Assembly (NCBI GenBank): GCA_958510875.1
Contig: OY294069.1
Coordinates: 3,472,001-3,536,000 of the forward strand
Length of the DNA: 64,000 nucleotides
Source: Endomychus coccineus
Taxonomy: Eukaryota > Arthropoda > Insecta > Coleoptera > Endomychidae
Reading direction: 5' to 3'
Part shown: piece by piece, positions 1 to 64,000 of the stretch
Layout of the letters: each line of letters begins with the position of its first letter
Position numbering within the stretch: the first letter of the stretch is position 1
Program-made: the position numbers and the translations under genes
The notes under the pieces: generated by a model
Seen by the model: the letters and a program-made list of their open reading frames with translations, nothing else
What the model was told of the DNA's origin: nothing
Database searches by the model: none

Positions 1-3000
1 ACTGCTCGAAAGACATAACAAATTTCATTGGATACGCAGCCAGCACGAAATTGAACCTACCGTTTGCGAGTTCATTATGGAAAAGGACCATGTTATTGCC
101 GAAACGCTCGGATACGTCCATTAACCTGACGAAATATGTGTCACATAAACGATCTGAGTGCGGTTATTTCTCATTGGCGTCACTTTATCGCTACCGGATA
201 ATTTAATAAAGATGAAAAATAATTACGTCGGAAATTTTAAGATAGACATTTCGAATTTATGTTGACAGTGTGAATTCCAAGGAATTTCCTTGAGTAAATC
301 CTCCAACTTTATACGGAATATTATATACATCGTGAGTTTAATTCGCTTAGATCCTACTAATCATTCTCAACATTGGAACTGTTAAAGATTTTTGAGCAAC
401 TACTAGGAATTATGTGTCCATTGTGGAAACTGTGCTTCGAAGAAGCTTGAAATCCTGATTATGCATGCTTTCGTTTTTTAAATGTCTACCCAGAAGACTA
501 TATGAGTTGGTTAACTCTAAAAAACGATCCAACAGTGTTTAACCATGTATGTGTTTTGGAACCCTACTCCGTTGGAGAATTTTTGAATAATAAATAGGTC
601 ACCCTTAAATTAGTTACCATGTGAATGAAACATGTTGATCCAGATTTCATATTAACAGTATGTTTTTTGCTATTAGTAGATATAATTGTAATTTTAATGT
701 AAATCGATCTGTTCTGGATAGTTTTTAAAAGATTTATATGATTGTTTTATTTTCATTGTACCTGACTCGCTTCTCATTGTTCTATTATAGCTGTTTACTG
801 GAGCTTGATGAATGACTTTACATTACTTTACTTGTAGAAATGAAAACTTCAGTATTTATCTTCAATTCACTCCATAATGTAATCAGAATTTCCAAGTAAT
901 TAATTAAACAACTCACCGGATGGCTTACGATATCCACAACGAGAACACGTATGCTGAATTTTTGAGCCTTTTCTAAATAACTAGCGCCCGAGGAGTAATT
1001 CATCAACCATCCCACCAGAGACTAATACATCAGATATTTATTTCATCCAGATAATTGCATTGCTCCGAAGGAGGGATGGTTGTTGTAATAAAGTGTGATA
1101 TAGGATGTGGAGAGAGAGATATATGGTGGGGTAAATATGCATCATAATTACTATACGAAAATTATAAACGCAATGTTAAGACGGAATTCTCGTGTAACGC
1201 ATACTCTGTACTAGCCATAATTTAACGGTGTTCATCGCATTCCATATTCGTAAAACGTGGCAAACTACTACGCTTAAAACAACACGCAAACGATCATTCA
1301 TAGCCACCTGAGACATTTTGATTAAGATGAGCTTGTTGTGTGCAACTATTCCCATAACATCAGCAGCATCTCACTGTGAATATCTTAATTTCACATGTAA
1401 AGAGTAGAAATCATCCATGAATATACTCAGGTGAATATATAATAACTTACCTAGTGCATGTAGAAATAGTATCAAAAATTTTTTGAAGGACGCAATTTCG
1501 AAAACTGGTGCGATACTTCGGTAACATGAAACTAATCAGGGATATCAGGGATAAACGATCATTTTATACAGGTTTGATATTAAATGGAAGAACAATTACT
1601 TTGTTTTAATACAATTTTTGATAATAACATGAAAAAGTTCCTAAAGTTTCAACACCCAACTGCCATTAACAAACAGATACAAAATTATGAAGTAGTTCCT
1701 GTCTAGTAGTTGAAGTGACCATATAGATATCAAAAGACTCAAACTAACACATAGAACGCAAGTAAGTAATCAATACCTGATATTTTCAAGATTTGCGTAT
1801 TATTTTTCTGCTCTAAGCTATATGTCAACTGGGTTTTCTAGTAAATGAATCAGAATTCAAGATTGGCCTAGCTCTGGACCAAATTATTTCTTTTGAGCAT
1901 AAAGTCATCATTTGAGTCAAGACACCTTCAAAGACAACAACAAATTATATCAGCAGAGAAATCAACGCCTGATTTTCAATGTAGAATGAGCTAGTGTCTT
2001 GATGTTAAATATGTAAATACTGTTAGACAGCCTCGATATGTAATCTTTCCATAATGAGTATTACATACTCCTATTTTCGATATTTGAAAAACAAAAATAC
2101 CACAAAGCTGTATCTCTAACTTATCAATTCTAAGATGATAAATTTCTCTCAAGTAAAAAAGAGTTACGACATCACATACCTGGTGACCACAGTTCGAATT
2201 GTGCACACACTCGACGATCATAGTTCCTGAACTAAGATAGCCGGAATACTCGACATTTGAATAATAATAATAATGCCTCAAACCTGTATCTCTAACATCA
2301 ATGCCTTAGATGGAGAAGAGTTCACTGGGGTTGATGAGATTACAATTACGAGTAAGGAAACATCGGAAATTCCGATACAGATAGAACTCAGGAAACAGAG
2401 TGAATTATGCATTAGGGTGATCAGAATTTAATATTCTAAGAATTATTCTTAGAGTGCGTTGAAAGACAAAGGAAAAGATCACTTTGAAATAGGTCTAACT
2501 CATCATTTAGGATATTGTTATAGGAGTTTTTGACTCCATTATGAATTCCTATTGATTATAATGTATTTAATGTGATACCTTGGGTTTGATTATGTAAAAT
2601 GCTTTGTTTATTTAAATAAGCTTGTAAAGTCCAGGTTTACTATATTCATTGGGTTTGTCCTCAGCATTATATCTAAGATGGTAGAGTTTAGTTCGTGGTT
2701 TGGAACTGATTTTAAGATTATTCATATAGGTAGAACTTATAATTTTAAACTTATATAACAAGAATATGTAGATAGTCTAAGAATTTCACATATTCAAACC
2801 AAAGGTTTCAAATTAAATATTTCAGAATCAATAGAGATTTATGAATAATGTTTCTATAATAATATCATAAATGATCAGTTACCAGATATCTACCTTCTTA
2901 ATTATAATTCTATAATATTGAATAATGATTTTCCAGATGCAGTAATTGAAGAAAGCCGTATATGCAATATGAAGACTCCATTTGCAAGCTATTCTTATAA

Positions 3001-3640
3001 GCGTATCGTATGCCATATGAACTATCAATTTTTCCTTTGATTTGTCTTGAAGAAAATATGAAGATATTTGGTGACATTGGAGGTTTTCAAGTTCTTTTTG
3101 ACATTATAATAATAACTCGAAATACAGGAAAAGAACGAAATGTATGGTAAAGAACAAGAAGAACTCATAGCGTGAAAATTGATGAAAGTAAATAAGGTTC
3201 ATCTAGTCCGAACAGTGATACCACAGTGACCACAGTTGAATAGCTCCAGACAGCTGTTCCGCCTTCAATGGCTCATCAGCGGAACTAGTACAGCCGATAT
3301 GCCGATCCATATCGAGGTATTGAACGACTAACCCCATCTACCCTCGGGAAGATGTCCCTTAGTCCTTTCGTCCTTTAATCCTTCCACAATAAGATTATCT
3401 AAAGTATAATATACACTTATTTTCAACATTTGAGAAACGATAATACCTCAAACCTGTATCTCTAATAGAATATTGAATAAGGTTAATCCAGATGCACGAA
3501 TTGATTCTTCATTCACAATGTTTTTTCCCAAGATCTACCTGTTTTAAAATATCATATAATTCCTTATTGTTAATTGTAATTTCATTAGCCCTAATAAACT
3601 TCAGTTCCTATTTATATTCAAACTGTTTATTGTTTAGTCC
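1..3640. other. Non-coding, no gene recognised; short repeats
   Basis: I find no credible gene here; open frames are short and unlike anything known. A short repeat (unit CCTCAAACCTGTATCTCTAA) lies at 2276-2295 and 3447-3466, with a diverged copy at 2100-2119. Its flanks are also alike, so these are copies of a longer decayed repeat. An (ATA)n run lies at about 2261-2275. The patch 3200-3360 is GC-richer than its surroundings but I could not identify it. Confidence 0.6.
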
Positions 3641-3654
3641 ATAATTTTGTATCT

Positions 3655-3810
3655 CTTTGATAATTGCACTCCAGTGTTGAAACTGTAGTAATATTTCCAT
3701 GTTGTTATTAAAAGTGGTATAAAAGCAAAATAATTGTCCTTTCATTCAATTATAACGATAAATTACAATAGAATAGCGGCTTCTACTATCGAGTTTTTGA
3801 TAATAATTTC
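3655..3810 (+). repeat. Decayed copy of hammerhead-like repeat family 2
   Basis: This stretch aligns by eye with the right arm of the foldback at 12806-13549. Shared landmarks are GTGTTGAAAC followed four bases later by GTA at 3688-3690, and a downstream CGGCTTC near 3778. The expected CTGANGA core is degraded to TTGATAA at 3657-3663, so any ribozyme would be dead. Its value is that it shows the sequence beyond the hairpin arm (about 44 bases ending near CGGCTTC) belongs to the repeat family. Confidence 0.45.
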
Positions 3811-4565
3811 GATTTTGCATATTATATTGATAACTTTATTCGGAATTCGACCATAGTATATGAGAGAGATTAGCTGTAAAACGTATAGTAGACTCAGTCA
3901 ATTCAGTTTGTTTATTCAGTATTCTGGAACGATGAAAATGAATATTAAACTGAAAAACGCTTTGAGCCACATTTTTTGTCATCTTTTTAATTGAACCACT
4001 CGGTTTGTGTAAACATAATCAGCTTGTTGATCTTCAATTTTTCATGCTGTTCTCGCATCACATAGTTAACGTGCTGATAATGATATATCGTCGAATGACT
4101 ACGTTCCATTTTAAAAGTGGCTCGTAATTCAACACCAGACTCCACAATATTCATTAATTAAATACGGTTTACGCCAACATTCGTTATTAACGCGGCTCTC
4201 GCGACTTAAACATCTGAAGCATTCTCTTTGTGCAACGTCACATGTTCACGTAACATTTTATTTGGTTGCACCTCCGTAATTAGGTTTAATGTTTGCTCAT
4301 TGGAAATTTAAGAAGTGGTTTTTCATCATTCGATCATCCAAGATTGTATGGTGGATATTCTTCTCTAAATAGGTTCATAGTTTATTATTATTGAGGTAAC
4401 AATTGAAGAGGATGATCGGTCTTGACTCTCATGCAAGTACTTTTTTGCTTCATCACGGTTCGGAAATATAATCTGTCACAAATTATAAGTTTGAAGAGAA
4501 AATTCATATACTCAAATATTGTTGTAACTATTAACGTATTGAGTTCTTAATTGGTGTTTTTCTTC

Positions 4566-4840
4566 CTAATACTCCCTAAAAATTGAAACATAATAATTAC
4601 AAAAATTTTTTTTTTCGCTTAGTGGAGGTGGAATCTTACATAGATGCCTTGAGTGCCCTGCCCTCGGGTGTGTTGGATTCTTACCGACAAAACCCCTTCC
4701 CTTTTCTCCTTGGTCCTTCGTCTCGACTATTCCAGCACCTGTACTTTGTCCGGTCTTGGTGCTTTCGGTAAACCATACGGAATCCCCTGGTATCATATGA
4801 GGATTGCTCCCAGCATTCTCTCGCTCATTCATGGTACAAG
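4566..4840 (-). pseudogene. LINE RNase H domain fragment
   Basis: The minus-strand translation contains SVWFTESTKTGQSTGAGI, which matches the first strand of the RNase H domain found downstream of reverse transcriptase in Jockey/I-type LINEs (usual form: W-[FY]-T-D-G-S-K then G-x-G). The expected first catalytic Asp is replaced (FTES instead of FTDG), so this copy is inactive. The sequence after about residue 40 no longer resembles RNase H. The patch is GC-richer than its surroundings, as is the matching C-terminal RNase H fragment at 41230-41500, so both may come from one family. Confidence 0.6.
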
Positions 4841-4889
4841 TATCTTGTGGGATCTAGCGGAGCTGGGCATATCCTCTGATCTAATATAA

Positions 4890-6270
4890 TTCATAGACCA
4901 TCGATAATTAATGTATTCTTTGATGAAAAAGTGAGAATTAACATTTGTCATCCTATACATTTCTGTAGTCTATTATCCCTGAAACGTTTTTTCAAACGTT
5001 CACTGAAACTGTCCAGTCTAGCCTATGTATATTGGAAGGCATCGCAGATTAGCTCATCAACTCCCGAGGTTTCTTAAATTATTTCTGAATTTGGTTTATT
5101 TTATGATCGAAATGAATTTGTTGGAAGTTGAAAGAGATATTTCATTTACTTGGAGATGAGTGTTTTTGATTGAAAATATGATATATCGTATAATCACTAT
5201 TACTTATAGTAGATGATAATTTTGATTTTATGGGTCTCTAAAATAGTTTGATAGAAAATTTGTAATTCCAAATGAAAGCAAGTAGAACAGATCGTATTTC
5301 TCATGATCATCCATTATAATATGTGATTACTTATATAAAGCCGTATTATCTTATTCTTAGGAAATGTTGAAGTCTGTTGGAGTTGATGTACGTGAACAAG
5401 AGGAAAACTCTCAAACTAACCTGCAATCCTAACAACTGAGAGAATACTAAGTGTCGTTCACATTCTACATCAATATATAGGTTTATTCCTGGTCGTAAAT
5501 ATATTCTCCAACTACTTCCACCGTCTTATGGTTACAACGCAATTTCATATATCTCGAGATGAGTTTCCGTTTTGGAATGTCCTGTCTCGAATATATGAAC
5601 ATATAATCTGAATTGCTACAATTTGAATACTTTCAGAAGCTCGAAAATAGCTGAATATGAATTTAGAGAGTTCAACAATAGATACATTCTTTGAAACTAA
5701 TTGGCATAATTATCATGGATGTTTGGAATTGGAATGTCGTTTCGATTCTAAATTGGAATCATAATATAATTACTTGAGCCCTCAACCTCTATATTCATGG
5801 TGATGAGTGTTTTCAATCGTGTTCGTAGTTACATAGAAAGACATCCGTCTAAATTATTCATGATTTCATAGACTGAATGATTTATGTGGGATCAAGACAA
5901 AATATATAGTACTTATAAGCAATTGTGAATGATATATGTAATTATCCAATATAACTTTCAAACTCGCCATTCATAAACCTTCTGAATCATTAGTCAAGGA
6001 AAGAACTCCTTACATTAGTTCAGTTTAGTCTATTTTATTGCTCAGATACAATATAAATACAAAAAAATATATGGAAGGATATCACAGAGAGGTGTGGAGC
6101 ACGTCAAGTTGAAATTTCATATCAATATGAATTGCAATACATTTGTCACCGTAAATAAAATTAACTGTTCCTGAAATATATGCTTGTTTTGATGAGTGAA
6201 GATGACTGTTTCATAAATGTATAGACTTGATGAAGTAGGTATATTATTTCCTATAAATATTTCTTTGCAA
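4890..6270. other. Non-coding, nothing recognised
   Basis: AT-rich sequence without credible open frames, RNA genes or clear repeats that I can identify. Confidence 0.5.
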
Positions 6271-6277
6271 CTTGTTC

Positions 6278-6469
6278 CTAGAAGCAAGTTGAAGATGACA
6301 TCCTTTTCGAGTGCGGCACACTAGAATTACCCCAAAAAATTATCACATATCTCAATGTTGACTGCACAAACGCATGATAAGCAATTAATACTGCCTCAGT
6401 GTTTACTAAGACTGAAATATTTGTTAGGACAAAGCAATATCTTGATAACGTTCTCACTACTTTATTCAA
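6278..6469 (-). pseudogene. LINE reverse transcriptase C-terminal fragment
   Basis: The minus-strand translation has AYHAFVQSTLRY followed by a GNSS motif. This is the region after the catalytic palm in Jockey-like LINE reverse transcriptases, where a tyrosine and 'SxLRYGIxFWG'-type motif is conserved. Only about 60 residues remain, with no catalytic residues. A second copy of the same motif (AYHAFVQSNLQYG) lies on the plus strand near 20440-20500, so a single LINE family has left several scraps. It abuts the tyrosine recombinase remnant at 6614. Confidence 0.7.
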
Positions 6470-6613
6470 TTTTTGCCGACCTAGGACGTCAAAATCGGTC
6501 CCTACCGGTTTTTTATATAAATTTCAGATGGTAAATAAATACACGCAAGTAACCAACTCACATTTAGAACATTTATTGAATATATTACAACACAAATGGA
6601 ACGTTTATTATAA

Positions 6614-7621
6614 CTATTTTTGTATATTCAAAGTTATGTTGCAGCTTGTACAATTATCAAACATAGGCTGAACTCTACCTGAAAAGTCATTCCCTTTGTC
6701 ACTTCCGCCTCTAAATTCATCTGTTATGTTATCCGGATAGTCAATGACGTTGTTGCTGTTCTAATCTTCGGCAATAACACTAATAGTATTAGCAGAGTTC
6801 TCTTTGTCACTTCCCCCTCTATATATTTTATCCGGTATGTCTACTTTATTTGTGGAAGATTCCTCTATATATCTTTCGGCAACGGTTGAGGATTTCCATC
6901 CTCCATGCATCTTCAAAGCAATCAAATCAGCCGCAGCATTGACTAAAATTGTCGCAGAGGACCGACGGAAACAATGTCCTCTGTATCCATGTGCAAATGA
7001 GAAATTAAAATTTTTTTACAAAATTTGAGGCATTTTGCCAAACTGACGAATTCCCACTACTTGCTTGCAACCTTTCCCATTTGAATATTCAATGAAAGAG
7101 CAGCAATCTTCAAAATTTTCTGGACGACATGCAACATATTTCCTATACAATGGCATATAAGTTTCGTTTATCACAAATGATCTTGGTTTGTTCGTTTGAT
7201 TATCGAGTATTTCAATTGGAATATTAGATCTATGAATCTTCTATGTCATTCAAATTTAATTGATATAGTTCATCACGGCGACATGCACCGGCAACATCAA
7301 AAATTAAGGCAACCTTGAAGGTAAGCAATACATAAATATCTAGTTAATTTTAAAATTCTAATATTCAAAACGCACCTGACTCATTAAGTATATATGATCT
7401 GTTGCTTGAGTAATAAACGTTTCAGCTTGTACATCTGACAAAACTTTTGACTTCTTTGGTTTATAGTTATCACTATGACGTTTCAGGAAAGCACGTAATC
7501 TCGAATATTTTGTAATATCGATATCTTCCTTTGTACTAAGTGTAGCTTTCAGCATGAAGTAATTTGACCATAACGTACATGCCTTTAACTTCGTAAGTAA
7601 AAAGAATGTTGGTTGCAATTT
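6614..7621 (-). pseudogene. Crypton-like tyrosine recombinase, broken
   Basis: Read on the minus strand, this is a tyrosine (phage-integrase-like) recombinase of the kind carried by animal Cryptons. The N-terminal SAM-like core-binding part is at about 7618-7358 (YSRLRAFLKRHSDNYKPKKS). The catalytic domain follows: ACRRDEL with the first Arg near 7280, GHCFRRSSAT giving the H-x-x-R pair near 6975, GGWKSS, and the nucleophile in AERYIEES near 6860. Thus the R-H-R-W/H-Y set is visible. The frame is interrupted by stops and frameshifts between about 7250 and 7020, so it cannot be made intact. Cryptons lack terminal inverted repeats and I could not define element ends. A host-domesticated gene is an alternative but unlikely given the breaks. 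Confidence 0.75.
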
Positions 7622-7629
7622 CAGAAAAA

Positions 7630-8720
7630 ACAGTATGTGTACCTCGTAGTAAAAACGAATTCTCAGACTTCATTGCTTGTTGGCTTCGGCTTAACGCCTC
7701 TTCCAATAATTTACATTGTCGTCCGGGAATGTATTGCCGGACTACTAGATACACAATACACTATCATGTATCTATGTTTGCAATACATAACCAAGACTGA
7801 GTTTAATTCTGATTCGACAAATGACACCCTTGCTCTGTGGTTACCGAATCAATTCCAGATATTTTATTCTTAGTTTTATTTAAACTTGAAAGTGCCGACT
7901 GAGTTGATTTGTTGTTGGTTTTTGCACAATGATGTATCTAATGAAATTATCAAAACACGACTTTTTGAAGACACTTCAGTTAATGCATCTCCGCTAACGT
8001 ACTTGTACAATTCCATTGCATCTACTCGAACGCATCTGCTCGAAGCACTTCGCCTTCGTCATCCCAATTCAGTTATAGAACGAATTTTGCGTGAGCTTCT
8101 TTCAAGCGACGTCTCGCTGAATTATTTCGTCCCATTTCGAGATGTCTGTAGTGGTACATCAGCCAATATATTATAATTAGGGCTTTACGGTTGCATAAGC
8201 GCCACTTTCGAGTTACTTTTATAGCGTCTTTCCATCTTAGTGCACCAATAAAACGTTATAAACAGCTTTTCGACATTCAAGTAACGTTTTATTTATATTT
8301 ATGAGTTAACAGATAATTTCGTAATGAACCTGGAAACATAATGGTCGCTCAGTTTATGGATTACATGCTTCGAATTGTCAGGCGAACTTTCGTGTGTTTC
8401 CTTTCAATCGTCTGGTTAAGGTGATCAAGCTAAGAATGAATAAAATGTTAACATTGAAGTTTATTTCAAGTGACAACTTTTATGATGGAATTATCTTTAC
8501 TTAAGGTGAGTGCCATCTTCGCGATACTCCATCGGAAGTGCACTTCCTGGTTATTGTGTTTATCTCCTGACATATAAAAACGGAACACAACTCGTGGTTA
8601 CTTAATTAAAATAACTGTTAGAAGTTCGATGTTCATTAATTCAATAAATACATTTAATTATAGTTTTGCTAACACCGTAGCTTCTCCAAACGAATGTTAC
8701 AAAGTACTAACTTCAAGTTA
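7630..8720. other. No recognised gene
   Basis: Several short open frames occur, the longest 96 codons at 7886-8176, but none resembles a known family and codon use is not distinctive. The 8040-8160 part is slightly CpG-richer than its neighbours. Confidence 0.4.
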
Positions 8721-8723
8721 GGA

Positions 8724-9227
8724 CTTATAAAACGATTCGTGAAAAAGCTAGATGAAAGATCTGAAGCTTTTACATTTAAAAACTTTTTTCCAAAGCTGTC
8801 AGAAGCTGACATTTCGGTTGGTTAACAAATTAAGGAACTTTCCGCCAGTGAAGAAGTTCCAAAATTACTTGCTAGTGCTCAACAAAAAAATTGGAATAGT
8901 TTAAAAGGAGTAGTTTCTGGATTTTTAGGGAATAACAAAGTTGAAAATTACCGAGAGCTAGTTGAAAACATGTTAAGAAAATTTTAAAACTGTGGGTTGC
9001 AGAATGTCTCTAATAGTACATATGCTGTATGCTCATTTGAGTAAATATGAAAACAACATGATGCGTACTCAGAAGAACAGGGAGAACGTTTTCATCAAGA
9101 TATCATGGACTTCGAACAACGTTATCAGGGCCAATACAACGAAAATATGATGGGGGACTACATTTGGGGTTTAGTGAGAGAAAGTACTTATAAGGATGAG
9201 AGAAAAAGTGATAAAGTTCACTTTTGA
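8724..9227 (+). pseudogene. Uncharacterised arthropod multicopy protein, C-terminal remnant
   Basis: Conceptual translation gives a recognisable but broken protein: FVKKLDERSEAFTFKNFFPK at the start, NWNSLKGVVSGFLGN in the middle, and YSEEQGERFHQDIMDFE followed by NENMMGDYIWGL near the C-terminus, ending at a TGA at 9225-9227. From memory, these motifs mark a widespread, uncharacterised, multicopy arthropod protein family. I cannot give its function and suspect a mobile-element origin. The copy has in-frame stops (near 8823 and 8985) and at least two frame changes, so it is dead. No element ends were found around it. Confidence 0.6.
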
Positions 9228-9890
9228 ACTATCATGCACTATTTTGTAATTTGATATGATAATAAAAGTTGATGAAAATTATATATAGATATATTTGTTT
9301 CGATTTATCAATAAATAAAAATTTAAGCTATGGATTTTCTAAAATATTGATTGATCAACCATTGTCCTGAATACAAAAGCAAAATTTTTACAGCCCATAT
9401 GTATTTTTTTCGTCCAACTATCGATAAATCCATGAAATTTTCATACCCTCTTATCATAGTCAAAATTCTTGTCGACCTGTGAATGAATCGGGACAATTGT
9501 TGGAAGAAGCTACGGTATTATTATTTCAGTTTAGAATGGATTTTCAACACGTAATTGCTGATTCAATTGCAACATGGCACTTCCAAATCTGGTGTATTCA
9601 TGACGACGGCAAGAGGGTCCTATATTATGGATATTATAGGTGTAATTCATTACATAACAAAGAGCATTGTTTCGGTGCTGATGTTTTTACAAATTACTCA
9701 ACTTTCGAGTCCATAATTCTGATCATAATTTAACATGCTAGGATTCTCCATGTTACATGGTAGATTTCACTGTAAATAAACTCACATCGGAGTTCTCCTC
9801 TGTCAAAATGCCGTTGTGGAAAGTTCATTATATGTGAGCTGATGACAACGATGGCAAGTACTCCAAAACAATCTTACAGTAACTAAAGGC
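9228..9890. other. No recognised gene
   Basis: One 84-codon open frame (9479-9733, plus) resembles nothing I know. Otherwise AT-rich non-coding sequence. Confidence 0.4.
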
Positions 9891-9952
9891 ACTTGTAATC
9901 TATTAGGATAGCAATACATAATAGGACCGTCATCTAAAGATTTTATTTCGGA

Positions 9953-11066
9953 ATATCTTTGTACAGTTGATCTCCGTCTGAAACTTGATGTGGAATGTTT
10001 TTGATGTCATAAGAATCATTGGTCACCCAGTCTCAACATGGGAAATTGGCACTACAATTATTATATTAACAAATTGACCGTTTATAAGCAATTTAAATTC
10101 ACAAATTTTCCGGATCCCAAAAAAACTGTTATTTTGAGACAGAAATACCCACTCGCGAGTTTTTGGGGACTCTAATTACGATACCGAAGTCAAAAATAAC
10201 AGAAATATCTACCATCATCTGGAAATTGGCCAATTGGCAGCGGAAGTTGATGATATTTGACATAATTCATACCTTTTTCTTGCAAAAAATTAAATCAATT
10301 GGTTTTTTTGAAATAGCAATCACTATACCGAATGAGAAGATGACAAGATAATTCATAATCGTCCGGAAGTTGCCCAACTAGAACCGGGAGTTGGTGGAAT
10401 TCACCATAATTTGGAACCATTTTCCTGCAAAAAATAAACTCAATTGGTTTTCTTGGGCTAACAATCAGTATACCAAATTCAAAGATAAAACATCAATCTA
10501 TAACAGTCCGAAAATTGAGCAATTGGAATCGGAAGTTGATGAAGTGCATTAGGTTTGATGCTGTTTCCTATTCCTATGACATTAAAAAAATCAGTAATAA
10601 TCATATTTTAATGATAAAATACACAATTTGAGGGCAATAAATGAATAAAAAGTCTAAGTTACTTATTATCATTATTATATTTACATTTACTGTTCGTCGT
10701 TACATTCATTCGGTATAGTGATTGCTCAAATAAAACCAATTGAGTTCATTTTTTGCAAGAAAAAGGTATAAATTATGTTAAATATCATCAACTCCCGGTG
10801 CCAATTGGCCAATTTCTAGGCGATGATGAATAATCCTGTTATTTTTGACTTCGGAATTGTAATAATAGACCCCAAAAACCCCCGAGAGGGTATATCAGTC
10901 TCAAAAAAACAATTGTTCTGGAATCTGGAAAATTTAATAATTTAGATTGTTCAGAAGCGGTAAATTTGTTAATAAAACAACAATCGTTGTGACCAATTAT
11001 TCTTAGGACATCAAAAACATTTGGTAACAAGTTTCAGACAAAGATCAACTGTACAAAGATTTTCCA
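9953..11066. repeat. Imperfect 1.1-kb palindrome with internal tandem units
   Basis: The left arm (about 9953-10342) pairs with the reverse complement of the right arm (about 10706-11066). Landmarks are ATCTTTGTACAGTTGATC at 9955 and its inverse ending near 11063, and CGGTATAGTGATTGC at 10711 against its inverse at about 10318. Between and within the arms, a unit of about 145 bp is repeated in the same orientation at about 10213, 10358 and 10503 (shared words: GGAAGTTG, CAATTGGTTTTCTT, AATCAGTATACC). Weaker similarity may extend outward to about 9900 and 11130. No protein is encoded. It looks like a non-autonomous inverted-repeat element whose stem has expanded by unit duplication; the superfamily is unknown. 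Confidence 0.75.
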
Positions 11067-11139
11067 ATAGTTGCCGTTTTCTCGTTTAAAATGACTGTAT
11101 TATAACTATTAGTTTGTAATGTTACTGATCGTACCAGGC

Positions 11140-12240
11140 TAGAAAGATTTTGTCATTATTATCTGACAAAAGCCAACAAGAAATAAATGAATATCCTTTT
11201 ATTTCTCAATAATTATTATTCAACACCAAGCTGTTAGAAAACCGTAGGTTTCGGTTATTTTCAAACGTAACCTTCGTGTTACTAACATGTCAGTGAATAT
11301 AATAATAAATTTCAAATATCGCAACTTGTTCAGGTTTAATTAACACACCGGAGGATATTCTTGCGACTAAATTGAAAAGGCTTGTCACTTCATAAAAGCA
11401 GCTTTTTCAACCGCAAGATATCATCTGGAGCTGGATTCTCACTGTATGTTATAGATTGTTTGTATTTGTCGTTTCTTGCTTGAAATAGGAGGAATGTTTA
11501 TCATTTAAGTCGATGTTTTATTTCAACTACACGGAACATATTCTAATATCATAATAGTAAAGGAACATAATATCTAAATACTTCAGAATAAGCTTGTTCG
11601 GTTTTGTTCGCCATTCAATTGTGAAAAGAAATTTAGATGGCATTGTATCATCGAGGATCTCTACCATCATACCAGACCAATCGAAGTGGATTTGCCCAAG
11701 GAGTTGATTCGGAATCCAATAGCGAATTTATCCTTTCTCAATACGTTGTTTCATTCTCAATTCATGTATCTATTTCCAATCCGAATTCGTATCGTTATAC
11801 AGCTGTAAATGAATGTTGATAATTAAATATCACTTCAGAGGCGGTACATTCACGGTCACTTAACAGGCAGTGTTCGACGGTTTACAGTTGACTCTTTCAA
11901 ATGATATCTGATCGATAACCCATTTCCACGATCCTTTTAGCTTTTCTCATCCTCAACGCTGACAGATTAGCAGAGCATGTAGCTGATTAAGTTTCGTAAT
12001 TAACTTATGACTAACATGACCAATTGATCGATATCGCATTCGAACTTTTCGCTCATTCGACGCTTGTTTCATCATCAAATACTCTAAATTATTTGATTTT
12101 CCACATTTGAATCTAATTTATTGTGGAATTGCGATGCTCTTGGAAAAATTTTGGGCCAAGCTGTAGATTACTAGAATAGGAAAAGCTCAGGTTGTGAGAC
12201 GCTCTTATTCAACATCGCACTAGAGAAGTTCCAGGAAATT
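11140..12240. other. No recognised gene
   Basis: No credible coding sequence; a 60-codon open frame at 11637-11819 is unremarkable. Confidence 0.4.
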
Positions 12241-12242
12241 CG

Positions 12243-12262
12243 TAATAATAATAATAATAATG
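12243..12262 (-). repeat. (AAT)n run, possible LINE tail
   Basis: A run of AAT/ATT units. Read on the minus strand it follows AT-rich sequence, as at the 3' ends of CR1/Jockey-like LINEs such as the one ending near 61158. No LINE coding sequence is seen upstream on that strand, so it may be a plain microsatellite. Confidence 0.35.
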
Positions 12263-12793
12263 AAAATATGATTTATTTGTTCCATAGGTAAGGTACACCC
12301 ATGTACCTACTATGTATTATATATATTGGTGTAGAACATGTCAATACTATAATTACAATATAGCAAAATATTGTAAGAATTTGTTGCAATCAGATATTAA
12401 TTATTGTTATGATTGACTGAAGGCATCCCAAATATTAGGTAACCATTAAGCTAATACTATATCAATTCGATTTAAAATTGTATCCCATCATCATATTGAT
12501 AATATTGTAATAATTATAATCAGTAAAATTTGTCTAACTGTTAATAATAATATATGATCAATCTTTTAACTTTCTAGCTATACTACCTTTGATGAAATAG
12601 TCCTGCATATTCAATGCGTCATACTTTTCATAATGATAGCTGGTTTCCATCCTGGAATAACCATATGTTAACCACATTATTATTGGTCTAACATTTATCA
12701 CACCTTAATGGTTTTCTGGGATAATTTTCCCTGGCAATAAATACACTTCTCCAAACTAATTCTAATCAATATATCTGATTATACTGTCTTTGG

Positions 12794-12805
12794 TTCTAAA
12801 TTATT
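12794..12805. repeat. Flanking direct repeat, left (TTCTAAATTATT)
   Basis: Twelve-base direct repeat of 13550-13561, the likely target-site duplication of the family 2 foldback. Confidence 0.55.
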
Positions 12806-12861
12806 TTGAAGAAATAATAAATAAAACTACTTTGTTTTAGTATCACTGATATTTAATATAG

Positions 12862-12904
12862 TCGTTACTATAGTTTCAACACTAAACGTGTCATCTTCAG
12901 ACGA
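12862..12904 (-). ncRNA. Hammerhead-like ribozyme motif, family 2 left
   Basis: Read on the minus strand: stem I strand TCGT (12904-12901), core CTGAAGA (12900-12894; the fifth base is the variable core position), an unpaired T, stem II GACAC (12892-12888) with loop GTTTA and partner GTGTT (12882-12878), then GAAAC (12877-12873), a four-base loop TATA, GTA, and stem I strand ACGA (12865-12862). Stem III is only A-U plus C-G. Predicted cleavage follows GTA. All invariant core bases are present; the extra U after the core is non-canonical. Confidence 0.55.
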
Positions 12905-13409
12905 AAAATGAATTCAACAAATTAAATCTACTACATATAGGTTAAAGAAGGATTTCAAACAAATTTTATGGCTATAGGAAATAGTTCTAGGAAAAACCAG
13001 AGAGGGGTAAGGTGATTAGGTAATTCCGTGAGGACATTAGTGGTGCGGGTATATTTACTAACAGACTTCAAATACTAAAATCAGGTTATTAATACATTGA
13101 AGAGATTATTGTAATATAAATCCAGTTGATCGTTTAGGATCTTATTATCATACATCTTCATTCCTTTGAAAATTTCCATTCACTCTAATATATTTAGTTT
13201 CGAAGTTTTATCTTGACTATGTAAAATTTGGACATTATTCAAATTAGGAAAGGTATGGCCTGTTTCTAAAATATGATTTGCAAATGGAGAATCGGTTTTA
13301 TTATTTTTAAAGGAACGAAAATGTTCTTCATATCTAACTGCTATGTTACGACAAGATCTACCTATGTAAAAACTATCACACTTTTTTTAATATTTGTTAA
13401 ATTCATTTT

Positions 13410-13452
13410 TCGTCTGAATATGACACGTTCAGTATTGAAACTATAGTAACGA
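13410..13452 (+). ncRNA. Hammerhead-like motif, family 2 right, core mutated
   Basis: Same layout as the left motif: TCGT, then CTGAATA (13414-13420) in place of CTGANGA, unpaired T, GACAC, loop GTTCA, GTATT, GAAAC (13437-13441), TATA, GTA, ACGA. Stem I and most of stem II still pair, but the conserved core G is changed to T, so cleavage is not expected. Confidence 0.5.
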
Positions 13453-13549
13453 CTATATTAAATATCAGTGATAGTAAAACAAAGTAGTTTTATTTATTAT
13501 TTCGTTAAAATGATAAACTATCACAAAGTAACGGCTTCCACAACTGAAT

Positions 13550-13561
13550 TTCTAAATTATT
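13550..13561. repeat. Flanking direct repeat, right (TTCTAAATTATT)
   Basis: Perfect match to 12794-12805. Confidence 0.55.
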
Positions 13562-13786
13562 CGATAATTAATTAAGGCTATTCTTAATAATATTCTCGAA
13601 GTGATATTTCAATACTATATACTTAAAGATGTATTAATTACGTTCAATACTTAATAATTAACATTAAGCCTTAAGAATTTTTTTTCTGAACAAAATTTCA
13701 TTACTTTCCAATTAATTCCAATTAATTAAACAAATTGATACTATTTTCATTATCATACATTATTTCACATCACAACACCCATTGAA

Positions 13787-13930
13787 AAACACGGTGATCA
13801 ATCGATTACGTGAGTTCCCTCGTTTTTGTTAGTAAAATAGCTTTCGGACATTCCTCCGGGTCGAATGTAAATGATTGTAGAAACAGAAAGTCATTGGAAA
13901 TGATTCATAAGCTGCTGATGAAAAACATTA
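13787..13930 (+). repeat. Dispersed repeat, copy 1 of 3
   Basis: This stretch contains GTGATCAATCGATTACGTGAG, then a TTTTTGTTAG segment and a GGACATTCC..GTC.AATGTAA segment. The same order of words appears at 49968-50110 and, more diverged, at 20276-20400. The 20.3-kb copy is followed by a LINE reverse transcriptase scrap, so the repeat may be part of that LINE family. No protein is recognised. Confidence 0.5.
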
Positions 13931-14089
13931 GCTTATACTCTATGTTACATTGGCATTTTATCCGAATGGTCTACATAATGTATTTTCCAACTCTAGGTTT
14001 CATACTGACACCTGCAGTTGACTTTTATGATATAACATTTTTTTATACTGATACGATACTTGCTATCACATGAACTATCAATATTCACC

Positions 14090-14610
14090 ACAGAAGACAG
14101 TTTGTTTCCTTCTATCCTTTGACTACACGAGAGGAAAACTTATTGTGTTCGAAAAACTTCACGTGAGCCAACGGTAGAATATTGAGAGAGGAATTAGGCA
14201 TTTGCTTGGAGGTTATAGGCAAGGGGAAAGACCTCACTAGGCAATAACTTCTTCAACTGCACCGTTCGATACAAAAATGGAGACTGTAGGAAGAAGTTCG
14301 TCAGGTCTCGAGGTGGACAATGTAGGAACTAGTTTGAGCTCGTTTAGTTCACCTATCTGGAATCTGTCGCGGTGGAACAACAGACAAAATTTTTGATGAA
14401 CAGCGACCATGGAAATATCTTTAGGGAAGGAAGATGTCGCCCATCTTTCTACAATGCTCTAGAAAGGTCAACTAATTCATGACTGTGACATCATCAATCG
14501 AATAGCTTCTGGATAGGATGGAAATGCTTCAACGTATGTTTTGGAGCCGAACTCAAAATTTTTGAAGCGGTTTTCGCAATGGACCTCACATGATCATTCC
14601 GGGCTGTTGG
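14090..14610 (-). pseudogene. LINE C-terminal region, decayed
   Basis: Minus-strand translation in shifting frames gives RYFHGRCSSKILSVVPPRQ near 14420-14370, then YRTVQLKKLLPSEVFP near 14260-14210. These match the region after the reverse transcriptase of Jockey-like LINEs, ending in the 'RTAxLWNxLPxEVFP' motif. Stops and frameshifts are frequent. A homologous scrap on the plus strand lies at 17575-17790, sharing also the downstream FFEH words, so both are copies of the same 3' end. Confidence 0.65.
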
Positions 14611-14619
14611 TGGTGATTC

Positions 14620-15480
14620 CGAGCATGAATATGGAAGAATTCATAGAAATACTTGTATCATTAAATTAGGGATTGTGTGATCTGCCTTCTTTAAGAATAC
14701 GCAAGGTTGAGTTTTTGTTGCATCAAACTCCACTTGATTATCAGATCCACATTTCAAAATCGTTTGCAGATCTCCATTAATTGGATAAACCTATCTCTGT
14801 CTCGTTCCTCTGGCTTCATTGGATGGTACTAAGAGTCTAGATGAGAAAGCGATATGAAGTGTACCATTATCTGCTTTGGACTGGACAGGTGATCACTTCC
14901 AAATGATATGGTGCATAAGCAAAGTTGGTGCCAAAACAGATGCCTCTGGAACAGGGAGAATACTCCGTCAGCTACTACATGGAGAAGGAAAGCTATGTAT
15001 ACTGGTTGTGGTTTATTAATTTTTACCTAACACAGCAACTACACATTCTTGTATGTGGAATTTCCACTGATGATTTTTGAAAATACATTCATCACTGTGG
15101 TACATTCAAATCAACCATTTATTATCAACTTGTAGCTTGAAAAAAATGCACAAACGTGATCACCGGTAATTCAAATACTAATGAATAATGAATGAATTAA
15201 TAAGTTTGATTGAGTAAGAGGAATGTTATTTAAAGTTCAATAATTTGAAAGTTCATAATGAGTGTATATCAATATTGTATGAAGCCTCATCTTGTTCAAA
15301 CATCTCGTAATTACCATTAGAAGCATATAGTTGCCTGCACCACTTTATCCCGCTACATTGGACGAGAAATTTATTGACATAATTCGGTTGTGTTAATTTA
15401 CTCGCAGATAATATGACTTGCAGAACGTATTTAACGTTTGTTTCATAATAGACTACATATTAGAGATTAATTCGACGCTT
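14620..15480. other. No recognised gene
   Basis: No credible coding sequence or repeat was recognised. Confidence 0.4.
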
Positions 15481-15885
15481 TCAAATATTCACCCCGGAGG
15501 CCGCGTAATAATGTCAGCTGAACCGATGGGTTGCTAGATAAACAGATTAGAATAACGGAACTGAACGGAAACAACCTTCATTTCGGCGAATTAAATTCCG
15601 GACGGACGAGAGAGAGCAGCTTGCCATTCTGATATCCATAGTGACGTTATAATAAATATGCACGACTGAAAATATCGCCGCATAACCGAAAATCCATACA
15701 GGGATCACGTTACTAATCTATGCGGCATGGAAACGACAGTGTAAATTAACGTAATCGGATCGTCAGAATTTGTATCTGAGCGGACGATAATCGGGTTTTA
15801 AAAATTGAACCGGAATACAAATATATCGCGCGAATATTCAATCCCGCATCACGACATAGATGATAAGTCTCTAGGCGCGTTTGGA
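15480..15885. other. CpG-richer, apparently unique non-coding segment
   Basis: This segment contains far more CpG (for example CCGGAGGCCGCG, CCGGACGGACG, TATCGCGCGAAT) than its AT-rich surroundings and shares no obvious repeat with the window. No long open frame is present. It could be a conserved regulatory element inside an intron or intergenic region; that is inference from composition only. Confidence 0.3.
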
Positions 15886-15939
15886 AAACAACATGATATT
15901 ATTATACTAGTGTATTATTCATTAACCACTTGTAATGTG

Positions 15940-16021
15940 ATAAACTATAAAATAGTTCAAACTGTAGAAATACTATAACACTATAAATAAAAAATAATCA
16001 CTCTTATCCACTAAAAATAAC
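15940..16021. repeat. Outer end of hammerhead-like family 3, cut off
   Basis: The words AAATAATCACTCTTATCCACTAAAAATA match the inverse of the outer arm of the foldback at 42230-42690. The matching then stops abruptly at about 16021, where unrelated GC-richer sequence begins, so the ribozyme-bearing inner part is missing. Confidence 0.4.
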
Positions 16022-16145
16022 TATAAGCTACTGCTACCGCAGCCGCGCAAGATGACGTAATCAAAATCATCGTTTATCGCAGCATCTTGATTGGTGTACA
16101 GGTAGCTGATGTCAGCTGCAGGGCCTGTCGAAAGGCGCCTGAGAC

Positions 16146-16390
16146 GAGTAGGTATGGCGGCACTTTGACCAGACATTCTTGCCTGTAGGTATGGCGGCAC
16201 TTTGACCAGACAGTCTTGCCTGATGTTGGTAAGCATTGTCACTGTATTATCGGTCGAGAGGTCGCTTATAGACTGAGAAGTCACTGTATTATTGGCCGTG
16301 ACATACGTGTTCCAACATTCAGACACGAGTTTGAATGTTGAAACAAGTGACTCAGTTTCAAAATATGGGACTCTCTGTCAAATGCACGTG
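16146..16390. repeat. Relative of the 57.7-kb palindrome, with 37-bp tandem duplication
   Basis: It begins AGTAGGTATGGCGGCAC, close to the terminus AGTAGGTATCGGGGCACC of the palindrome at 57692. It also shares GTCACTGTATTA.CGG.CG and TTCAACATTCAGACACG with the interior of that element. A 37-bp unit is tandemly repeated with one mismatch (16149-16185, 16186-16222). The 101-codon minus-strand frame across it is a by-product of the repeat, not a gene. Confidence 0.55.
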
Positions 16391-17570
16391 CCAAAAAAAG
16401 TACTTGGTTATTCTAGAATCATTGAGTTATATACTAAATAGGTCCATAACAATACAGCCCGAAACCTCTTCAGGATTTGAAAGGGGTAGACCAAAATGAA
16501 TAGTTCAACCATTTTCAATGTTGCTCTCAGTATTTCTGTATCCTGTTATTAAACCTGATTCCTGATTACTTCTGAAACAACTTCGAGCGAAATGAGTAAA
16601 CAAAGTATTAAATCAATTTGTGACCGGATAAATCTTGAAGCTTAATGTATACGTTGTTCAAAATCTACTACTATTGACTGTGGGGAAAAATTAGAACCTA
16701 ATTTGTGACACTTTGTTCTTATGGTTTGCAGAGCTTCTAGATAAGTTTCAGATCTTCCACTGGTTAAAATACAAAATACTAATAGCACGAAATGTCCGTT
16801 AATCGGTACGTGGAGAGAAAATAACTGTGTAGGATAATTTAAACAATAGTTCCGTCGGAGTACCCTTTATCAGCACTGCAGAGAAACTTCAGAATTGTTT
16901 CACATCTAAAAATGATAACGTTCTTTACTTGGCTGCAAACAGCAATAAAATCTTAATTTTTGATAGTTTTGTAAGTTGACCTTTTCAAAATCTTCATGGT
17001 TTTTTCAGTATTTTTGGGTAATGTTGGCGGCGTTTTTTTTCTTTCATGATATATATTATTATAAATATAATTGATGTCTCTCACAGTCAACAACGTGCCC
17101 ATGTTTTCAACTAGTTCCTTTAAGACGGTGTGGAGGATTTTTGACGATTATCTGTTGCTTTCTGTTTAGCACTAGCACTGATAATTTGTTCAACAGCTTT
17201 GCATTTTTCCTGTTATTGTCTTATAGAACACTCCTAGATATAACGTTTCCTGATCCCAATGTCCATACTTTAGCTCTGCAGATTTTAGATGCACACCACC
17301 AGAATGACTTGATGTCTTTTGAAAAATGTTGAGAAAGATAACTTAGCACCTTAATAAACTAACACTCTGTAGCTATTTTGAAAACGTGTCACCGAATCGT
17401 AAAACACCCAGTATGAATTCATGTAGGTGAAAGTTCTTTGAATTATTTCTTTCGTAAGTTTTTTTTTTCATTTGAATCGAGTTTTGGATTAAATGATTGA
17501 AGAAGGGCATTTTGAGATTCGAAGCAAAAAGCTGTATCCCGGTTTTACTCATGGGATTGAGATATTTCAG
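16390..17570. other. No recognised gene
   Basis: AT-rich sequence with short open frames only (for example 17141-17332). Nothing recognised. Confidence 0.4.
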
Positions 17571-17574
17571 ATAG

Positions 17575-17790
17575 GCGGACTAGATGAGCTCAAATTATTC
17601 ACATCTTCATTGTCAAGCTTGAGACCTATCGAACAGCGAAATTGTGGAACACTTTACTTAGTGAGGTCTTTCCTTATACCTATAATCTCCAAACCTTCAA
17701 GAAAAGTTTGAACACCTCTCCCAACATCACATCGCTGGCTTAAGTGATGTTCTTCGAACATTATAGGTTTCCTTCTTGTGAAGTCAAAGT
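17575..17790 (+). pseudogene. LINE 3' coding end, decayed
   Basis: In one plus frame the translation reads YRTAKLWNTLLSEVFPYTYN near 17635-17690 followed by LQTFKKSLNTS, which is the conserved C-terminal block of Jockey-like LINE ORF2 proteins. A homologous copy on the minus strand is at 14090-14610. The region upstream is too decayed to align. Confidence 0.65.
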
Positions 17791-17799
17791 ATAAAGAAG

Positions 17800-18710
17800 A
17801 TACAATAGAATTTAGAGTTCATACCCCTCCACAAAAGTGAAGTTCAGCCAAAATAACCACTCCTGACAAAAATTGCATATAATTTCTTCAACATTATCCG
17901 TTTTTGAACTTATATCGACTGGAATATTTTGTAATTCTCTCTTTTATCCTGCTTTGTTGATTTCTCTCAGCCATGTTCACCTTGGTCCATCTCTATTATT
18001 CTTCGTTGTTGTTCTTGTTTCGAAAATACTTCTTGTTATCCTTCTATTATCTTCATTTCCGAATTACGTAGCTGGATTCCTAAACATAGTTATCGTCTTA
18101 GACTATATTTGATTCCATATTAATTTCATATTGTTCGGAAGATTGCTCATTCATTAAAAGCGTGTTATTCAATTTTTAATGAATCATTTGATCATATTCT
18201 AATTTGTTTGCTTATGAAAAATGCTGTTGACTTCTAAACAAGTATTTTCAATTAGCGAAAGGTGGAATTGTATCTATTTTAATGACTACGCATTCAACCC
18301 TTTCATGTATTCTTCTAGGGTGAGCAACGATTATTTTATACAATTTCCTGGAGCACACTGACGTTAATACAGTTGATCAAAAGCGTGTCGGAAGGGAAAC
18401 TTGGGGCATGAAAAACGCTCCCCAGTCAGGTTTACAAGCGTTAATTCAGCCACTAATTGCGCTGCCTCTGACATTTTAACCGTTTCAATTATATAAGTTT
18501 CGTGAATTATTCGAAAATTTTTGATATCATAATAGTCAGCTGAAATTCTATTAGTAACTATAATAGCCTGTTTTCATTGCACTAGCAGTCGTTTCCTATA
18601 AATTCCGATGCAGCAGTTCGGTCGGGACTTTGTAGGTTTTCTGACAATTTTACAGACTAATGAGTTTATGAAGAATGCTCATGCTGCATTGCATCTAAGG
18701 CACGATGTAC
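17800..18710. other. No recognised gene
   Basis: An 80-codon hydrophobic open frame (17873-18112) is compatible with chance in AT-rich DNA. Nothing else seen. Confidence 0.4.
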
Positions 18711-18712
18711 AC

Positions 18713-19935
18713 TGTAACAACGAGCCCTTCCCTGGTTTATTTCGTTTCCTAAAGGTTATCAATGTACTTATTTTATCAAATTCATTCATATATATCATTT
18801 GTCTTGAATAATTAATATCAGTATAACTTGCAATACGTGTACCGATAACCAGGAAGTGACCCGATATCACGGGTTTCTCATTAGCTAGGTAAATCAGGCA
18901 TTAATGCGGCTGATAGATATATGTAATACTCACTTTTCTTTGGTTGAGACACTAACCTATCAATTAAGCACAGTGTGATCAGAAGTAGTTGATAAATTAC
19001 GCTGAGTAGAAAAATTCTCAATCAAAACAGATATAAAATATTTAATAATAATAAACCAATAAAACAATTATAAAATGAATGTGAAGGTGAAAGATTGAGT
19101 ATTAATTGAGAAATTATGTTAAATTTGGAAAACAATCAACTAATCCTTCATTTTAAATTAACCTTAATAGAATGTAGATACGAAGTGGAAGTAATTTAAC
19201 TCAGCCCGGATGTACTCGGGTAACGATTTGAACAAAACTATTATAATTTAATTATTCAAGGAAGTCTAAATTTTATGTATTCAGCAATATGAATTGATTT
19301 TTAATGAAAATTCTACGATAAACACCACAACGCAAGCTTAACTAGAAAACTTTGAAAGTTTTCTAAAATATGATTTAAGTGATTAGTGAAATAGTCAAAG
19401 CAAGATTCAGCTCAAGAAATTAGAATATAGCTGACTTAAGCGTGCTGAGTTCGGTGTTGTATAATTTCAGATAACATCTTCTATTTGAGTGATATCTTTA
19501 GAGGTAGGAACTTTTACTCTATAACTGAACTGGATACAAAAGAACTATTCAATTTTTGTTGACAGGGACCTTAATTTCATGACCTTAGCTAGACTTCCTT
19601 CAATTTAGGTATGAATGAAAATTATATCAACTTAATATTATAATTACATGTTTAATAAAAAAAGACTGCGTTCTGCACGTTGTATGTTATGGTTACGTGA
19701 ATAAATTATAGCTTCAAAGGAAAAGACAGGGTAAAGACCCTTGTTTGAACCATAGCAAGTGATCCACTCGTCGTTTCGAATTAGATCATATAAATATGTC
19801 CTAGTTATCAATATACTGTGAAGCACTTGTTTTCTTCAGACCGATTTCTGGTAACTTCTTAATTTCTGATTCCCTATTGTAACTGTGTGGAAACCTCTTC
19901 GACTTTGTCGATATTTGACAAATTATAATAACCCT
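18713..19935 (+). repeat. Long dispersed repeat, copy 1 (partner at 47117-47895)
   Basis: The sequence from AACGAGCCCTTCCCTGGT through ATATACTGTGAAGCACTTGTTTTCTTCAGA aligns with 47117-47895 in the same orientation. Copy 1 has about 410 extra bases (roughly 18790-19200) between TTCATTCAT and CAGCCCGGAT that copy 2 lacks. No coding function is visible, and the class of element is unknown. Confidence 0.65.
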
Positions 19936-20275
19936 TCCTTGCCAAGGGTTCAGAAAGTACATATCTTTTTTCCGTTCCAACATATTTAAGTAACAAATTG
20001 TATTAATTTATGGTGGGACAGTCGTACTAAGAAATGAACTAATATACTTGACTTGTTTCTAATAAAAGGCAACAAAGATATCCTATTTCTATTCACGCTC
20101 ATGGATGTTCTTAGAACCAGCTTGAATTTTAGCATCATGTTTGATATCTGAATGAATTCTAATTGATAATTAATAAGGCAGCCTTGCTAAAACACTGTAA
20201 AAACCAGCTTCGTGAAATGAGTTTCATGAAACTAGTCTTTGTTTTGTAGTGGTGGCTGCGCAATAAAAAAAGGGC

Positions 20276-20400
20276 TGTGATCTACTGATTACGATACTTC
20301 TCTCAATTCAGTTATCAACATAGATTTTGGACATTCCCGCGTGTCAAATGTAGAAAATATTGGGAATCAGTTAGAAAACGCTAATGAAATATGTTAAATT
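20276..20400 (+). repeat. Dispersed repeat, copy 2 of 3, diverged
   Basis: It shares GTGATC..CTGATTACG, GGACATTCCCG and GTCAAATGTA in order with 13787-13930 and 49968-50160. Confidence 0.4.
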
Positions 20401-20429
20401 ATGATCTCTAGGTATAGTTTTGCCAACTT

Positions 20430-20525
20430 AACTGACAGTAAAGCATCTTTGATTGCATACCATGCTTTCGTACAATCTAATTTGCAATATGGTAGAATTT
20501 ATTCTTGATTTCCGTAACAAAACTA
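20430..20525 (+). pseudogene. LINE reverse transcriptase scrap
   Basis: The plus translation contains LIAYHAFVQSNLQYG, the same post-catalytic motif as in the minus-strand fragment at 6278-6469. It breaks at a stop after about 25 residues. Confidence 0.55.
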
Positions 20526-20925
20526 ATAACTATTTTGATGAATTGAAATTAATCATTACCGAGCAGGGAGATCAGATAAAACAACTAGCGAAGGAAATAC
20601 ATGCCATGGAAAGTGAAGATAAATAAATTCAAATAAGAAATGGCCAGCCGATAACAACATAAATAGAACTAACAAAACATCTAACGACTTGCATGCACAA
20701 TATGCGCATATAATGGATAACATCATAAATATTGAAAAGGCAGAAGTGTTGACTGTACCTAGTAACACAGTCAATTCTGTGATAACTTCAGATGGAACAA
20801 TGCAAACATACAGGGTATATCTACAAATGCATGGTCAACAGCAACAAGGAAAAAATCTAGGAACAAGACAAGAATTTGCAGCTCTAAGTTTAGTAAAAGG
20901 CAACCCCCTCTTATGACGTGAGTGT
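20526..20925 (+). pseudogene. Coding-like remnant with coiled-coil start, unassigned
   Basis: Two plus frames in succession look protein-like: FDELKLIITEQGDQIKQLAK at 20535, charged and heptad-like as in LINE ORF1 N-termini, then a 75-codon frame at 20689-20916 with polar Q/T-rich content. A stop lies between them. I cannot assign a family. An ORF1 remnant of the adjoining LINE is one possibility. Confidence 0.25.
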
Positions 20926-22110
20926 TTCAATTCCTGTGCCACGAAGGACCACGATCAGCTTGTGGCAAACCGTTACTAGTTTTTAAGACCTGATCAGAAA
21001 TCCAAAAATCGTCCTAGAACCCATTTTGGAAACTCAATTTCAATTTTGTGATGAATTGAAAATTGTCTTAATGATGGGGTAGATGATGTTGTTAATTTAG
21101 CGTATGAGGGTGAATTGACGAAGATTGAAGAGTCGCTCAGTAGTCACGAATGATGTTCATAGAGCATCATGCAAAATGATTTTTCTCCGATTCGACTTAC
21201 TGCAGAAATTTATATATTCCCCTAGCTTACAGACTGGACTAGTAGCACGTTATTGAATATTGATTATTAGCTAGATTGGAATATAATCGAGCGTCATCTC
21301 TCTCTTCATATTTTTCTAACATCATTGATATTGGTAATGCAGCTTGACTGCAAAGTGCCTCAAGACAAAATAGTTACTTACAGTTCTCTTCAAAACAGAG
21401 AATTGATAATGAACTCCAGCTTTTCCGCTCTTAAGTCTCACATTTCATTTTATTGACGGACAAAGGTTAATCCGGACTATCTGCCAGGCATTGAGCGAAT
21501 TATTCATCGACTACGAACAGAAAAAGCAGAATAATTAGCGTTTCGTTATTTGGATGCAACGTTGAGCGCATCTCATGTTAACTCAAATAAAAACTAATTA
21601 TCATAAGTTGCTTGCTCAAAGCTTACGGCTGTCTGCTGAATTCAAACTCTCAAAATCCTATTTGTACTCGCTCAAATAGCCTGGATTGATTTGAGCTCGA
21701 TCCGGAGCGTTCTGCATTCAACAAGATCGTAATTCTTTCTTTGTTGAACGTGCGCTAATATCGACATAATTCGAGTAAGCAATGTCAGTTGGGAGGCGAT
21801 GAAAACCATTAACTGTATAGAATTGTTTTATTTGAAATGAGTTCATCTCATCATAGTTTGAAACTCTGAATTATACAATAATTCTGGAGTTGTGTCGTTT
21901 GCGCGAAATTAACATGAGATTAACTAATTTGAATAGCTTTCAAACATGAACAATATCAACGATTAACTGAAAATATGCCATCGACTAACAATATGATGCT
22001 TAAATACCCGTCGACTTGATCCAAGGTTCTCCCTTCTCTTGATAGAGCAACCAAATTGTTATAAGGTCTTTCTAGTCCAGATCGATCTGTTACGTTGTTA
22101 CTGAAGGATA
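20926..22110. other. No recognised gene
   Basis: No credible open frame, RNA gene or repeat recognised. Confidence 0.4.
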
Positions 22111-22111
22111 T

Positions 22112-22620
22112 TTGTTGAAGATCTCTGTTCAACAGATGAGATCTATATGCAGATCGAAACAGTTAGATGGTACTCCATCTGTCGTTCTCAAGGGATGTGC
22201 GGCCAAATCAACACCGGCTTCGGCAAGTTGTTCACCCTTTCATACCAGCTTTGTGTGTTTCCTTCTAGCTGGAAGTTCAACCAATTCCATAAAAAAGAAA
22301 AGAAGACCCTTCGTAATAATTATAGACCCTTTGGACTATTATCTGCGATCTCTATAGTGATGAAGAAAGCTCATCCAATACCTAGAGAGATCCAGAATCG
22401 TGAATGACCGGTGTAACTTAACGGCATAGAAAGGGCCGCAGTACTACAATCGGTTAACTTCCGTGACGTCAGCTATGCTAGACCGTATATTCTCCGAGTC
22501 ATGGTTATTCAGTGACGAATTCTTATATTTCGAGGTCTTTCTGTGAGACATCGAAGCACCGGTAAAGGCCGAGAAAATGGCGTACTTTTTGTCAAATCGT
22601 CCAAGTGGAAGGTCGTGTTT
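22112..22620 (+). pseudogene. LINE reverse transcriptase N-terminal part
   Basis: In two plus frames the translation gives GKLFTLSYQLCVFPSSWK then KKTLRNNYRPFGLLSAIS, which matches the start of the reverse transcriptase domain of Jockey-like LINEs (the 'FxxSxxxGxxPxxWKxAxVxPIPKKG...NYRPIALLS' block). Farther on, RHRSTGKG near 22550 recalls the FR..RST motif that follows. The catalytic motifs are not found. The same family is seen at 24490-24080 and 27116-26895 on the minus strand. Confidence 0.7.
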
Positions 22621-22629
22621 CTAAGTTAT

Positions 22630-23265
22630 CTCAACAGGGAGGTGATACCAAACTCATGTTTGGAACCAAATTATGGGAATATTCTTCCGTTGGAAGCAAA
22701 GGCATCAATTACCAATTTGGAGTGGAATAATTAGAAAGATTTGTGTAATAGATGCACCTTAGGGGATTAAAACTTAGTTTCAACGTGACTGGTTTTGGAC
22801 AGAAGTAAAGTTGTTTCATTAAAAGGATAAAAAAACCCTATCGTGATATAAGTAGATATCTTTGTAATTCCATTTGATTTATTCACTAACTTCGAGAATT
22901 AATTTGCCTTCCCAGGTGATATCTGACAGGACATAGGTTAGTCCTAATTTTGTTCAACAATCGTTATGTATTCTGTTTATGTCTGTCTCCCGAGGACAAT
23001 AGAGCAATAGCGGTTTGAACATTTCGTGATTTCAGGTTTTTTTTTATGTTGTGAAAAATTCAACAACTGTACGAAGTTCTGAGGTTGGCTTGAATCTGCT
23101 GTGGAAAATCTGATTTAGAGATTGTTAATTGACTTGTGATGTAAAATCGTGGAAACTGTATTAGAATTGTGGCAGGAATCCATACATCAAGTAGGAAGTA
23201 CCAATCCATAATCGAGCAGGTATAACATCTTACCCAGCAGTTACAAGGTCAGGCAACCCATCTTT
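22630..23265. other. No recognised gene
   Basis: Nothing recognised. Confidence 0.4.
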
Positions 23266-23269
23266 TGGT

Positions 23270-23438
23270 TATGTAACGTTCGAAACAATCATTTGAGTAT
23301 TTATAGACATGTAAATTTAACTGTTGTTCACTGTGATTTAAGAAATTTAACTTTTATGTAACGTTGAAGTAATCATTTGAGTATTTATAAATATGTAAAT
23401 TTAACTGTTGTTCACTGTGATTCAAGAAATTCAACTTC
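23270..23438. repeat. Two-copy tandem duplication, ~85-bp unit
   Basis: The unit starting TATGTAACGTT at 23270 recurs at 23355. The copies share CATTTGAGTATTTATA and TTAACTGTTGTTCACTGTGA and differ at a handful of sites, so this is a fairly young local duplication. Confidence 0.8.
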
Positions 23439-23859
23439 ATTCATACTTCAATTCATGCACTTCATAACTCATTATTATTAAGTTCTGTTATAAATTGTAT
23501 CAACAATAGTATTTCAATTACCAGTAAATTTCGATCATTCTGGGTACAGGTCTTTTATTTATTTGTATACTTTCAGGGTAATTTAACCTGGGGACTTTGA
23601 GTGTTTGAATCCCCTAGTTCAGAAACATACTTTATTGGTTGGTTAAAAATACTCTGGTGCCCAAATGTTAACATCTAAAATATAACTCACGACCGTCTTC
23701 ACTGTAGCTGTCGGCAACCAAGCGATAAAATAGACATTATAGCTCATCCACAAGTAAGAGTAATTTTTTACCTTTACAACGGTAATATGGCTTTCGTCTG
23801 CACAAATCAACAGTATACCTGCTTGCCTTTGTAACACATTTATAGCAGAAATCTATTGT

Positions 23860-24105
23860 AAAACATGAGGAATCTCTAGCTGTAGCATTGAGTATCTTCA
23901 AAGCATTAGACAGAGTGAGTTCCATTCGAAAACCGTTCACCTATTCCGTGCCAAAAACTACTTTACTTCCCAGCAGCTCCTAATAATCTACAAAGAACAA
24001 ATTCGACCTGTTCTGAAGTACTGTTCACATGTTTGGAGCTCGGGTCTACAACATATGCTAACGTTCTTGAATTCTTTCCAGAAGAGAGCTTTCCAAGAAG
24101 TCTTT
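23860..24105 (+). pseudogene. LINE reverse transcriptase, plus-strand copy with internal deletion
   Basis: The plus frame gives LAVALSIFKALDRV near 23878-23920, equivalent to reverse transcriptase motif A (usual LDISKAFDRV; its catalytic Asp is replaced by Ser). Then, after only a few bases, AKNYFTSQQLLIIYKEQIRP and LKYCSHVW at 23950-24045, which is the post-catalytic region. The palm segment with the second catalytic motif is therefore missing. The copy ends at about 24095, where it meets an oppositely oriented copy of the same family. Confidence 0.7.
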
Positions 24106-24490
24106 GGTGCCAGACTCGGTCAAATGCTTTAGAAATATCCAATCCAGCTGGAGATTCCCCATGTCTTAAAATAGATGTCTGCCATACATGTGTTACGTAG
24201 GCAAGCAGGCCTACTGTTGATCTATGCTGATGAAAGTCATATTGTTCGATGTTGATTGCTCTCTCCATCACTTCAGAGACGATAGATGATAGTGCAATTA
24301 GCGTATAATTATCAGGAAGGGTTCTCTTTCCTTTTGTTGGAATTGGTTGGACTCTAGCCGTCTCCCAGCTAGAATGAGACACACCAAATTTGTATGAAGG
24401 GGTAAACAACCCGCAAACGAATTTGTGTTTAAAATAAAAAAAAGGATACGTGTGGCACTCGGGGAATGCCGCGGTAAAGCTATTGCATAG
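24080..24490 (-). pseudogene. LINE reverse transcriptase, minus-strand copy
   Basis: The minus translation runs TARVQPIPTKGKRTLPDNY, then FHQHRSTVGLLAYVTHVW, then motif A LDISKAFDRVWHQRLLGKLS with its catalytic Asp. The frame has a deletion between the first two blocks. After GKLSS the open frame continues only as the complement of the plus-strand copy, so the 176-codon frame 24493-23963 is a chimera. The FADD motif is absent. Confidence 0.75.
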
Positions 24491-24493
24491 CAT

Positions 24494-24730
24494 TTTTTCT
24501 CAACTTATGCAATTATAATTATTTATTTATTTAAATTTATGCAGTATTTTTTTTTTCTTTGATATTTAATTCAAGTTTTTTCTTTGAAAATAACTCAAGT
24601 TACACTTTTTGAGCGTGGTGACCGATAAGAAAACAATTTTTTTATTGAATAAATGAGAAGTTAATATCGTTTAAAATATTTTTATTATCTTACAATACAT
24701 GTAGGTTATTCAGGAATTTGTTATCATTGA
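24494..24730. other. AT-rich spacer
   Basis: Low-complexity A/T-rich sequence with no recognised feature between LINE and Helentron remnants. Confidence 0.4.
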
Positions 24731-24732
24731 AA

Positions 24733-25600
24733 CTATAGGTTTATGGTAACTGAATAACTGAAATAAGAGACATACGTTTGAGACTTGATATCCTCTAAAT
24801 ATCTGGAAAATACCGCGTCAATGGTGGTCCCATATTTTGTTGTGGATTCTTGTGGATCATTATTCATTTTCAAATTCAATTTTTCCGGAAGAAAAGTTGT
24901 CAACCGCTCTACTTTTTCATCAGCGAAGTTGATGTTGAAATCGCCAGCCAAGTATTTTCGACCCTTCTTCAGTGTACTCCAGTAAAGTGCGATGAATAAA
25001 ATGCTCTACCTCGTCCAATTTTGGATTCGGAGAAATGTAAATTGCTACCATGACTATGTGTAGGCCATTTCTAAGTTTGCATGAGCACGCACAAATATCT
25101 CCAACGAATGAGCACCTAACATTAACATCGTGTGCAATATTTATTTCAATATTCGGAGTCATAATATTAGTTACATTATTATTATTTTGGTAGATACCTA
25201 ATCCACCTTCTGGAACATTGTCTCGTTTGAATTGAACAATACAATTGCAATTAGGTATTTCGATCGGATTATCATGCGCCATGCAAGTTTCGGTAAGAAG
25301 TAACACATTTGTTTGTCTCGTAACTAAATCTTGTAAATCGTATTTGTGACTATTTAGACTTTGGCAATTGAAAGTCATTATTGAAATGCCATTTCTATTA
25401 CTAATGAAATCTAAGACACTTTGAGCTGTCGTCTGAACACTATTTGAAGGCAGTCTTTTGAATTCTTGCAACAAAGATGCAGCCGATGCAGCTTGCCTTC
25501 GATTATTATAGAACTTGAATGTAGAATTATCGTTTTTTGTCGTGATATACAATTTTTCAATATTAGTCACCCGGGAGAGCGCAACATAAACGAGTTCCTG
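24733..25600 (-). pseudogene. Helentron helicase end and endonuclease domain
   Basis: The minus translation starts QELVYVALSRVTNIEKLYI, which is motif VI of the PIF1-like helicase in Helitron-type rolling-circle elements. It is followed directly by an apurinic-type endonuclease domain (SIMTFNCQSLNSHKYDLQDL; LLLTETCM; then MAGDFNINFADEKVERLTTF and STTKYGTTIDAVFSRYL in another frame). An endonuclease fused behind the helicase is the hallmark of Helentrons. One frameshift lies near 24930-24950. The helicase N-terminal side, the Rep domain and the zinc finger are absent: the coding match stops at 25600, exactly where the repeat at 25601-25688 begins. It is a deleted, inactive derivative. Confidence 0.8.
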
Positions 25601-25688
25601 TTATTTTTCGTTACGGAATTTCTTGATTCGGTCGTCGCGCTCAAAGCCCGCGATAAAAGCTATATGCAATATATGCAATAGCTTAATA
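25601..25688 (-). repeat. Helentron-associated terminal repeat, copy A
   Basis: This copy shares about 80 bases with 25995-26072 (TTATTTTTCGTTACGGAATT, CGCGCTCAAAGCCCGCGATA). It ends in an imperfect hairpin made of AAGCTAT and ATAGCTT; the loop is enlarged here by a duplicated ATATGCA. The copy abuts the helicase fragment, so it is probably an element end joined to it by internal deletion. Confidence 0.55.
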
Positions 25689-25994
25689 GAAACAGGTACT
25701 CTCAGGTCTCTGCTACGCGCGTCTAACGTATAAACTCTAACTGACGCGTAGCGAGCTCCTAGAGGCATATGTCAAAATGATTTCGTCCGTAGCTAATTAC
25801 ATAGGACGTCTGGAGCTCATGCAATTATGTTTTTAGATAATTCGAACCTTCTAATTTCGATAGGCCAGGTGAAAATCCCGGAGTCTAAAGCGCTAGAGTG
25901 TTATAACATTCGTATAAAATAGCGAAATTTCTCACTTTTAGAAACTTCAAATTAATTAATTAATTTGACACATGTTAGGTGTTTAGGTCTTACA

Positions 25995-26072
25995 TTATTT
26001 TTCGTTACGGAATTTCTTGATTCGGTCGCCGCGCTCAAAGCCCGCGATAAAAGCTATATGCAATAGCTTAAT
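25995..26072 (-). repeat. Helentron-associated terminal repeat, copy B
   Basis: Near-identical to copy A except for one T/C change and a shorter loop (AAGCTAT, ATGCA, ATAGCTT). The 300 bases between A and B include another hairpin (GCTACGCG near 25709 with CGCGTAGC near 25745). Confidence 0.55.
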
Positions 26073-26229
26073 AAGTGTAACCATTCTTCATTGAAATATT
26101 GTAATATACACATTTCCTCAGTTCTTTATCAACTTTCAATCGTGTTGTCGAAATGTTCCCATTGTACTTCCTTCCTGATATTCTGGGAGAAATGCTATGC
26201 ACTACGATAGAAAATAAAAGTTTACTGAT

Positions 26230-26330
26230 CAAAACAGTGCAAATTTCGATGAAAGGTTCCCTTTCCTCACCATGTTGTTGCTGTTCCGAGTATGTGTGAA
26301 ATGTACATGACTTCTGGAATAAATACTACT
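26230..26330 (+). repeat. Short dispersed repeat (partner at 46100-46200)
   Basis: AAATTTCGATGAAAGGTTCCC and the following CACC.TGTTGTTGC and TATGTGTGAAATG words match 46108-46175 in order. It lies immediately before the LINE fragment at 26292 and may be part of that LINE or its target. Confidence 0.45.
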
Positions 26331-26618
26331 GGTGTTTCAGAGGGATCTGTCGTGGAACCAACTTTGTTTCTGCTCCATATAAGCGATCTGCTGCAAGCGA
26401 TCACCTGTGCAGCTTTCTCATCTAGATTCCCTGTACCATTCAATGGAGCCAGAGAATCAAGACAGGTACAGGTTGACGCAATTAATGAAGATCTGGCAAA
26501 GATTTTGGAATTGGGATCTGATAATTTAGTAGAGTTGAATGCAACCAAAACTCAAGCTTACATCTCCTCCAGGAAGGTGAATCTTGATCTTACAGATCAA
26601 AATTCAACAATTACCTAA
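26292..26618 (+). pseudogene. LINE reverse transcriptase motif B region
   Basis: The open frame contains VSEGSVVEPTLFLLHISDLL, equivalent to the 'PQGSVLxPxLFLxxIxDL' block, then VELNATKTQAYISSRK, equivalent to the post-catalytic 'LNxxKTxxxxFS' block. The FADD catalytic motif expected between them is lost (a degenerate stretch with FNGARES instead). The frame is open but not functional. A 48-bp stretch at its end (26586-26633) is directly repeated at 26869-26917. Confidence 0.7.
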
Positions 26619-26894
26619 TTTTTGAGGATTGTTGGATTTTTCAAAATTTTATAAGGGTGTAAGGTATTGAAAAATCTCGATTTTGGTCGCCTTCATCGAT
26701 TCTAATGAAACATGAATATAACACGTTTTTGATTCTAATAATAGTTTTGACATCAGACGTTACAGTGTCTAGAGTCCCCGTATTTGGGTCATGAGCTACA
26801 CACTAGACATAATGAAATCATGTCACGAAGGGTTTATTGAAAAGAATATAACAATAACCTTATAATATCTTACAGATCAAAATTCAACGATTAC

Positions 26895-27116
26895 CTAATT
26901 TTTTAAAGATTGTTGGAGGGTTTCCTTCGTTTTGCTTGGAATTGATTGAATTCCAGATCCCAGAGGGGAAGAAGAAACATCGAATCTGTATGAAAGGGTA
27001 AACATCCTGCAAAGAACTAGCGTTAATTCTGGGGAATAATTGAAATCAAGCAGAATGTACCTATGTTTTTGTTGAATGAGGTAGGAGCGGAATTTCTTCC
27101 AATTAACTTGCTCCAA
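26895..27116 (-). pseudogene. LINE reverse transcriptase N-terminal scrap
   Basis: The minus translation has SPELTLVLCRMFTLSYRFDV followed by SGIQSIPSKTKETLQ, the same pre-catalytic block as at 22200-22320 and 24400-24300. It stops within about 70 residues. Confidence 0.65.
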
Positions 27117-27119
27117 AAG

Positions 27120-27980
27120 AAACGGATCACTTCGAATATTACTCGAGTCATCACCTTCAAAAAGGATCGAATTTACTTCCGAGTTTCTGCTATTCTATGG
27201 CGAAGTCAGCTACCATTGAAGATTCTCCTATCTTTGGCAATGTTGTGAAAATCTCTGGATATTCGCAGATAAGGCATTCAGTGTTTCTAAGAATCGTTGT
27301 TCATGTTATTCAATTACACTTTTGGCGAATATCGTGAATACAAAACTAGATAAAAGAGCGTCGTTTATTATAATAGGCGGATGAATTGTCAAAGCAAAAT
27401 GAAATGACGACGTTAATTCGTTATTGAATCTGTTGGATATGAGCTTAATTCATCTGAAAGTGGATCAACCTAGAAAGAGGGTAAGCTTTCAGTTTTATGT
27501 TACCCTATGAATCACTATCATATTGCCGGAATATTCTCAGACATAATAGCACTCTAAATCAAGAATGTTTTGTACTAGGGGGAACACGAGATGCATAACG
27601 TCATTAATTACGTCTCGCCAGCGAAATACTCCAACCTTGTCAGCTGATTCCAATATTCATTACAGCTATTACTCGTTTAGTCGATTGTACCAAGCTATAT
27701 AGTTTTCTTCGACCCACTTGGTATAACTTTTAATATCTCCAGTTTTCAACAGTTCGCGCTCAGAAACTACCATCTACCGGATAATGCAATTCTGAAGGAA
27801 ATTCGATGCAACACAATGAGAAACATATTTTGCACTCTTTCCTCAATCAAATTATTATATTCACAAGATATAGGGTAAATATAGCTACAATTGTGACTTA
27901 ACATATTAGACAAACTACGGTTAGTTGTCGTGGAAGTGGAACTGGCGAATGAAAGAATTGTTACCATGAGATTAGGCATA
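27120..27980. other. No recognised gene
   Basis: No credible coding sequence or repeat recognised. Confidence 0.4.
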
Positions 27981-27984
27981 ACTG

Positions 27985-28545
27985 ATATTTTTAGCTTAAA
28001 ATAAGGGTATTTTCAATCCCAATATGGTTACAAAAACTGTACAGATAAGTGTTTGGTCCGAGTTGATTAACTCAGCTTGTACTGTTTCCAACCAATCCTG
28101 AGCAGTCTTTCAAAATCGGGCAACATCGTGTGTCGTAGTCAGAGTGGGAATAGCATCTCCAGATATATTTCGAACTGATTTTTTTCGCACAAAATTAGGT
28201 TACTATCCATCCCAATAAGGTTACGGGGACTGTAAAGGTGAGTGTTAGGTCCGAGTGAATAAACTGACTTCAATCAATCCTGAGCAGTCTTTCACAATCT
28301 GGCAACATCGTGTTTGAGTTACAGTAGGGGAATGCTGTCCGGATATATTTCGAACCAATATTTTCAGCTCAAAATAAGGTTACTATTCATCCCAATGAAG
28401 TTACGGAGACTGTACAGGTAGGTGTGAGGTTCGAGTGAATTAACTCAGCTTGAAACTATTTTTAATCAATCCTGAGCAGTCTCTCACAATCTGGCAACGT
28501 TGCGTTGAAGTCAAAGTGGGGGAAGCTTCTCCAGATTAGTCATAC
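27985..28545. repeat. Three-unit tandem satellite, ~180-192 bp
   Basis: Shared words recur in order: CCTGAGCAGTCT at 28098, 28279 and 28471; GGTTACTAT or its variants upstream; CAACATCGTG and AGATATATTTCGAAC downstream. Spacing is 181 and 192 bases. The units have diverged by many substitutions. The array ends about 200 bp upstream of the BEL insertion. Confidence 0.8.
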
Positions 28546-28747
28546 TCACCAAGCAAACTCTATCTCTGAATATATGGTGAATTTATTCACGATGCTTCTG
28601 AAGTCTTCAGTATCCCACTAGAGTGAGCATTTCAAAGCTTAAAAAAATTCTCAATAATTCTTTTTCACTTGCCACGCCTCACCAGCACTTCCGTACAATC
28701 CAGTTGATTGGCTTGCATTACCTGCCACGTCATTCTAGTATCATGTA

Positions 28748-28752
28748 CTGGT
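28748..28752. repeat. Target-site duplication, left (CTGGT)
   Basis: A five-base direct repeat bordering the BEL/Pao element, identical to 32532-32536. Five bases is the usual size for this superfamily. Confidence 0.85.
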
Positions 28753-28908
28753 TGTTATTGACTTATATTTACATTTAGTCTAGTTGAAATAGTTTATGAA
28801 AATGTTGACCAGAGATGGTCATGAATTGTCATATTGACGATTAATAAAAACTAAAAAAGTCAAATAGCATAATATAATTTTGCCTAAAATTAGTGTTTTG
28901 CCCAAACA
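28753..28908 (+). repeat. 5' LTR of BEL/Pao element
   Basis: 156 bp, TG...CA ends; it differs from the 3' LTR at two positions by eye (T/C near 28776, A/T in GATTAATAAAA). Confidence 0.9.
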
Positions 28909-28925
28909 TTTGGTCCTTTCGAGCC
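28909..28925 (+). promoter_or_regulatory. Probable tRNA primer-binding site
   Basis: TTTGGTCCTTTCGAGCC directly follows the LTR, where the tRNA 3' end would pair. The priming tRNA was not determined. Confidence 0.5.
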
Positions 28926-28991
28926 TTGTGGAAACATTTTGAGTTCAAGAATATTCAATTGAGCCATAATTGACGCCAAACTATATTCAAG

Positions 28992-30175
28992 ATGTCAAAA
29001 AGCGAAAAAGACGTTGTGAGAAAAACTAACAGATTCAATGCCGGAATCCCGCCTCTAAGATACAGTCCAAACGAAGAAAATAACATTGCTTCCAAAAAAT
29101 CCATCAGATCTAAGAGCTCCAAGAGTTCAGCAAGAAAAATTATAAAAGAAATAGAACTAAAGAAATTGGAGGTTATCAATAAACTACAGAAAGAATTTGA
29201 AGAAAGAGAGTTACAAAGACAAATAACTGAAGTTGAAGCACAAGCATCATTAGAATTGGAAGCTGACGAAAATTCTTATGAAGAAACAAAAAGCACGCAA
29301 GGTAAAAATAACGAAAGTGATGGAAATAAAGGAGTAAATTTGATTGAAAAAACACAAAGTGCACACGAAAAAGTGAAATCTTGGTTGTTAGAGGAAAAGT
29401 TTATCCAGTCAGCTCATGGTAGTGATGTATTTATACCGCCCGAAGAATATTCTCGATCAGCTAACAATGCAACAACTGAAGTAATAAAAGAATTCACAAC
29501 AGCTACTCAAGCCATGACAAAAGCATTCGAATCCTTAACCAATCCATCCAAAGTGACTTTTAGAAAAGTTATTGGTAAAGAACTGCCTTTGTTCTATGGA
29601 AATGTCGAAGATTGGCCTATGTTCATTTCGCTTTATAGAAGATCTACTGAAACCTGTAAATTCAATAATGAAGAAAATATGTTACGTCTCCAAAAAGCCC
29701 TGAAGATGAAGCTTTAGAAGCTGTCAAGTCACTATTTGTTTCCCCAGAAAATTTGGAAGATATTATTCGAACATTAGAAACTAGATTTGGTCGCCCTGAG
29801 TTCATAATCGATTCCATGACTAATAAAGTCAAACTGATGCCACCATTTTACACTCATTACCCGCTTTCTCTCATCAAATTTGCAAACTCTGTCCTGAACC
29901 TCACAGTTACTGCTCAATCTTTGGAAATGGAAGCCTACATCAACAACCCTCAACTCCTTACTCAACTCGTTCAAAAACTGCCTGAACATCCTCAATTTCA
30001 GTGGGCTAGAACCATTGTTGATAAAGAAAAGACCATATCAATGCCTACATTGAAGGAGTTTTCTGAGTGGTTACAGAAAGAATCATCAGCAGCTAGTTTA
30101 TTGTGCAACCTTCAAGTTCGAGTTTTACTTCGTCAGATCGATATCCAGAAAGAAAGCCCAAGAATACTGTTCTAG
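28992..30175 (+). pseudogene. BEL/Pao Gag region
   Basis: The ATG at 28992 opens a 241-codon frame rich in charged heptad-like sequence (about residues 50-95, probable coiled coil). It is followed by the DUF1759-type Gag domain (ELPLFYGNVEDWPMFISLYR). A one-base shift near 29700-29715 moves the reading to the frame at about 29706-30175 (LEDIIRTLETRFGRPEFI). A second shift near 30105 leads into the zinc-knuckle and protease frame. In intact relatives this is a single Gag-Pol polyprotein that forms virus-like particles. Here it is broken. Confidence 0.8.
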
Positions 30176-31000
30176 TTGGATCAGAAAAAACTCCAGATAG
30201 AAGAAATTGCATATTTTATTCTGAATCTGGCCACTATTTATATCGCTGTGAAACATTTTCATCATTGGAAACGGATGAAAAATGGGATTGGGTGAAGGAA
30301 CGTAAAATCTGTTTTTCATGTTTGTCTCCTTCTCATCGTATGTTTGAATGCAAAAATAAGAGACGCTGTGGAGTACAGAACTGTTCTAAATACCACAGTC
30401 GACTATTACATTCTGATTCATCTCCAAACAACCATTCCCACCACAACTTACAAGTCCAGAATGGTCCATTAAATGCCAAGGTCGATGAGAGGAAAAATGA
30501 ACCTGATAATTCTGCATGCTTTATAGATGAACATTCCCTTCAAGTCCGATCCGTAACAAAAACTGTCCTACTTAGAATTATCCCTGTCAAGATCATAGGT
30601 TTAAAAAAATCTGTTGAAACGTTCGCTCTTTTTGATGAGGGTAGCACAGTGACACTTATTGATGCTAATCTCGCAGAAGACATAGGAGTTCAAGGTACAA
30701 TTATCCTTTGAAAATGTACTGGACAAATTCTTCGTCATATATTGACAACCATTCCAGAAAAGTCAATGTGAAAATTCAAGGAAACCTTGATGATCAAATT
30801 TACGATCTAGATAATGTTCGCACAGTTTCAAATCTGAATCTTTCTATCCAATCCGTAGACGTTGAAAAATTTGTGAATAAGTGGAAACATTTAGAACAAG
30901 TTCCATTGTTAGATATCAGAGAAACCCAAACCCTTATTGCTTATTGGCCAAGATCATATCGATTTAACAATAGCCAGAGAGGTGATTCAAGGCCCATCTA
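30103..31000 (+). pseudogene. BEL/Pao zinc-knuckle, protease and linker region
   Basis: The frame 30103-30711 has Cys/His-rich nucleic-acid-binding motifs (KICFSCLSPSHRMFEC; RRCGVQNCSKYH) and an aspartic-protease-like segment with FALFDEGSTVTLID near 30630-30665, where the catalytic loop would be D-x-G. A frameshift near 30700 leads to the frame 30708-31001 (KVNVKIQGNLDDQIYDLDN), the segment between protease and reverse transcriptase. Another shift near 30940 follows. Confidence 0.75.
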
Positions 31001-32406
31001 ATGCTCCTGTAATCTCCAAGTCAAAATTAGGATGGGTAGTGCATGGTAACGTTTCCGAGTTCAAATACAGGGTTGACCAAGAATTTTCGATGTATGGTTT
31101 TTCCGAAACTAAAAGTGATGAAGATGAAGAATTGAAGAAACTAATCCAACAAGCCATTTTCATCGATAATTTGGGTATTGAAAACGAAAACAAAAAAATG
31201 TTATCTGAAGAGGACAAGAAAGGCATACAAATAATTGAAAAAACATGCCGACAACTAGAGAACCGCCATTGGGAAATTGGTTTACTTTGGAAGACAGAAA
31301 ATGTAATGTTACCAGGAAGTAGGACTACTGCCTTAAACAGATTACAAACGATAAAAAGAAAAATGGATCGGGACAGCCTGTTCGCAGATAGGTACTGTCA
31401 ACAAATAGAAAATTTTGGTAAGAAAGGATACCCTAGAGTTTTATCAAGCGAAGAATCTGCCTCCATTACTAATAGAACATGGTACTTGCCAATAACAGTA
31501 ACCATCGGTAGAAGAAGGGAGAAAAGATATGGGGTTATTTTTACCTGCATGTCTACTAGAGCGATTCACCTTGAATTGGCTTCTTCCCTCACAACTGACT
31601 CTGCGATTATGTCAATTCGTCGATTTATTTGCAGAAGAGGTAGTCCCACAGAAATATATTCCGATAATGGAACAAACTTGTGTGGGGCCGAAAAAGAGAT
31701 GCGAACAACCCTGCAAGAAATTGATTCAAACCAAGTTCAGCAATTCTGCTCCATAAGACATATACAATGGTTCAGAAAACCACCTGCATCAAGTCACATG
31801 GGAGGAGTGTGGGAACGGATAATACGATCTGTTAAGGATGCTTTGAGAACAGTTTTAACCCAGCAGAGCCCCAAAGAAGAAGTACTGCAAACCCTATTAG
31901 TCGAAGTAGAGTATACAGTGAACAGCCACCCACTCACGTATGTCTCTTCAGATCCTAAAGATGAAGGAGCCCTGACTCCCAATCATTTTCTGATAGGGAA
32001 ATTAAATGAAGTTACTTCACCGGGTAATTTTTCTAATTCTGATCTCCATTTGCGGAAACAATGGCGAATCGCTCAAAGGTTCGCCGATCAATTCTGGAAA
32101 CGATGGCTGAAAGATTTTGTTTCAACCTTAGTTAAAAGGAGCAAGTGGCAGTATAACAAGAACAACGTTTCCGAAGGTGATCTAGTAATTTTAGCTGACG
32201 ACAGTAGTCCAAGAAAGAAATGCTTGACCAAAAGGGAGAATCATCAAAACCTTTCCTGGTCGAGACAACAGAGTAAGAGTCGCCGATGTGAAAACTGCAA
32301 CTGGAGTTTATCGACGACTTATAACAAAAATGATATTGTTAAAACCGGTTTAGTATTTTTCGGAGGCCCGGAGGATGTTATTGACTTATATTTACATTCA
32401 GTCTAG
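30937..32406 (+). pseudogene. BEL/Pao pol with in-frame deletion: pre-RT fused to integrase
   Basis: This 489-codon frame begins in the conserved LIGQDHIDL block and continues to the N-terminal edge of reverse transcriptase (NRTWYLP near residue 185). It jumps in frame straight into the integrase core (TVTIGRRREKRYGVIFTC). The rest of integrase is present: the second catalytic Asp in YSDNGTN and the Glu in GGVWERIIRSVK. The first catalytic Asp, the integrase zinc finger and all of RT/RNase H are deleted. The junction falls at about 31488-31491. The frame ends inside the 3' LTR. Confidence 0.85.
32361..32375 (+). promoter_or_regulatory. Polypurine-like tract before 3' LTR
   Basis: CGGAGGCCCGGAGGA sits directly before the LTR, the place of the plus-strand primer. 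The C interruptions are as I would expect in BEL-type elements. Confidence 0.6.
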
Positions 32407-32531
32407 TTGAAATAGTTTATGAAAATGTTGACCAGAGATGGTCATGAATTGTCATATTGACGATTATTAAAAACTAAAAAAGTCAAATAGCATAATATAA
32501 TTTTGCCTAAAATTAGTGTTTTGCCCAAACA
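32376..32531 (+). repeat. 3' LTR of BEL/Pao element
   Basis: 156 bp, about 98.7% identical to the 5' LTR by eye, followed by the CTGGT duplication at 32532-32536. Confidence 0.9.
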
Positions 32532-32536
32532 CTGGT

Positions 32537-33289
32537 TCTTACAGATTCTCAATTGATTAGCGATTGTACTCTTCTGAAAATAGTCTAGGCTGACCATAGC
32601 TTGTCTTTTGCAGTTTTTGTCTCTTTGACTCATTCTTTGTAATAGTCGTCTCATTGAACTGTAACCTGGTTCCTATCCAGAATGAGTAGTTTTTCAGATT
32701 TAGTCTTCAAATATTATTTAATGCATAAGCAATTTCTGAAAAAATGAGTTGATCACAAATAATAGATATTAAACTTCTGAAGAAGAGAATATGGAATTTT
32801 CATAAAGACAAGCTACATTTTCAAGAACGAATACAAGGAGATTTATATAAAAAAGGAGATACTTCGAAGCAATCTTTCTTCAGTTCTCAGAACTACTACG
32901 GCAAAATGGAAAACCAGCTTCTGAATCAAACTAAAAGATATATAAAGTCATTCGTACTTGCGGCTAATTCTCATCTTATCATATCTTATCCGAGATAACA
33001 ATGTAGACAAAAAAATCAATCCGGCTATCATTAATGATGACTTGAACTTGGATGAATAAAGGTAATGTTTGGACATTCTACAACCAAGTATTTCATATCA
33101 TATTTACTTGAGAATATTGCATTTGTTCACATAGATGTACGCAATGGTGTCTAAGGTTCCGGACTAGATGTATAATATTGATTTTTTCCCATTCTGAGAT
33201 TACTTTTGATTGTTACTATTTGTTTTCATGTATATTTTAGTAGAGTATATTGAAACCAAGTAATGTAGGTTAACTTCAAATACATTTTC
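32537..33289. other. No recognised gene
   Basis: AT-rich, nothing recognised. Confidence 0.4.
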
Positions 33290-33302
33290 ATTAACAAATA
33301 TC
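33290..33302. repeat. Flanking direct repeat, left (ATTAACAAATATC)
   Basis: A thirteen-base perfect direct repeat of 34579-34591. It is a likely target-site duplication of the palindromic element. Confidence 0.55.
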
Positions 33303-33391
33303 ATAATAAATATTCTTGACCCACGTATGAATTAATACAAAATTCTCGGGAAATAGGTCACATTAACACATATATTTTTATTTTTACCCTC

Positions 33392-33433
33392 GTCTTTACG
33401 TACGTTCCGGTCTCTCGATCATCATCAGAAGAC
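33392..33433 (-). ncRNA. Hammerhead-like motif, family 1 left arm, core mutated
   Basis: On the minus strand: stem I GTCTT (33433-33429) and AAGAC (33396-33392) pair perfectly around the core CTGATGA (33428-33422). An unpaired T and an altered stem II follow, then GGAAC in place of GAAAC, loop GTAC and GTA. The change in the GAAA box should abolish cleavage. Confidence 0.5.
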
Positions 33434-34477
33434 TTATTAATACAATAACCTGATTACTTAGAAATACTGTAATAACACAATGCGTCCTTATCGCACAAAT
33501 TTCGTTTAAATGCCAACGTCACTGAAACGAACGGAAACATGAAATCGGAAATAACACAGCAATGTTGCACGTAAAAATTAAAAATCCACTATTAAGTAGA
33601 ATTAACAACAAATACGAACACATTTCATAAATGTCTGCGAGAGACTAACAGACAAAGAGTTCTATCCTCTTTGCTAACAGACGAGACCATCTCAAGTGTT
33701 CATTTAAGCGCCAGATGTCATAATTTATTAGGTGATAAAAGAAGGACTCTGGTCTCTACTTAAGACAATTCTACCTAAAGTAAACTTTTACAATATAGGA
33801 CACGTAAGTAGGAATTTGCAAGAATATTAATTAATTAAATTAGTATAAATATGACTTAGTGTTTGAACGTCACTCCTATGATTTACGGACTTGGAGTCAC
33901 GTTTTATGTGAATCATCTCCAGAATAGATCTTTTATAATAATTGGTTTCCTTAGTTAAAATATTAACTAAAGAAACCAATTATTATAAAAGATCTATTCT
34001 GGAGATGATTCACATGAAACATATCAAAATCTGTAAATCATAGGACAGATATTCAGACATTAAGTCAGATTTATACTAATTTAATTAATTAAAACTTGCG
34101 AATTCCTACTTACGTCCTATATTGTAAAAGTTTACTTTAGGTAGAATTGTCTTAAGTATTTCTCAGAGACCAGAGTCCTTCCTTTATCACCTAATAAATT
34201 ATGACATCTGGCGCTTAAATGAACACTTGAAATGGTCTCGTCTGTTAGCAAAGAGGATAGAACTCTTTGTCTGTTAATCTCTCGCAGACATTTATGAAAT
34301 GTGTTCGTATTTGTTGATGATTCTACTTAATAGTGGATTTTTAATTTTTACGCTGCAACATTGCTGTGTTATAGTTCCGTTCGTTTCGGCGACGTTGGCA
34401 GTTAAACGAAATTTGTGCTATAAGGACGCTTTGTGTTATTACAGTATTTCTAAGTAATCAGGTTATTGTATTAATAA

Positions 34478-34519
34478 GTCTTCTGATGATGGTCGTGAGA
34501 CAGAAACGTACGTAAAGAC
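34478..34519 (+). ncRNA. Hammerhead-like ribozyme motif, family 1 right arm
   Basis: Stem I strand GTCTT (34478-34482), core CTGATGA (34483-34489), unpaired T, stem II GGTC (34491-34494), loop GTGA, GACA, then GAAAC (34503-34507), loop GTAC (34508-34511), GTA (34512-34514) and stem I partner AAGAC (34515-34519). All core bases are present and stem I is a perfect 5-bp helix. One stem II pair is lost (GACA against GACC in the 62-kb copy). Predicted cleavage is after 34514. Confidence 0.55.
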
Positions 34520-34578
34520 GAGGGTAAAAATAAAAACATATGTGTTAATGTGACCTATTTCCCGAGAATTTTGTATTA

Positions 34579-34591
34579 ATTAACAAATATC
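34579..34591. repeat. Flanking direct repeat, right (ATTAACAAATATC)
   Basis: Perfect match to 33290-33302. Confidence 0.55.
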
Positions 34592-35550
34592 CAAAACGTT
34601 CCACCTTACTTATCTCTCAAGAACATATAAAAGGTTGGTGGGTTTCCTATTGCATAATAGTATCCAATTCAGGAGTCTTCAACTAGGACCTAATAACTAT
34701 TAGAATACTGCAATTCGGTGGCACTGAAAAGTTGATTAAACATGAAATAATATTGATTTACCGGAACTACATATTAGTTAAGAATCGGATAACATTTCAA
34801 TTGTGAAAGATAAAGACATATTGGTTACGTTCGTTGTTTTGTAGAATACAATTGTATCTTCATAATGTTATAATTCATTTGTTGAACTCTAAAAATCCAT
34901 TCTGTGATGCACGTCCAAGACTACCCAGACCTGAAACTTGAGTAATAACGCATAAACATCGAGTACTGTTGAAGTGACTATTCATTCCTGTGATATTTAG
35001 AATATTATTATAATATCACGCTAATTTATTATTACTACTATCTTTTATGTTCAGTAAACTTGAATCAACATAGTATAATTCAAGATATCCCTTTGCTACA
35101 TAATTCATTACGAGCGAACTCTAACTTTCCAGTGAGTTAAACTGGTGTGAGATACTAATTTGGTATGCAAATTTTTGGTCAGTGTTCCAAACTGCTTGCT
35201 TGCAACTGCTTTCAAGTGAAAATCATCAGCTTCATGTGTCCGGCAACCATTTTAATTCGTCCTTTGTCGTCTGAACTTGCTGTGAATTTACATGAAGTCG
35301 ACTTGTCGCGCCTCTATATATCCTTATAGAAGATCAAAATTTCCAGAAGCTCCTCAAAAATTGATATTACATTACAAAAGCATAAGGTGTGATAAGAAAT
35401 TTATTTTACAATTAGTTGCTTAGGTCTATGTTTTATTCACTTTTTCAATCATATTTTCATATAGAAAACTCTATTATACACATTCGCAAGTGGGTGTCTA
35501 ACCCGATATACTTACTCATCGAATATCGAATCAACTAGGTTCAACTATAC
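34592..35550. other. No recognised gene
   Basis: Nothing recognised. Confidence 0.4.
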
Positions 35551-35551
35551 G

Positions 35552-35570
35552 TAATAATAATAATAATAAT
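35552..35570 (-). repeat. (AAT)n run, possible LINE tail
   Basis: Read on the minus strand it is an (ATT)n run after AT-rich sequence, as at LINE 3' ends. No LINE protein is recognised upstream, and the RhoGAP-like exon lies about 220 bp away on the same strand. Confidence 0.3.
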
Positions 35571-35787
35571 GTTTATTTACAAAGATATGTTGTACATATA
35601 ATTTAAACAGTAATCATAGAAAAATATTTGAATAATTACAAAAGGACCATACCTTGTAAATGAACAAAAAATATACTCACGAAGTGTATTAAACACTTGT
35701 ACGTGAGACAACAATAATAAATATATAGATAATATAATAATTATTAAAATAAATAATAATACCTTTATCGTATTGTAAGAAGGAACT

Positions 35788-36128
35788 TTATATTATATAA
35801 TGACGTATTTCAAAAATTGGTATACATAAGGGAGAATGGTGTTCGGGATTTGTCCTCAATATGGATAATGTTATTCCTGTTAATTCGTGCACATTAGCCT
35901 GCTTGATGAGATCTTTAACGATTCTTCTATTCGCATAGAAATTATCTTCGATATTGTCACTCAACTGTTGAAGTTTCTGTTTCTGTCCCGCTAATCGGAG
36001 TATGCCGTCTTTGTTAATACACCTGGAGTTGAATTGGTGGATTACAACCTGGAAAACTTCTGGTATCATGGAGTCATGCATATCGCGTATTATCAAAGTC
36101 GATAGATTTACGCCAAACACATTTTTAC
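35788..36128 (-). CDS. RhoGAP-domain exon (possible exon-derived pseudogene)
   Basis: The minus frame reads FGVNLSTLIIRDMHDSMIPE, then INKDGILRLAGQKQKLQQL, then ANVHELTG. This is the N-terminal half of a RhoGAP domain, which stimulates GTP hydrolysis by Rho-family GTPases. The catalytic arginine finger is the R in GILRLAG. A splice acceptor (TTTTCCAG) directly precedes the coding match at 36128, so this looks like an internal exon rather than a processed copy. After about residue 90 the match weakens (ILRTNPEHHSPLC), and the frame ends at a stop at 35788. A donor could lie before that. The exact paralogue is uncertain. No neighbouring exon was found, so an isolated or dead exon is possible. 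Confidence 0.6.
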
Positions 36129-36134
36129 CTGGAA

Positions 36135-37165
36135 AATAGGAAAAAATTGGGAATAGTACAGTATGAACCTTTGGTCATTATTTCAAATGAGATACAATAT
36201 CTCAAGAACAATGCAACTCAGATACATGACGAAAAAATGATTTTTTATAACAAATCATTAACCTTGTCTATCAGTACATTTTGGGAAAATGGAACGCATC
36301 TATTTGAGATCACTTTTTCCATGAACATTTTCGGTGAAAAGGCAATCCGCGTCAAACCAATCTTTGAAACCTCTGAAGTATAGAAATTTTTCCGTAACTT
36401 TCAAATTACAGTGGAAACAACATAGGTTCCAAACAAGATTCACCTCGTGATATTACCCAAATAAATGGATACCCTACAACGTTTGTATTCAAAATTCATG
36501 ATTCCAATAGAATGAACTCTTATAATGTATTGTAAATAGCTGAGGATGAAGTCTTCACAGTCATGTCTGTGAAAAACGTCACATAGGTCTTCGCTAAGAT
36601 CTCTCTCTTTCTTTCACTCTCCACTCTTTTCTCAAAAATAAAATGAGAGTACTGGGTACTCTGAATTGTGAGTTATTTTTTTCATTTTTTGAGTGAAAAA
36701 TGCTATAATGCCGCATATTTCTAGATGGAACAAGTTGATTGGTATTGGTATTGCTTGAGATGCTAGCAGGCTTAATAGAAAGTTCAGTGCACTAACCAAA
36801 TACACTTGTACACTGTCTCCTGCTATGTTTTTTAAGGGGTATTTGTATATTTCAAGCTCAAATCCTTTATGTTATCGATCGTGATGATCCCCAAACCTAG
36901 CAGCAGCCTTTCAGGCTAACTCTTGAATAGACAGGATTGGTCTTCATTTCATCTCTTTAAGGAACCATTGTACCTGAGCCTGTAGATCGTCATCATTGCG
37001 AGATTCCTCCTCGTCATCTATAGGGGTGACAAACTCTCCCTCGTAGATGAAATACCTCTGAGTAAGGGTACATGTTCAGAAGTTTCTGGGCTTTGTCCAA
37101 TTGGATTTTTTCCAAGTTTCTTCTGGCTGAATGGTGAGTCTGTTCTCTCTTCACCAGACTCCAGT
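36135..37165. other. No recognised gene
   Basis: A 78-codon plus frame (36147-36383) overlaps the intron side of the RhoGAP-like exon and resembles nothing known. Confidence 0.4.
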
Positions 37166-37170
37166 GATTA

Positions 37171-37575
37171 TCAAGGCTTGTTGAACGAGCTCCTCCAAGG
37201 TACCTCCGTGAGCTCCTCCTTTAACATCGGCACAGTTTCACTAAGCCTCTCGTACATCTTCAACAAAAACAACTTAAGACTCATAGGCCGGTAATCTTTG
37301 ACATCCACATAGTTCTCCTTACCCGCTTTGAGAATGCAGCTCACATGAGCTCTCTTCCACTCATTGGGGGTGTATCCTACCGCAATACAACTTCTCAACA
37401 CAGCAGTCAGCGGAACCAAGATTGAGTCCAGACGCTTTTGCAGAAGTACTGGAAAGAATCCATCAAATCCCGGTAACTTGAGCGCCTCAAAGGAGTTGAT
37501 AGCTCTTCTTACTGTTTCAACGTTCACCACTTTTGCTACGAGGGACCAGTTTCTCCCCCTGGGCCTCCTGGTAAT
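37171..37575 (-). pseudogene. LINE reverse transcriptase N-terminal part (second family)
   Basis: The minus translation has VRRAINSFEALKLPGFDGFF then GYTPNEWKRAHVSCILKAGK and VKDYRPMSLK, which is the start of a reverse transcriptase of the Jockey/R1/LOA type (usual 'KSPGxDGIxP ... VxxIPKxGK ... xxYRPISL'). It is a different family from the element ending next to it. The coding block is cut at both ends. The reading frame continues upstream only through the tail of the neighbouring LINE. Confidence 0.75.
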
Positions 37576-37579
37576 GCAA

Positions 37580-39053
37580 ATATGTTTATTGATCAATAAT
37601 AATAGTAACACTATCCAATAATAATTAACATAATTAAAAATACCGAAAATAAACAATTTTAGAACATCTAAAAGTAAAAGATTCAAAATTGTACAATAAA
37701 TGCATACAGAACAATCAAACACATTGGGGATTTCAAATTAATCACTCTTGGTGCAAATAAAATTATAACTCCTAAATATTTTATATTTGTTGTTGAAGAT
37801 ATTTTGAACGCACTTTGAATAGTTATAAATTCGTAGTGTGGCAAGGAAGATTCATAATTACAGAAAGGTAAGAAAAAAGTTTTGTTGAAATTCAAAGAAA
37901 GTTGTTTGTAATCAAACCAATCCTTAATCATTTCCAGATCCTTTTCTTCTTGTTCTTTGACCTCAAGCCAGGTTTCACCAGAATAGAAAGCCACAGTGTC
38001 ATCTGCAAAACTAGTTATTTCTCCGGACGATCCTATAGAAAATAATTGGTTCACATATATACAGAATAGTACTGGACCTAAAACCGTTCCTTGTGGTACT
38101 CCACATTCAATTTTCCTTTCAGTACTCTCAGTATTTTTAATTCTTACAATTTGTTCCCGGTCTGTTAGATATGACTGTAATAAGTTGAATGCGTTCCCTC
38201 TTATTCCAATGTTCTCTAGAGTGGTTAATAGAATAGAGTGGTTAACTGTGTCAAATGCTTCCGATAAGTCAATGAAAACTCCTATTGACGGTTAACTTTT
38301 ATCGAGTGCTTTGTATATGCTATTAGTTAACTGCAATAGTGCATTTTGGGTGCATTTTCCTTCTTGGAAACCAAATTGTGATTTGGATAATATTTCGTGT
38401 TCTTGAATAAATGAATTTAGTCTAATTTTGATTAATTTTCCTAAGATTTTGCTGAGGTTTGTTATTAATGAAACTGGTCTATAATTACCCACTTCATCTC
38501 TACTCCCACTTTTATTTATTGGAGTTACTATCTATACTTTTAAACATAATGGAAAGTGTCCTGTTTCCACAGCCTGGTTGAAAATGTGTGTTATGGGTTC
38601 AGCGATGAACTCTGCTACTAGTTTTAATGTTTCACTCTTTAAATTATAAATTCCAGGAGCTTTGTGATTTTCAAGTCCTTTTATAACGTTCGAAACTTCT
38701 GTTGGGCTTGTAGGACTCAAAAATATAGACTTTTCGTTCATGTATTCAGTGAATTTATGGTTTGATGTTCTCTTGATTTTTTTTGCAAGATCTTTTCCTG
38801 TGTTGATATAGGTACTATTAAAAATGTCTACAATTCCATTTATGTCATTACCCGTGTTTCCATTTTCATTTTTTATGGAGTTTATTTCAATTTTTTTCTG
38901 ATCTCCACGAAACATTTCATTTATGTTTCTCCACAGGTCAGCAGCATTTTTTCTATTTTCATTAATTTTTCTTTTATAGTATTCATTTTTGGTTTTTTGT
39001 ATTATCTTGTCAAGCGTGTTCTTGTAATTCTTGTATTCAGCTTTGAGTGACAA
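37580..39053 (-). pseudogene. LINE reverse transcriptase, nearly full, two stops
   Basis: A single minus frame from 39053 to about 37770, interrupted only by two in-frame stops (near 38532 and 38292), encodes most of a reverse transcriptase. It has an N-terminal charged region, the KAPGIYNLKSETLK block, GNYRPVSLITNLSKILGKLI, motif A in FIDLSEAFDTVNH (catalytic Asp), PQGTVLGPVLFCIYVNQL, and motif C SFADDTVAFY (the two catalytic Asp). The match ends near KYLGVI, and the rest down to (ATT)-rich sequence at about 37580 looks like a 3' untranslated tail. The endonuclease domain is absent (5' truncated). It abuts another LINE at 37575. Confidence 0.85.
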
Positions 39054-39059
39054 GAAATT

Positions 39060-40420
39060 TTTATTATGGACTCCATATGATATTCATCCCACAGGATTGA
39101 TTCTGCTATGAAGTAGTTATATATCCCATCCTCTTTGAATCACACATATCTCAGATACTCAGTTCGGATTTTTCAACCTGCGTATATGTATAATAGACTA
39201 TTGTATACTAACAAGACCAATGTTAAGGGCTGTTTGATATACTCAATGTTCTTCAATCATCTACTGTTAATAAAATTAATAGCTTAATATTTCACTAGAT
39301 TTAATAGGTTGAAATAAACCGGATATTTGATATCTAAGAAGTGCCTCTTGTAATTTCTCGGATGTAGTATGAGAAAGTATGATTCAATGTGGAAATTTCA
39401 TTCTATTCATTCGGTAACTCAACCAAATGGAAAATAATCAACCCTACATGTTTCCTTGTTGAATATGGTAAGAAATCGTCTTCACATTATCAATGCACAA
39501 ACTTCATTCAAACCGGGAAAACAATATCTGAAAGGAACATGAACTGGTACAAGCCGATTCAACTCGTGAACGAAGACGTAGAACGGACGGAAAGGAACAG
39601 CAATATCTACCGTGGAAAACCATCGAATACTTAATACATTTAAAATTTGGAAGCTATACAATATTCTGCGACAGACACAAAATGTGTTAACTGTTTTCCA
39701 TTCTTCTTGATAACGACGAAATGAACGAACTTAACAACCCCGCTCTAATAAGCAATCAAATCATAAGTTGGAGGGACTATTAAAAGCAACCGTTTCCATA
39801 TAACTTAAGATATTAAATCACAACCCCTGTTTCGAGTACAGCGAGAAGAGCGGGTATTTCTACGCTATTAATGACATTCAATAAGGGGCTTTGTGGACGG
39901 TCTAACACTAATTGCAATAATCTTTGAATGGACCTGCAATTATGGCATAGACTCAAGACATTTAATAGAATTAAGCAGCCGATATTGGCATATTGTCAGC
40001 TATTGCTTTTCCACAGATGCATTAACCAAATGATTGTTATAGGTCAAACATTTTCATATGGAAATAAAGAAAGCCATGCAATTTTCTTGAATCGTATTAC
40101 CAGGTCACAGTTGCAATGCCAAAGCAATCTTACGAAATTTAAACACATGACGGATTTTGCTGCTTGGCAATTCATGCTTAACGATACAAATTCGGCCGTT
40201 GCTTGGTTGTACTAGAACCTACATACCTGAATTTCTGGTCCAGAGCATTAGGAAACTACGTCGTTTCACTGAGTATGAGAGTTTCACATTCTTGTGAACA
40301 TAAGCCTCTGAAGCAAATGGTGATTTCCATAATTCAAATTCACTGATCATGTACTATCATCTCGATTTCATTAATTATGAAAATTGTCTGTTCGAGAGAA
40401 CCACTATGGATTCTTTAACA
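39060..40420. other. No recognised gene
   Basis: Several 60-95 codon open frames (39389-39634, 39928-40215) resemble nothing known. No clear repeat. Confidence 0.4.
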
Positions 40421-40429
40421 GCACTAGCG

Positions 40430-41010
40430 TTCTTATCCGAGAGTTATGTTTATTCATCCTTTCTATCAATCTAGAACATATTTTCATCTTACTAGTTTGC
40501 CTGTCGCATCCGCCATTCTGCAGACGTATCTCAACATTCCTGGTCGTTGCAACTGCTTGGCAATTACATTTACAGCTTATTATGTGATGACATTCAGATG
40601 CAATTCTTACCTTTACTCATACTAATTATACCATATCGAACATTCACTCATCCTAGTTTGTCTCATCCGCCATTTTGTAGATTTATAATAAGAATTTCTG
40701 ATCATTTCAAAGGCGATATATTATGATGTTCAGTTTCATTCTCAATATATACACTACTGTGATTGGCAGCTCATTCGGTGGAAGCTCAATAATCCAAGTC
40801 TCATGTTCATTCATTCCAACTATTATATTCAATACTATTTACCCTCATTTGCATATCGCATCCGCCATTCTGTACATTGATTATACGATTTTTAACGTGT
40901 TAAATATTATATTTTATGATTGATTAACTATTGTAGTTGGCAGTTACTTCTCCAGCTCATCCAGTCGAAATAATCTGATCCAAGTCTCATGTAATTCATG
41001 CTCTATTGCG
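40430..41010. repeat. Degenerate ~160-195 bp tandem repeat
   Basis: The word CATCCGCCATT recurs at 40507, 40664 and 40859. The words TGG.AGCTCATTC or TGGCAGTTACTTC and CCAAGTCTCATGT recur between. Diverged single copies (ATTC.CCATT.TGTAG) occur near 42123 and 42774. This is an old satellite-like array. Confidence 0.55.
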
Positions 41011-41229
41011 AATTATGATATTTGATGATTGGATTCTGCATGGTCTCAGGCAGCATGTATGTGCTGCCGGAGTGTTGTGATCTGAGAGAAGCTATTGCTG
41101 GAATTCACACAAGAATAGAGACACGGTTTCCTTCACTTCTCCGTTTCTACTACAACCTAGGTCATCGACGATGCCGATTAGTACCGATGTTTATCCAGAT
41201 GACAGTTTCCTCATACCTGGGGCACTGCG

Positions 41230-41500
41230 CCGAGAGTTACTGTCTATCCAATAGCTCTCTAAGGGCGAGGAGCAAGGTGCTCGATGAGATTCCGAGGGCT
41301 GGATTGGGGTCAGTGGTACCTAGGGTGCCCTGTTTGGCCAATTCATCAGCCACTTCGTTTCCATACACGCCATAGGGAGCAGGTACCCATATTAGCTGAA
41401 GTTTGTTCCTTCTGGTTAATTCAGCCAAGATATCGTTGCACTCCAAAACAACCCTAGAAGTCACTCTACGTGCGCGAAATGTGCCCAGGGCTGATCTGTA
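41230..41500 (-). pseudogene. LINE RNase H domain, C-terminal fragment
   Basis: The minus translation has LQLIWVPAPYGVYGNEVADE followed by LAKQG, which matches the last helix and strand of LINE-encoded RNase H (usual 'WVPGHxGIxGNExADxLAxxG'). The catalytic Asp in VADEL is present, but the conserved G-H-x-G is altered to A-P-Y-G. It lies in a GC-richer island with the sequence up to about 41950. It may match the N-terminal RNase H scrap at 4566-4840. Confidence 0.75.
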
Positions 41501-41960
41501 TGTCAGTGCAGATGAATAGTCGTCTACTCCGCTAGCTCAGTCTCAAGTTTTTCAGGGCCCGGGTCCGAATTGCACGGACCTTAGCCTAGAAAACGGTTAC
41601 GTGTGCACTCAGAGGAACTGGAGGCTCTTTTCTGGATGTACACGATCAGGCTCCGACTCCTCATAGGGCGGTCCTCACAGCCCCCGTTATTCCCACGTAG
41701 GCGAGTCGTTGAGCTTAGTCCAGCGCTAGTCGTTACTGAATCGTTTCCGTGTAGATCCAGTGCAGAACCGATGCACTAGTCCCTTTGTGTTTGCGAAGGC
41801 TTTGCTGCATGACCATTAGGATTGAATAGCCTACTCCACCCGGGTTACTAGGTGCATTTACCAGCTCAGTTCAACATCGAGGCTGGGCTTTCCAGGGGTA
41901 AGATCTTCCTTAACAGACAGATCTCTGGTGGAAGGCCCTAGTTTCCGTTTCCTTGTGAAA
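41500..41960. other. GC-richer island, unassigned
   Basis: Noticeably GC-richer than the surroundings and adjoining the RNase H fragment. It may be another non-coding or decayed part of the same LINE. No protein match is clear in either strand. Confidence 0.3.
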
Positions 41961-42274
41961 AGTTGGCTTAGACCTTATAAAAATTCATTATCACTTTTGA
42001 AAGGTTTCCAAGAAAATTGGAAACGAGCTTCTTGACAAACTCTGATATATTTAACTCAACAAGTTTCTTTGCACAGCAACAACGTCGGAAGTATTTCTAA
42101 GACATTTGCTAGTTTTTCCGTCGCATTCACCATTTTGTAGATTTATCAGGTGATTACAAATACGATATGTTATGATATCCGGTATCATCAACAATATATA
42201 CTAATAAGCTATGGAAGATTCCATACTGTGGTTATATTATAACACTATCTTTGAGAAATAATCAGCTTCATTGA

Positions 42275-42325
42275 AGTAATGAGGACCTTTCGGCTACCAA
42301 GTAGCCATCATCAGAGTAAACAATC
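42275..42325 (-). ncRNA. Hammerhead-like ribozyme motif, family 3 left
   Basis: On the minus strand: core CTGATGA (42314-42308), unpaired T, a perfect 6-bp stem II GGCTAC (42306-42301) and GTAGCC (42297-42292) around TTG, then GAAA (42291-42288) and a minimal stem III in AGGTCCT. Stem I pairs only partly (TTACT with ATTAC). The stem II sequence is unrelated to families 1 and 2 but sits in the same frame after the extra T. Confidence 0.5.
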
Positions 42326-42569
42326 GGTAAATATATGATTTGTATTTCTAATTCATCCAAAGATTATAAATCGTAATCATAAAGGTAATGCTAAAGATGA
42401 AGTAAAACGTATATGTCTTGACCTTGAAAATATAAGGTAATAATCCTATTAAATTATTAAATAAAATAAAAATAAATAATGGAATAAAAATTAAGGTACT
42501 CCCGCAACCCATTGCTTACATTATTATCCCCGAATAGTGTTCAAACAGGCACATTTTTATTTACAATTT

Positions 42570-42620
42570 AGTTTAGTCTGATGATGGCTACTTGATAACC
42601 GAAAGGTCATCAGTACTTCA
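42570..42620 (+). ncRNA. Hammerhead-like motif, family 3 right, stem II weakened
   Basis: Core CTGATGA (42578-42584), T, GGCTAC (42586-42591), loop TTG, ATAACC (two changes from the paired GTAGCC), GAAA (42601-42604), then AGGTCAT. The core is intact but stem II is partly unpaired. Confidence 0.45.
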
Positions 42621-42672
42621 ATAGTATTTTTAGTGGATGAGGGTGATTATTTCTTATCTATACTGAAGCAGT

Positions 42673-42694
42673 ATATGCTACTATGGTAGCATAT
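42673..42694. repeat. Perfect 9-bp hairpin
   Basis: ATATGCTAC and GTAGCATAT flank a TATG loop, at or just outside the right end of the family 3 foldback. Confidence 0.6.
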
Positions 42695-42699
42695 AACAG

Positions 42700-44190
42700 T
42701 TCGGTAAAAGCATTCTAAGTCAATTCTTGCGTTCCTTCATTGAACATTTCAATTACTAGTATTCCTCGTGCATCCGCCATTCTGTAGGTTTACCCTAAAA
42801 TAGAATGATCATTCATTGCGAACGCGTTATGTTATGATTTACACATCTAATTCGGTAATAGCATCTCTTTTCGACAGGCTCGGATTGGGAACTGTTCGGA
42901 AAGATTCAACTATACATGAATAATTGATTTATCATGCTCCATTGAATCATAAAAAAATTCGTCAAAACATCAAAAAATCTTGTTCTATTATAATAAGTGT
43001 AGTTATCCGTATACATGAAGACGTGGTGATGTTTGGCCAACTTATATTAGATGGCACATCACATATGCCAGCCACCATGATACATTATATCCCATCTTTT
43101 ATATTGAAGAAATGACCATCAAACAGAATTCATATAATATTGGAGGCATCAAAAATATTAACTGAAGGTTCTGTATCAAAGATACCGAGTTTGTATCGTG
43201 TATAGGCACGAACGTTTATCCCAAAGTGGTGACTTATTATCATCAGTCAGCCATCACTCGTGAGCGTGAGTTTTCAATGCGACACGCGCTGAAATCTTGC
43301 TGTTTTCTGGAGATAATATCATCATTTACAATCCAAACGAGAACAGATTCATCTCTGCCTTAGTTAGCAAACGTTAGTCAAGCTTGCATAAATAAAATGA
43401 AATATCAAATGAAAAATATTATTTCCTACTTTGTGAAATTTGCTATTACCACATTTCAAAATTCAAGGCGGAACAAAACTTTATCGCCACCTCTGGCTGA
43501 AATGTTATCTAAACGCAATACGCTATGTTGCCTCGCAGCTTGTAACATTTTAAGGATATCTCCTTGTGTTGAACGATTCTACTGAATGGGGTCTCAGTTC
43601 TATAAATATATTCCTTCAAGAGTTTATTATGATAATATATCAAATCTCGCTCAAAGTTCTGTAGATTTTCTTTCTTGTGAGACATTAATTGCAATTGTTG
43701 CCTTGTTGCTTCTCGGTGATGTTGCAGAAAAATATACTTCTCATTAAATAAACTCGGAAATTTCCAAAAATGAGCTTATTTATGCAGGAAGCTTCAACAT
43801 TATTGAATATTTGACTCTGTTTATGTAATAATAATTTATGCTGACCCGGGGGAAGCACAATGAAGCTCAGAAATAATAATTGCAGAGAAAGCAATCCAAG
43901 CAGGCTATTTTCCTATTATGAAAACAAATACTCATGGGGCTATTATTAAGAGCGGCTATCAATGCAATAATTAATATTGTCGAATTACTTATCGTGCATG
44001 AAATACTCGAGCAAAGCAAGTGAAAGCGGGTATTTGTGTTCTATTAGTTCCTCCGCAATACCCCCACTACGTCGAACTATATCTCAATTGTAGTGACCAC
44101 TGAGATTTATTTATCACACACTCTCTCGGGTTAGTACGCGCAGAATCTCGACAACGGTGTCACCGGTAATTGTACCACACATAAATTTGG
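42700..44190. other. No recognised gene
   Basis: Short open frames only. No recognised feature. Confidence 0.4.
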
Positions 44191-44194
44191 CAAT

Positions 44195-44400
44195 TATGAC
44201 TCTCACTTCCGGGTAGTCGCAGCGTGTTAAAACTATAATTACCATCTCAGCGATACCACTTCCCTTCCGGGTAGATAAAGCCTGTACAGTGGATATCAGC
44301 TCGAACATATATATCCTTTCAGAACCTACTTCTGGGTAGTCACAGCCTGGCAGTGGACTATCTACGACGCACCCTTATTTTCGAGTAGACACAGTGTATA
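44195..44400. repeat. Degenerate short tandem motif (TTCCGGGTAGTCGCAGC-like)
   Basis: The motif occurs near 44207, 44266, 44328 and 44378 with progressive divergence and spacing of about 50-62 bases. It may be part of an old LTR or a minisatellite. The 64-codon minus frame over it is not convincing as a gene. Confidence 0.45.
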
Positions 44401-44409
44401 TTGATATTT

Positions 44410-46100
44410 GTGTAGCTAGCTGACTATATCTCACTGACTCAGGTTGACTAACTAACTGACTATATCACTTCGCCTTGAAAGTCATTATTTTATACTAATC
44501 GAGGTGCTGGTCAAGTCAACTCCGAAAGCTCTAGTGGACCCCTCCTCTACTCTTCTCGCGCTCTGATGCTCCACCAATTCCTAAATTCTCTGTCGTGGTT
44601 CTATGCTTACATCGAATTTGTTTATCTTAGGTTGGCCTGAAATTAGCACGGTTTTAAATGAAATCAAACAATATGCGGTTTATGAATTGAAATGAATGCA
44701 AATCAGATCCATAAACTACAAGGGTGCCTACACTGGGTATTATCTATATTCCTATACAATAATATGAACAGAATCTTCTAAAATTTATGATGATATTCAT
44801 TATGAATATACGTGTTTCTCATTAAATGATCATCCAAGATTTTTGATCTACGTTAAAGCGTTGTTTTTTAAATCTTTTGAATACTCAAGAGAGAACGATA
44901 TAAAGTTTGTGGAAAATTGCCTGAACCAGCGACTCAATGTTGGAGGAGGAGGAGATAAATATTGAAATTTTTCTAAAATTTCTGGAGATTATAGACATCA
45001 GGAAGAACACAGCTAAAAGAGATATATCGAAACCTTCAGTTCTACAGAAAGGGTAGTTAGATCAGAATCTCAATTTATATATCATACGAAATGGAAATCT
45101 GTAGAAATGATTTTATTGGGAAGATAAACAGAATTCAATTTCATTATTCTAAGGTTGAAAGTGACTATGGAATTCAATTCTTCATTCTATAGCAACGTAT
45201 CCAAACGCTGTTCAATCCGAATAACAGGTTTCCAAAATGAAAACTTATGAAGAGGCACTCACCCGTCATTATAATTATTCTCCGGCAGAATTAACAAAAC
45301 AACAACTATTGAAATTGTGAGTCCAGACTACAGCAACTTTCAACGGTAACTCAAGCGACGTGTAAAAGTTTCGAATGAGAATGAGTCAATGATAATTATT
45401 CGGCCAGAAAATGCCGTTGTGTCTATCACAAAATCTATTTGGATACGTCGCGAAAAGTTTACAAACGGATACGCGCAACCATCAATAACAAACTTATCCG
45501 ACCGAAAACGCAAAACAGGTGGGAGAAGCAATCGCTATTAGTCCATATCGCGATCCATTGCGAATTAGATCTCTTTCAGCGATGCGGATAATGGGTTTTT
45601 AATTTCAATTACCTATAAATTTGATAACCAATCCAAATATTTGTCTTGAATAACAACACAAACACTACACTTTCAATGTGGTTTTTATCACAAGTTTCTC
45701 CATACAATACATGTGACAATATGTTATGCATACATTTATGATTACCCAACCCTCAACACGATATACAAATTGAATAATAGCTGGTAAAAATCAAACAATG
45801 CATCAATAGAGTCAACAAAAATACATGATGTCGGATAACATACCAATATTTTGATAATATAGTATTAAATACACAACTAATAAGCTGCATAAACTTGGAA
45901 TTCGTTTGTTATTCCACTGTATTATATGTTCAAAAACATGTTCCATATACAGTGTGGAAACAATGAAATAAATGGGATGAGATTCATGAACAAACGTACG
46001 TTTTGTTGCGTCTTTTTACTTTTTGTTTTGATATTTCGGAAGGAGGAAACAATTTGTACACAACAGTGTAATATGTATTACAAAAGACCATAGGAATTTA
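44410..46100. other. No recognised gene
   Basis: The part 45330-45560 is CpG-richer and apparently unique. No coding match. Confidence 0.4.
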
Positions 46101-46200
46101 AAATTAAAACAGTGGAAATTTCGATAGAAGTTATCCTCTTTTCACCTTGTTGTTGCATTTTCGACTATGTATGAAATGACACACTCCTCAAATAAACACT
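46100..46200 (+). repeat. Short dispersed repeat (partner at 26230-26330)
   Basis: AAATTTCGATAGAAG, TTTTCACCTTGTTGTTGC and TATGTATGAAATG follow the same order as at 26230-26330. Unlike that site, no LINE coding sequence follows. Confidence 0.45.
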
Positions 46201-47115
46201 ACAGATACGACAAAATAGTTGAAAAATAGTGAAAGTATGACGCATGTAAATATTCATTATTTTCAACGATATTATGCTATTAAGCGAGAGCATATTGTAG
46301 CAATGACTTCAAAACGAAAAACGAGAGTACTCTCCTATATAGAGCCTAGACCATACTTGACATTGGAATGGGTGATCCTGGGGAACTAACATTCTTGAAA
46401 GTAGTTTCGATAAGTGTTGAAATTGAAATTAAATTATTTCCCCTTGTTATCTGCTACAACTGGAGAGTCATGATATGCGAGTGAAGTATTCGATTCAGTT
46501 ATAAACTGGGTCGAGTTTATCCGTGAGATGATCAATCTGCATCCATCAGAACTGTCATTGCAATATTCAAAATCTTCAAATGGACCACATTTTATCGCGA
46601 CATGTTGTATATCCTGACGAACAGGGTTCATCGTTCATCTTGTAAAAAACATTTGTTTTATCTGTCTCGTATTTCGTTCGATAACGTACGGCTACCTATT
46701 AGTTACAAGCGCAAAACATATAGTAGGATATTTTTATATTTCCCATGGAATTACAACGCTTTTATGATTCGACAAATGTACTGGGAAAAGTACCCGGGGA
46801 AATATTAGCGCAATAGAGGCAAGTGAATGTTGGAAATATTGTATCGTGTTACTTGTATTTATTCGGCATCAATAAAATATTCATTGTTTCACATGAAATG
46901 TAATCAAAACGTTCCTATTGAAAATGTGAATTCTGACTCTGAATATGTTCCATAGGAACAATACATGCATTTGTGGAATTTGTCACTTTCCTTCTTCTCA
47001 AAAATGGTGCTTCAAAATGACTTGAATACGGAAGAAGGGTCATTTTCACATATATTCCGCTTAATTCGTATTCTATGATACCGAATCATTCAATAACAAT
47101 TCACACTATTTATTG
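46200..47115. other. No recognised gene
   Basis: Two short open frames (46434-46631 minus, 46602-46808 plus) are unassigned. Nothing else seen. Confidence 0.4.
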
Positions 47116-47116
47116 T

Positions 47117-47895
47117 AATAACGAGACCTTCTCTGGTCTTCTTTGTTTGCTCGAGGTTATCAATTTATCTATTTTAATTCATTCATCAGCCCGGATATCC
47201 AGGAAAAAGAGTTGAAGGAATTCTAAATTTTACGTATTCAGCAATATGACTCGATGTTAAATGAAAACTAACATAAACACCACGATGCAAGTCTTTGAAA
47301 GTCTTCTAAAATATGAATCAAGTGATTCATGGAATAGTCAAGGCAAGATTTAACTCAAGAAGTTAGAATATAACTGTCTTTAGTTTGGTGAGTTTATTTT
47401 CTTATAATCTTGGATAACCACTTCTATTCGAGCAACGTGTTCGGTGGTAGTAACTTTTACCCAATAAGAGAGGGACTTGCCACAGTCTAGTGAATTGGAT
47501 ACAAGGAACTATTCTATTTCTGTTGATAGGGACCCAAATTTCATGACCTCATCTAGACTTCCTTGAATTTAGGTATGATTGGAGATTACATCAAGTTAAT
47601 ATCCTAATTACATGTTTAATAAGAGAGGACCACATCCTGCACGTCTTATGTTATGGTTACGCGAATAGATTTTAGCTTCAAAGGAAAAGACAGGGTAAAA
47701 AACCTTTGTTTAAATCATAGCAAGCGATACACTTGCCATTTCAAATCAGATCATAGAAATATGTCTTAACTACCAATATACTGTGAAGCACTTGTTTTCT
47801 TCAGAACCGTTTTTGTTAAATACGTTATTTATTATTTCCTATTGAAACCGTGAGGAAGGAACCTATTCGACTTTGTAGATATTTTACAAATCATA
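47117..47895 (+). repeat. Long dispersed repeat, copy 2 (partner at 18713-19935)
   Basis: It matches copy 1 along its length, for example CAGCAATATGA, GTTATGGTTACG.GAATA and ATATACTGTGAAGCACTTGTTTTCTTCAG, without the 410-bp segment present in copy 1. Confidence 0.65.
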
Positions 47896-47973
47896 ATGAA
47901 CCTTCATCATAGCGATTCTCAAAACAGCTGACAGATGAACAACTGTCGATTAATCACTTCGTAACTTCCTCAG

Positions 47974-48219
47974 ATGTCAATCGTAGTGGTAGTTCGAACT
48001 AATCCGAAACTTTACATTGGCCCCAGTCCGGCCTATCAGCTCAGCGAGTACCCTGCTTACCCGTTCATGATCCTGAATACGTTATGTGTAAGTCACCGGC
48101 TCGACCGCGTCAATTTGTTTGGATTGGAATTCGTCGGCATCGGCTGGTCCGCGACGGCCGCAAATCCGGATAAGAGAAGGAAAATACTAGGTAGGATAGC
48201 TGATTTACTTGAAAGTTAG
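47974..48219 (+). CDS. Exon-like open frame, function unknown
   Basis: This 81-codon frame is clearly GC- and CpG-richer than its neighbours. It is preceded by an acceptor-like CTTCCTCAG directly before the ATG, and its translation (GLEFVGIGWSATAANPDKRR, ending RIADLLES) looks protein-like rather than random. I recognise no family. A donor-like GTAAGT occurs inside it near 48091, so it could be two exon parts or a chance frame. No partner exon was found. It could be a terminal exon of a host gene; a decayed repeat is also possible. Confidence 0.3.
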   Translation: MSIVVVVRTNPKLYIGPSPAYQLSEYPAYPFMILNTLCVSHRLDRVNLFGLEFVGIGWSATAANPDKRRKILGRIADLLES

Positions 48220-48298
48220 CTTTTCTTTATTGCTTGTTGTTACAAATGAGACCGTTCTAACCGAGCTTTGTTATTTGTTGACGACGGTTTAATTTTAA

Positions 48299-48670
48299 GT
48301 GCAGACATTGATAAATCTAGTCCTCAATATGCACTGCTGCTTTTTATGTAAACACAATACAAAGTACGGAATACAGCGAAATGGGAAATATGAATTTCGT
48401 CAAATACCAACTTTGTGTTTGCTCCATATCAACGAACTTTTGGAAGTGACCCCCTGTCCCGTCCAGAGCTTTGCAGATGATGGTACACTTAGAACCCCCA
48501 TCCATTGAAGACAGAATAGTCAGACAGGGACAATTTGACGCAATTAACGAATATCAACTTCACATCTCAGCAGCTCCTCATGATCGACAAAGCATACATT
48601 CGACCTGTCCTCAAGGAATGTTCATCAGGAATCTCGTCTATTATCCCACTATAAGAGATTCCTGGTAGGA
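48299..48670 (+). pseudogene. LINE reverse transcriptase with FADD motif, broken
   Basis: The plus translation gives FRQIPTLCLLHINELLEVT then VQSFADDGTLRTPI, the motif B/C region with both catalytic Asp of FADD. After a frameshift it continues DAINEYQLHIS and IRPVLKECSSG. It is the same family as 26292-26618. Overlapping minus-strand sequence up to 48797 (LKLLALRVIRSIQNLRTRIT) resembles the later part of the same protein in the opposite orientation. Confidence 0.7.
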
Positions 48671-48799
48671 GGACTGATGTAAGGTTTTGAAGTGACCTTT
48701 TGTGCTTATTGATTTCAACTAGCTCAGGGGTCATAGTGATACGTGTCCTTAGATTCTGAATTGATCGGATTACCCTGAGCGCCAACAGCTTCAGCAAAA

Positions 48800-49965
48800 A
48801 AATGTTTGATTACTTAAATTGAAATTACCAATTTTCCAAAAGAATATAATTTTTCAAAGGTTCAAATTTAAGAGATCAGATTGTAGATGGTAATAACTTT
48901 AGTTAGAGATCATAAACAATCGATTATGAAGATTCAGTTATTCTCACTAAGAAAAATATTACCGCCCTTCAAATTTGGATGAGCTTGGGAAAGTGCTCTG
49001 CCAAGAATTTTTCCCTACAACACGGTACGGGAAAAAGGATGGAGACATCTCGATGGTTCAAACAATACGAGCAATACCTTGGCCACAAATTCGAAGAATA
49101 AATAACTAAATCAGCAGGAATATTCAACATAATTCCACAACTGATTATGCTATCTTCCCAAATTGTATATTTAAAATTATTAAGGGATTGAAATCTTGAA
49201 GCGAACAAGTGAAACACAATATTAGAATCTGAAAGAGAATGCTAAGATACTAAGTTACTGTTGAAATTATGACAATTCATACTACAAAGTATATGAAATG
49301 AAAGGTGGTTTTAATAAATTATGATTGAGTTAATTGGGAAATTTGTAAGAGAACAATTAGATAATAGTTTACTGAGTACAGTATACTGGAATTGTGCTTG
49401 TAGATTCTGAATAAATATGACAAAGTTCACCCAGTGATCTCATTCAAGCAGTGAATGAGAGTTTCGGCTTCATTTAAGTTCACCCAGATGAATAATTACT
49501 CCGTTATCTCACCAGGATCAGCTCAAGAAGACATATCCTCCACAAATTCATATGAGGAAGGTCAAAGAAAGGAGTATTATTAGTTGCTAGGTTAAACAAG
49601 CCTTAGAGAACGACATAAACTATTCTGCCTACTAACTTGAAAGCAGTTTGAACTCTCACATGGAAAGATGAACGTAATATGTAACCATAGCATCCGGAAC
49701 AGAGGTCGTCATATGAACGCTGTATTCAACGACAAGGCGTATATCGAGATGATTAATTGCTTCAAGAAAGTATGTAAGCCGTTTCCGATTGGTTGAAAAC
49801 TGATACAGAATATATATTGCGATGCAGTCTGTCAAAAAGATATATGTTACAATATAATTTTTAATCATAGAATAGATAGATTCTGAAAGAGTGTTGAAAA
49901 AAGCATATTTCTCGACAGTTCAACGAAGATATGCTTTCTTTATATTGAGACTGCATTTTTAAATG
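48800..49965. other. No recognised gene
   Basis: Nothing recognised. A short inverted repeat AAAGCATAT...ATATGCTTT lies near 49900-49940. Confidence 0.4.
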
Positions 49966-49967
49966 AA

Positions 49968-50165
49968 CTGTGATCGATGGATTACGTGAGTTTCCTCATT
50001 TTTGTTAGCCAAATAGCTTCTGGACACTTCTTCGAGTCAAATGTAATTGGATGTAGGAACAGTAAATATATTGGACATGATTTAGAAATTGCTGACGAAA
50101 TACGTTATATTATACTTGCTGCCAAGTGGACTATCGCAATTATTTACAATACAATATGAAGTTCC
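49968..50165 (+). repeat. Dispersed repeat, copy 3 of 3
   Basis: GTGATCGATGGATTACGTGAG, then CATTTTTGTTAGCCAAATAGCTT and GTCAAATGTAATTG match 13787-13930 closely. Confidence 0.55.
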
Positions 50166-50169
50166 TTCA

Positions 50170-50965
50170 TACTGACACTGTCACGTGGACAATCGAAAGG
50201 TACCACAGAATGAAGAAGATGATGATCTCTCATCGATGACGTCACTTGAATCTTAAAATGACAATTCTAGACATTTCTGCAGGTTAAATATATAAGAGTG
50301 ATATATCCAAGACCAGAAAAGAACGTTGTCCATATGGTTCAATAAAATAGCATAATTCCATCCGAAAAAAATGAAGATGGATGTCAGAATACCACTCGAA
50401 ACAGACTTACCGCACCCAGGAAGGATACAGATTCCATTTTCACCACTTTGAGTGATCTGTAAAAGTCGAAATCCATAGGAACATAGGAACGGCGCTATCG
50501 CCTCCACAGTAGGTTACTCACACACATACAAACAGACACACATACTAGGATGTGAAGTTGAAATACCTTGGCGTATGGCAAAGAATAGGCTAGCAGACCG
50601 CTATTTTCTGTTCTCCAGTTGACTATATCATACCAGTGAGTGTCCTTCTTGCCGAAATCAAATAGACATGTCATCATGGAATTTAAGTCAACAAAAACAG
50701 CGTGGACCTTTATTATCAATATTCTAGAACAATTACTTAATTCATCTCATATCTACGTGAAAGATTTATAATGTGGCTACCCTATTACATCCTATGGAGG
50801 AAACCTTTGTAATTACCTACTGAACTTGACTGAATCCAGTATATACAGGTTTATTACATAGTTTTACAGAGGTGACAGGACAGTGGTAGGGCCGTACTTG
50901 CCAGCCGAAGTCAAGAAAATAAGATTCAGAATTATCAACGAATGTTCAACACATTGGGATCGAAA
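50170..50965. other. No recognised gene
   Basis: Nothing recognised. Confidence 0.4.
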
Positions 50966-50966
50966 A

Positions 50967-50974
50967 GACATAAG
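50967..50974. repeat. hAT target-site duplication, left (GACATAAG)
   Basis: A perfect 8-bp direct repeat of 53245-53252. Eight bases is diagnostic for hAT elements. Confidence 0.9.
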
Positions 50975-53244
50975 TAAAGGGCGGAATATATGCACGTCAA
51001 TTCAGTTAAAATATGCGCATATATATGCATAGTTTTTGTTTGAAATATGCAACAATATGCATTTATTTGTCAAAATATGCAATTATATGCCTTGAATATA
51101 ACATGGCAAAATGGAGATAAAGAAACGCTGACTTACAAAAATTATTTATTTTAAGTAAAATTAAAAGAAAAATATAATAGGTAAAATTTTTAACCTGAAA
51201 TAGTATGAAATGCATTTATAACGATATATTTTTCAAAATTTTCCGATAAAAGTGTTTGCCTTCTGTCTGTAAAAATATGTTTGTACAAAGAAAAAGATCT
51301 TTCAACATCTACCGATGTGATCTGGCAATATTTTAATTTGGGTAGTAAGTTATAAGGCCAAGGTATTACTTCGTTGGATGGTTTAGTATCAAAAATATTT
51401 TTGACTTCCATTAAATACTTAAAGCCTTAATTTTTTCCCACAATAACTTCGAGTTTACTTCTTACTTGATTTCCTACATCACCGGAAACTTTTTCGCATT
51501 TGTCGGAAAAAGTTTCAACAATAATAATTGATTCTCTTAAACTCATATTCCTACTTTCTAACGAAGTTATTATATCTGGTATAAAATTAAAATTAACCTT
51601 AATAAAAACATGTTTCTTAGCTAAATTTACATTTTTGAATACTTCTTGACTTTGCACTACACACTGTGAATTGTCTTCTAAATCTAAAACTATGTCTTTT
51701 AATGGCTTCAAAATGGTCTGCGTAGAATATCGCGGCCTTAATCCATGTTCCCCATCGAGTAATTACGGGCTCTGGAGGTAAACTAACTCTTGGAAATTTC
51801 TCTCTATAGATCTGCATTCTTAGAGGTGCTTTCAAAAACACGTTCTTCACATTTAAAATTAATTTGTTCACCAAGGAATATGCTGCAACTCTGTTTATCC
51901 CGTGTAAGAGGCAAGTGACATGTACCATACTGAGATAAAATATTTTTGAGTTTTGGCCTACTTTAACCATACACGGCGCTGCGTCAGACAAAAACACTAA
52001 AAACTTCTCTACTGGAACTGGATTTGGTAAAAAAAAATTTGATAGAGACTGCTGAATAAATCGAGTTACGGTCACATTATTTGTTTTGTCTAACTGTTTA
52101 GAAGATATCAAATATGGCTTCCCTGGCTCTTTTTCTTGAAGACCTCCAATAATAAGATGTGCGATATATCGACCACATGAGTCTGTGCTTCCATCAACAA
52201 TAATATAAAAATGTTAATCGCCCAGTGATACTTTAATTCCTTCCATTACGTTTTCGTATACTGTTTGCACATACTTCTTTCTAAGTGTGGATTCTTCAGG
52301 GATGTTTTGATTACAATATTTTTGCAAAAAATTTCTGAATTGTGTATTTTGCAGTTTCTTCAAAGGGCATAAGTCTTGATGAAACACCTCCTTTTCACTC
52401 TTTGGTTTGACATTTTGAAATGCGGTTTGCACACACTGCTGAACAGGCACAGATTTATTTTTCTGCAACTTAGCTTTATGCATAGCTGTTTTCAAGTGTT
52501 GATCAATTTGGAACTTTCACAAACTTTGCAAAACACTTTATCCCCACTAAACTCCAACTCAGGAAAAATTTTAATCCACGAAGCGGCTTTCGGCATTTTA
52601 GGCGTTTGAAATAAATATTTTCGAAATCACTCTTTTCACACTGGAATCTATCGACAAACTAAACTATACAATATAAATACAAAAGAAGAGACCACATTTG
52701 CTCTCCAATTAGGCACCGAAAAGAAACAAGACAAGAAGGTTCACTTGGCGTCGATACTTTGAAGTCCGAACTATAAAAGCAAGCCGCCGCATTCCAACTA
52801 GACCCTCGCGCACCGAACAGAAGTTTCTGTTCGGTGACAATACTTACTACCACCGAACACGACTTGGCACCACCAGGGATTATTCAAGTGTGCCAGCGAA
52901 ATAGACAACATTAGGGGAGTGGACCTTCAAGTGAACCTTCTTGTCTTGTTTCTGTACGGTGAATTAGGCAAGCTGATTACTTGGAAATTCCTAAACATCC
53001 AATAAATGCCGGCAATAAACCATATAATAATAAAATGGGTCCATAAACCATATAATAAAAAAGCTACCCCCTTTTGAATTATTTCAATTATCTGCAAGGG
53101 TCGCACTTAATCTTTTGATAAAACGAAAAACATAAAAATATTCACACAAATTTTATTTTTGCCAAAATATGCAATTTTTTATGAAATTTGTAAAAATGTG
53201 CAAAATATGCAAATATATGCACTTTGCATATATTCCGCCCTTTA
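50975..53244 (-). mobile_element. hAT transposon, complete ends, dead transposase
   Basis: A 2,270-bp element bounded by perfect 20-bp terminal inverted repeats (TAAAGGGCGGAATATATGCA and its inverse) and an 8-bp GACATAAG duplication. The transposase lies on the minus strand. Both subterminal regions are packed with ATATGCA-type words on the plus strand (about seven at 50984-51085, about four at 53160-53232), probably transposase-binding sites. The transposase is broken, so it could move only in trans. Confidence 0.92.
51190..52596 (-). pseudogene. hAT transposase, frameshifted
   Basis: The start ATG at 52596 opens MPKAASWIKIFPELEF, then a zinc-finger-like C-x2-C (FCKVCE) whose partner His (HLKTAMH) is read after a frameshift near 52510. 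The main frame 52495-51617 contains YIIVDGSTDSCGRY (first acidic site), FLVFLSDAAPCMVKVG (second) and ITRWGTW, but is cut by a stop at 52214. A second frameshift near 51700 leads to 51711-51427. After another stop, the C-terminal hATC dimerisation domain VDVERSFSLYKHIFTDRR carries the final acidic site. Two stops and two shifts make it inactive. The remainder is well conserved, so decay is recent. Confidence 0.88.
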
Positions 53245-53252
53245 GACATAAG
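53245..53252. repeat. hAT target-site duplication, right (GACATAAG)
   Basis: Identical to 50967-50974. Confidence 0.9.
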
Positions 53253-53613
53253 TAACTTCATAAAAAAGTGGTATATTAAAAAAACGTTATGCTCAGTTAG
53301 TGATCGAACTATTATTTTCTGAACATTTGAATATAATGAATAATGGAAGAAGAATAATATATAATATGATCATCTAGCTCTATTGAAAATAACAGTACTT
53401 TCACTTCAATTTATTTTTTTTGCATATAAGTTCTATAAGTCCTATAGCGAATTCTTTGGCTTATGAGAATCTAATTGGCCTAATTAATAATGATAATAAT
53501 AATAATAAATTACACACAAATAGAATAGATCGATTCAAGAATGCTGAAAACGGATATATCCGCGAGAATCCGCAAAATTATTTTGGGCCCATTATGATAC
53601 TTTCCTAACACTA
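53253..53613. other. Spacer between hAT and mariner
   Basis: AT-rich; contains an (AATA)n-like microsatellite near 53487-53508. No gene. Confidence 0.5.
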
Positions 53614-53615
53614 TA

Positions 53616-54243
53616 CAACGTGATTTACGTAGGCCGTGCATTAGAAGTTTTTCAACTTGCAGTTGGACTAGAAACTTGAAATTTGGTATGCTGTCATAAT
53701 TGATCATGTGCGTTCTACCTCAAATGTTTTTAGTCCTACAATTATACAGGGTATGCCAAAAGTCGGTACCAACTTTCTTATTTTAAATGGAAACCTAATG
53801 TTTTTTTGTCATGGTTCGATTGACCTTCTGATTATGACTTTAGACAACCTAAGTTATGTTTACTTATCTATCACAGTTTTTGAGATATGTCCATTTTTCT
53901 GAAAAAAATTACGGCTGTAGTAGTTTACGAAAACACGTTTAGCCCGCAAACTGTTCAAAATTAGGAAACCAAATTTATGGAGCAGTTAGCTGGTAGTCCA
54001 GGCTAACACCTGATGTCCCATCGACGGTCCCATTTTGTACCATATGGGCGCAGGCGATTTTTGAATGTCGCAATATAAAATTGTCAAAAACTCAATTTTT
54101 TCAAATGGCACCTACCATTTTTTTTCAACCATTCGAAAGAAAATTGAATTTTAGGATGAGTTATTTCAGCATTCCCTATACCCAAGTTCCACCTCTATCG
54201 AGTTATTCATTAAAAATCAAGAAATGCCTTATCCTGCCGAATG
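53616..54243 (+). repeat. Left 628-bp terminal inverted repeat
   Basis: Starts CAACGTGATTTACGTAGGCC and ends GCCTTATCCTGCCGAATG. About 130 bp in, TATACAGGGTATGCC resembles a more usual Tc1/mariner end. Confidence 0.88.
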
Positions 54244-54358
54244 CTTTTGTGTTTATTCAAGTATGCCATGAAAACAAAAAAAAACTGTAAACAAGAAGGT
54301 GCTATTCTGTCAAAGTAAAAACTAGTCGTGCTAATTCTTAAATAAAATTGATTGGAAT

Positions 54359-55420
54359 ATGGAAAATTATACAAACGAAGTTGTGTTTGACTTGTTTGTT
54401 ATCCACGGCATGTGTCAAAAAATTGTGCAGCGAACTGTCCGAGAGTTTAATTTGAAATATCCAAACTTACCGAGGATGACACGGGGCAAGTTCTCACGAT
54501 TTAAAACTAATTTTATACATTTTGGGAAGGTGGCTAGACCCGTTACGAGAGTCAAACCACTAACTGGCAATGACGATAATCAAATTACCATTCTCGGATA
54601 TTTTCAAGCATATCCTCAAGCCTCAATACGAACGGCGTCTTTGGAATTGGGATTTTCATACTCTGCAATACAAACCATTTTACAACGCCATAAGCTACAT
54701 CCTTTCAAATTTATACGATTGCAAAAATTACACCCAGGTGACTTTCCCCGTAGAGTAAACTTTTGCGAGGACTTATTACTCAAAATACAAGAGCACGCCG
54801 GATTCTTAGACAACATAATTTGGACTGATGAGGCAAAGTTTTGTCAGCAGGGAGTTTACAATAGGCGCAATCGACATTTTTGGGCTTCTGAAAATCCACA
54901 TATGGTGTTCGAAGTTGAAAATCAAGTACAATTTCGAATAAATGTGTTTTGTTTGGTAATGAACCAAGAGGTACGCTACTTTATGTACTATGAAAATCTG
55001 AATGGTGACAGATATGTAGAAATTCTTCGAAACGTAATAGAAACATTTCTTGACAATTTGCCACTGGCTAGAGCTGCACGTTCATGGTACCAGATGGATG
55101 GGACACCACCGCACAATACACGAACTGTGTTTACCACATTGACATCCATGTTCGAGCACCGTTGGTGGGGAAATCGAGGACCCTTTCTCTGGCCTGCAAG
55201 ATCTCCAGATCTTACCCCTTTAGATTTTTATATTTGGGGTAGGGCAAAAGATTTGGTCTATTCTTCACCAGTTCACAATATAGATGAGTTGAGACTTAGA
55301 ATAATACAGACTTTTGACAGTCTCGATCCCAACGAAATCAGACGTGCTACGCAATCTATTGAAAGTAGAATAATAGAATGTTTGAACAACAATGGTGGTC
55401 ATATTGAACATTTACGCTAG
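54359..55420 (+). CDS. DD41D mariner-family transposase
   Basis: A 353-residue uninterrupted protein. Residues about 5-60 form the N-terminal DUF4817/helix-turn-helix DNA-binding part, and about 75-130 a second helix-turn-helix (ASIRTASLELGFSYSAIQ). The catalytic triad is Asp157 in IIWTDEAKF, Asp247 in YQMDGTPPHN and Asp289 in SPDLTPLDF; 41 residues separate the last two, the DD41D spacing. It catalyses cut-and-paste transposition at TA sites by binding the terminal repeats. The ATG at 54359 is the first in frame, 115 bp inside the left repeat's inner edge. Length is typical for the superfamily. No stop, shift or lost catalytic residue is seen. Confidence 0.92.
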   Translation: MENYTNEVVFDLFVIHGMCQKIVQRTVREFNLKYPNLPRMTRGKFSRFKTNFIHFGKVARPVTRVKPLTGNDDNQITILGYFQAYPQASIRTASLELGFSYSAIQTILQRHKLHPFKFIRLQKLHPGDFPRRVNFCEDLLLKIQEHAGFLDNIIWTDEAKFCQQGVYNRRNRHFWASENPHMVFEVENQVQFRINVFCLVMNQEVRYFMYYENLNGDRYVEILRNVIETFLDNLPLARAARSWYQMDGTPPHNTRTVFTTLTSMFEHRWWGNRGPFLWPARSPDLTPLDFYIWGRAKDLVYSSPVHNIDELRLRIIQTFDSLDPNEIRRATQSIESRIIECLNNNGGHIEHLR

Positions 55421-55497
55421 AGTTCTGTCAATATTGTTCAATATTTTTGATTAAATTATTACAATTTTCTTTTGTTTCCATGGCATACACACATAAT

Positions 55498-56125
55498 CAT
55501 TCGGCAGGATAAGGCATTTCTTGATTTTTATTGAATAACTCGATAGAGGTGGAACTTGGGTATAGGGAATGCTGAAATAACTCATCCTGAAATTCAATTT
55601 TCTTTCGAATGGTTAAAAAAAAATGGTAGGTGCCATTTGAAAAAATTGAGTTTTTGACAATTTTATATTGCGACATTCAAAAATCGCCTGCGCCCATATG
55701 GTACAAAATGGGACCGTCGATGGGACATCAGGTGTTAGCCTGGACTACCAGCTAACTGCTCCATAAATTTGGTTTCCTAATTTTGAACAGTTTGCGGGCT
55801 AAACGTGTTTTCGTAAACTACTACAGCCGTAATTTTTTTCAGAAAAATGGACATATCTCAAAAACTGTGATAGATAAGTAAACATAACTTAGGTTGTCTA
55901 AAGTCATAATCAGAAGGCCAATCGAACCATGACAAAAAAACATTAGGTTTCCATTTAAAATAAGAAAGTTGGTACCGACTTTTGGCATAACCTGTATAAT
56001 TGTAGGACTAAAAACATTTGAGGTAGAACGCACATGATCAATTATGACAGCATACCAAATTTCAAGTTTCTAGTCCAACTGCAAGTTGAAAAACTTCTAA
56101 TGCACGGCCTACGTAAATCACGTTG
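55498..56125 (-). repeat. Right 628-bp terminal inverted repeat
   Basis: Inverse copy of 53616-54243. A short open frame in each repeat (53708-53902 and 56033-55839) translates almost identically, which reflects the repeat identity and not a gene. Confidence 0.88.
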
Positions 56126-56164
56126 TATGCTATGTATAATGAGGGAACTCAAAATTAAGAGTGA

Positions 56165-56360
56165 AGTTGCCCCCCTTAACTGATCCTTGTGGTACTCCCA
56201 TATCAAATGGTAATGTTGCAGATTTCATATCATTGACGGATACCAATTGTTGTTTATCAAGTAGATATGAGAGTAGTAATTTACGCACTGTATAAGATCC
56301 ATCTTGTCCGATTTTTCTAAAGAGTATGTCAGCGGATACGCAGTCAAATGTGTTCTATTA
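56165..56360 (-). pseudogene. LINE reverse transcriptase fragment
   Basis: An uninterrupted minus frame reads TFDCVSADILFRKIGQDG, then SYTVRKLLLSYLLDKQQLVS and MGVPQGSV. This spans the end of motif A to the PQGS of motif B in a Jockey/CR1-like LINE. It breaks off 38 bp from the mariner end, so the mariner may have inserted into or beside it; no matching LINE piece is seen on the other side. Confidence 0.75.
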
Positions 56361-56369
56361 TTAATAAAA

Positions 56370-57030
56370 AGTAATGAAACTGCATAATTTTTCTCTTATT
56401 CTAGAAAATGAAGTGGGATCTCTGGAATATATTTCACTAGGTAAGTTAATTTCCTACTTCAAATTTTTTGTTGTAACTGTGATTTGTACGGTTATATATT
56501 ATACCTATCTTAATGAATACGTTCCGAAGTGAGTATAAAGAAGTTTTTAAAAGTGTCTGATTGAAATTCATCAACGTAGTGCTCGATACTGTAATTAACA
56601 AAATTACATTTTCGGATCGCTGCTGATGAAACTTGATCAATTAGAGGGTAGTTAGCAGCTTGAATGAATGAATTAGTTCATTGAAGCTAAAAGTTAAATC
56701 CTGACTAGTTTTACGAAATCCGTCTATCCAGATCGTAGATGTAATTTCAGATGAAATATTATATTACCTACCTATTGGATGAGCTCTTTGTTCCAACTAC
56801 CACATATAGTCACAGTTTATTTAACAAACATGTTACAATGTGATTGATACAATGCGTATAAATTTCCACCATATTATAAAACATAATTCTGTTAAGCTTT
56901 TCGTCAACCGTGTTACTCCGAACATCGAACATTACTAGTGAAGTATATTAACAATATAACAGAATAAATATAAATATTACAATAGGAAATAATAATGGTA
57001 TTACGACAGATATGAATTAACATAATAAAA
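56370..57030. other. No recognised gene
   Basis: AT-rich, no feature recognised. Confidence 0.4.
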
Positions 57031-57039
57031 GTATAAACT

Positions 57040-57440
57040 ATAAAAGAGTTCACACTGTGGAAGCACTATTACACTATAAATACAAATCCACTGAAAATAT
57101 TGTTAAAGTACTAAGGATCTTCCAGCTACCACGTGGCCACGTGTCTGTTTAAATACTATTTGGGGATTATAAGGGTTAACCTCAGGTAGTGATAAATCGG
57201 AATTCAATAAATTGTTTTCCTGTTTATACATTTCCATCGTTTCTAATTACCTACATATTTTTCCGTACTGTGCGATAAGGACGCCTTGTGATGAGACAAT
57301 TAATTTCAAGGAATAACGTTTTAGACATTGATACAGCTTCTGATGATGGTCGTGATATCGAAACTTACATAAATACGGAAATAATAACCATATGTGCTAG
57401 TGCGAGCTATTTCTCAAGAATTTATATATAATAACTAGGA
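57040..57440. mobile_element. Hybrid hammerhead-like element (family 3 end, family 1 end)
   Basis: The left part (57045-57160) matches the outer end of family 3 in inverted orientation (ACACTATAAATA..., then GTACTAAGGATCTTCC). The right part (57262-57435) matches the outer end of family 1 (GTGCGATAAGGACGC, CTGATGATGGTCGTGA, CATATGTGCTAGTG). So two different ribozyme-bearing ends face outward from one short element. The left motif has lost its core; the right one is partly preserved. Confidence 0.5.
57335..57376 (+). ncRNA. Hammerhead-like motif, family 1, weakened
   Basis: Core CTGATGA (57340-57346), T, GGTC, loop GTGA, TATC (stem II partly paired), GAAAC (57360-57364), loop TTAC, ATA. The core is intact but stems II and III are damaged. 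Confidence 0.4.
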
Positions 57441-57685
57441 TAAATTCAAGCAAACTAATATTAAATTTAATATTTTCCAGCCAGTCAGTTTTCTCATGCA
57501 CACCTGCAAGTGAAAGGGAACAGTATCTTTCCTAATTTAATCATCAACAAATTCCCACAAATCTTCTATTTTATCAAATGTAACTATTTTATTGAGGCGA
57601 AATAATCCGGTGAACTTTTCGGTTGGCAAAGTAAGTTGCTGGTCTCTCTAATATGCCTGCATTGTAGTCTAAGAATCTTCCTTAC
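57441..57685. other. Spacer
   Basis: AT-rich, nothing recognised. Confidence 0.4.
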
Positions 57686-57691
57686 AATTGA

Positions 57692-58532
57692 AGTAGGTAT
57701 CGGGGCACCTTGGCCCGCCTGATAGAGAGCCTTATCAGATGTAGGCAACCAGTAGCGCATGCGCGGTAGTGTATTATCAGCTGGGGTAGATGGTGTGACC
57801 TCTAGGGTGTGGTCGTCTCTGACCTTCTGTTGGTGGTAGAGCGATCAGCTTGTATATACAAGCAGCTTGTAGGGTTGGGGCATATACAAGGTCTCACGAA
57901 TCAGCTTGTAGGGTTGGGGCATACACAATGTGAGGTTAGGGAGAATTTCAGTTGTATGTAAACATAGAGTCACTTGGGCGAGACAGTCCCAGACAGTCTT
58001 ATCAGATGTCGGTCACTGCATTGCCGGCCGGGAGGATGGAGGTCACTGTATTACCGACCGAAAAAACTTGTCAAACGCGTGTTTCAACATTCAGACACCT
58101 GTTTTAACAAGTGTTTGACACGAGTTTCAAAATGCAGACACGTGCTTCAACATTGAGACACGTGCTTTCGGTCGGAAATACAGTGATCTCCAACCTCTCG
58201 ACTGGTAATGCAGTGACCGACATCTGACTGTCTGGCGCTGTATCGCCCAAGTGACTCTATGTTTACATACAACTGAAATTCTCCCTAACCTCACATTGTG
58301 TATGCCCCAACCCTACAAGCTGATTCGTGAGACCTTGTATATGCCCCAACCCTACAAGCTGCTTGTATATACAAGCTGATCGCTCTACCACCAACAGAAG
58401 GTCAGAGACGACCACACCCTAGAGGTCACACCATCTACCCCAGCTGATAATACACTACCGCGCATGCGCTACTGGTTGCCTACATCTGATAAGGCTCTCT
58501 ATCAGGCGGGCCAAGGTGCCCCGATACCTACT
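57692..58532. mobile_element. 841-bp palindromic element with 6-bp target duplication
   Basis: Arms of about 365 bp (57692-58060 and 58165-58532) are almost perfect inverse copies. The ends read AGTAGGTATCGGGGCACC and its inverse. A 6-bp direct repeat AATTGA flanks it (57686-57691 and 58533-58538). Inside each arm a 27-bp unit (CAGCTTGTAGGGTTGGGGCA...) occurs twice, 39 bp apart. The centre (58065-58165) repeats TTCAACATT.AGACACGTG-like words. No gene. The 6-bp duplication with AG...CT ends is what Polinton/Maverick elements show, so it may be a non-autonomous relative; that is a hypothesis. Confidence 0.75.
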
Positions 58533-58539
58533 AATTGAA

Positions 58540-60040
58540 TATTCTAAAGTACCTCGAATAAATCTTCATAACCACTTAGCACCTACCTATTTTCGTTATT
58601 TCCGAACTCTTGGAAGAAATATTAATGGAACAAGTGGTTCTCTGCCATACTCCTGATATTTCATCTTGTCTTGTTATGCTTGGCAAGTATTATGAGGTTA
58701 CTGAGGTAGCAATTTTGATAGCAAGATTTCCTTCATACTGCTCAAAATTGAATTTTGCTGTGGAAGCAATATTTTTTCTAGACAATATTGCTATTTGCAA
58801 ACAAGATAGGTGTGATTATCATAACAAAACAACCATGAAATCCGTAGATCTTTTCGAATATCCTTCTGCTTATAGCGTCTCAAAATATGCCAAAGCACGA
58901 ATATTCCCTTCAAAAAGCGACATCTTTTAGTAAAAAACAAAACAGTACTACTTTCTTCATTGCCATATCAACCGTTACCCCCTCATTCATCATCTCATTT
59001 TAACAACATAGAATCACATATATAACCTATGGAATTTAATGCGGTGGAGGGCAAACCGCCTCTAACTAATTACACTTACGTAATCGCTCACAACAATGAT
59101 GTGTTTGAAATTTAATTTCCCAAGGGTTACTAAAACAATTCATGAATTCATTTCGCGAGGATAACATCAGAATAAGCTTGCTACTGATACTTTGATACGT
59201 TAATGTGTAGTTGTCACTCTTTGCAATTTCATGCAAGCCAGATTTTCATGAACTCGAATCGAAAAAACGATTTAGACTAAGCGATCGTTGTGACTCAATA
59301 AATTGGAGACACTAAGTAGTTTAGTATTCATATTTATTCGACGTGTCTGTATTCTACTATAGAAATAAAAGAGAAATGAGACAAGACAAGGTCTAATTTT
59401 TGCGTCGTGATGTAACATGCTTTATGCTTTTATTCGCACAACCGTCTCGAGTAAAACTCTACGAAATGTCTGTATTTGATAAGAGATTCCTCTGGGCAAA
59501 ATGTTGCGACTTAGACTTTGTATCTCTATGTCATGTTAGTCGTTCACCGTAACACCCTGGAGCTATACATGGGCACGCAGTGTTCGGTTTGACGGAGAAA
59601 AGGAATAACTGCAAAAATCGTTCTGTGGTGCAACTTGTTGATTTATATTTCTGTTTTATGTTATTCCTTTTCGAAATGTTGATAATCCCTAGTATATAGG
59701 ATGATTTGGAATGATGTGCGTTCTCTTGAACAACGTGTTCAAAAAGTAATTTTAAAGGAGTATTTCATTGGTTTATCGAATGCCATACAACACTAACGGG
59801 GTAGTTTCATATTTAATGTTAATTACTGTTTTGTAAGCATAGCTTCAACTTTACGTCACAGTAAAATCCAAATCTATAATATTCTCGGTTCCTGTGTTAG
59901 AAAAGATATGTGAATGAAGTATCTCATCTAGACAGGCTGTTGCTTTAATCAGGATGTGCAAAGAGTAACTTCAAGGGGGGGAGGGGGGTAAAGTATAAAA
60001 CAAGTCAACTGAAACATCAGTTTTTCAATTTACTCAGACA
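58540..60040. other. No recognised gene
   Basis: A 106-codon plus frame (58610-58930) has no recognised relative. A G-rich run (GGGGGGGAGGGGGG) lies near 59976-59989. Confidence 0.4.
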
Positions 60041-60049
60041 TCGTTAAAT

Positions 60050-61158
60050 CTTTAGAAGAAAACAGCAGCGGTCTTATTCATAGACCTGTCAAAGTCATTT
60101 GATCGTCTCAACAGAGACTATTCAATAGAGAAACTACAAAATATGATGCTGGAAGAAATGCGGCACTTGGCTCACATTATACTTCTCGGATCGTTCACAG
60201 TGTGTTTCAATTGCTAAGGATGGAAAAATCGTGAAGTCTAATAAATAACCAAATCTCGTGGGAGTCCTACAAGATACATATTGGGTCATATATTGGTCTT
60301 AATAATGATCAATGATTTGAATAGTATAGCTAGCCAAGACTATTCTGCAATCAAAAATGTTGCGGAGCAGTGAAGATTAATATAAGAATGTAATGATTTG
60401 TTTAATCAAGCAAAAAACTGGTTTGACAGGAATGGTCTAGTTATTGATGAGGAAAAGACTATTTTAATAATATACAATGCCAATAAATCAAAAGACAAAC
60501 CTTCGAGTATGCTAATTAATGGCAGGGATATCCTCACTGTCAAGTACACCAAGTTTCTTGGAATCATTACTGATGAATTTTTGAAATGGTCACTACATAA
60601 AGAACACTCACTGAAAAAGCTGAATCAGGTCTGCTATGCTGTCAGGTTGATAGGAAAATACATAGAGGATGATGTTAAAAAAATCCTATACTATGCGAAT
60701 TTCGAATCGTTATATTTCGGGGTGTAAGTCCAACAACCCACTCAATTTTTTCAGCTCAAAAAATAATCTCACGCATAATACTTATCATGAAGATCAGAGT
60801 TTCATGTAGAAATAAATTTAAACAAATAGGACTTCTTACGGTATATGGCTTACATTTGCACGAATGTCTTTATTTATTTAGAAATAAGATGCATTTTTTA
60901 CAAAATAGCACTGATGTTAATTACAATTAGCACTTTAGATATTTGTTATGCTATTCACAGGTTGCCAAGTCGTATAAAATTGATAACAGACTATGGAGAA
61001 TTTGGAACAATAACCAAGAAACTTCTAACCAATTGTTTAGAGGATTATTTTGGAACGTAAACGTTTTTTTTTGGCATAATCATTTATATTCATTCATATT
61101 GACACCATTTCATTTTGTGATTTGAGACTAAATTCTAAATAAAGATTATTATTATTTT
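60050..61158 (+). pseudogene. LINE 3' half, with (ATT)n tail
   Basis: Read across frames on the plus strand: FIDLSKSFDRLNRDYS is motif A with its catalytic Asp (about 60085-60135), a damaged PQGS-like block follows near 60265, then the open frame 60398-60727 (WFDRNGLVIDEEKT, KFLGIITDEFLKW, and YYANFESLYFG) covers the region after the catalytic site. Decayed C-terminal words follow (KIRVSCRNKFKQIGLLTVYG near 60790-60845). It ends with AATAAAG and an ATTATTATT tail at about 61140-61158, a typical CR1/Jockey-like 3' end. The FADD motif is missing or too damaged to see. Confidence 0.8.
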
Positions 61159-61159
61159 T

Positions 61160-61925
61160 ATTGATATATGGGGTGAAATATTTTGCCATTTTCACCACGT
61201 TGTAGGATGGTTGTGACGTTCAGTAACGTTGTAAACTTGCTTGTTCCACTAATGAGCTCTATAAGAATAACGAAAAAGCTGTCTGTAACTATAAATTTGA
61301 GACATTACTCATCGATCCGGACTAGAAACACCTCTCATCTTCGTTATATGGAGAAAGTCAACATAAGATAAATCAGTATGTATATTCACTTATTAATCTG
61401 TTTCTGATTCTCTTACATTGATATGGATTTTACGGTGACGTAATTCAAAGAATATCCTCACAATTCAGTAATTTACATCAAATATTAAACTACCTCGTTA
61501 CTGTTGTATAGGATTTGATAAACCAATGAAAGACTGGAATGCCGAGTATTGAAGGAAGGAAACAAACAGAATGGAAAGTGTGTCTTTTGTTGTAAAATTG
61601 CACATAACTTCCACGCAGCTTTTGTTTCCTGATTAAACCAAATTGCAGCCGTCTATTGTCTAGCCAATGCCGCACTATACCTGGTACTAATTGAATAACG
61701 ACGCAGTTTATTGTATTTGCATTAATTCGCCCCGTGTCGACAATAATTGTGTTACTAAATATGTTAGAATAAGCTCGATGACTTGGCACGTGTAATAGAA
61801 GATGGATTCAGTCTATTGTTGATGTAAAATACAACTGCACTCTTCCAGAACGTTGACCACAAAAGGACAACCGTTGCACGAGATTATAGCATGAGTATAT
61901 ATTTTGGAAATCAGAAAAACCCGTA
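61160..61925. other. No recognised gene
   Basis: Nothing recognised. Confidence 0.4.
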
Positions 61926-61934
61926 AAACACAAT

Positions 61935-62045
61935 TATGTATAAGACCTCGGGAAATAGGTCACACTGACACATATGCTTATTTTTTCGTCTATACGTACG
62001 TTTCGGTCTCACGACCATCATCAGTGAACAGCCTAAACAAAATAG
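61935..62045 (-). repeat. Single end of hammerhead-like family 1
   Basis: CTCGGGAAATAGGTCACA, ACACATATG, CGTACGTTTCGGTCTC and ACCATCATCAG match the outer end of the palindrome at 33.3-34.6 kb. Only one end is present here, without an inverted partner nearby. Confidence 0.6.
61986..62029 (-). ncRNA. Hammerhead-like ribozyme motif, family 1, best-preserved core
   Basis: On the minus strand: core CTGATGA (62024-62018), unpaired T (62017), perfect stem II GGTC (62016-62013) with loop GTGA and GACC (62008-62005), GAAAC (62004-62000), loop GTAC (61999-61996), GTA (61995-61993), then stem I strand TAGACG, which pairs imperfectly with TGTTCA before the core. Every invariant hammerhead position is filled; only the unpaired T is unusual. 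Confidence 0.6.
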
Positions 62046-62049
62046 TAGG

Positions 62050-62390
62050 TACTTACAAGGGTCTGAAGTTACAATGTGAATGTTAGCTATACTGATGAAA
62101 TACACAAAAACAGCTGAGGAGTGGCTGGAGGAAAGAACCAAAAGAAATAACTCAAACCACACAAGGATTTGAACTATGCTATTACAAGTGAATGGCTCCT
62201 TGATAGATTTCTGAACAACACATCTGTATTTTTCTGATATGATCTCACATGAAAGCAGTCAAGTGAAAATAGATAAATAATTATAATATGATGATTTTCT
62301 TCAACCGATAAACGTAAAATTGCATCACTTATAAGGAACTTTCGAAATAAGACAACTGTGTACATGAGATCAAAAAAAAAATCCCTGTCT
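62050..62390. other. No recognised gene
   Basis: Nothing recognised. Confidence 0.4.
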
Positions 62391-62394
62391 GGTT

Positions 62395-62715
62395 TGTTTC
62401 CGATCTTGATGAAATTCTGCACATATGATCTTCAGATCAAGAGGAAAGTCACTGTTCACATGTGACATGAAAAAACAAGCCCCGTCCCCTTTCGGCACCT
62501 GTTAAGGCAGAAATGTTTCTGATCTCCATGAAATTTCGCAAGGTTGACCTTCAAAATAAGAGATAAGTCACTGTATACATAAAAATCAAAGAACGTTCCC
62601 ATACCTCAATCACTTCCTTAAGCAAGTAGTTTTCTTTTTTGATGAAATTTTGCAAGGTTAACGTTTGTTTCAAGAGGAAACTCACAATCTACATGAAATA
62701 GACATGAAAAAAATT
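62395..62715. repeat. Three diverged ~116-bp tandem units
   Basis: Shared words in order: TGATGAAATT (or ATGAAATTTCGC), a CTT...AAGAG segment, GTCACTGT-like and ACAT...GACATGAAAAA. Starts are near 62395, 62512 and 62627. Old satellite-like array. Confidence 0.6.
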
Positions 62716-62719
62716 ACAT

Positions 62720-63775
62720 CTCCATTTTTCACCTAGTTCACTGTTTCTACGGGTACAGCTGTTCTTACAGGGTGTCTCGTTTTGACCTGGAATACCCCTG
62801 TGAAATTTGGACTGATTTGCGAACTCTAACTAATTATTTAGTGTATAAGGCCCCCTATTCAGAATAAGGAAGCACTTTTCAATGGCCATATGATTATTAA
62901 AGGGCCGGATTGAAAAAAATGTTGACCCAAATTTTCGGGTTAAGGGATAGACGATGCTTTTATCGAAAATCTGGTATCGCGAAGTTGATCGGCGCCCTGA
63001 AAACCCAAAGATTCCAAATTTCAAGAAATTATTCCCCACAAATTACACTCTCCAGACTACTTCACAAGTAATAATTTCAATTTCAGTTCAGCTATTAATT
63101 TATAAGGGTTCCGTATCTGTGTAAGATATCATTTCTAATCACAAAGATGGAAGTAATCCTTAAAGCTTCCAAAATACCTGATTACAATCTACTTAAAATC
63201 GCTGAAATCTCCTTGTAAACCGTATTTTGGATGATGTAATTCGATCTGAAATATTATCCAAGGAGCAATTACGTGAAAATACATCACATCAGCGTCTGTT
63301 AGTCTGATCAAACAAGCTGAATGAACAATTTTCCAACAAAGAACTCACCTCGACTTTCTCTACCCGATATATCAGCTAACTGATCGCTTGGTCAGTTCAC
63401 GATAGCAATTATCGCTACAGAAGAGCTCTTACTTGTTATAAGAACGGACATGAGACATTGGGGAATAAAAGGAAAATGAGAGGTGATAGAGAACGACAGT
63501 TATTATGAAAGTGTTATTTCTTCGGTTCGCTATATATATAGTTTTAATTTGATTTTCTCATGAAGCTTTCTTGCGATACCTGATCTTTTCTTGAGGGGAA
63601 TTTAAAATGGTTTTCTATTCCAATTTGCCATGATTCATTTTCATGCTCCTCCCCAGGATACAATTGCTAAGATTCTGCTCTCGTGATATATAAGATTTTT
63701 AAGTTCATGTATACGATATTCATTTGATTTCACTCGAATTGTCAGAACCGTACAATTCACAGCTGTATGTATGCA
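62720..63775. other. No recognised gene
   Basis: Contains ACAGGGTGTCTCGTTTTGAC at 62768, which resembles the start of some DNA transposon termini, but no partner was found. Otherwise nothing recognised. Confidence 0.4.
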
Positions 63776-63776
63776 C

Positions 63777-64000
63777 CAGTGGCGGCTCGTGAATTTTTGA
63801 GAGAGGAGGCTGGACATGAAACATTTTTGTAAAAATATACTCTATTCACAGCCTTTTAACCTTTGCACAGCGACCGTACCAGCTACTTCAGTGACAAAAT
63901 TAATTGTTACACAGCAAGAACCAACGTGGAGGTATAGAGTTTCTCTTGGCAAAACATTTGTTTGTTCGTTTTTTGTCTTTTATTTTTTTGGATTTTAAAA
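63777..64000 (+). mobile_element. hAT-like terminus, element runs off the window
   Basis: CAGTGGCGGCTCGTGAA at 63777 has the CAGTGGCG start I associate with hAT-superfamily terminal inverted repeats. The other end, the 8-bp duplication and any transposase would be beyond 64000, so this is a tentative call. Confidence 0.4.

Follow-up and report, generated by a model that had tools for sequence, protein, structure and literature searches.

The 64,000-nucleotide stretch of the Endomychus coccineus genome analysed here (the window; contig OY294069.1, positions 3,472,001 to 3,536,000) carries hammerhead-like motifs of three families (F1, F2 and F3), several of them in outward-facing pairs. What kind of element do these pairs represent, and could their putative ribozymes act?

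Hammerhead motifs in the window

An earlier note on this DNA described about ten motifs of one architecture. The strict form of this motif (CTGANGA, one nucleotide, a perfect stem II of at least 4 bp and GAA) occurs three times in the window, once per family (12900-, 42314- and 62024-), against a mean of 0.09 and a maximum of 2 in 100 dinucleotide shuffles of the window, while the same pattern with 0, 2 or 3 inserted nucleotides is absent from it. When one stem mismatch is permitted, the window holds six matches with one inserted nucleotide (shuffle mean 0.8, maximum 3) and 2, 1 and 1 matches with 0, 2 and 3 insertions (shuffle means about 0.8); the two zero-insert matches are F1 copies in another reading register. 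The shared architecture is therefore enriched above shuffles, although only 12862-12904 (-) is intact in the core and all three stems. The type I core (CUGANGA...GAA, A15.1-U16.1 and H17) is present in this copy and, elsewhere in the genome, in copies belonging to F1, F2 and two other families; most window copies fail it and, judged by their sequence, could not have cut. Folding z-scores of the motifs are unremarkable.

No Rfam model matched the window at its gathering threshold, and a permissive scan of it returned no hammerhead, only inverted repeats resembling microRNA models and weak matches attributable to chance; RF00008 reached 12.9 bits against a threshold of 48.5, over the short stretch 61995-62057. 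This silence was judged uninformative, since phage loci with such motifs likewise gave no hammerhead: none was reported in eight loci with canonical or U-insert motifs, and eight loci with U-insert motifs yielded a tRNA only.

From family to family the sequences of stems I and II change, yet the stems pair in each, as the earlier note had observed. This covariation is between families: among the 24 F1 rows of a 28-row alignment (24 F1 and 4 F2 copies), no compensated double change was found, the copies having stem I and stem II in common and their differences reflecting decay. The motifs might be passive passengers, their bases kept for template recognition by the RT/endonuclease, with no cutting in vivo. 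In a lizard PLE (Penelope-like element), the ribozyme did not cut without protein, its mutants left insertion in vitro unaffected, and RNA-seq showed no read ends at the position of the cut (PMC11167929, as far as the available text goes); ribozyme processing may thus be dispensable. We nevertheless hold the passenger reading to be improbable, because core and pairing are retained in at least five families of differing stem sequence, something that protein binding alone would not require.

Table 1 Features of the window (positions within the 64,000 nucleotides).
Feature	Position	Strand	Remarks
Old F3-like PLE insertion, decayed outward arms	1579..3750	.	inverted arms 1579-1689/3640-3750, 80%
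PLE endonuclease fragment inside it	2457..2615	-	tblastn with F3 peptide, 45%, 5.3e-6
F3-like hammerhead remnant without core	3657..3690	+	
F3 12-bp direct repeat, left copy	12794..12805	.	
F3 insertion: 5'-truncated PLE and inverted pLTR piece	12806..13549	.	right arm longer; arms 12800-12922/13392-13514, 93%
F3 hammerhead, left arm	12862..12904	-	sole window copy intact in core and all stems
F3 PLE endonuclease fragment, YIG side	13084..13386	-	one in-frame stop; BLASTP with L354 ORF 29%/96 aa, 6e-7
F3 hammerhead, right arm, decayed	13410..13452	+	CTGAATA
F3 12-bp direct repeat, right copy	13550..13561	.	
F1 13-bp direct repeat (target site duplication), left copy	33290..33302	.	also found as 12 bp
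F1 insertion: two head-to-head 5'-truncated PLE 3' ends	33303..34578	.	palindromic to centre; self-inverse 90.8% over 33330-34581
F1 hammerhead, left arm, decayed	33392..33433	-	stem II mismatch, GGAA
PLE ORF C-terminal end, residues 776-819, F1 left half	33833..33964	-	tblastn of L354 ORF, 91%, 7.7e-18
PLE ORF C-terminal end, residues 777-819, F1 right half	33960..34086	+	two pieces; tblastn, 6.5e-10
F1 hammerhead, right arm, decayed	34478..34519	+	first stem II pair broken
F1 13-bp direct repeat, right copy	34579..34591	.	3 nt shared with the end of the arm similarity
F2 pair, approximate limits	42254..42654	.	arms 42270-42333/42558-42622, 86%
F2 hammerhead, left arm	42276..42319	-	core, stems II and III retained; stem I gone past first pair
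Mitochondrial atp6 fragment between F2 arms	42317..42500	-	two frames; PF00119 5.5e-8, 33.4 bits, just below the curated cut-off of 33.9
F2 hammerhead, right arm, decayed	42573..42616	+	stem II mismatches; stems I and III lost
F2-like arm fragment without core	57087..57140	-	
F1 hammerhead, decayed	57335..57376	+	stem II mismatches; PLE arm match 57319-57434
F1 hammerhead, single copy	61986..62029	-	core, stems II and III retained; stem I gone past first pair

Probable Penelope-like origin of the families

The F1 motif occurs at 23,533 places in the 906-Mb genome (up to 3 mismatches; reversed-pattern control 0). In one genomic locus, L354, units of 2,966 bp follow one another in tandem, with an RT/endonuclease frame of 820 codons; the three F1 motifs of this locus are spaced 2,966 bp apart, and its first two units are identical at 2,958 of 2,966 positions. 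The small hammerhead, with its extra U after A9, lies in the pseudo-LTR just before the ORF. A protein comparison of the frame, in which 7,998 candidates were scored, gave 223 matches, and the best 120 of them, which were listed, include PF00078 and PF01541 records and named insect proteins. Pfam assigned no family to the L354 ORF itself, and the PDB gave weak RT matches only (E 0.12 and above).

Both arms of the window's F1 pair match the L354 unit, the left to reference position 620 and the right to 595. The endonuclease fragment of the F3 insertion runs in the same sense as the intact ribozyme motif beside it; its peptide found no useful match in Pfam, NCBIfam, PDB, the protein collection, phages or GTDB contigs. 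F2 yielded no PLE ORF, and viral scans recovered phage loci and no PLE. The Penelope-like link proposed in the earlier note is borne out by the F1 ORF ends in both halves, the F3 endonuclease fragment and the tandem units of L354. What it had taken for free-standing inverted-repeat elements are instead 5'-truncated PLE insertions, as ORF ends in the arms, direct repeats and unequal arms indicate. Head-to-head pLTR structures have been described as typical of PLEs (PMC3846280, in part), and aspects of PLE anatomy and hammerheads are published (PMC3846280, PMC11167929, PMC6155905 and PMC7761336, each in the portions available). Retrozymes, short tandem repeats without an ORF, were also considered and rejected for F1, whose 2,966-bp unit contains one.

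We therefore consider it highly probable that the window holds mostly decayed remnants of several PLE families, F1 with a small type I hammerhead, that the pairs are 5'-truncated products of single insertions, and that RNA from tandem copies is cut as dimers. The class is already known and very abundant in insects; the members described here are new. The supposed inverted-repeat ribozyme elements thus become PLE insertions, and the 23,533 F1 places form a large natural set for asking what role the PLE hammerhead plays.

Direct repeats and unequal arms

All 13 F1 pairs examined, the window pair included, are flanked by direct repeats of 12-15 bp and have one arm 21-39 nt longer than the other. 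The longer arm corresponds to the known PLE "tail", about 31 bp in Penelope of Adineta vaga (PMC3846280, in part). The direct-repeat check covered these pairs, the loci L355 and L354, F3, F2 and the 57-kb pair. L355 likewise has a direct repeat and one longer arm, and the same two arm end points occur in L355 and L370. L354 shows no direct repeat at its ends, and its right end is F2-like; neither the F2 pair nor the 57-kb pair has a clear target duplication. Neighbouring motifs up to 500 bp apart face outward in 7/7 cases among those listed; at 501-4000 bp, 4 face inward versus 7 outward. Of the outward-facing pairs named in the earlier note, 12862/13410, 33392/34478 and 42275/42570 stand, while 57335 (+) and 61986 (-) form no such pair: the head-to-head partner of 57335 is the F2-like fragment near 57130, and in 61986 similarity to other copies begins at the core.

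Long inverted arms, terminal direct repeats and the near-perfect F1 palindrome would also suit foldback or MITE-like DNA transposons, moved by a transposase and carrying hammerheads by chance in their terminal inverted repeats. This reading was dropped because PLE ORF ends turned up in the arms; full copies, moreover, are PLEs in direct tandem, there are two different arm end points, and the repeats vary between 12 and 15 bp, which together make it extremely unlikely. Judging from their sequences, the outward-facing pairs are single PLE insertions, and their pattern of one long and one short arm has a bearing on the way in which PLEs prime the two DNA strands.

The extra U and probable dimer action

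In these motifs stem II does not follow A9 directly; one extra nucleotide, U, intervenes. It is found in 8/12 relaxed matches outside the window and 13/18 with the window included (shuffles 0.2). Its recurrence across families, pointed out in the earlier note, extends to five or more of them in this genome. The U in 28/28 rows of the alignment was discounted, one of the two seeds having contained the T. Since active natural exceptions exist (PMC3705267, in part), the U marks a hammerhead variant. Many phage hammerheads also carry U after A9, with A, C or G rare there; phage hammerheads combining this U with a stem III of 3-11 bp are numerous, 67/134 motifs folding fully, versus 11.9 in the shuffled control. 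In one viral scan, ten phage loci comprised three coding-looking chance matches and, for the rest, longer phage hammerheads.

The earlier note had suggested that the U might create a need to dimerise. A U that weakens the monomer would be in keeping with a bulge adjoining, and able to disturb, a core in family after family. This is nonetheless very unlikely: according to a review, trans-cleavage by a viroid hammerhead whose extra nucleotide here is an A became 3-4-fold faster when this A10 was exchanged for U, C or G being harmful (PMC3705267, in the part available), which makes the U an implausible reason for dimers; nor is it tied to a lost stem III, because phage hammerheads combine it with one of 3-11 bp. 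Rather than a defect, the extra U appears to be a natural variant that is tolerated.

Dimer action itself is probable, the reason being that stem III is tiny and self-complementary. Computed energies make it unstable as a hairpin (+2.4 and +2.9 kcal/mol) and stable as a self-duplex (-9.8 and -7.2 kcal/mol). A transcript of an inverted pair would carry one sense and one antisense ribozyme and could form no tandem dimer in cis, as tandem copies such as L354 presumably can. In RNA of tandem copies, two hammerheads would join through the self-complementary stem III (ACGUACGU, ACUAUAGU, AGGUCCU or ACGU) and cut after A17 in F1 and F3 or C17 in F2, releasing unit-length RNA. The PLE protein would then nick AT-rich DNA and copy the RNA from both sides or, alternatively, the first cDNA would prime itself; either way the result would be a head-to-head junction of two outward 3' ends, of which one is longer by about 31 nt. 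The pairs in the window may be 5'-truncated, mostly dead products of this process.

More tentatively, U-after-A9 hammerheads may form a natural selected subclass common to PLEs and phage leader ribozymes, with U the usual insertion, in agreement with the only published mutant series, where U performed best. The AUG of A9-U-G10.1 may serve in some PLEs (possibly that of the lizard) as the ORF start, so that cutting would split the start codon from the ORF. If so, cutting would turn a messenger into a transposition template. That the U is kept as an ORF start was rejected for F1, F2, F3 and fam5, where the frame opened by A9-U-G meets a stop inside the motif (in F1 after 8 codons, the ORF beginning further on); in fam4 the frame is open over the 13 codons examined. 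The U may make an observation on one viroid in the laboratory a natural rule shared with phages.

Comparison with known systems

Small PLE-associated hammerhead variants that cleave as dimers are reportedly the subject of a 2017 paper by Lunse, Weinberg and Breaker. Metazoan retrozymes and newt and axolotl hammerheads resemble ours in being of type I, with a weak stem III, a palindromic tetraloop and dimer action, but are tandem repeats without an ORF, whereas here the element is an autonomous PLE (PMC7229834, in part). The plus-strand hammerhead of Chrysanthemum chlorotic mottle viroid likewise has a single nucleotide inserted between A9 and G10.1, there an A and here a U, the latter being its faster mutant (PMC3705267, in part).

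Penelope of Adineta vaga shares with the insertions described here 5'-truncated copies, inverted pLTRs, a 31-bp tail on one arm, junction palindromes and captured foreign DNA; its duplications measure 8-10 bp, as against 12-15 bp here, and the available part of that paper does not mention hammerheads (PMC3846280).

The Poseidon PLE of Anolis carolinensis, PAc, is likewise arranged in tandem units; its hammerhead sits in the pLTR where the ORF begins, a single ORF encodes both RT and GIY-YIG, and two RT start sites bound the tail (PMC11167929, in part). The start codon of PAc follows G8, where stem II begins, and the cut falls 26 bp further downstream (PMC11167929, same portion). Since the distance from A9-U-G to A17 in F1 is also 26 nt, PAc likely has the same extra U; unlike in PAc, the F1 frame opened by A9-U-G closes before the ORF.

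Hammerhead motifs with one inserted nucleotide

Scanning the window for CTGANGA followed by 0-3 inserted nucleotides, a stem II and GAA, we found three motifs that combine a perfect stem II with one inserted nucleotide, one in each family of the earlier note (F1, F2 and F3), against 0.09 in 100 shuffles of the window; the scan returned no perfect-stem-II motif with 0, 2 or 3 inserted nucleotides. The occurrence of hammerhead-like motifs with one inserted nucleotide in three families is therefore genuine. Ten motifs had been listed, and each family does have a copy with a perfect stem II, but the core and all stems are kept in a single one, most of the others having decayed.

Coordinates of the features discussed (in the window unless a locus is named)
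Feature	Location	Strand	Remarks
F1 pair	33303-34578
F2 pair	42254-42654
F3 pair	12806-13549
Perfect stem II, one insert	12900, 42314, 62024	minus	one per family
Sole intact copy	12862-12904		core and all stems
atp6 fragment	42317-42500	minus	mitochondrial; between F2 arms
Mixed F2-like/F1 neighbours	57087-57376; L354 6339-8380		head to head
DDE_3-type transposon	53613-56128		361-residue open frame, under Pfam cut-off; inverted arms 644-678 nt, 97-99% alike
Further near-complete palindrome	57685-58537		90% self-inverse; no hammerhead in scan
LTR-like direct repeats	28750-32540		96% alike; flank integrase and DUF5641 coding remnants
New hammerhead family	L381 7128	plus
New hammerhead family	L390 3108	minus
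Intact F2 copy	L393 3431	minus
Lone hammerhead-like motif	L381 7386	minus	A replaces U after A9
U-insert phage hammerheads	L013 4071, 5101, 5840; L047; L097; L117		examples from IMG/VR

Identity of the elements

The source genome (906.4 Mb; the window is C3:3472001-3536000) carries the F1 motif at 11,735 + 11,798 places with up to 3 mismatches (reversed control, 0), of which the first 100 were listed. One genomic stretch, L354, is a tandem array with F1 motifs spaced 2,966 bp; two of its units each contain an open frame of 820 codons. Residues 250-820 of this frame gave 223 protein matches among 7,998 candidates scored; among the matches listed (the best 120 of 223), PF00078 and PF01541 are on record for several relatives, one is titled predicted GIY-YIG endonuclease, and insects are represented by named records, the best from Coccinella septempunctata (49% over 60%). 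The frame itself drew no family from Pfam, and the RT matches in PDB were all weak, so the assignment to Penelope-like elements (PLEs) rests on protein relatives and anatomy. Each half of the window F1 palindrome holds the last ~44 codons of this ORF, in opposite senses, and the F3 pair encloses an endonuclease fragment that reads in the same direction as the intact predicted ribozyme and matches the F1 ORF end at 29% identity over 96 residues (E 6e-7). Given these ORF ends and this fragment, F1 and F3 are, judged from sequence, PLEs, and the link between ribozymes and such elements drawn in the earlier note holds for both. No ORF was found in F2, which has its ribozyme architecture in common with the other families.

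Outward-facing pairs

Among the first 100 F1 places, neighbours within 500 bp faced outward in 7/7 cases, and those at 501-4000 bp were outward in 7, inward in 4 and in the same sense in 3. Twelve of the 14 outward pairs at most 4 kb apart were tested with the window pair as 13 rows; L355 was treated separately, the pair in L370 was left out, and the inward pairs in L368 and L369 were outside the direct-repeat test. Every one of the 13 rows pairs an arm ending at reference 582-600 with one ending at 615-625, a difference of 21-39 nt. All 13 also have a 12-15 bp direct repeat at or near the ends; some of these repeats run up to 9 nt into an arm or sit up to 8 nt away. L355 has a 12-bp direct repeat and arm ends at 591 and 621. 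The longest common words were at most 9 in 59/60 trials with random window stretches. The F3 pair has an exact 12-bp direct repeat and a longer right arm. No direct repeat was found in the range searched at L354, whose right end is F2-like, nor a clear target duplication at the F2 pair or the mixed F2/F1 pair near 57.1-57.4 kb.

The F1 and F3 pairs have the anatomy described for Adineta PLEs, which in excerpts of PMC3846280 show inverted pseudo-LTRs, a tail on one arm, 5' truncation and palindromes. Poseidon, the PLE of the lizard Anolis carolinensis, cuts and extends both strands, and its tail is bounded by two start sites (excerpts of PMC11167929). Outward pairs could arise if cDNAs primed on opposite strands were joined head to head, or by self-priming. 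Self-priming is favoured for the F1 copy, because it is palindromic up to its centre, and joining of separate ends for F2, because the atp6 piece sits between its arms. Neighbours from different families may stem from two insertions, or from a single one in which templates were mixed.

Stem III and dimers

Stem III is ACGUACGU in F1, ACUAUAGU in F3, AGGUCCU in F2 and ACGU in two other families, each self-complementary, with one central mismatch in F2. The F1 and F3 octamers are unfavourable as hairpins (+2.4 and +2.9 kcal/mol) and favourable as duplexes (-9.8 and -7.2 kcal/mol). When whole motifs were folded as two strands with no constraint, the active form was not obtained. Reviews describe PLE hammerheads as minimal and lacking helix III, with dimers as their possible cleaving form (excerpts of PMC6155905 and PMC7761336). 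A tandem dimer within one RNA can form from a tandem array but not from an inverted pair. The lizard work argues, in the same excerpts of PMC11167929, against a required ribozyme role in insertion in vitro.

The extra U

The insertion follows core A9 and precedes stem II. In a 264-kb genome sample (the window and 20 stretches of 10 kb at even spacing), a strict scan found six full motifs, all with one inserted nucleotide (U 5, A 1; outside the window U 4, A 1; shuffles 0.03). A relaxed scan gave 18 (U 13, no insert 2, A 1, C 1, GA 1), 12 of them outside the window (U 8, no insert 1, A 1, C 1, GA 1); shuffles gave 0.2 for U and 0.3 for no insert. The sample added two hammerhead families and an intact F2 copy, and a PLE endonuclease end lies 0.4 kb upstream of the L381 ribozyme. 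Stems I and II had been said to differ between families yet pair, as they do across five families, with more than one pair type at 7/8 positions, all paired, the three families new to the earlier note and the F1 and F2 representatives having been chosen by a scan that requires pairing. In L354, the A9-U-G frame of the F1 motif reads MVVRPKRT and ends in a UAA stop codon that lies across the predicted cut site.

Searching viral contigs for motifs whose stem II is GGCC, we found at least 120 stretches with a U insert, at least 120 without insert, and 8, 4 and 15 with A, C and G. Among the matches listed, full type I folds were formed by 67/134 U, 75/148 no-insert, 0/6 A, 2/4 C and 4/14 G motifs, and by 11.9, 3.6, 0, 0.4 and 1.0 when downstream parts were redealt among matches. 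Purine-rich start signals lie just downstream of 49/67 full U motifs and 63/75 no-insert motifs. In the literature searched, whose coverage did not extend to key PLE ribozyme papers, no text presented the extra U as a class occurring naturally in phages or PLEs. According to a review (excerpts of PMC3705267), one viroid hammerhead has an additional A at this position; its replacement by U made the ribozyme 3-4 times faster, and C or G was detrimental. The published positions of the start codon and cut site in the lizard ribozyme appear to fit the same extra U. Since U recurs in several families of this genome and in phages and agrees with the viroid mutants and, apparently, the lizard ribozyme, it is a tolerated variant and probably a favoured one.
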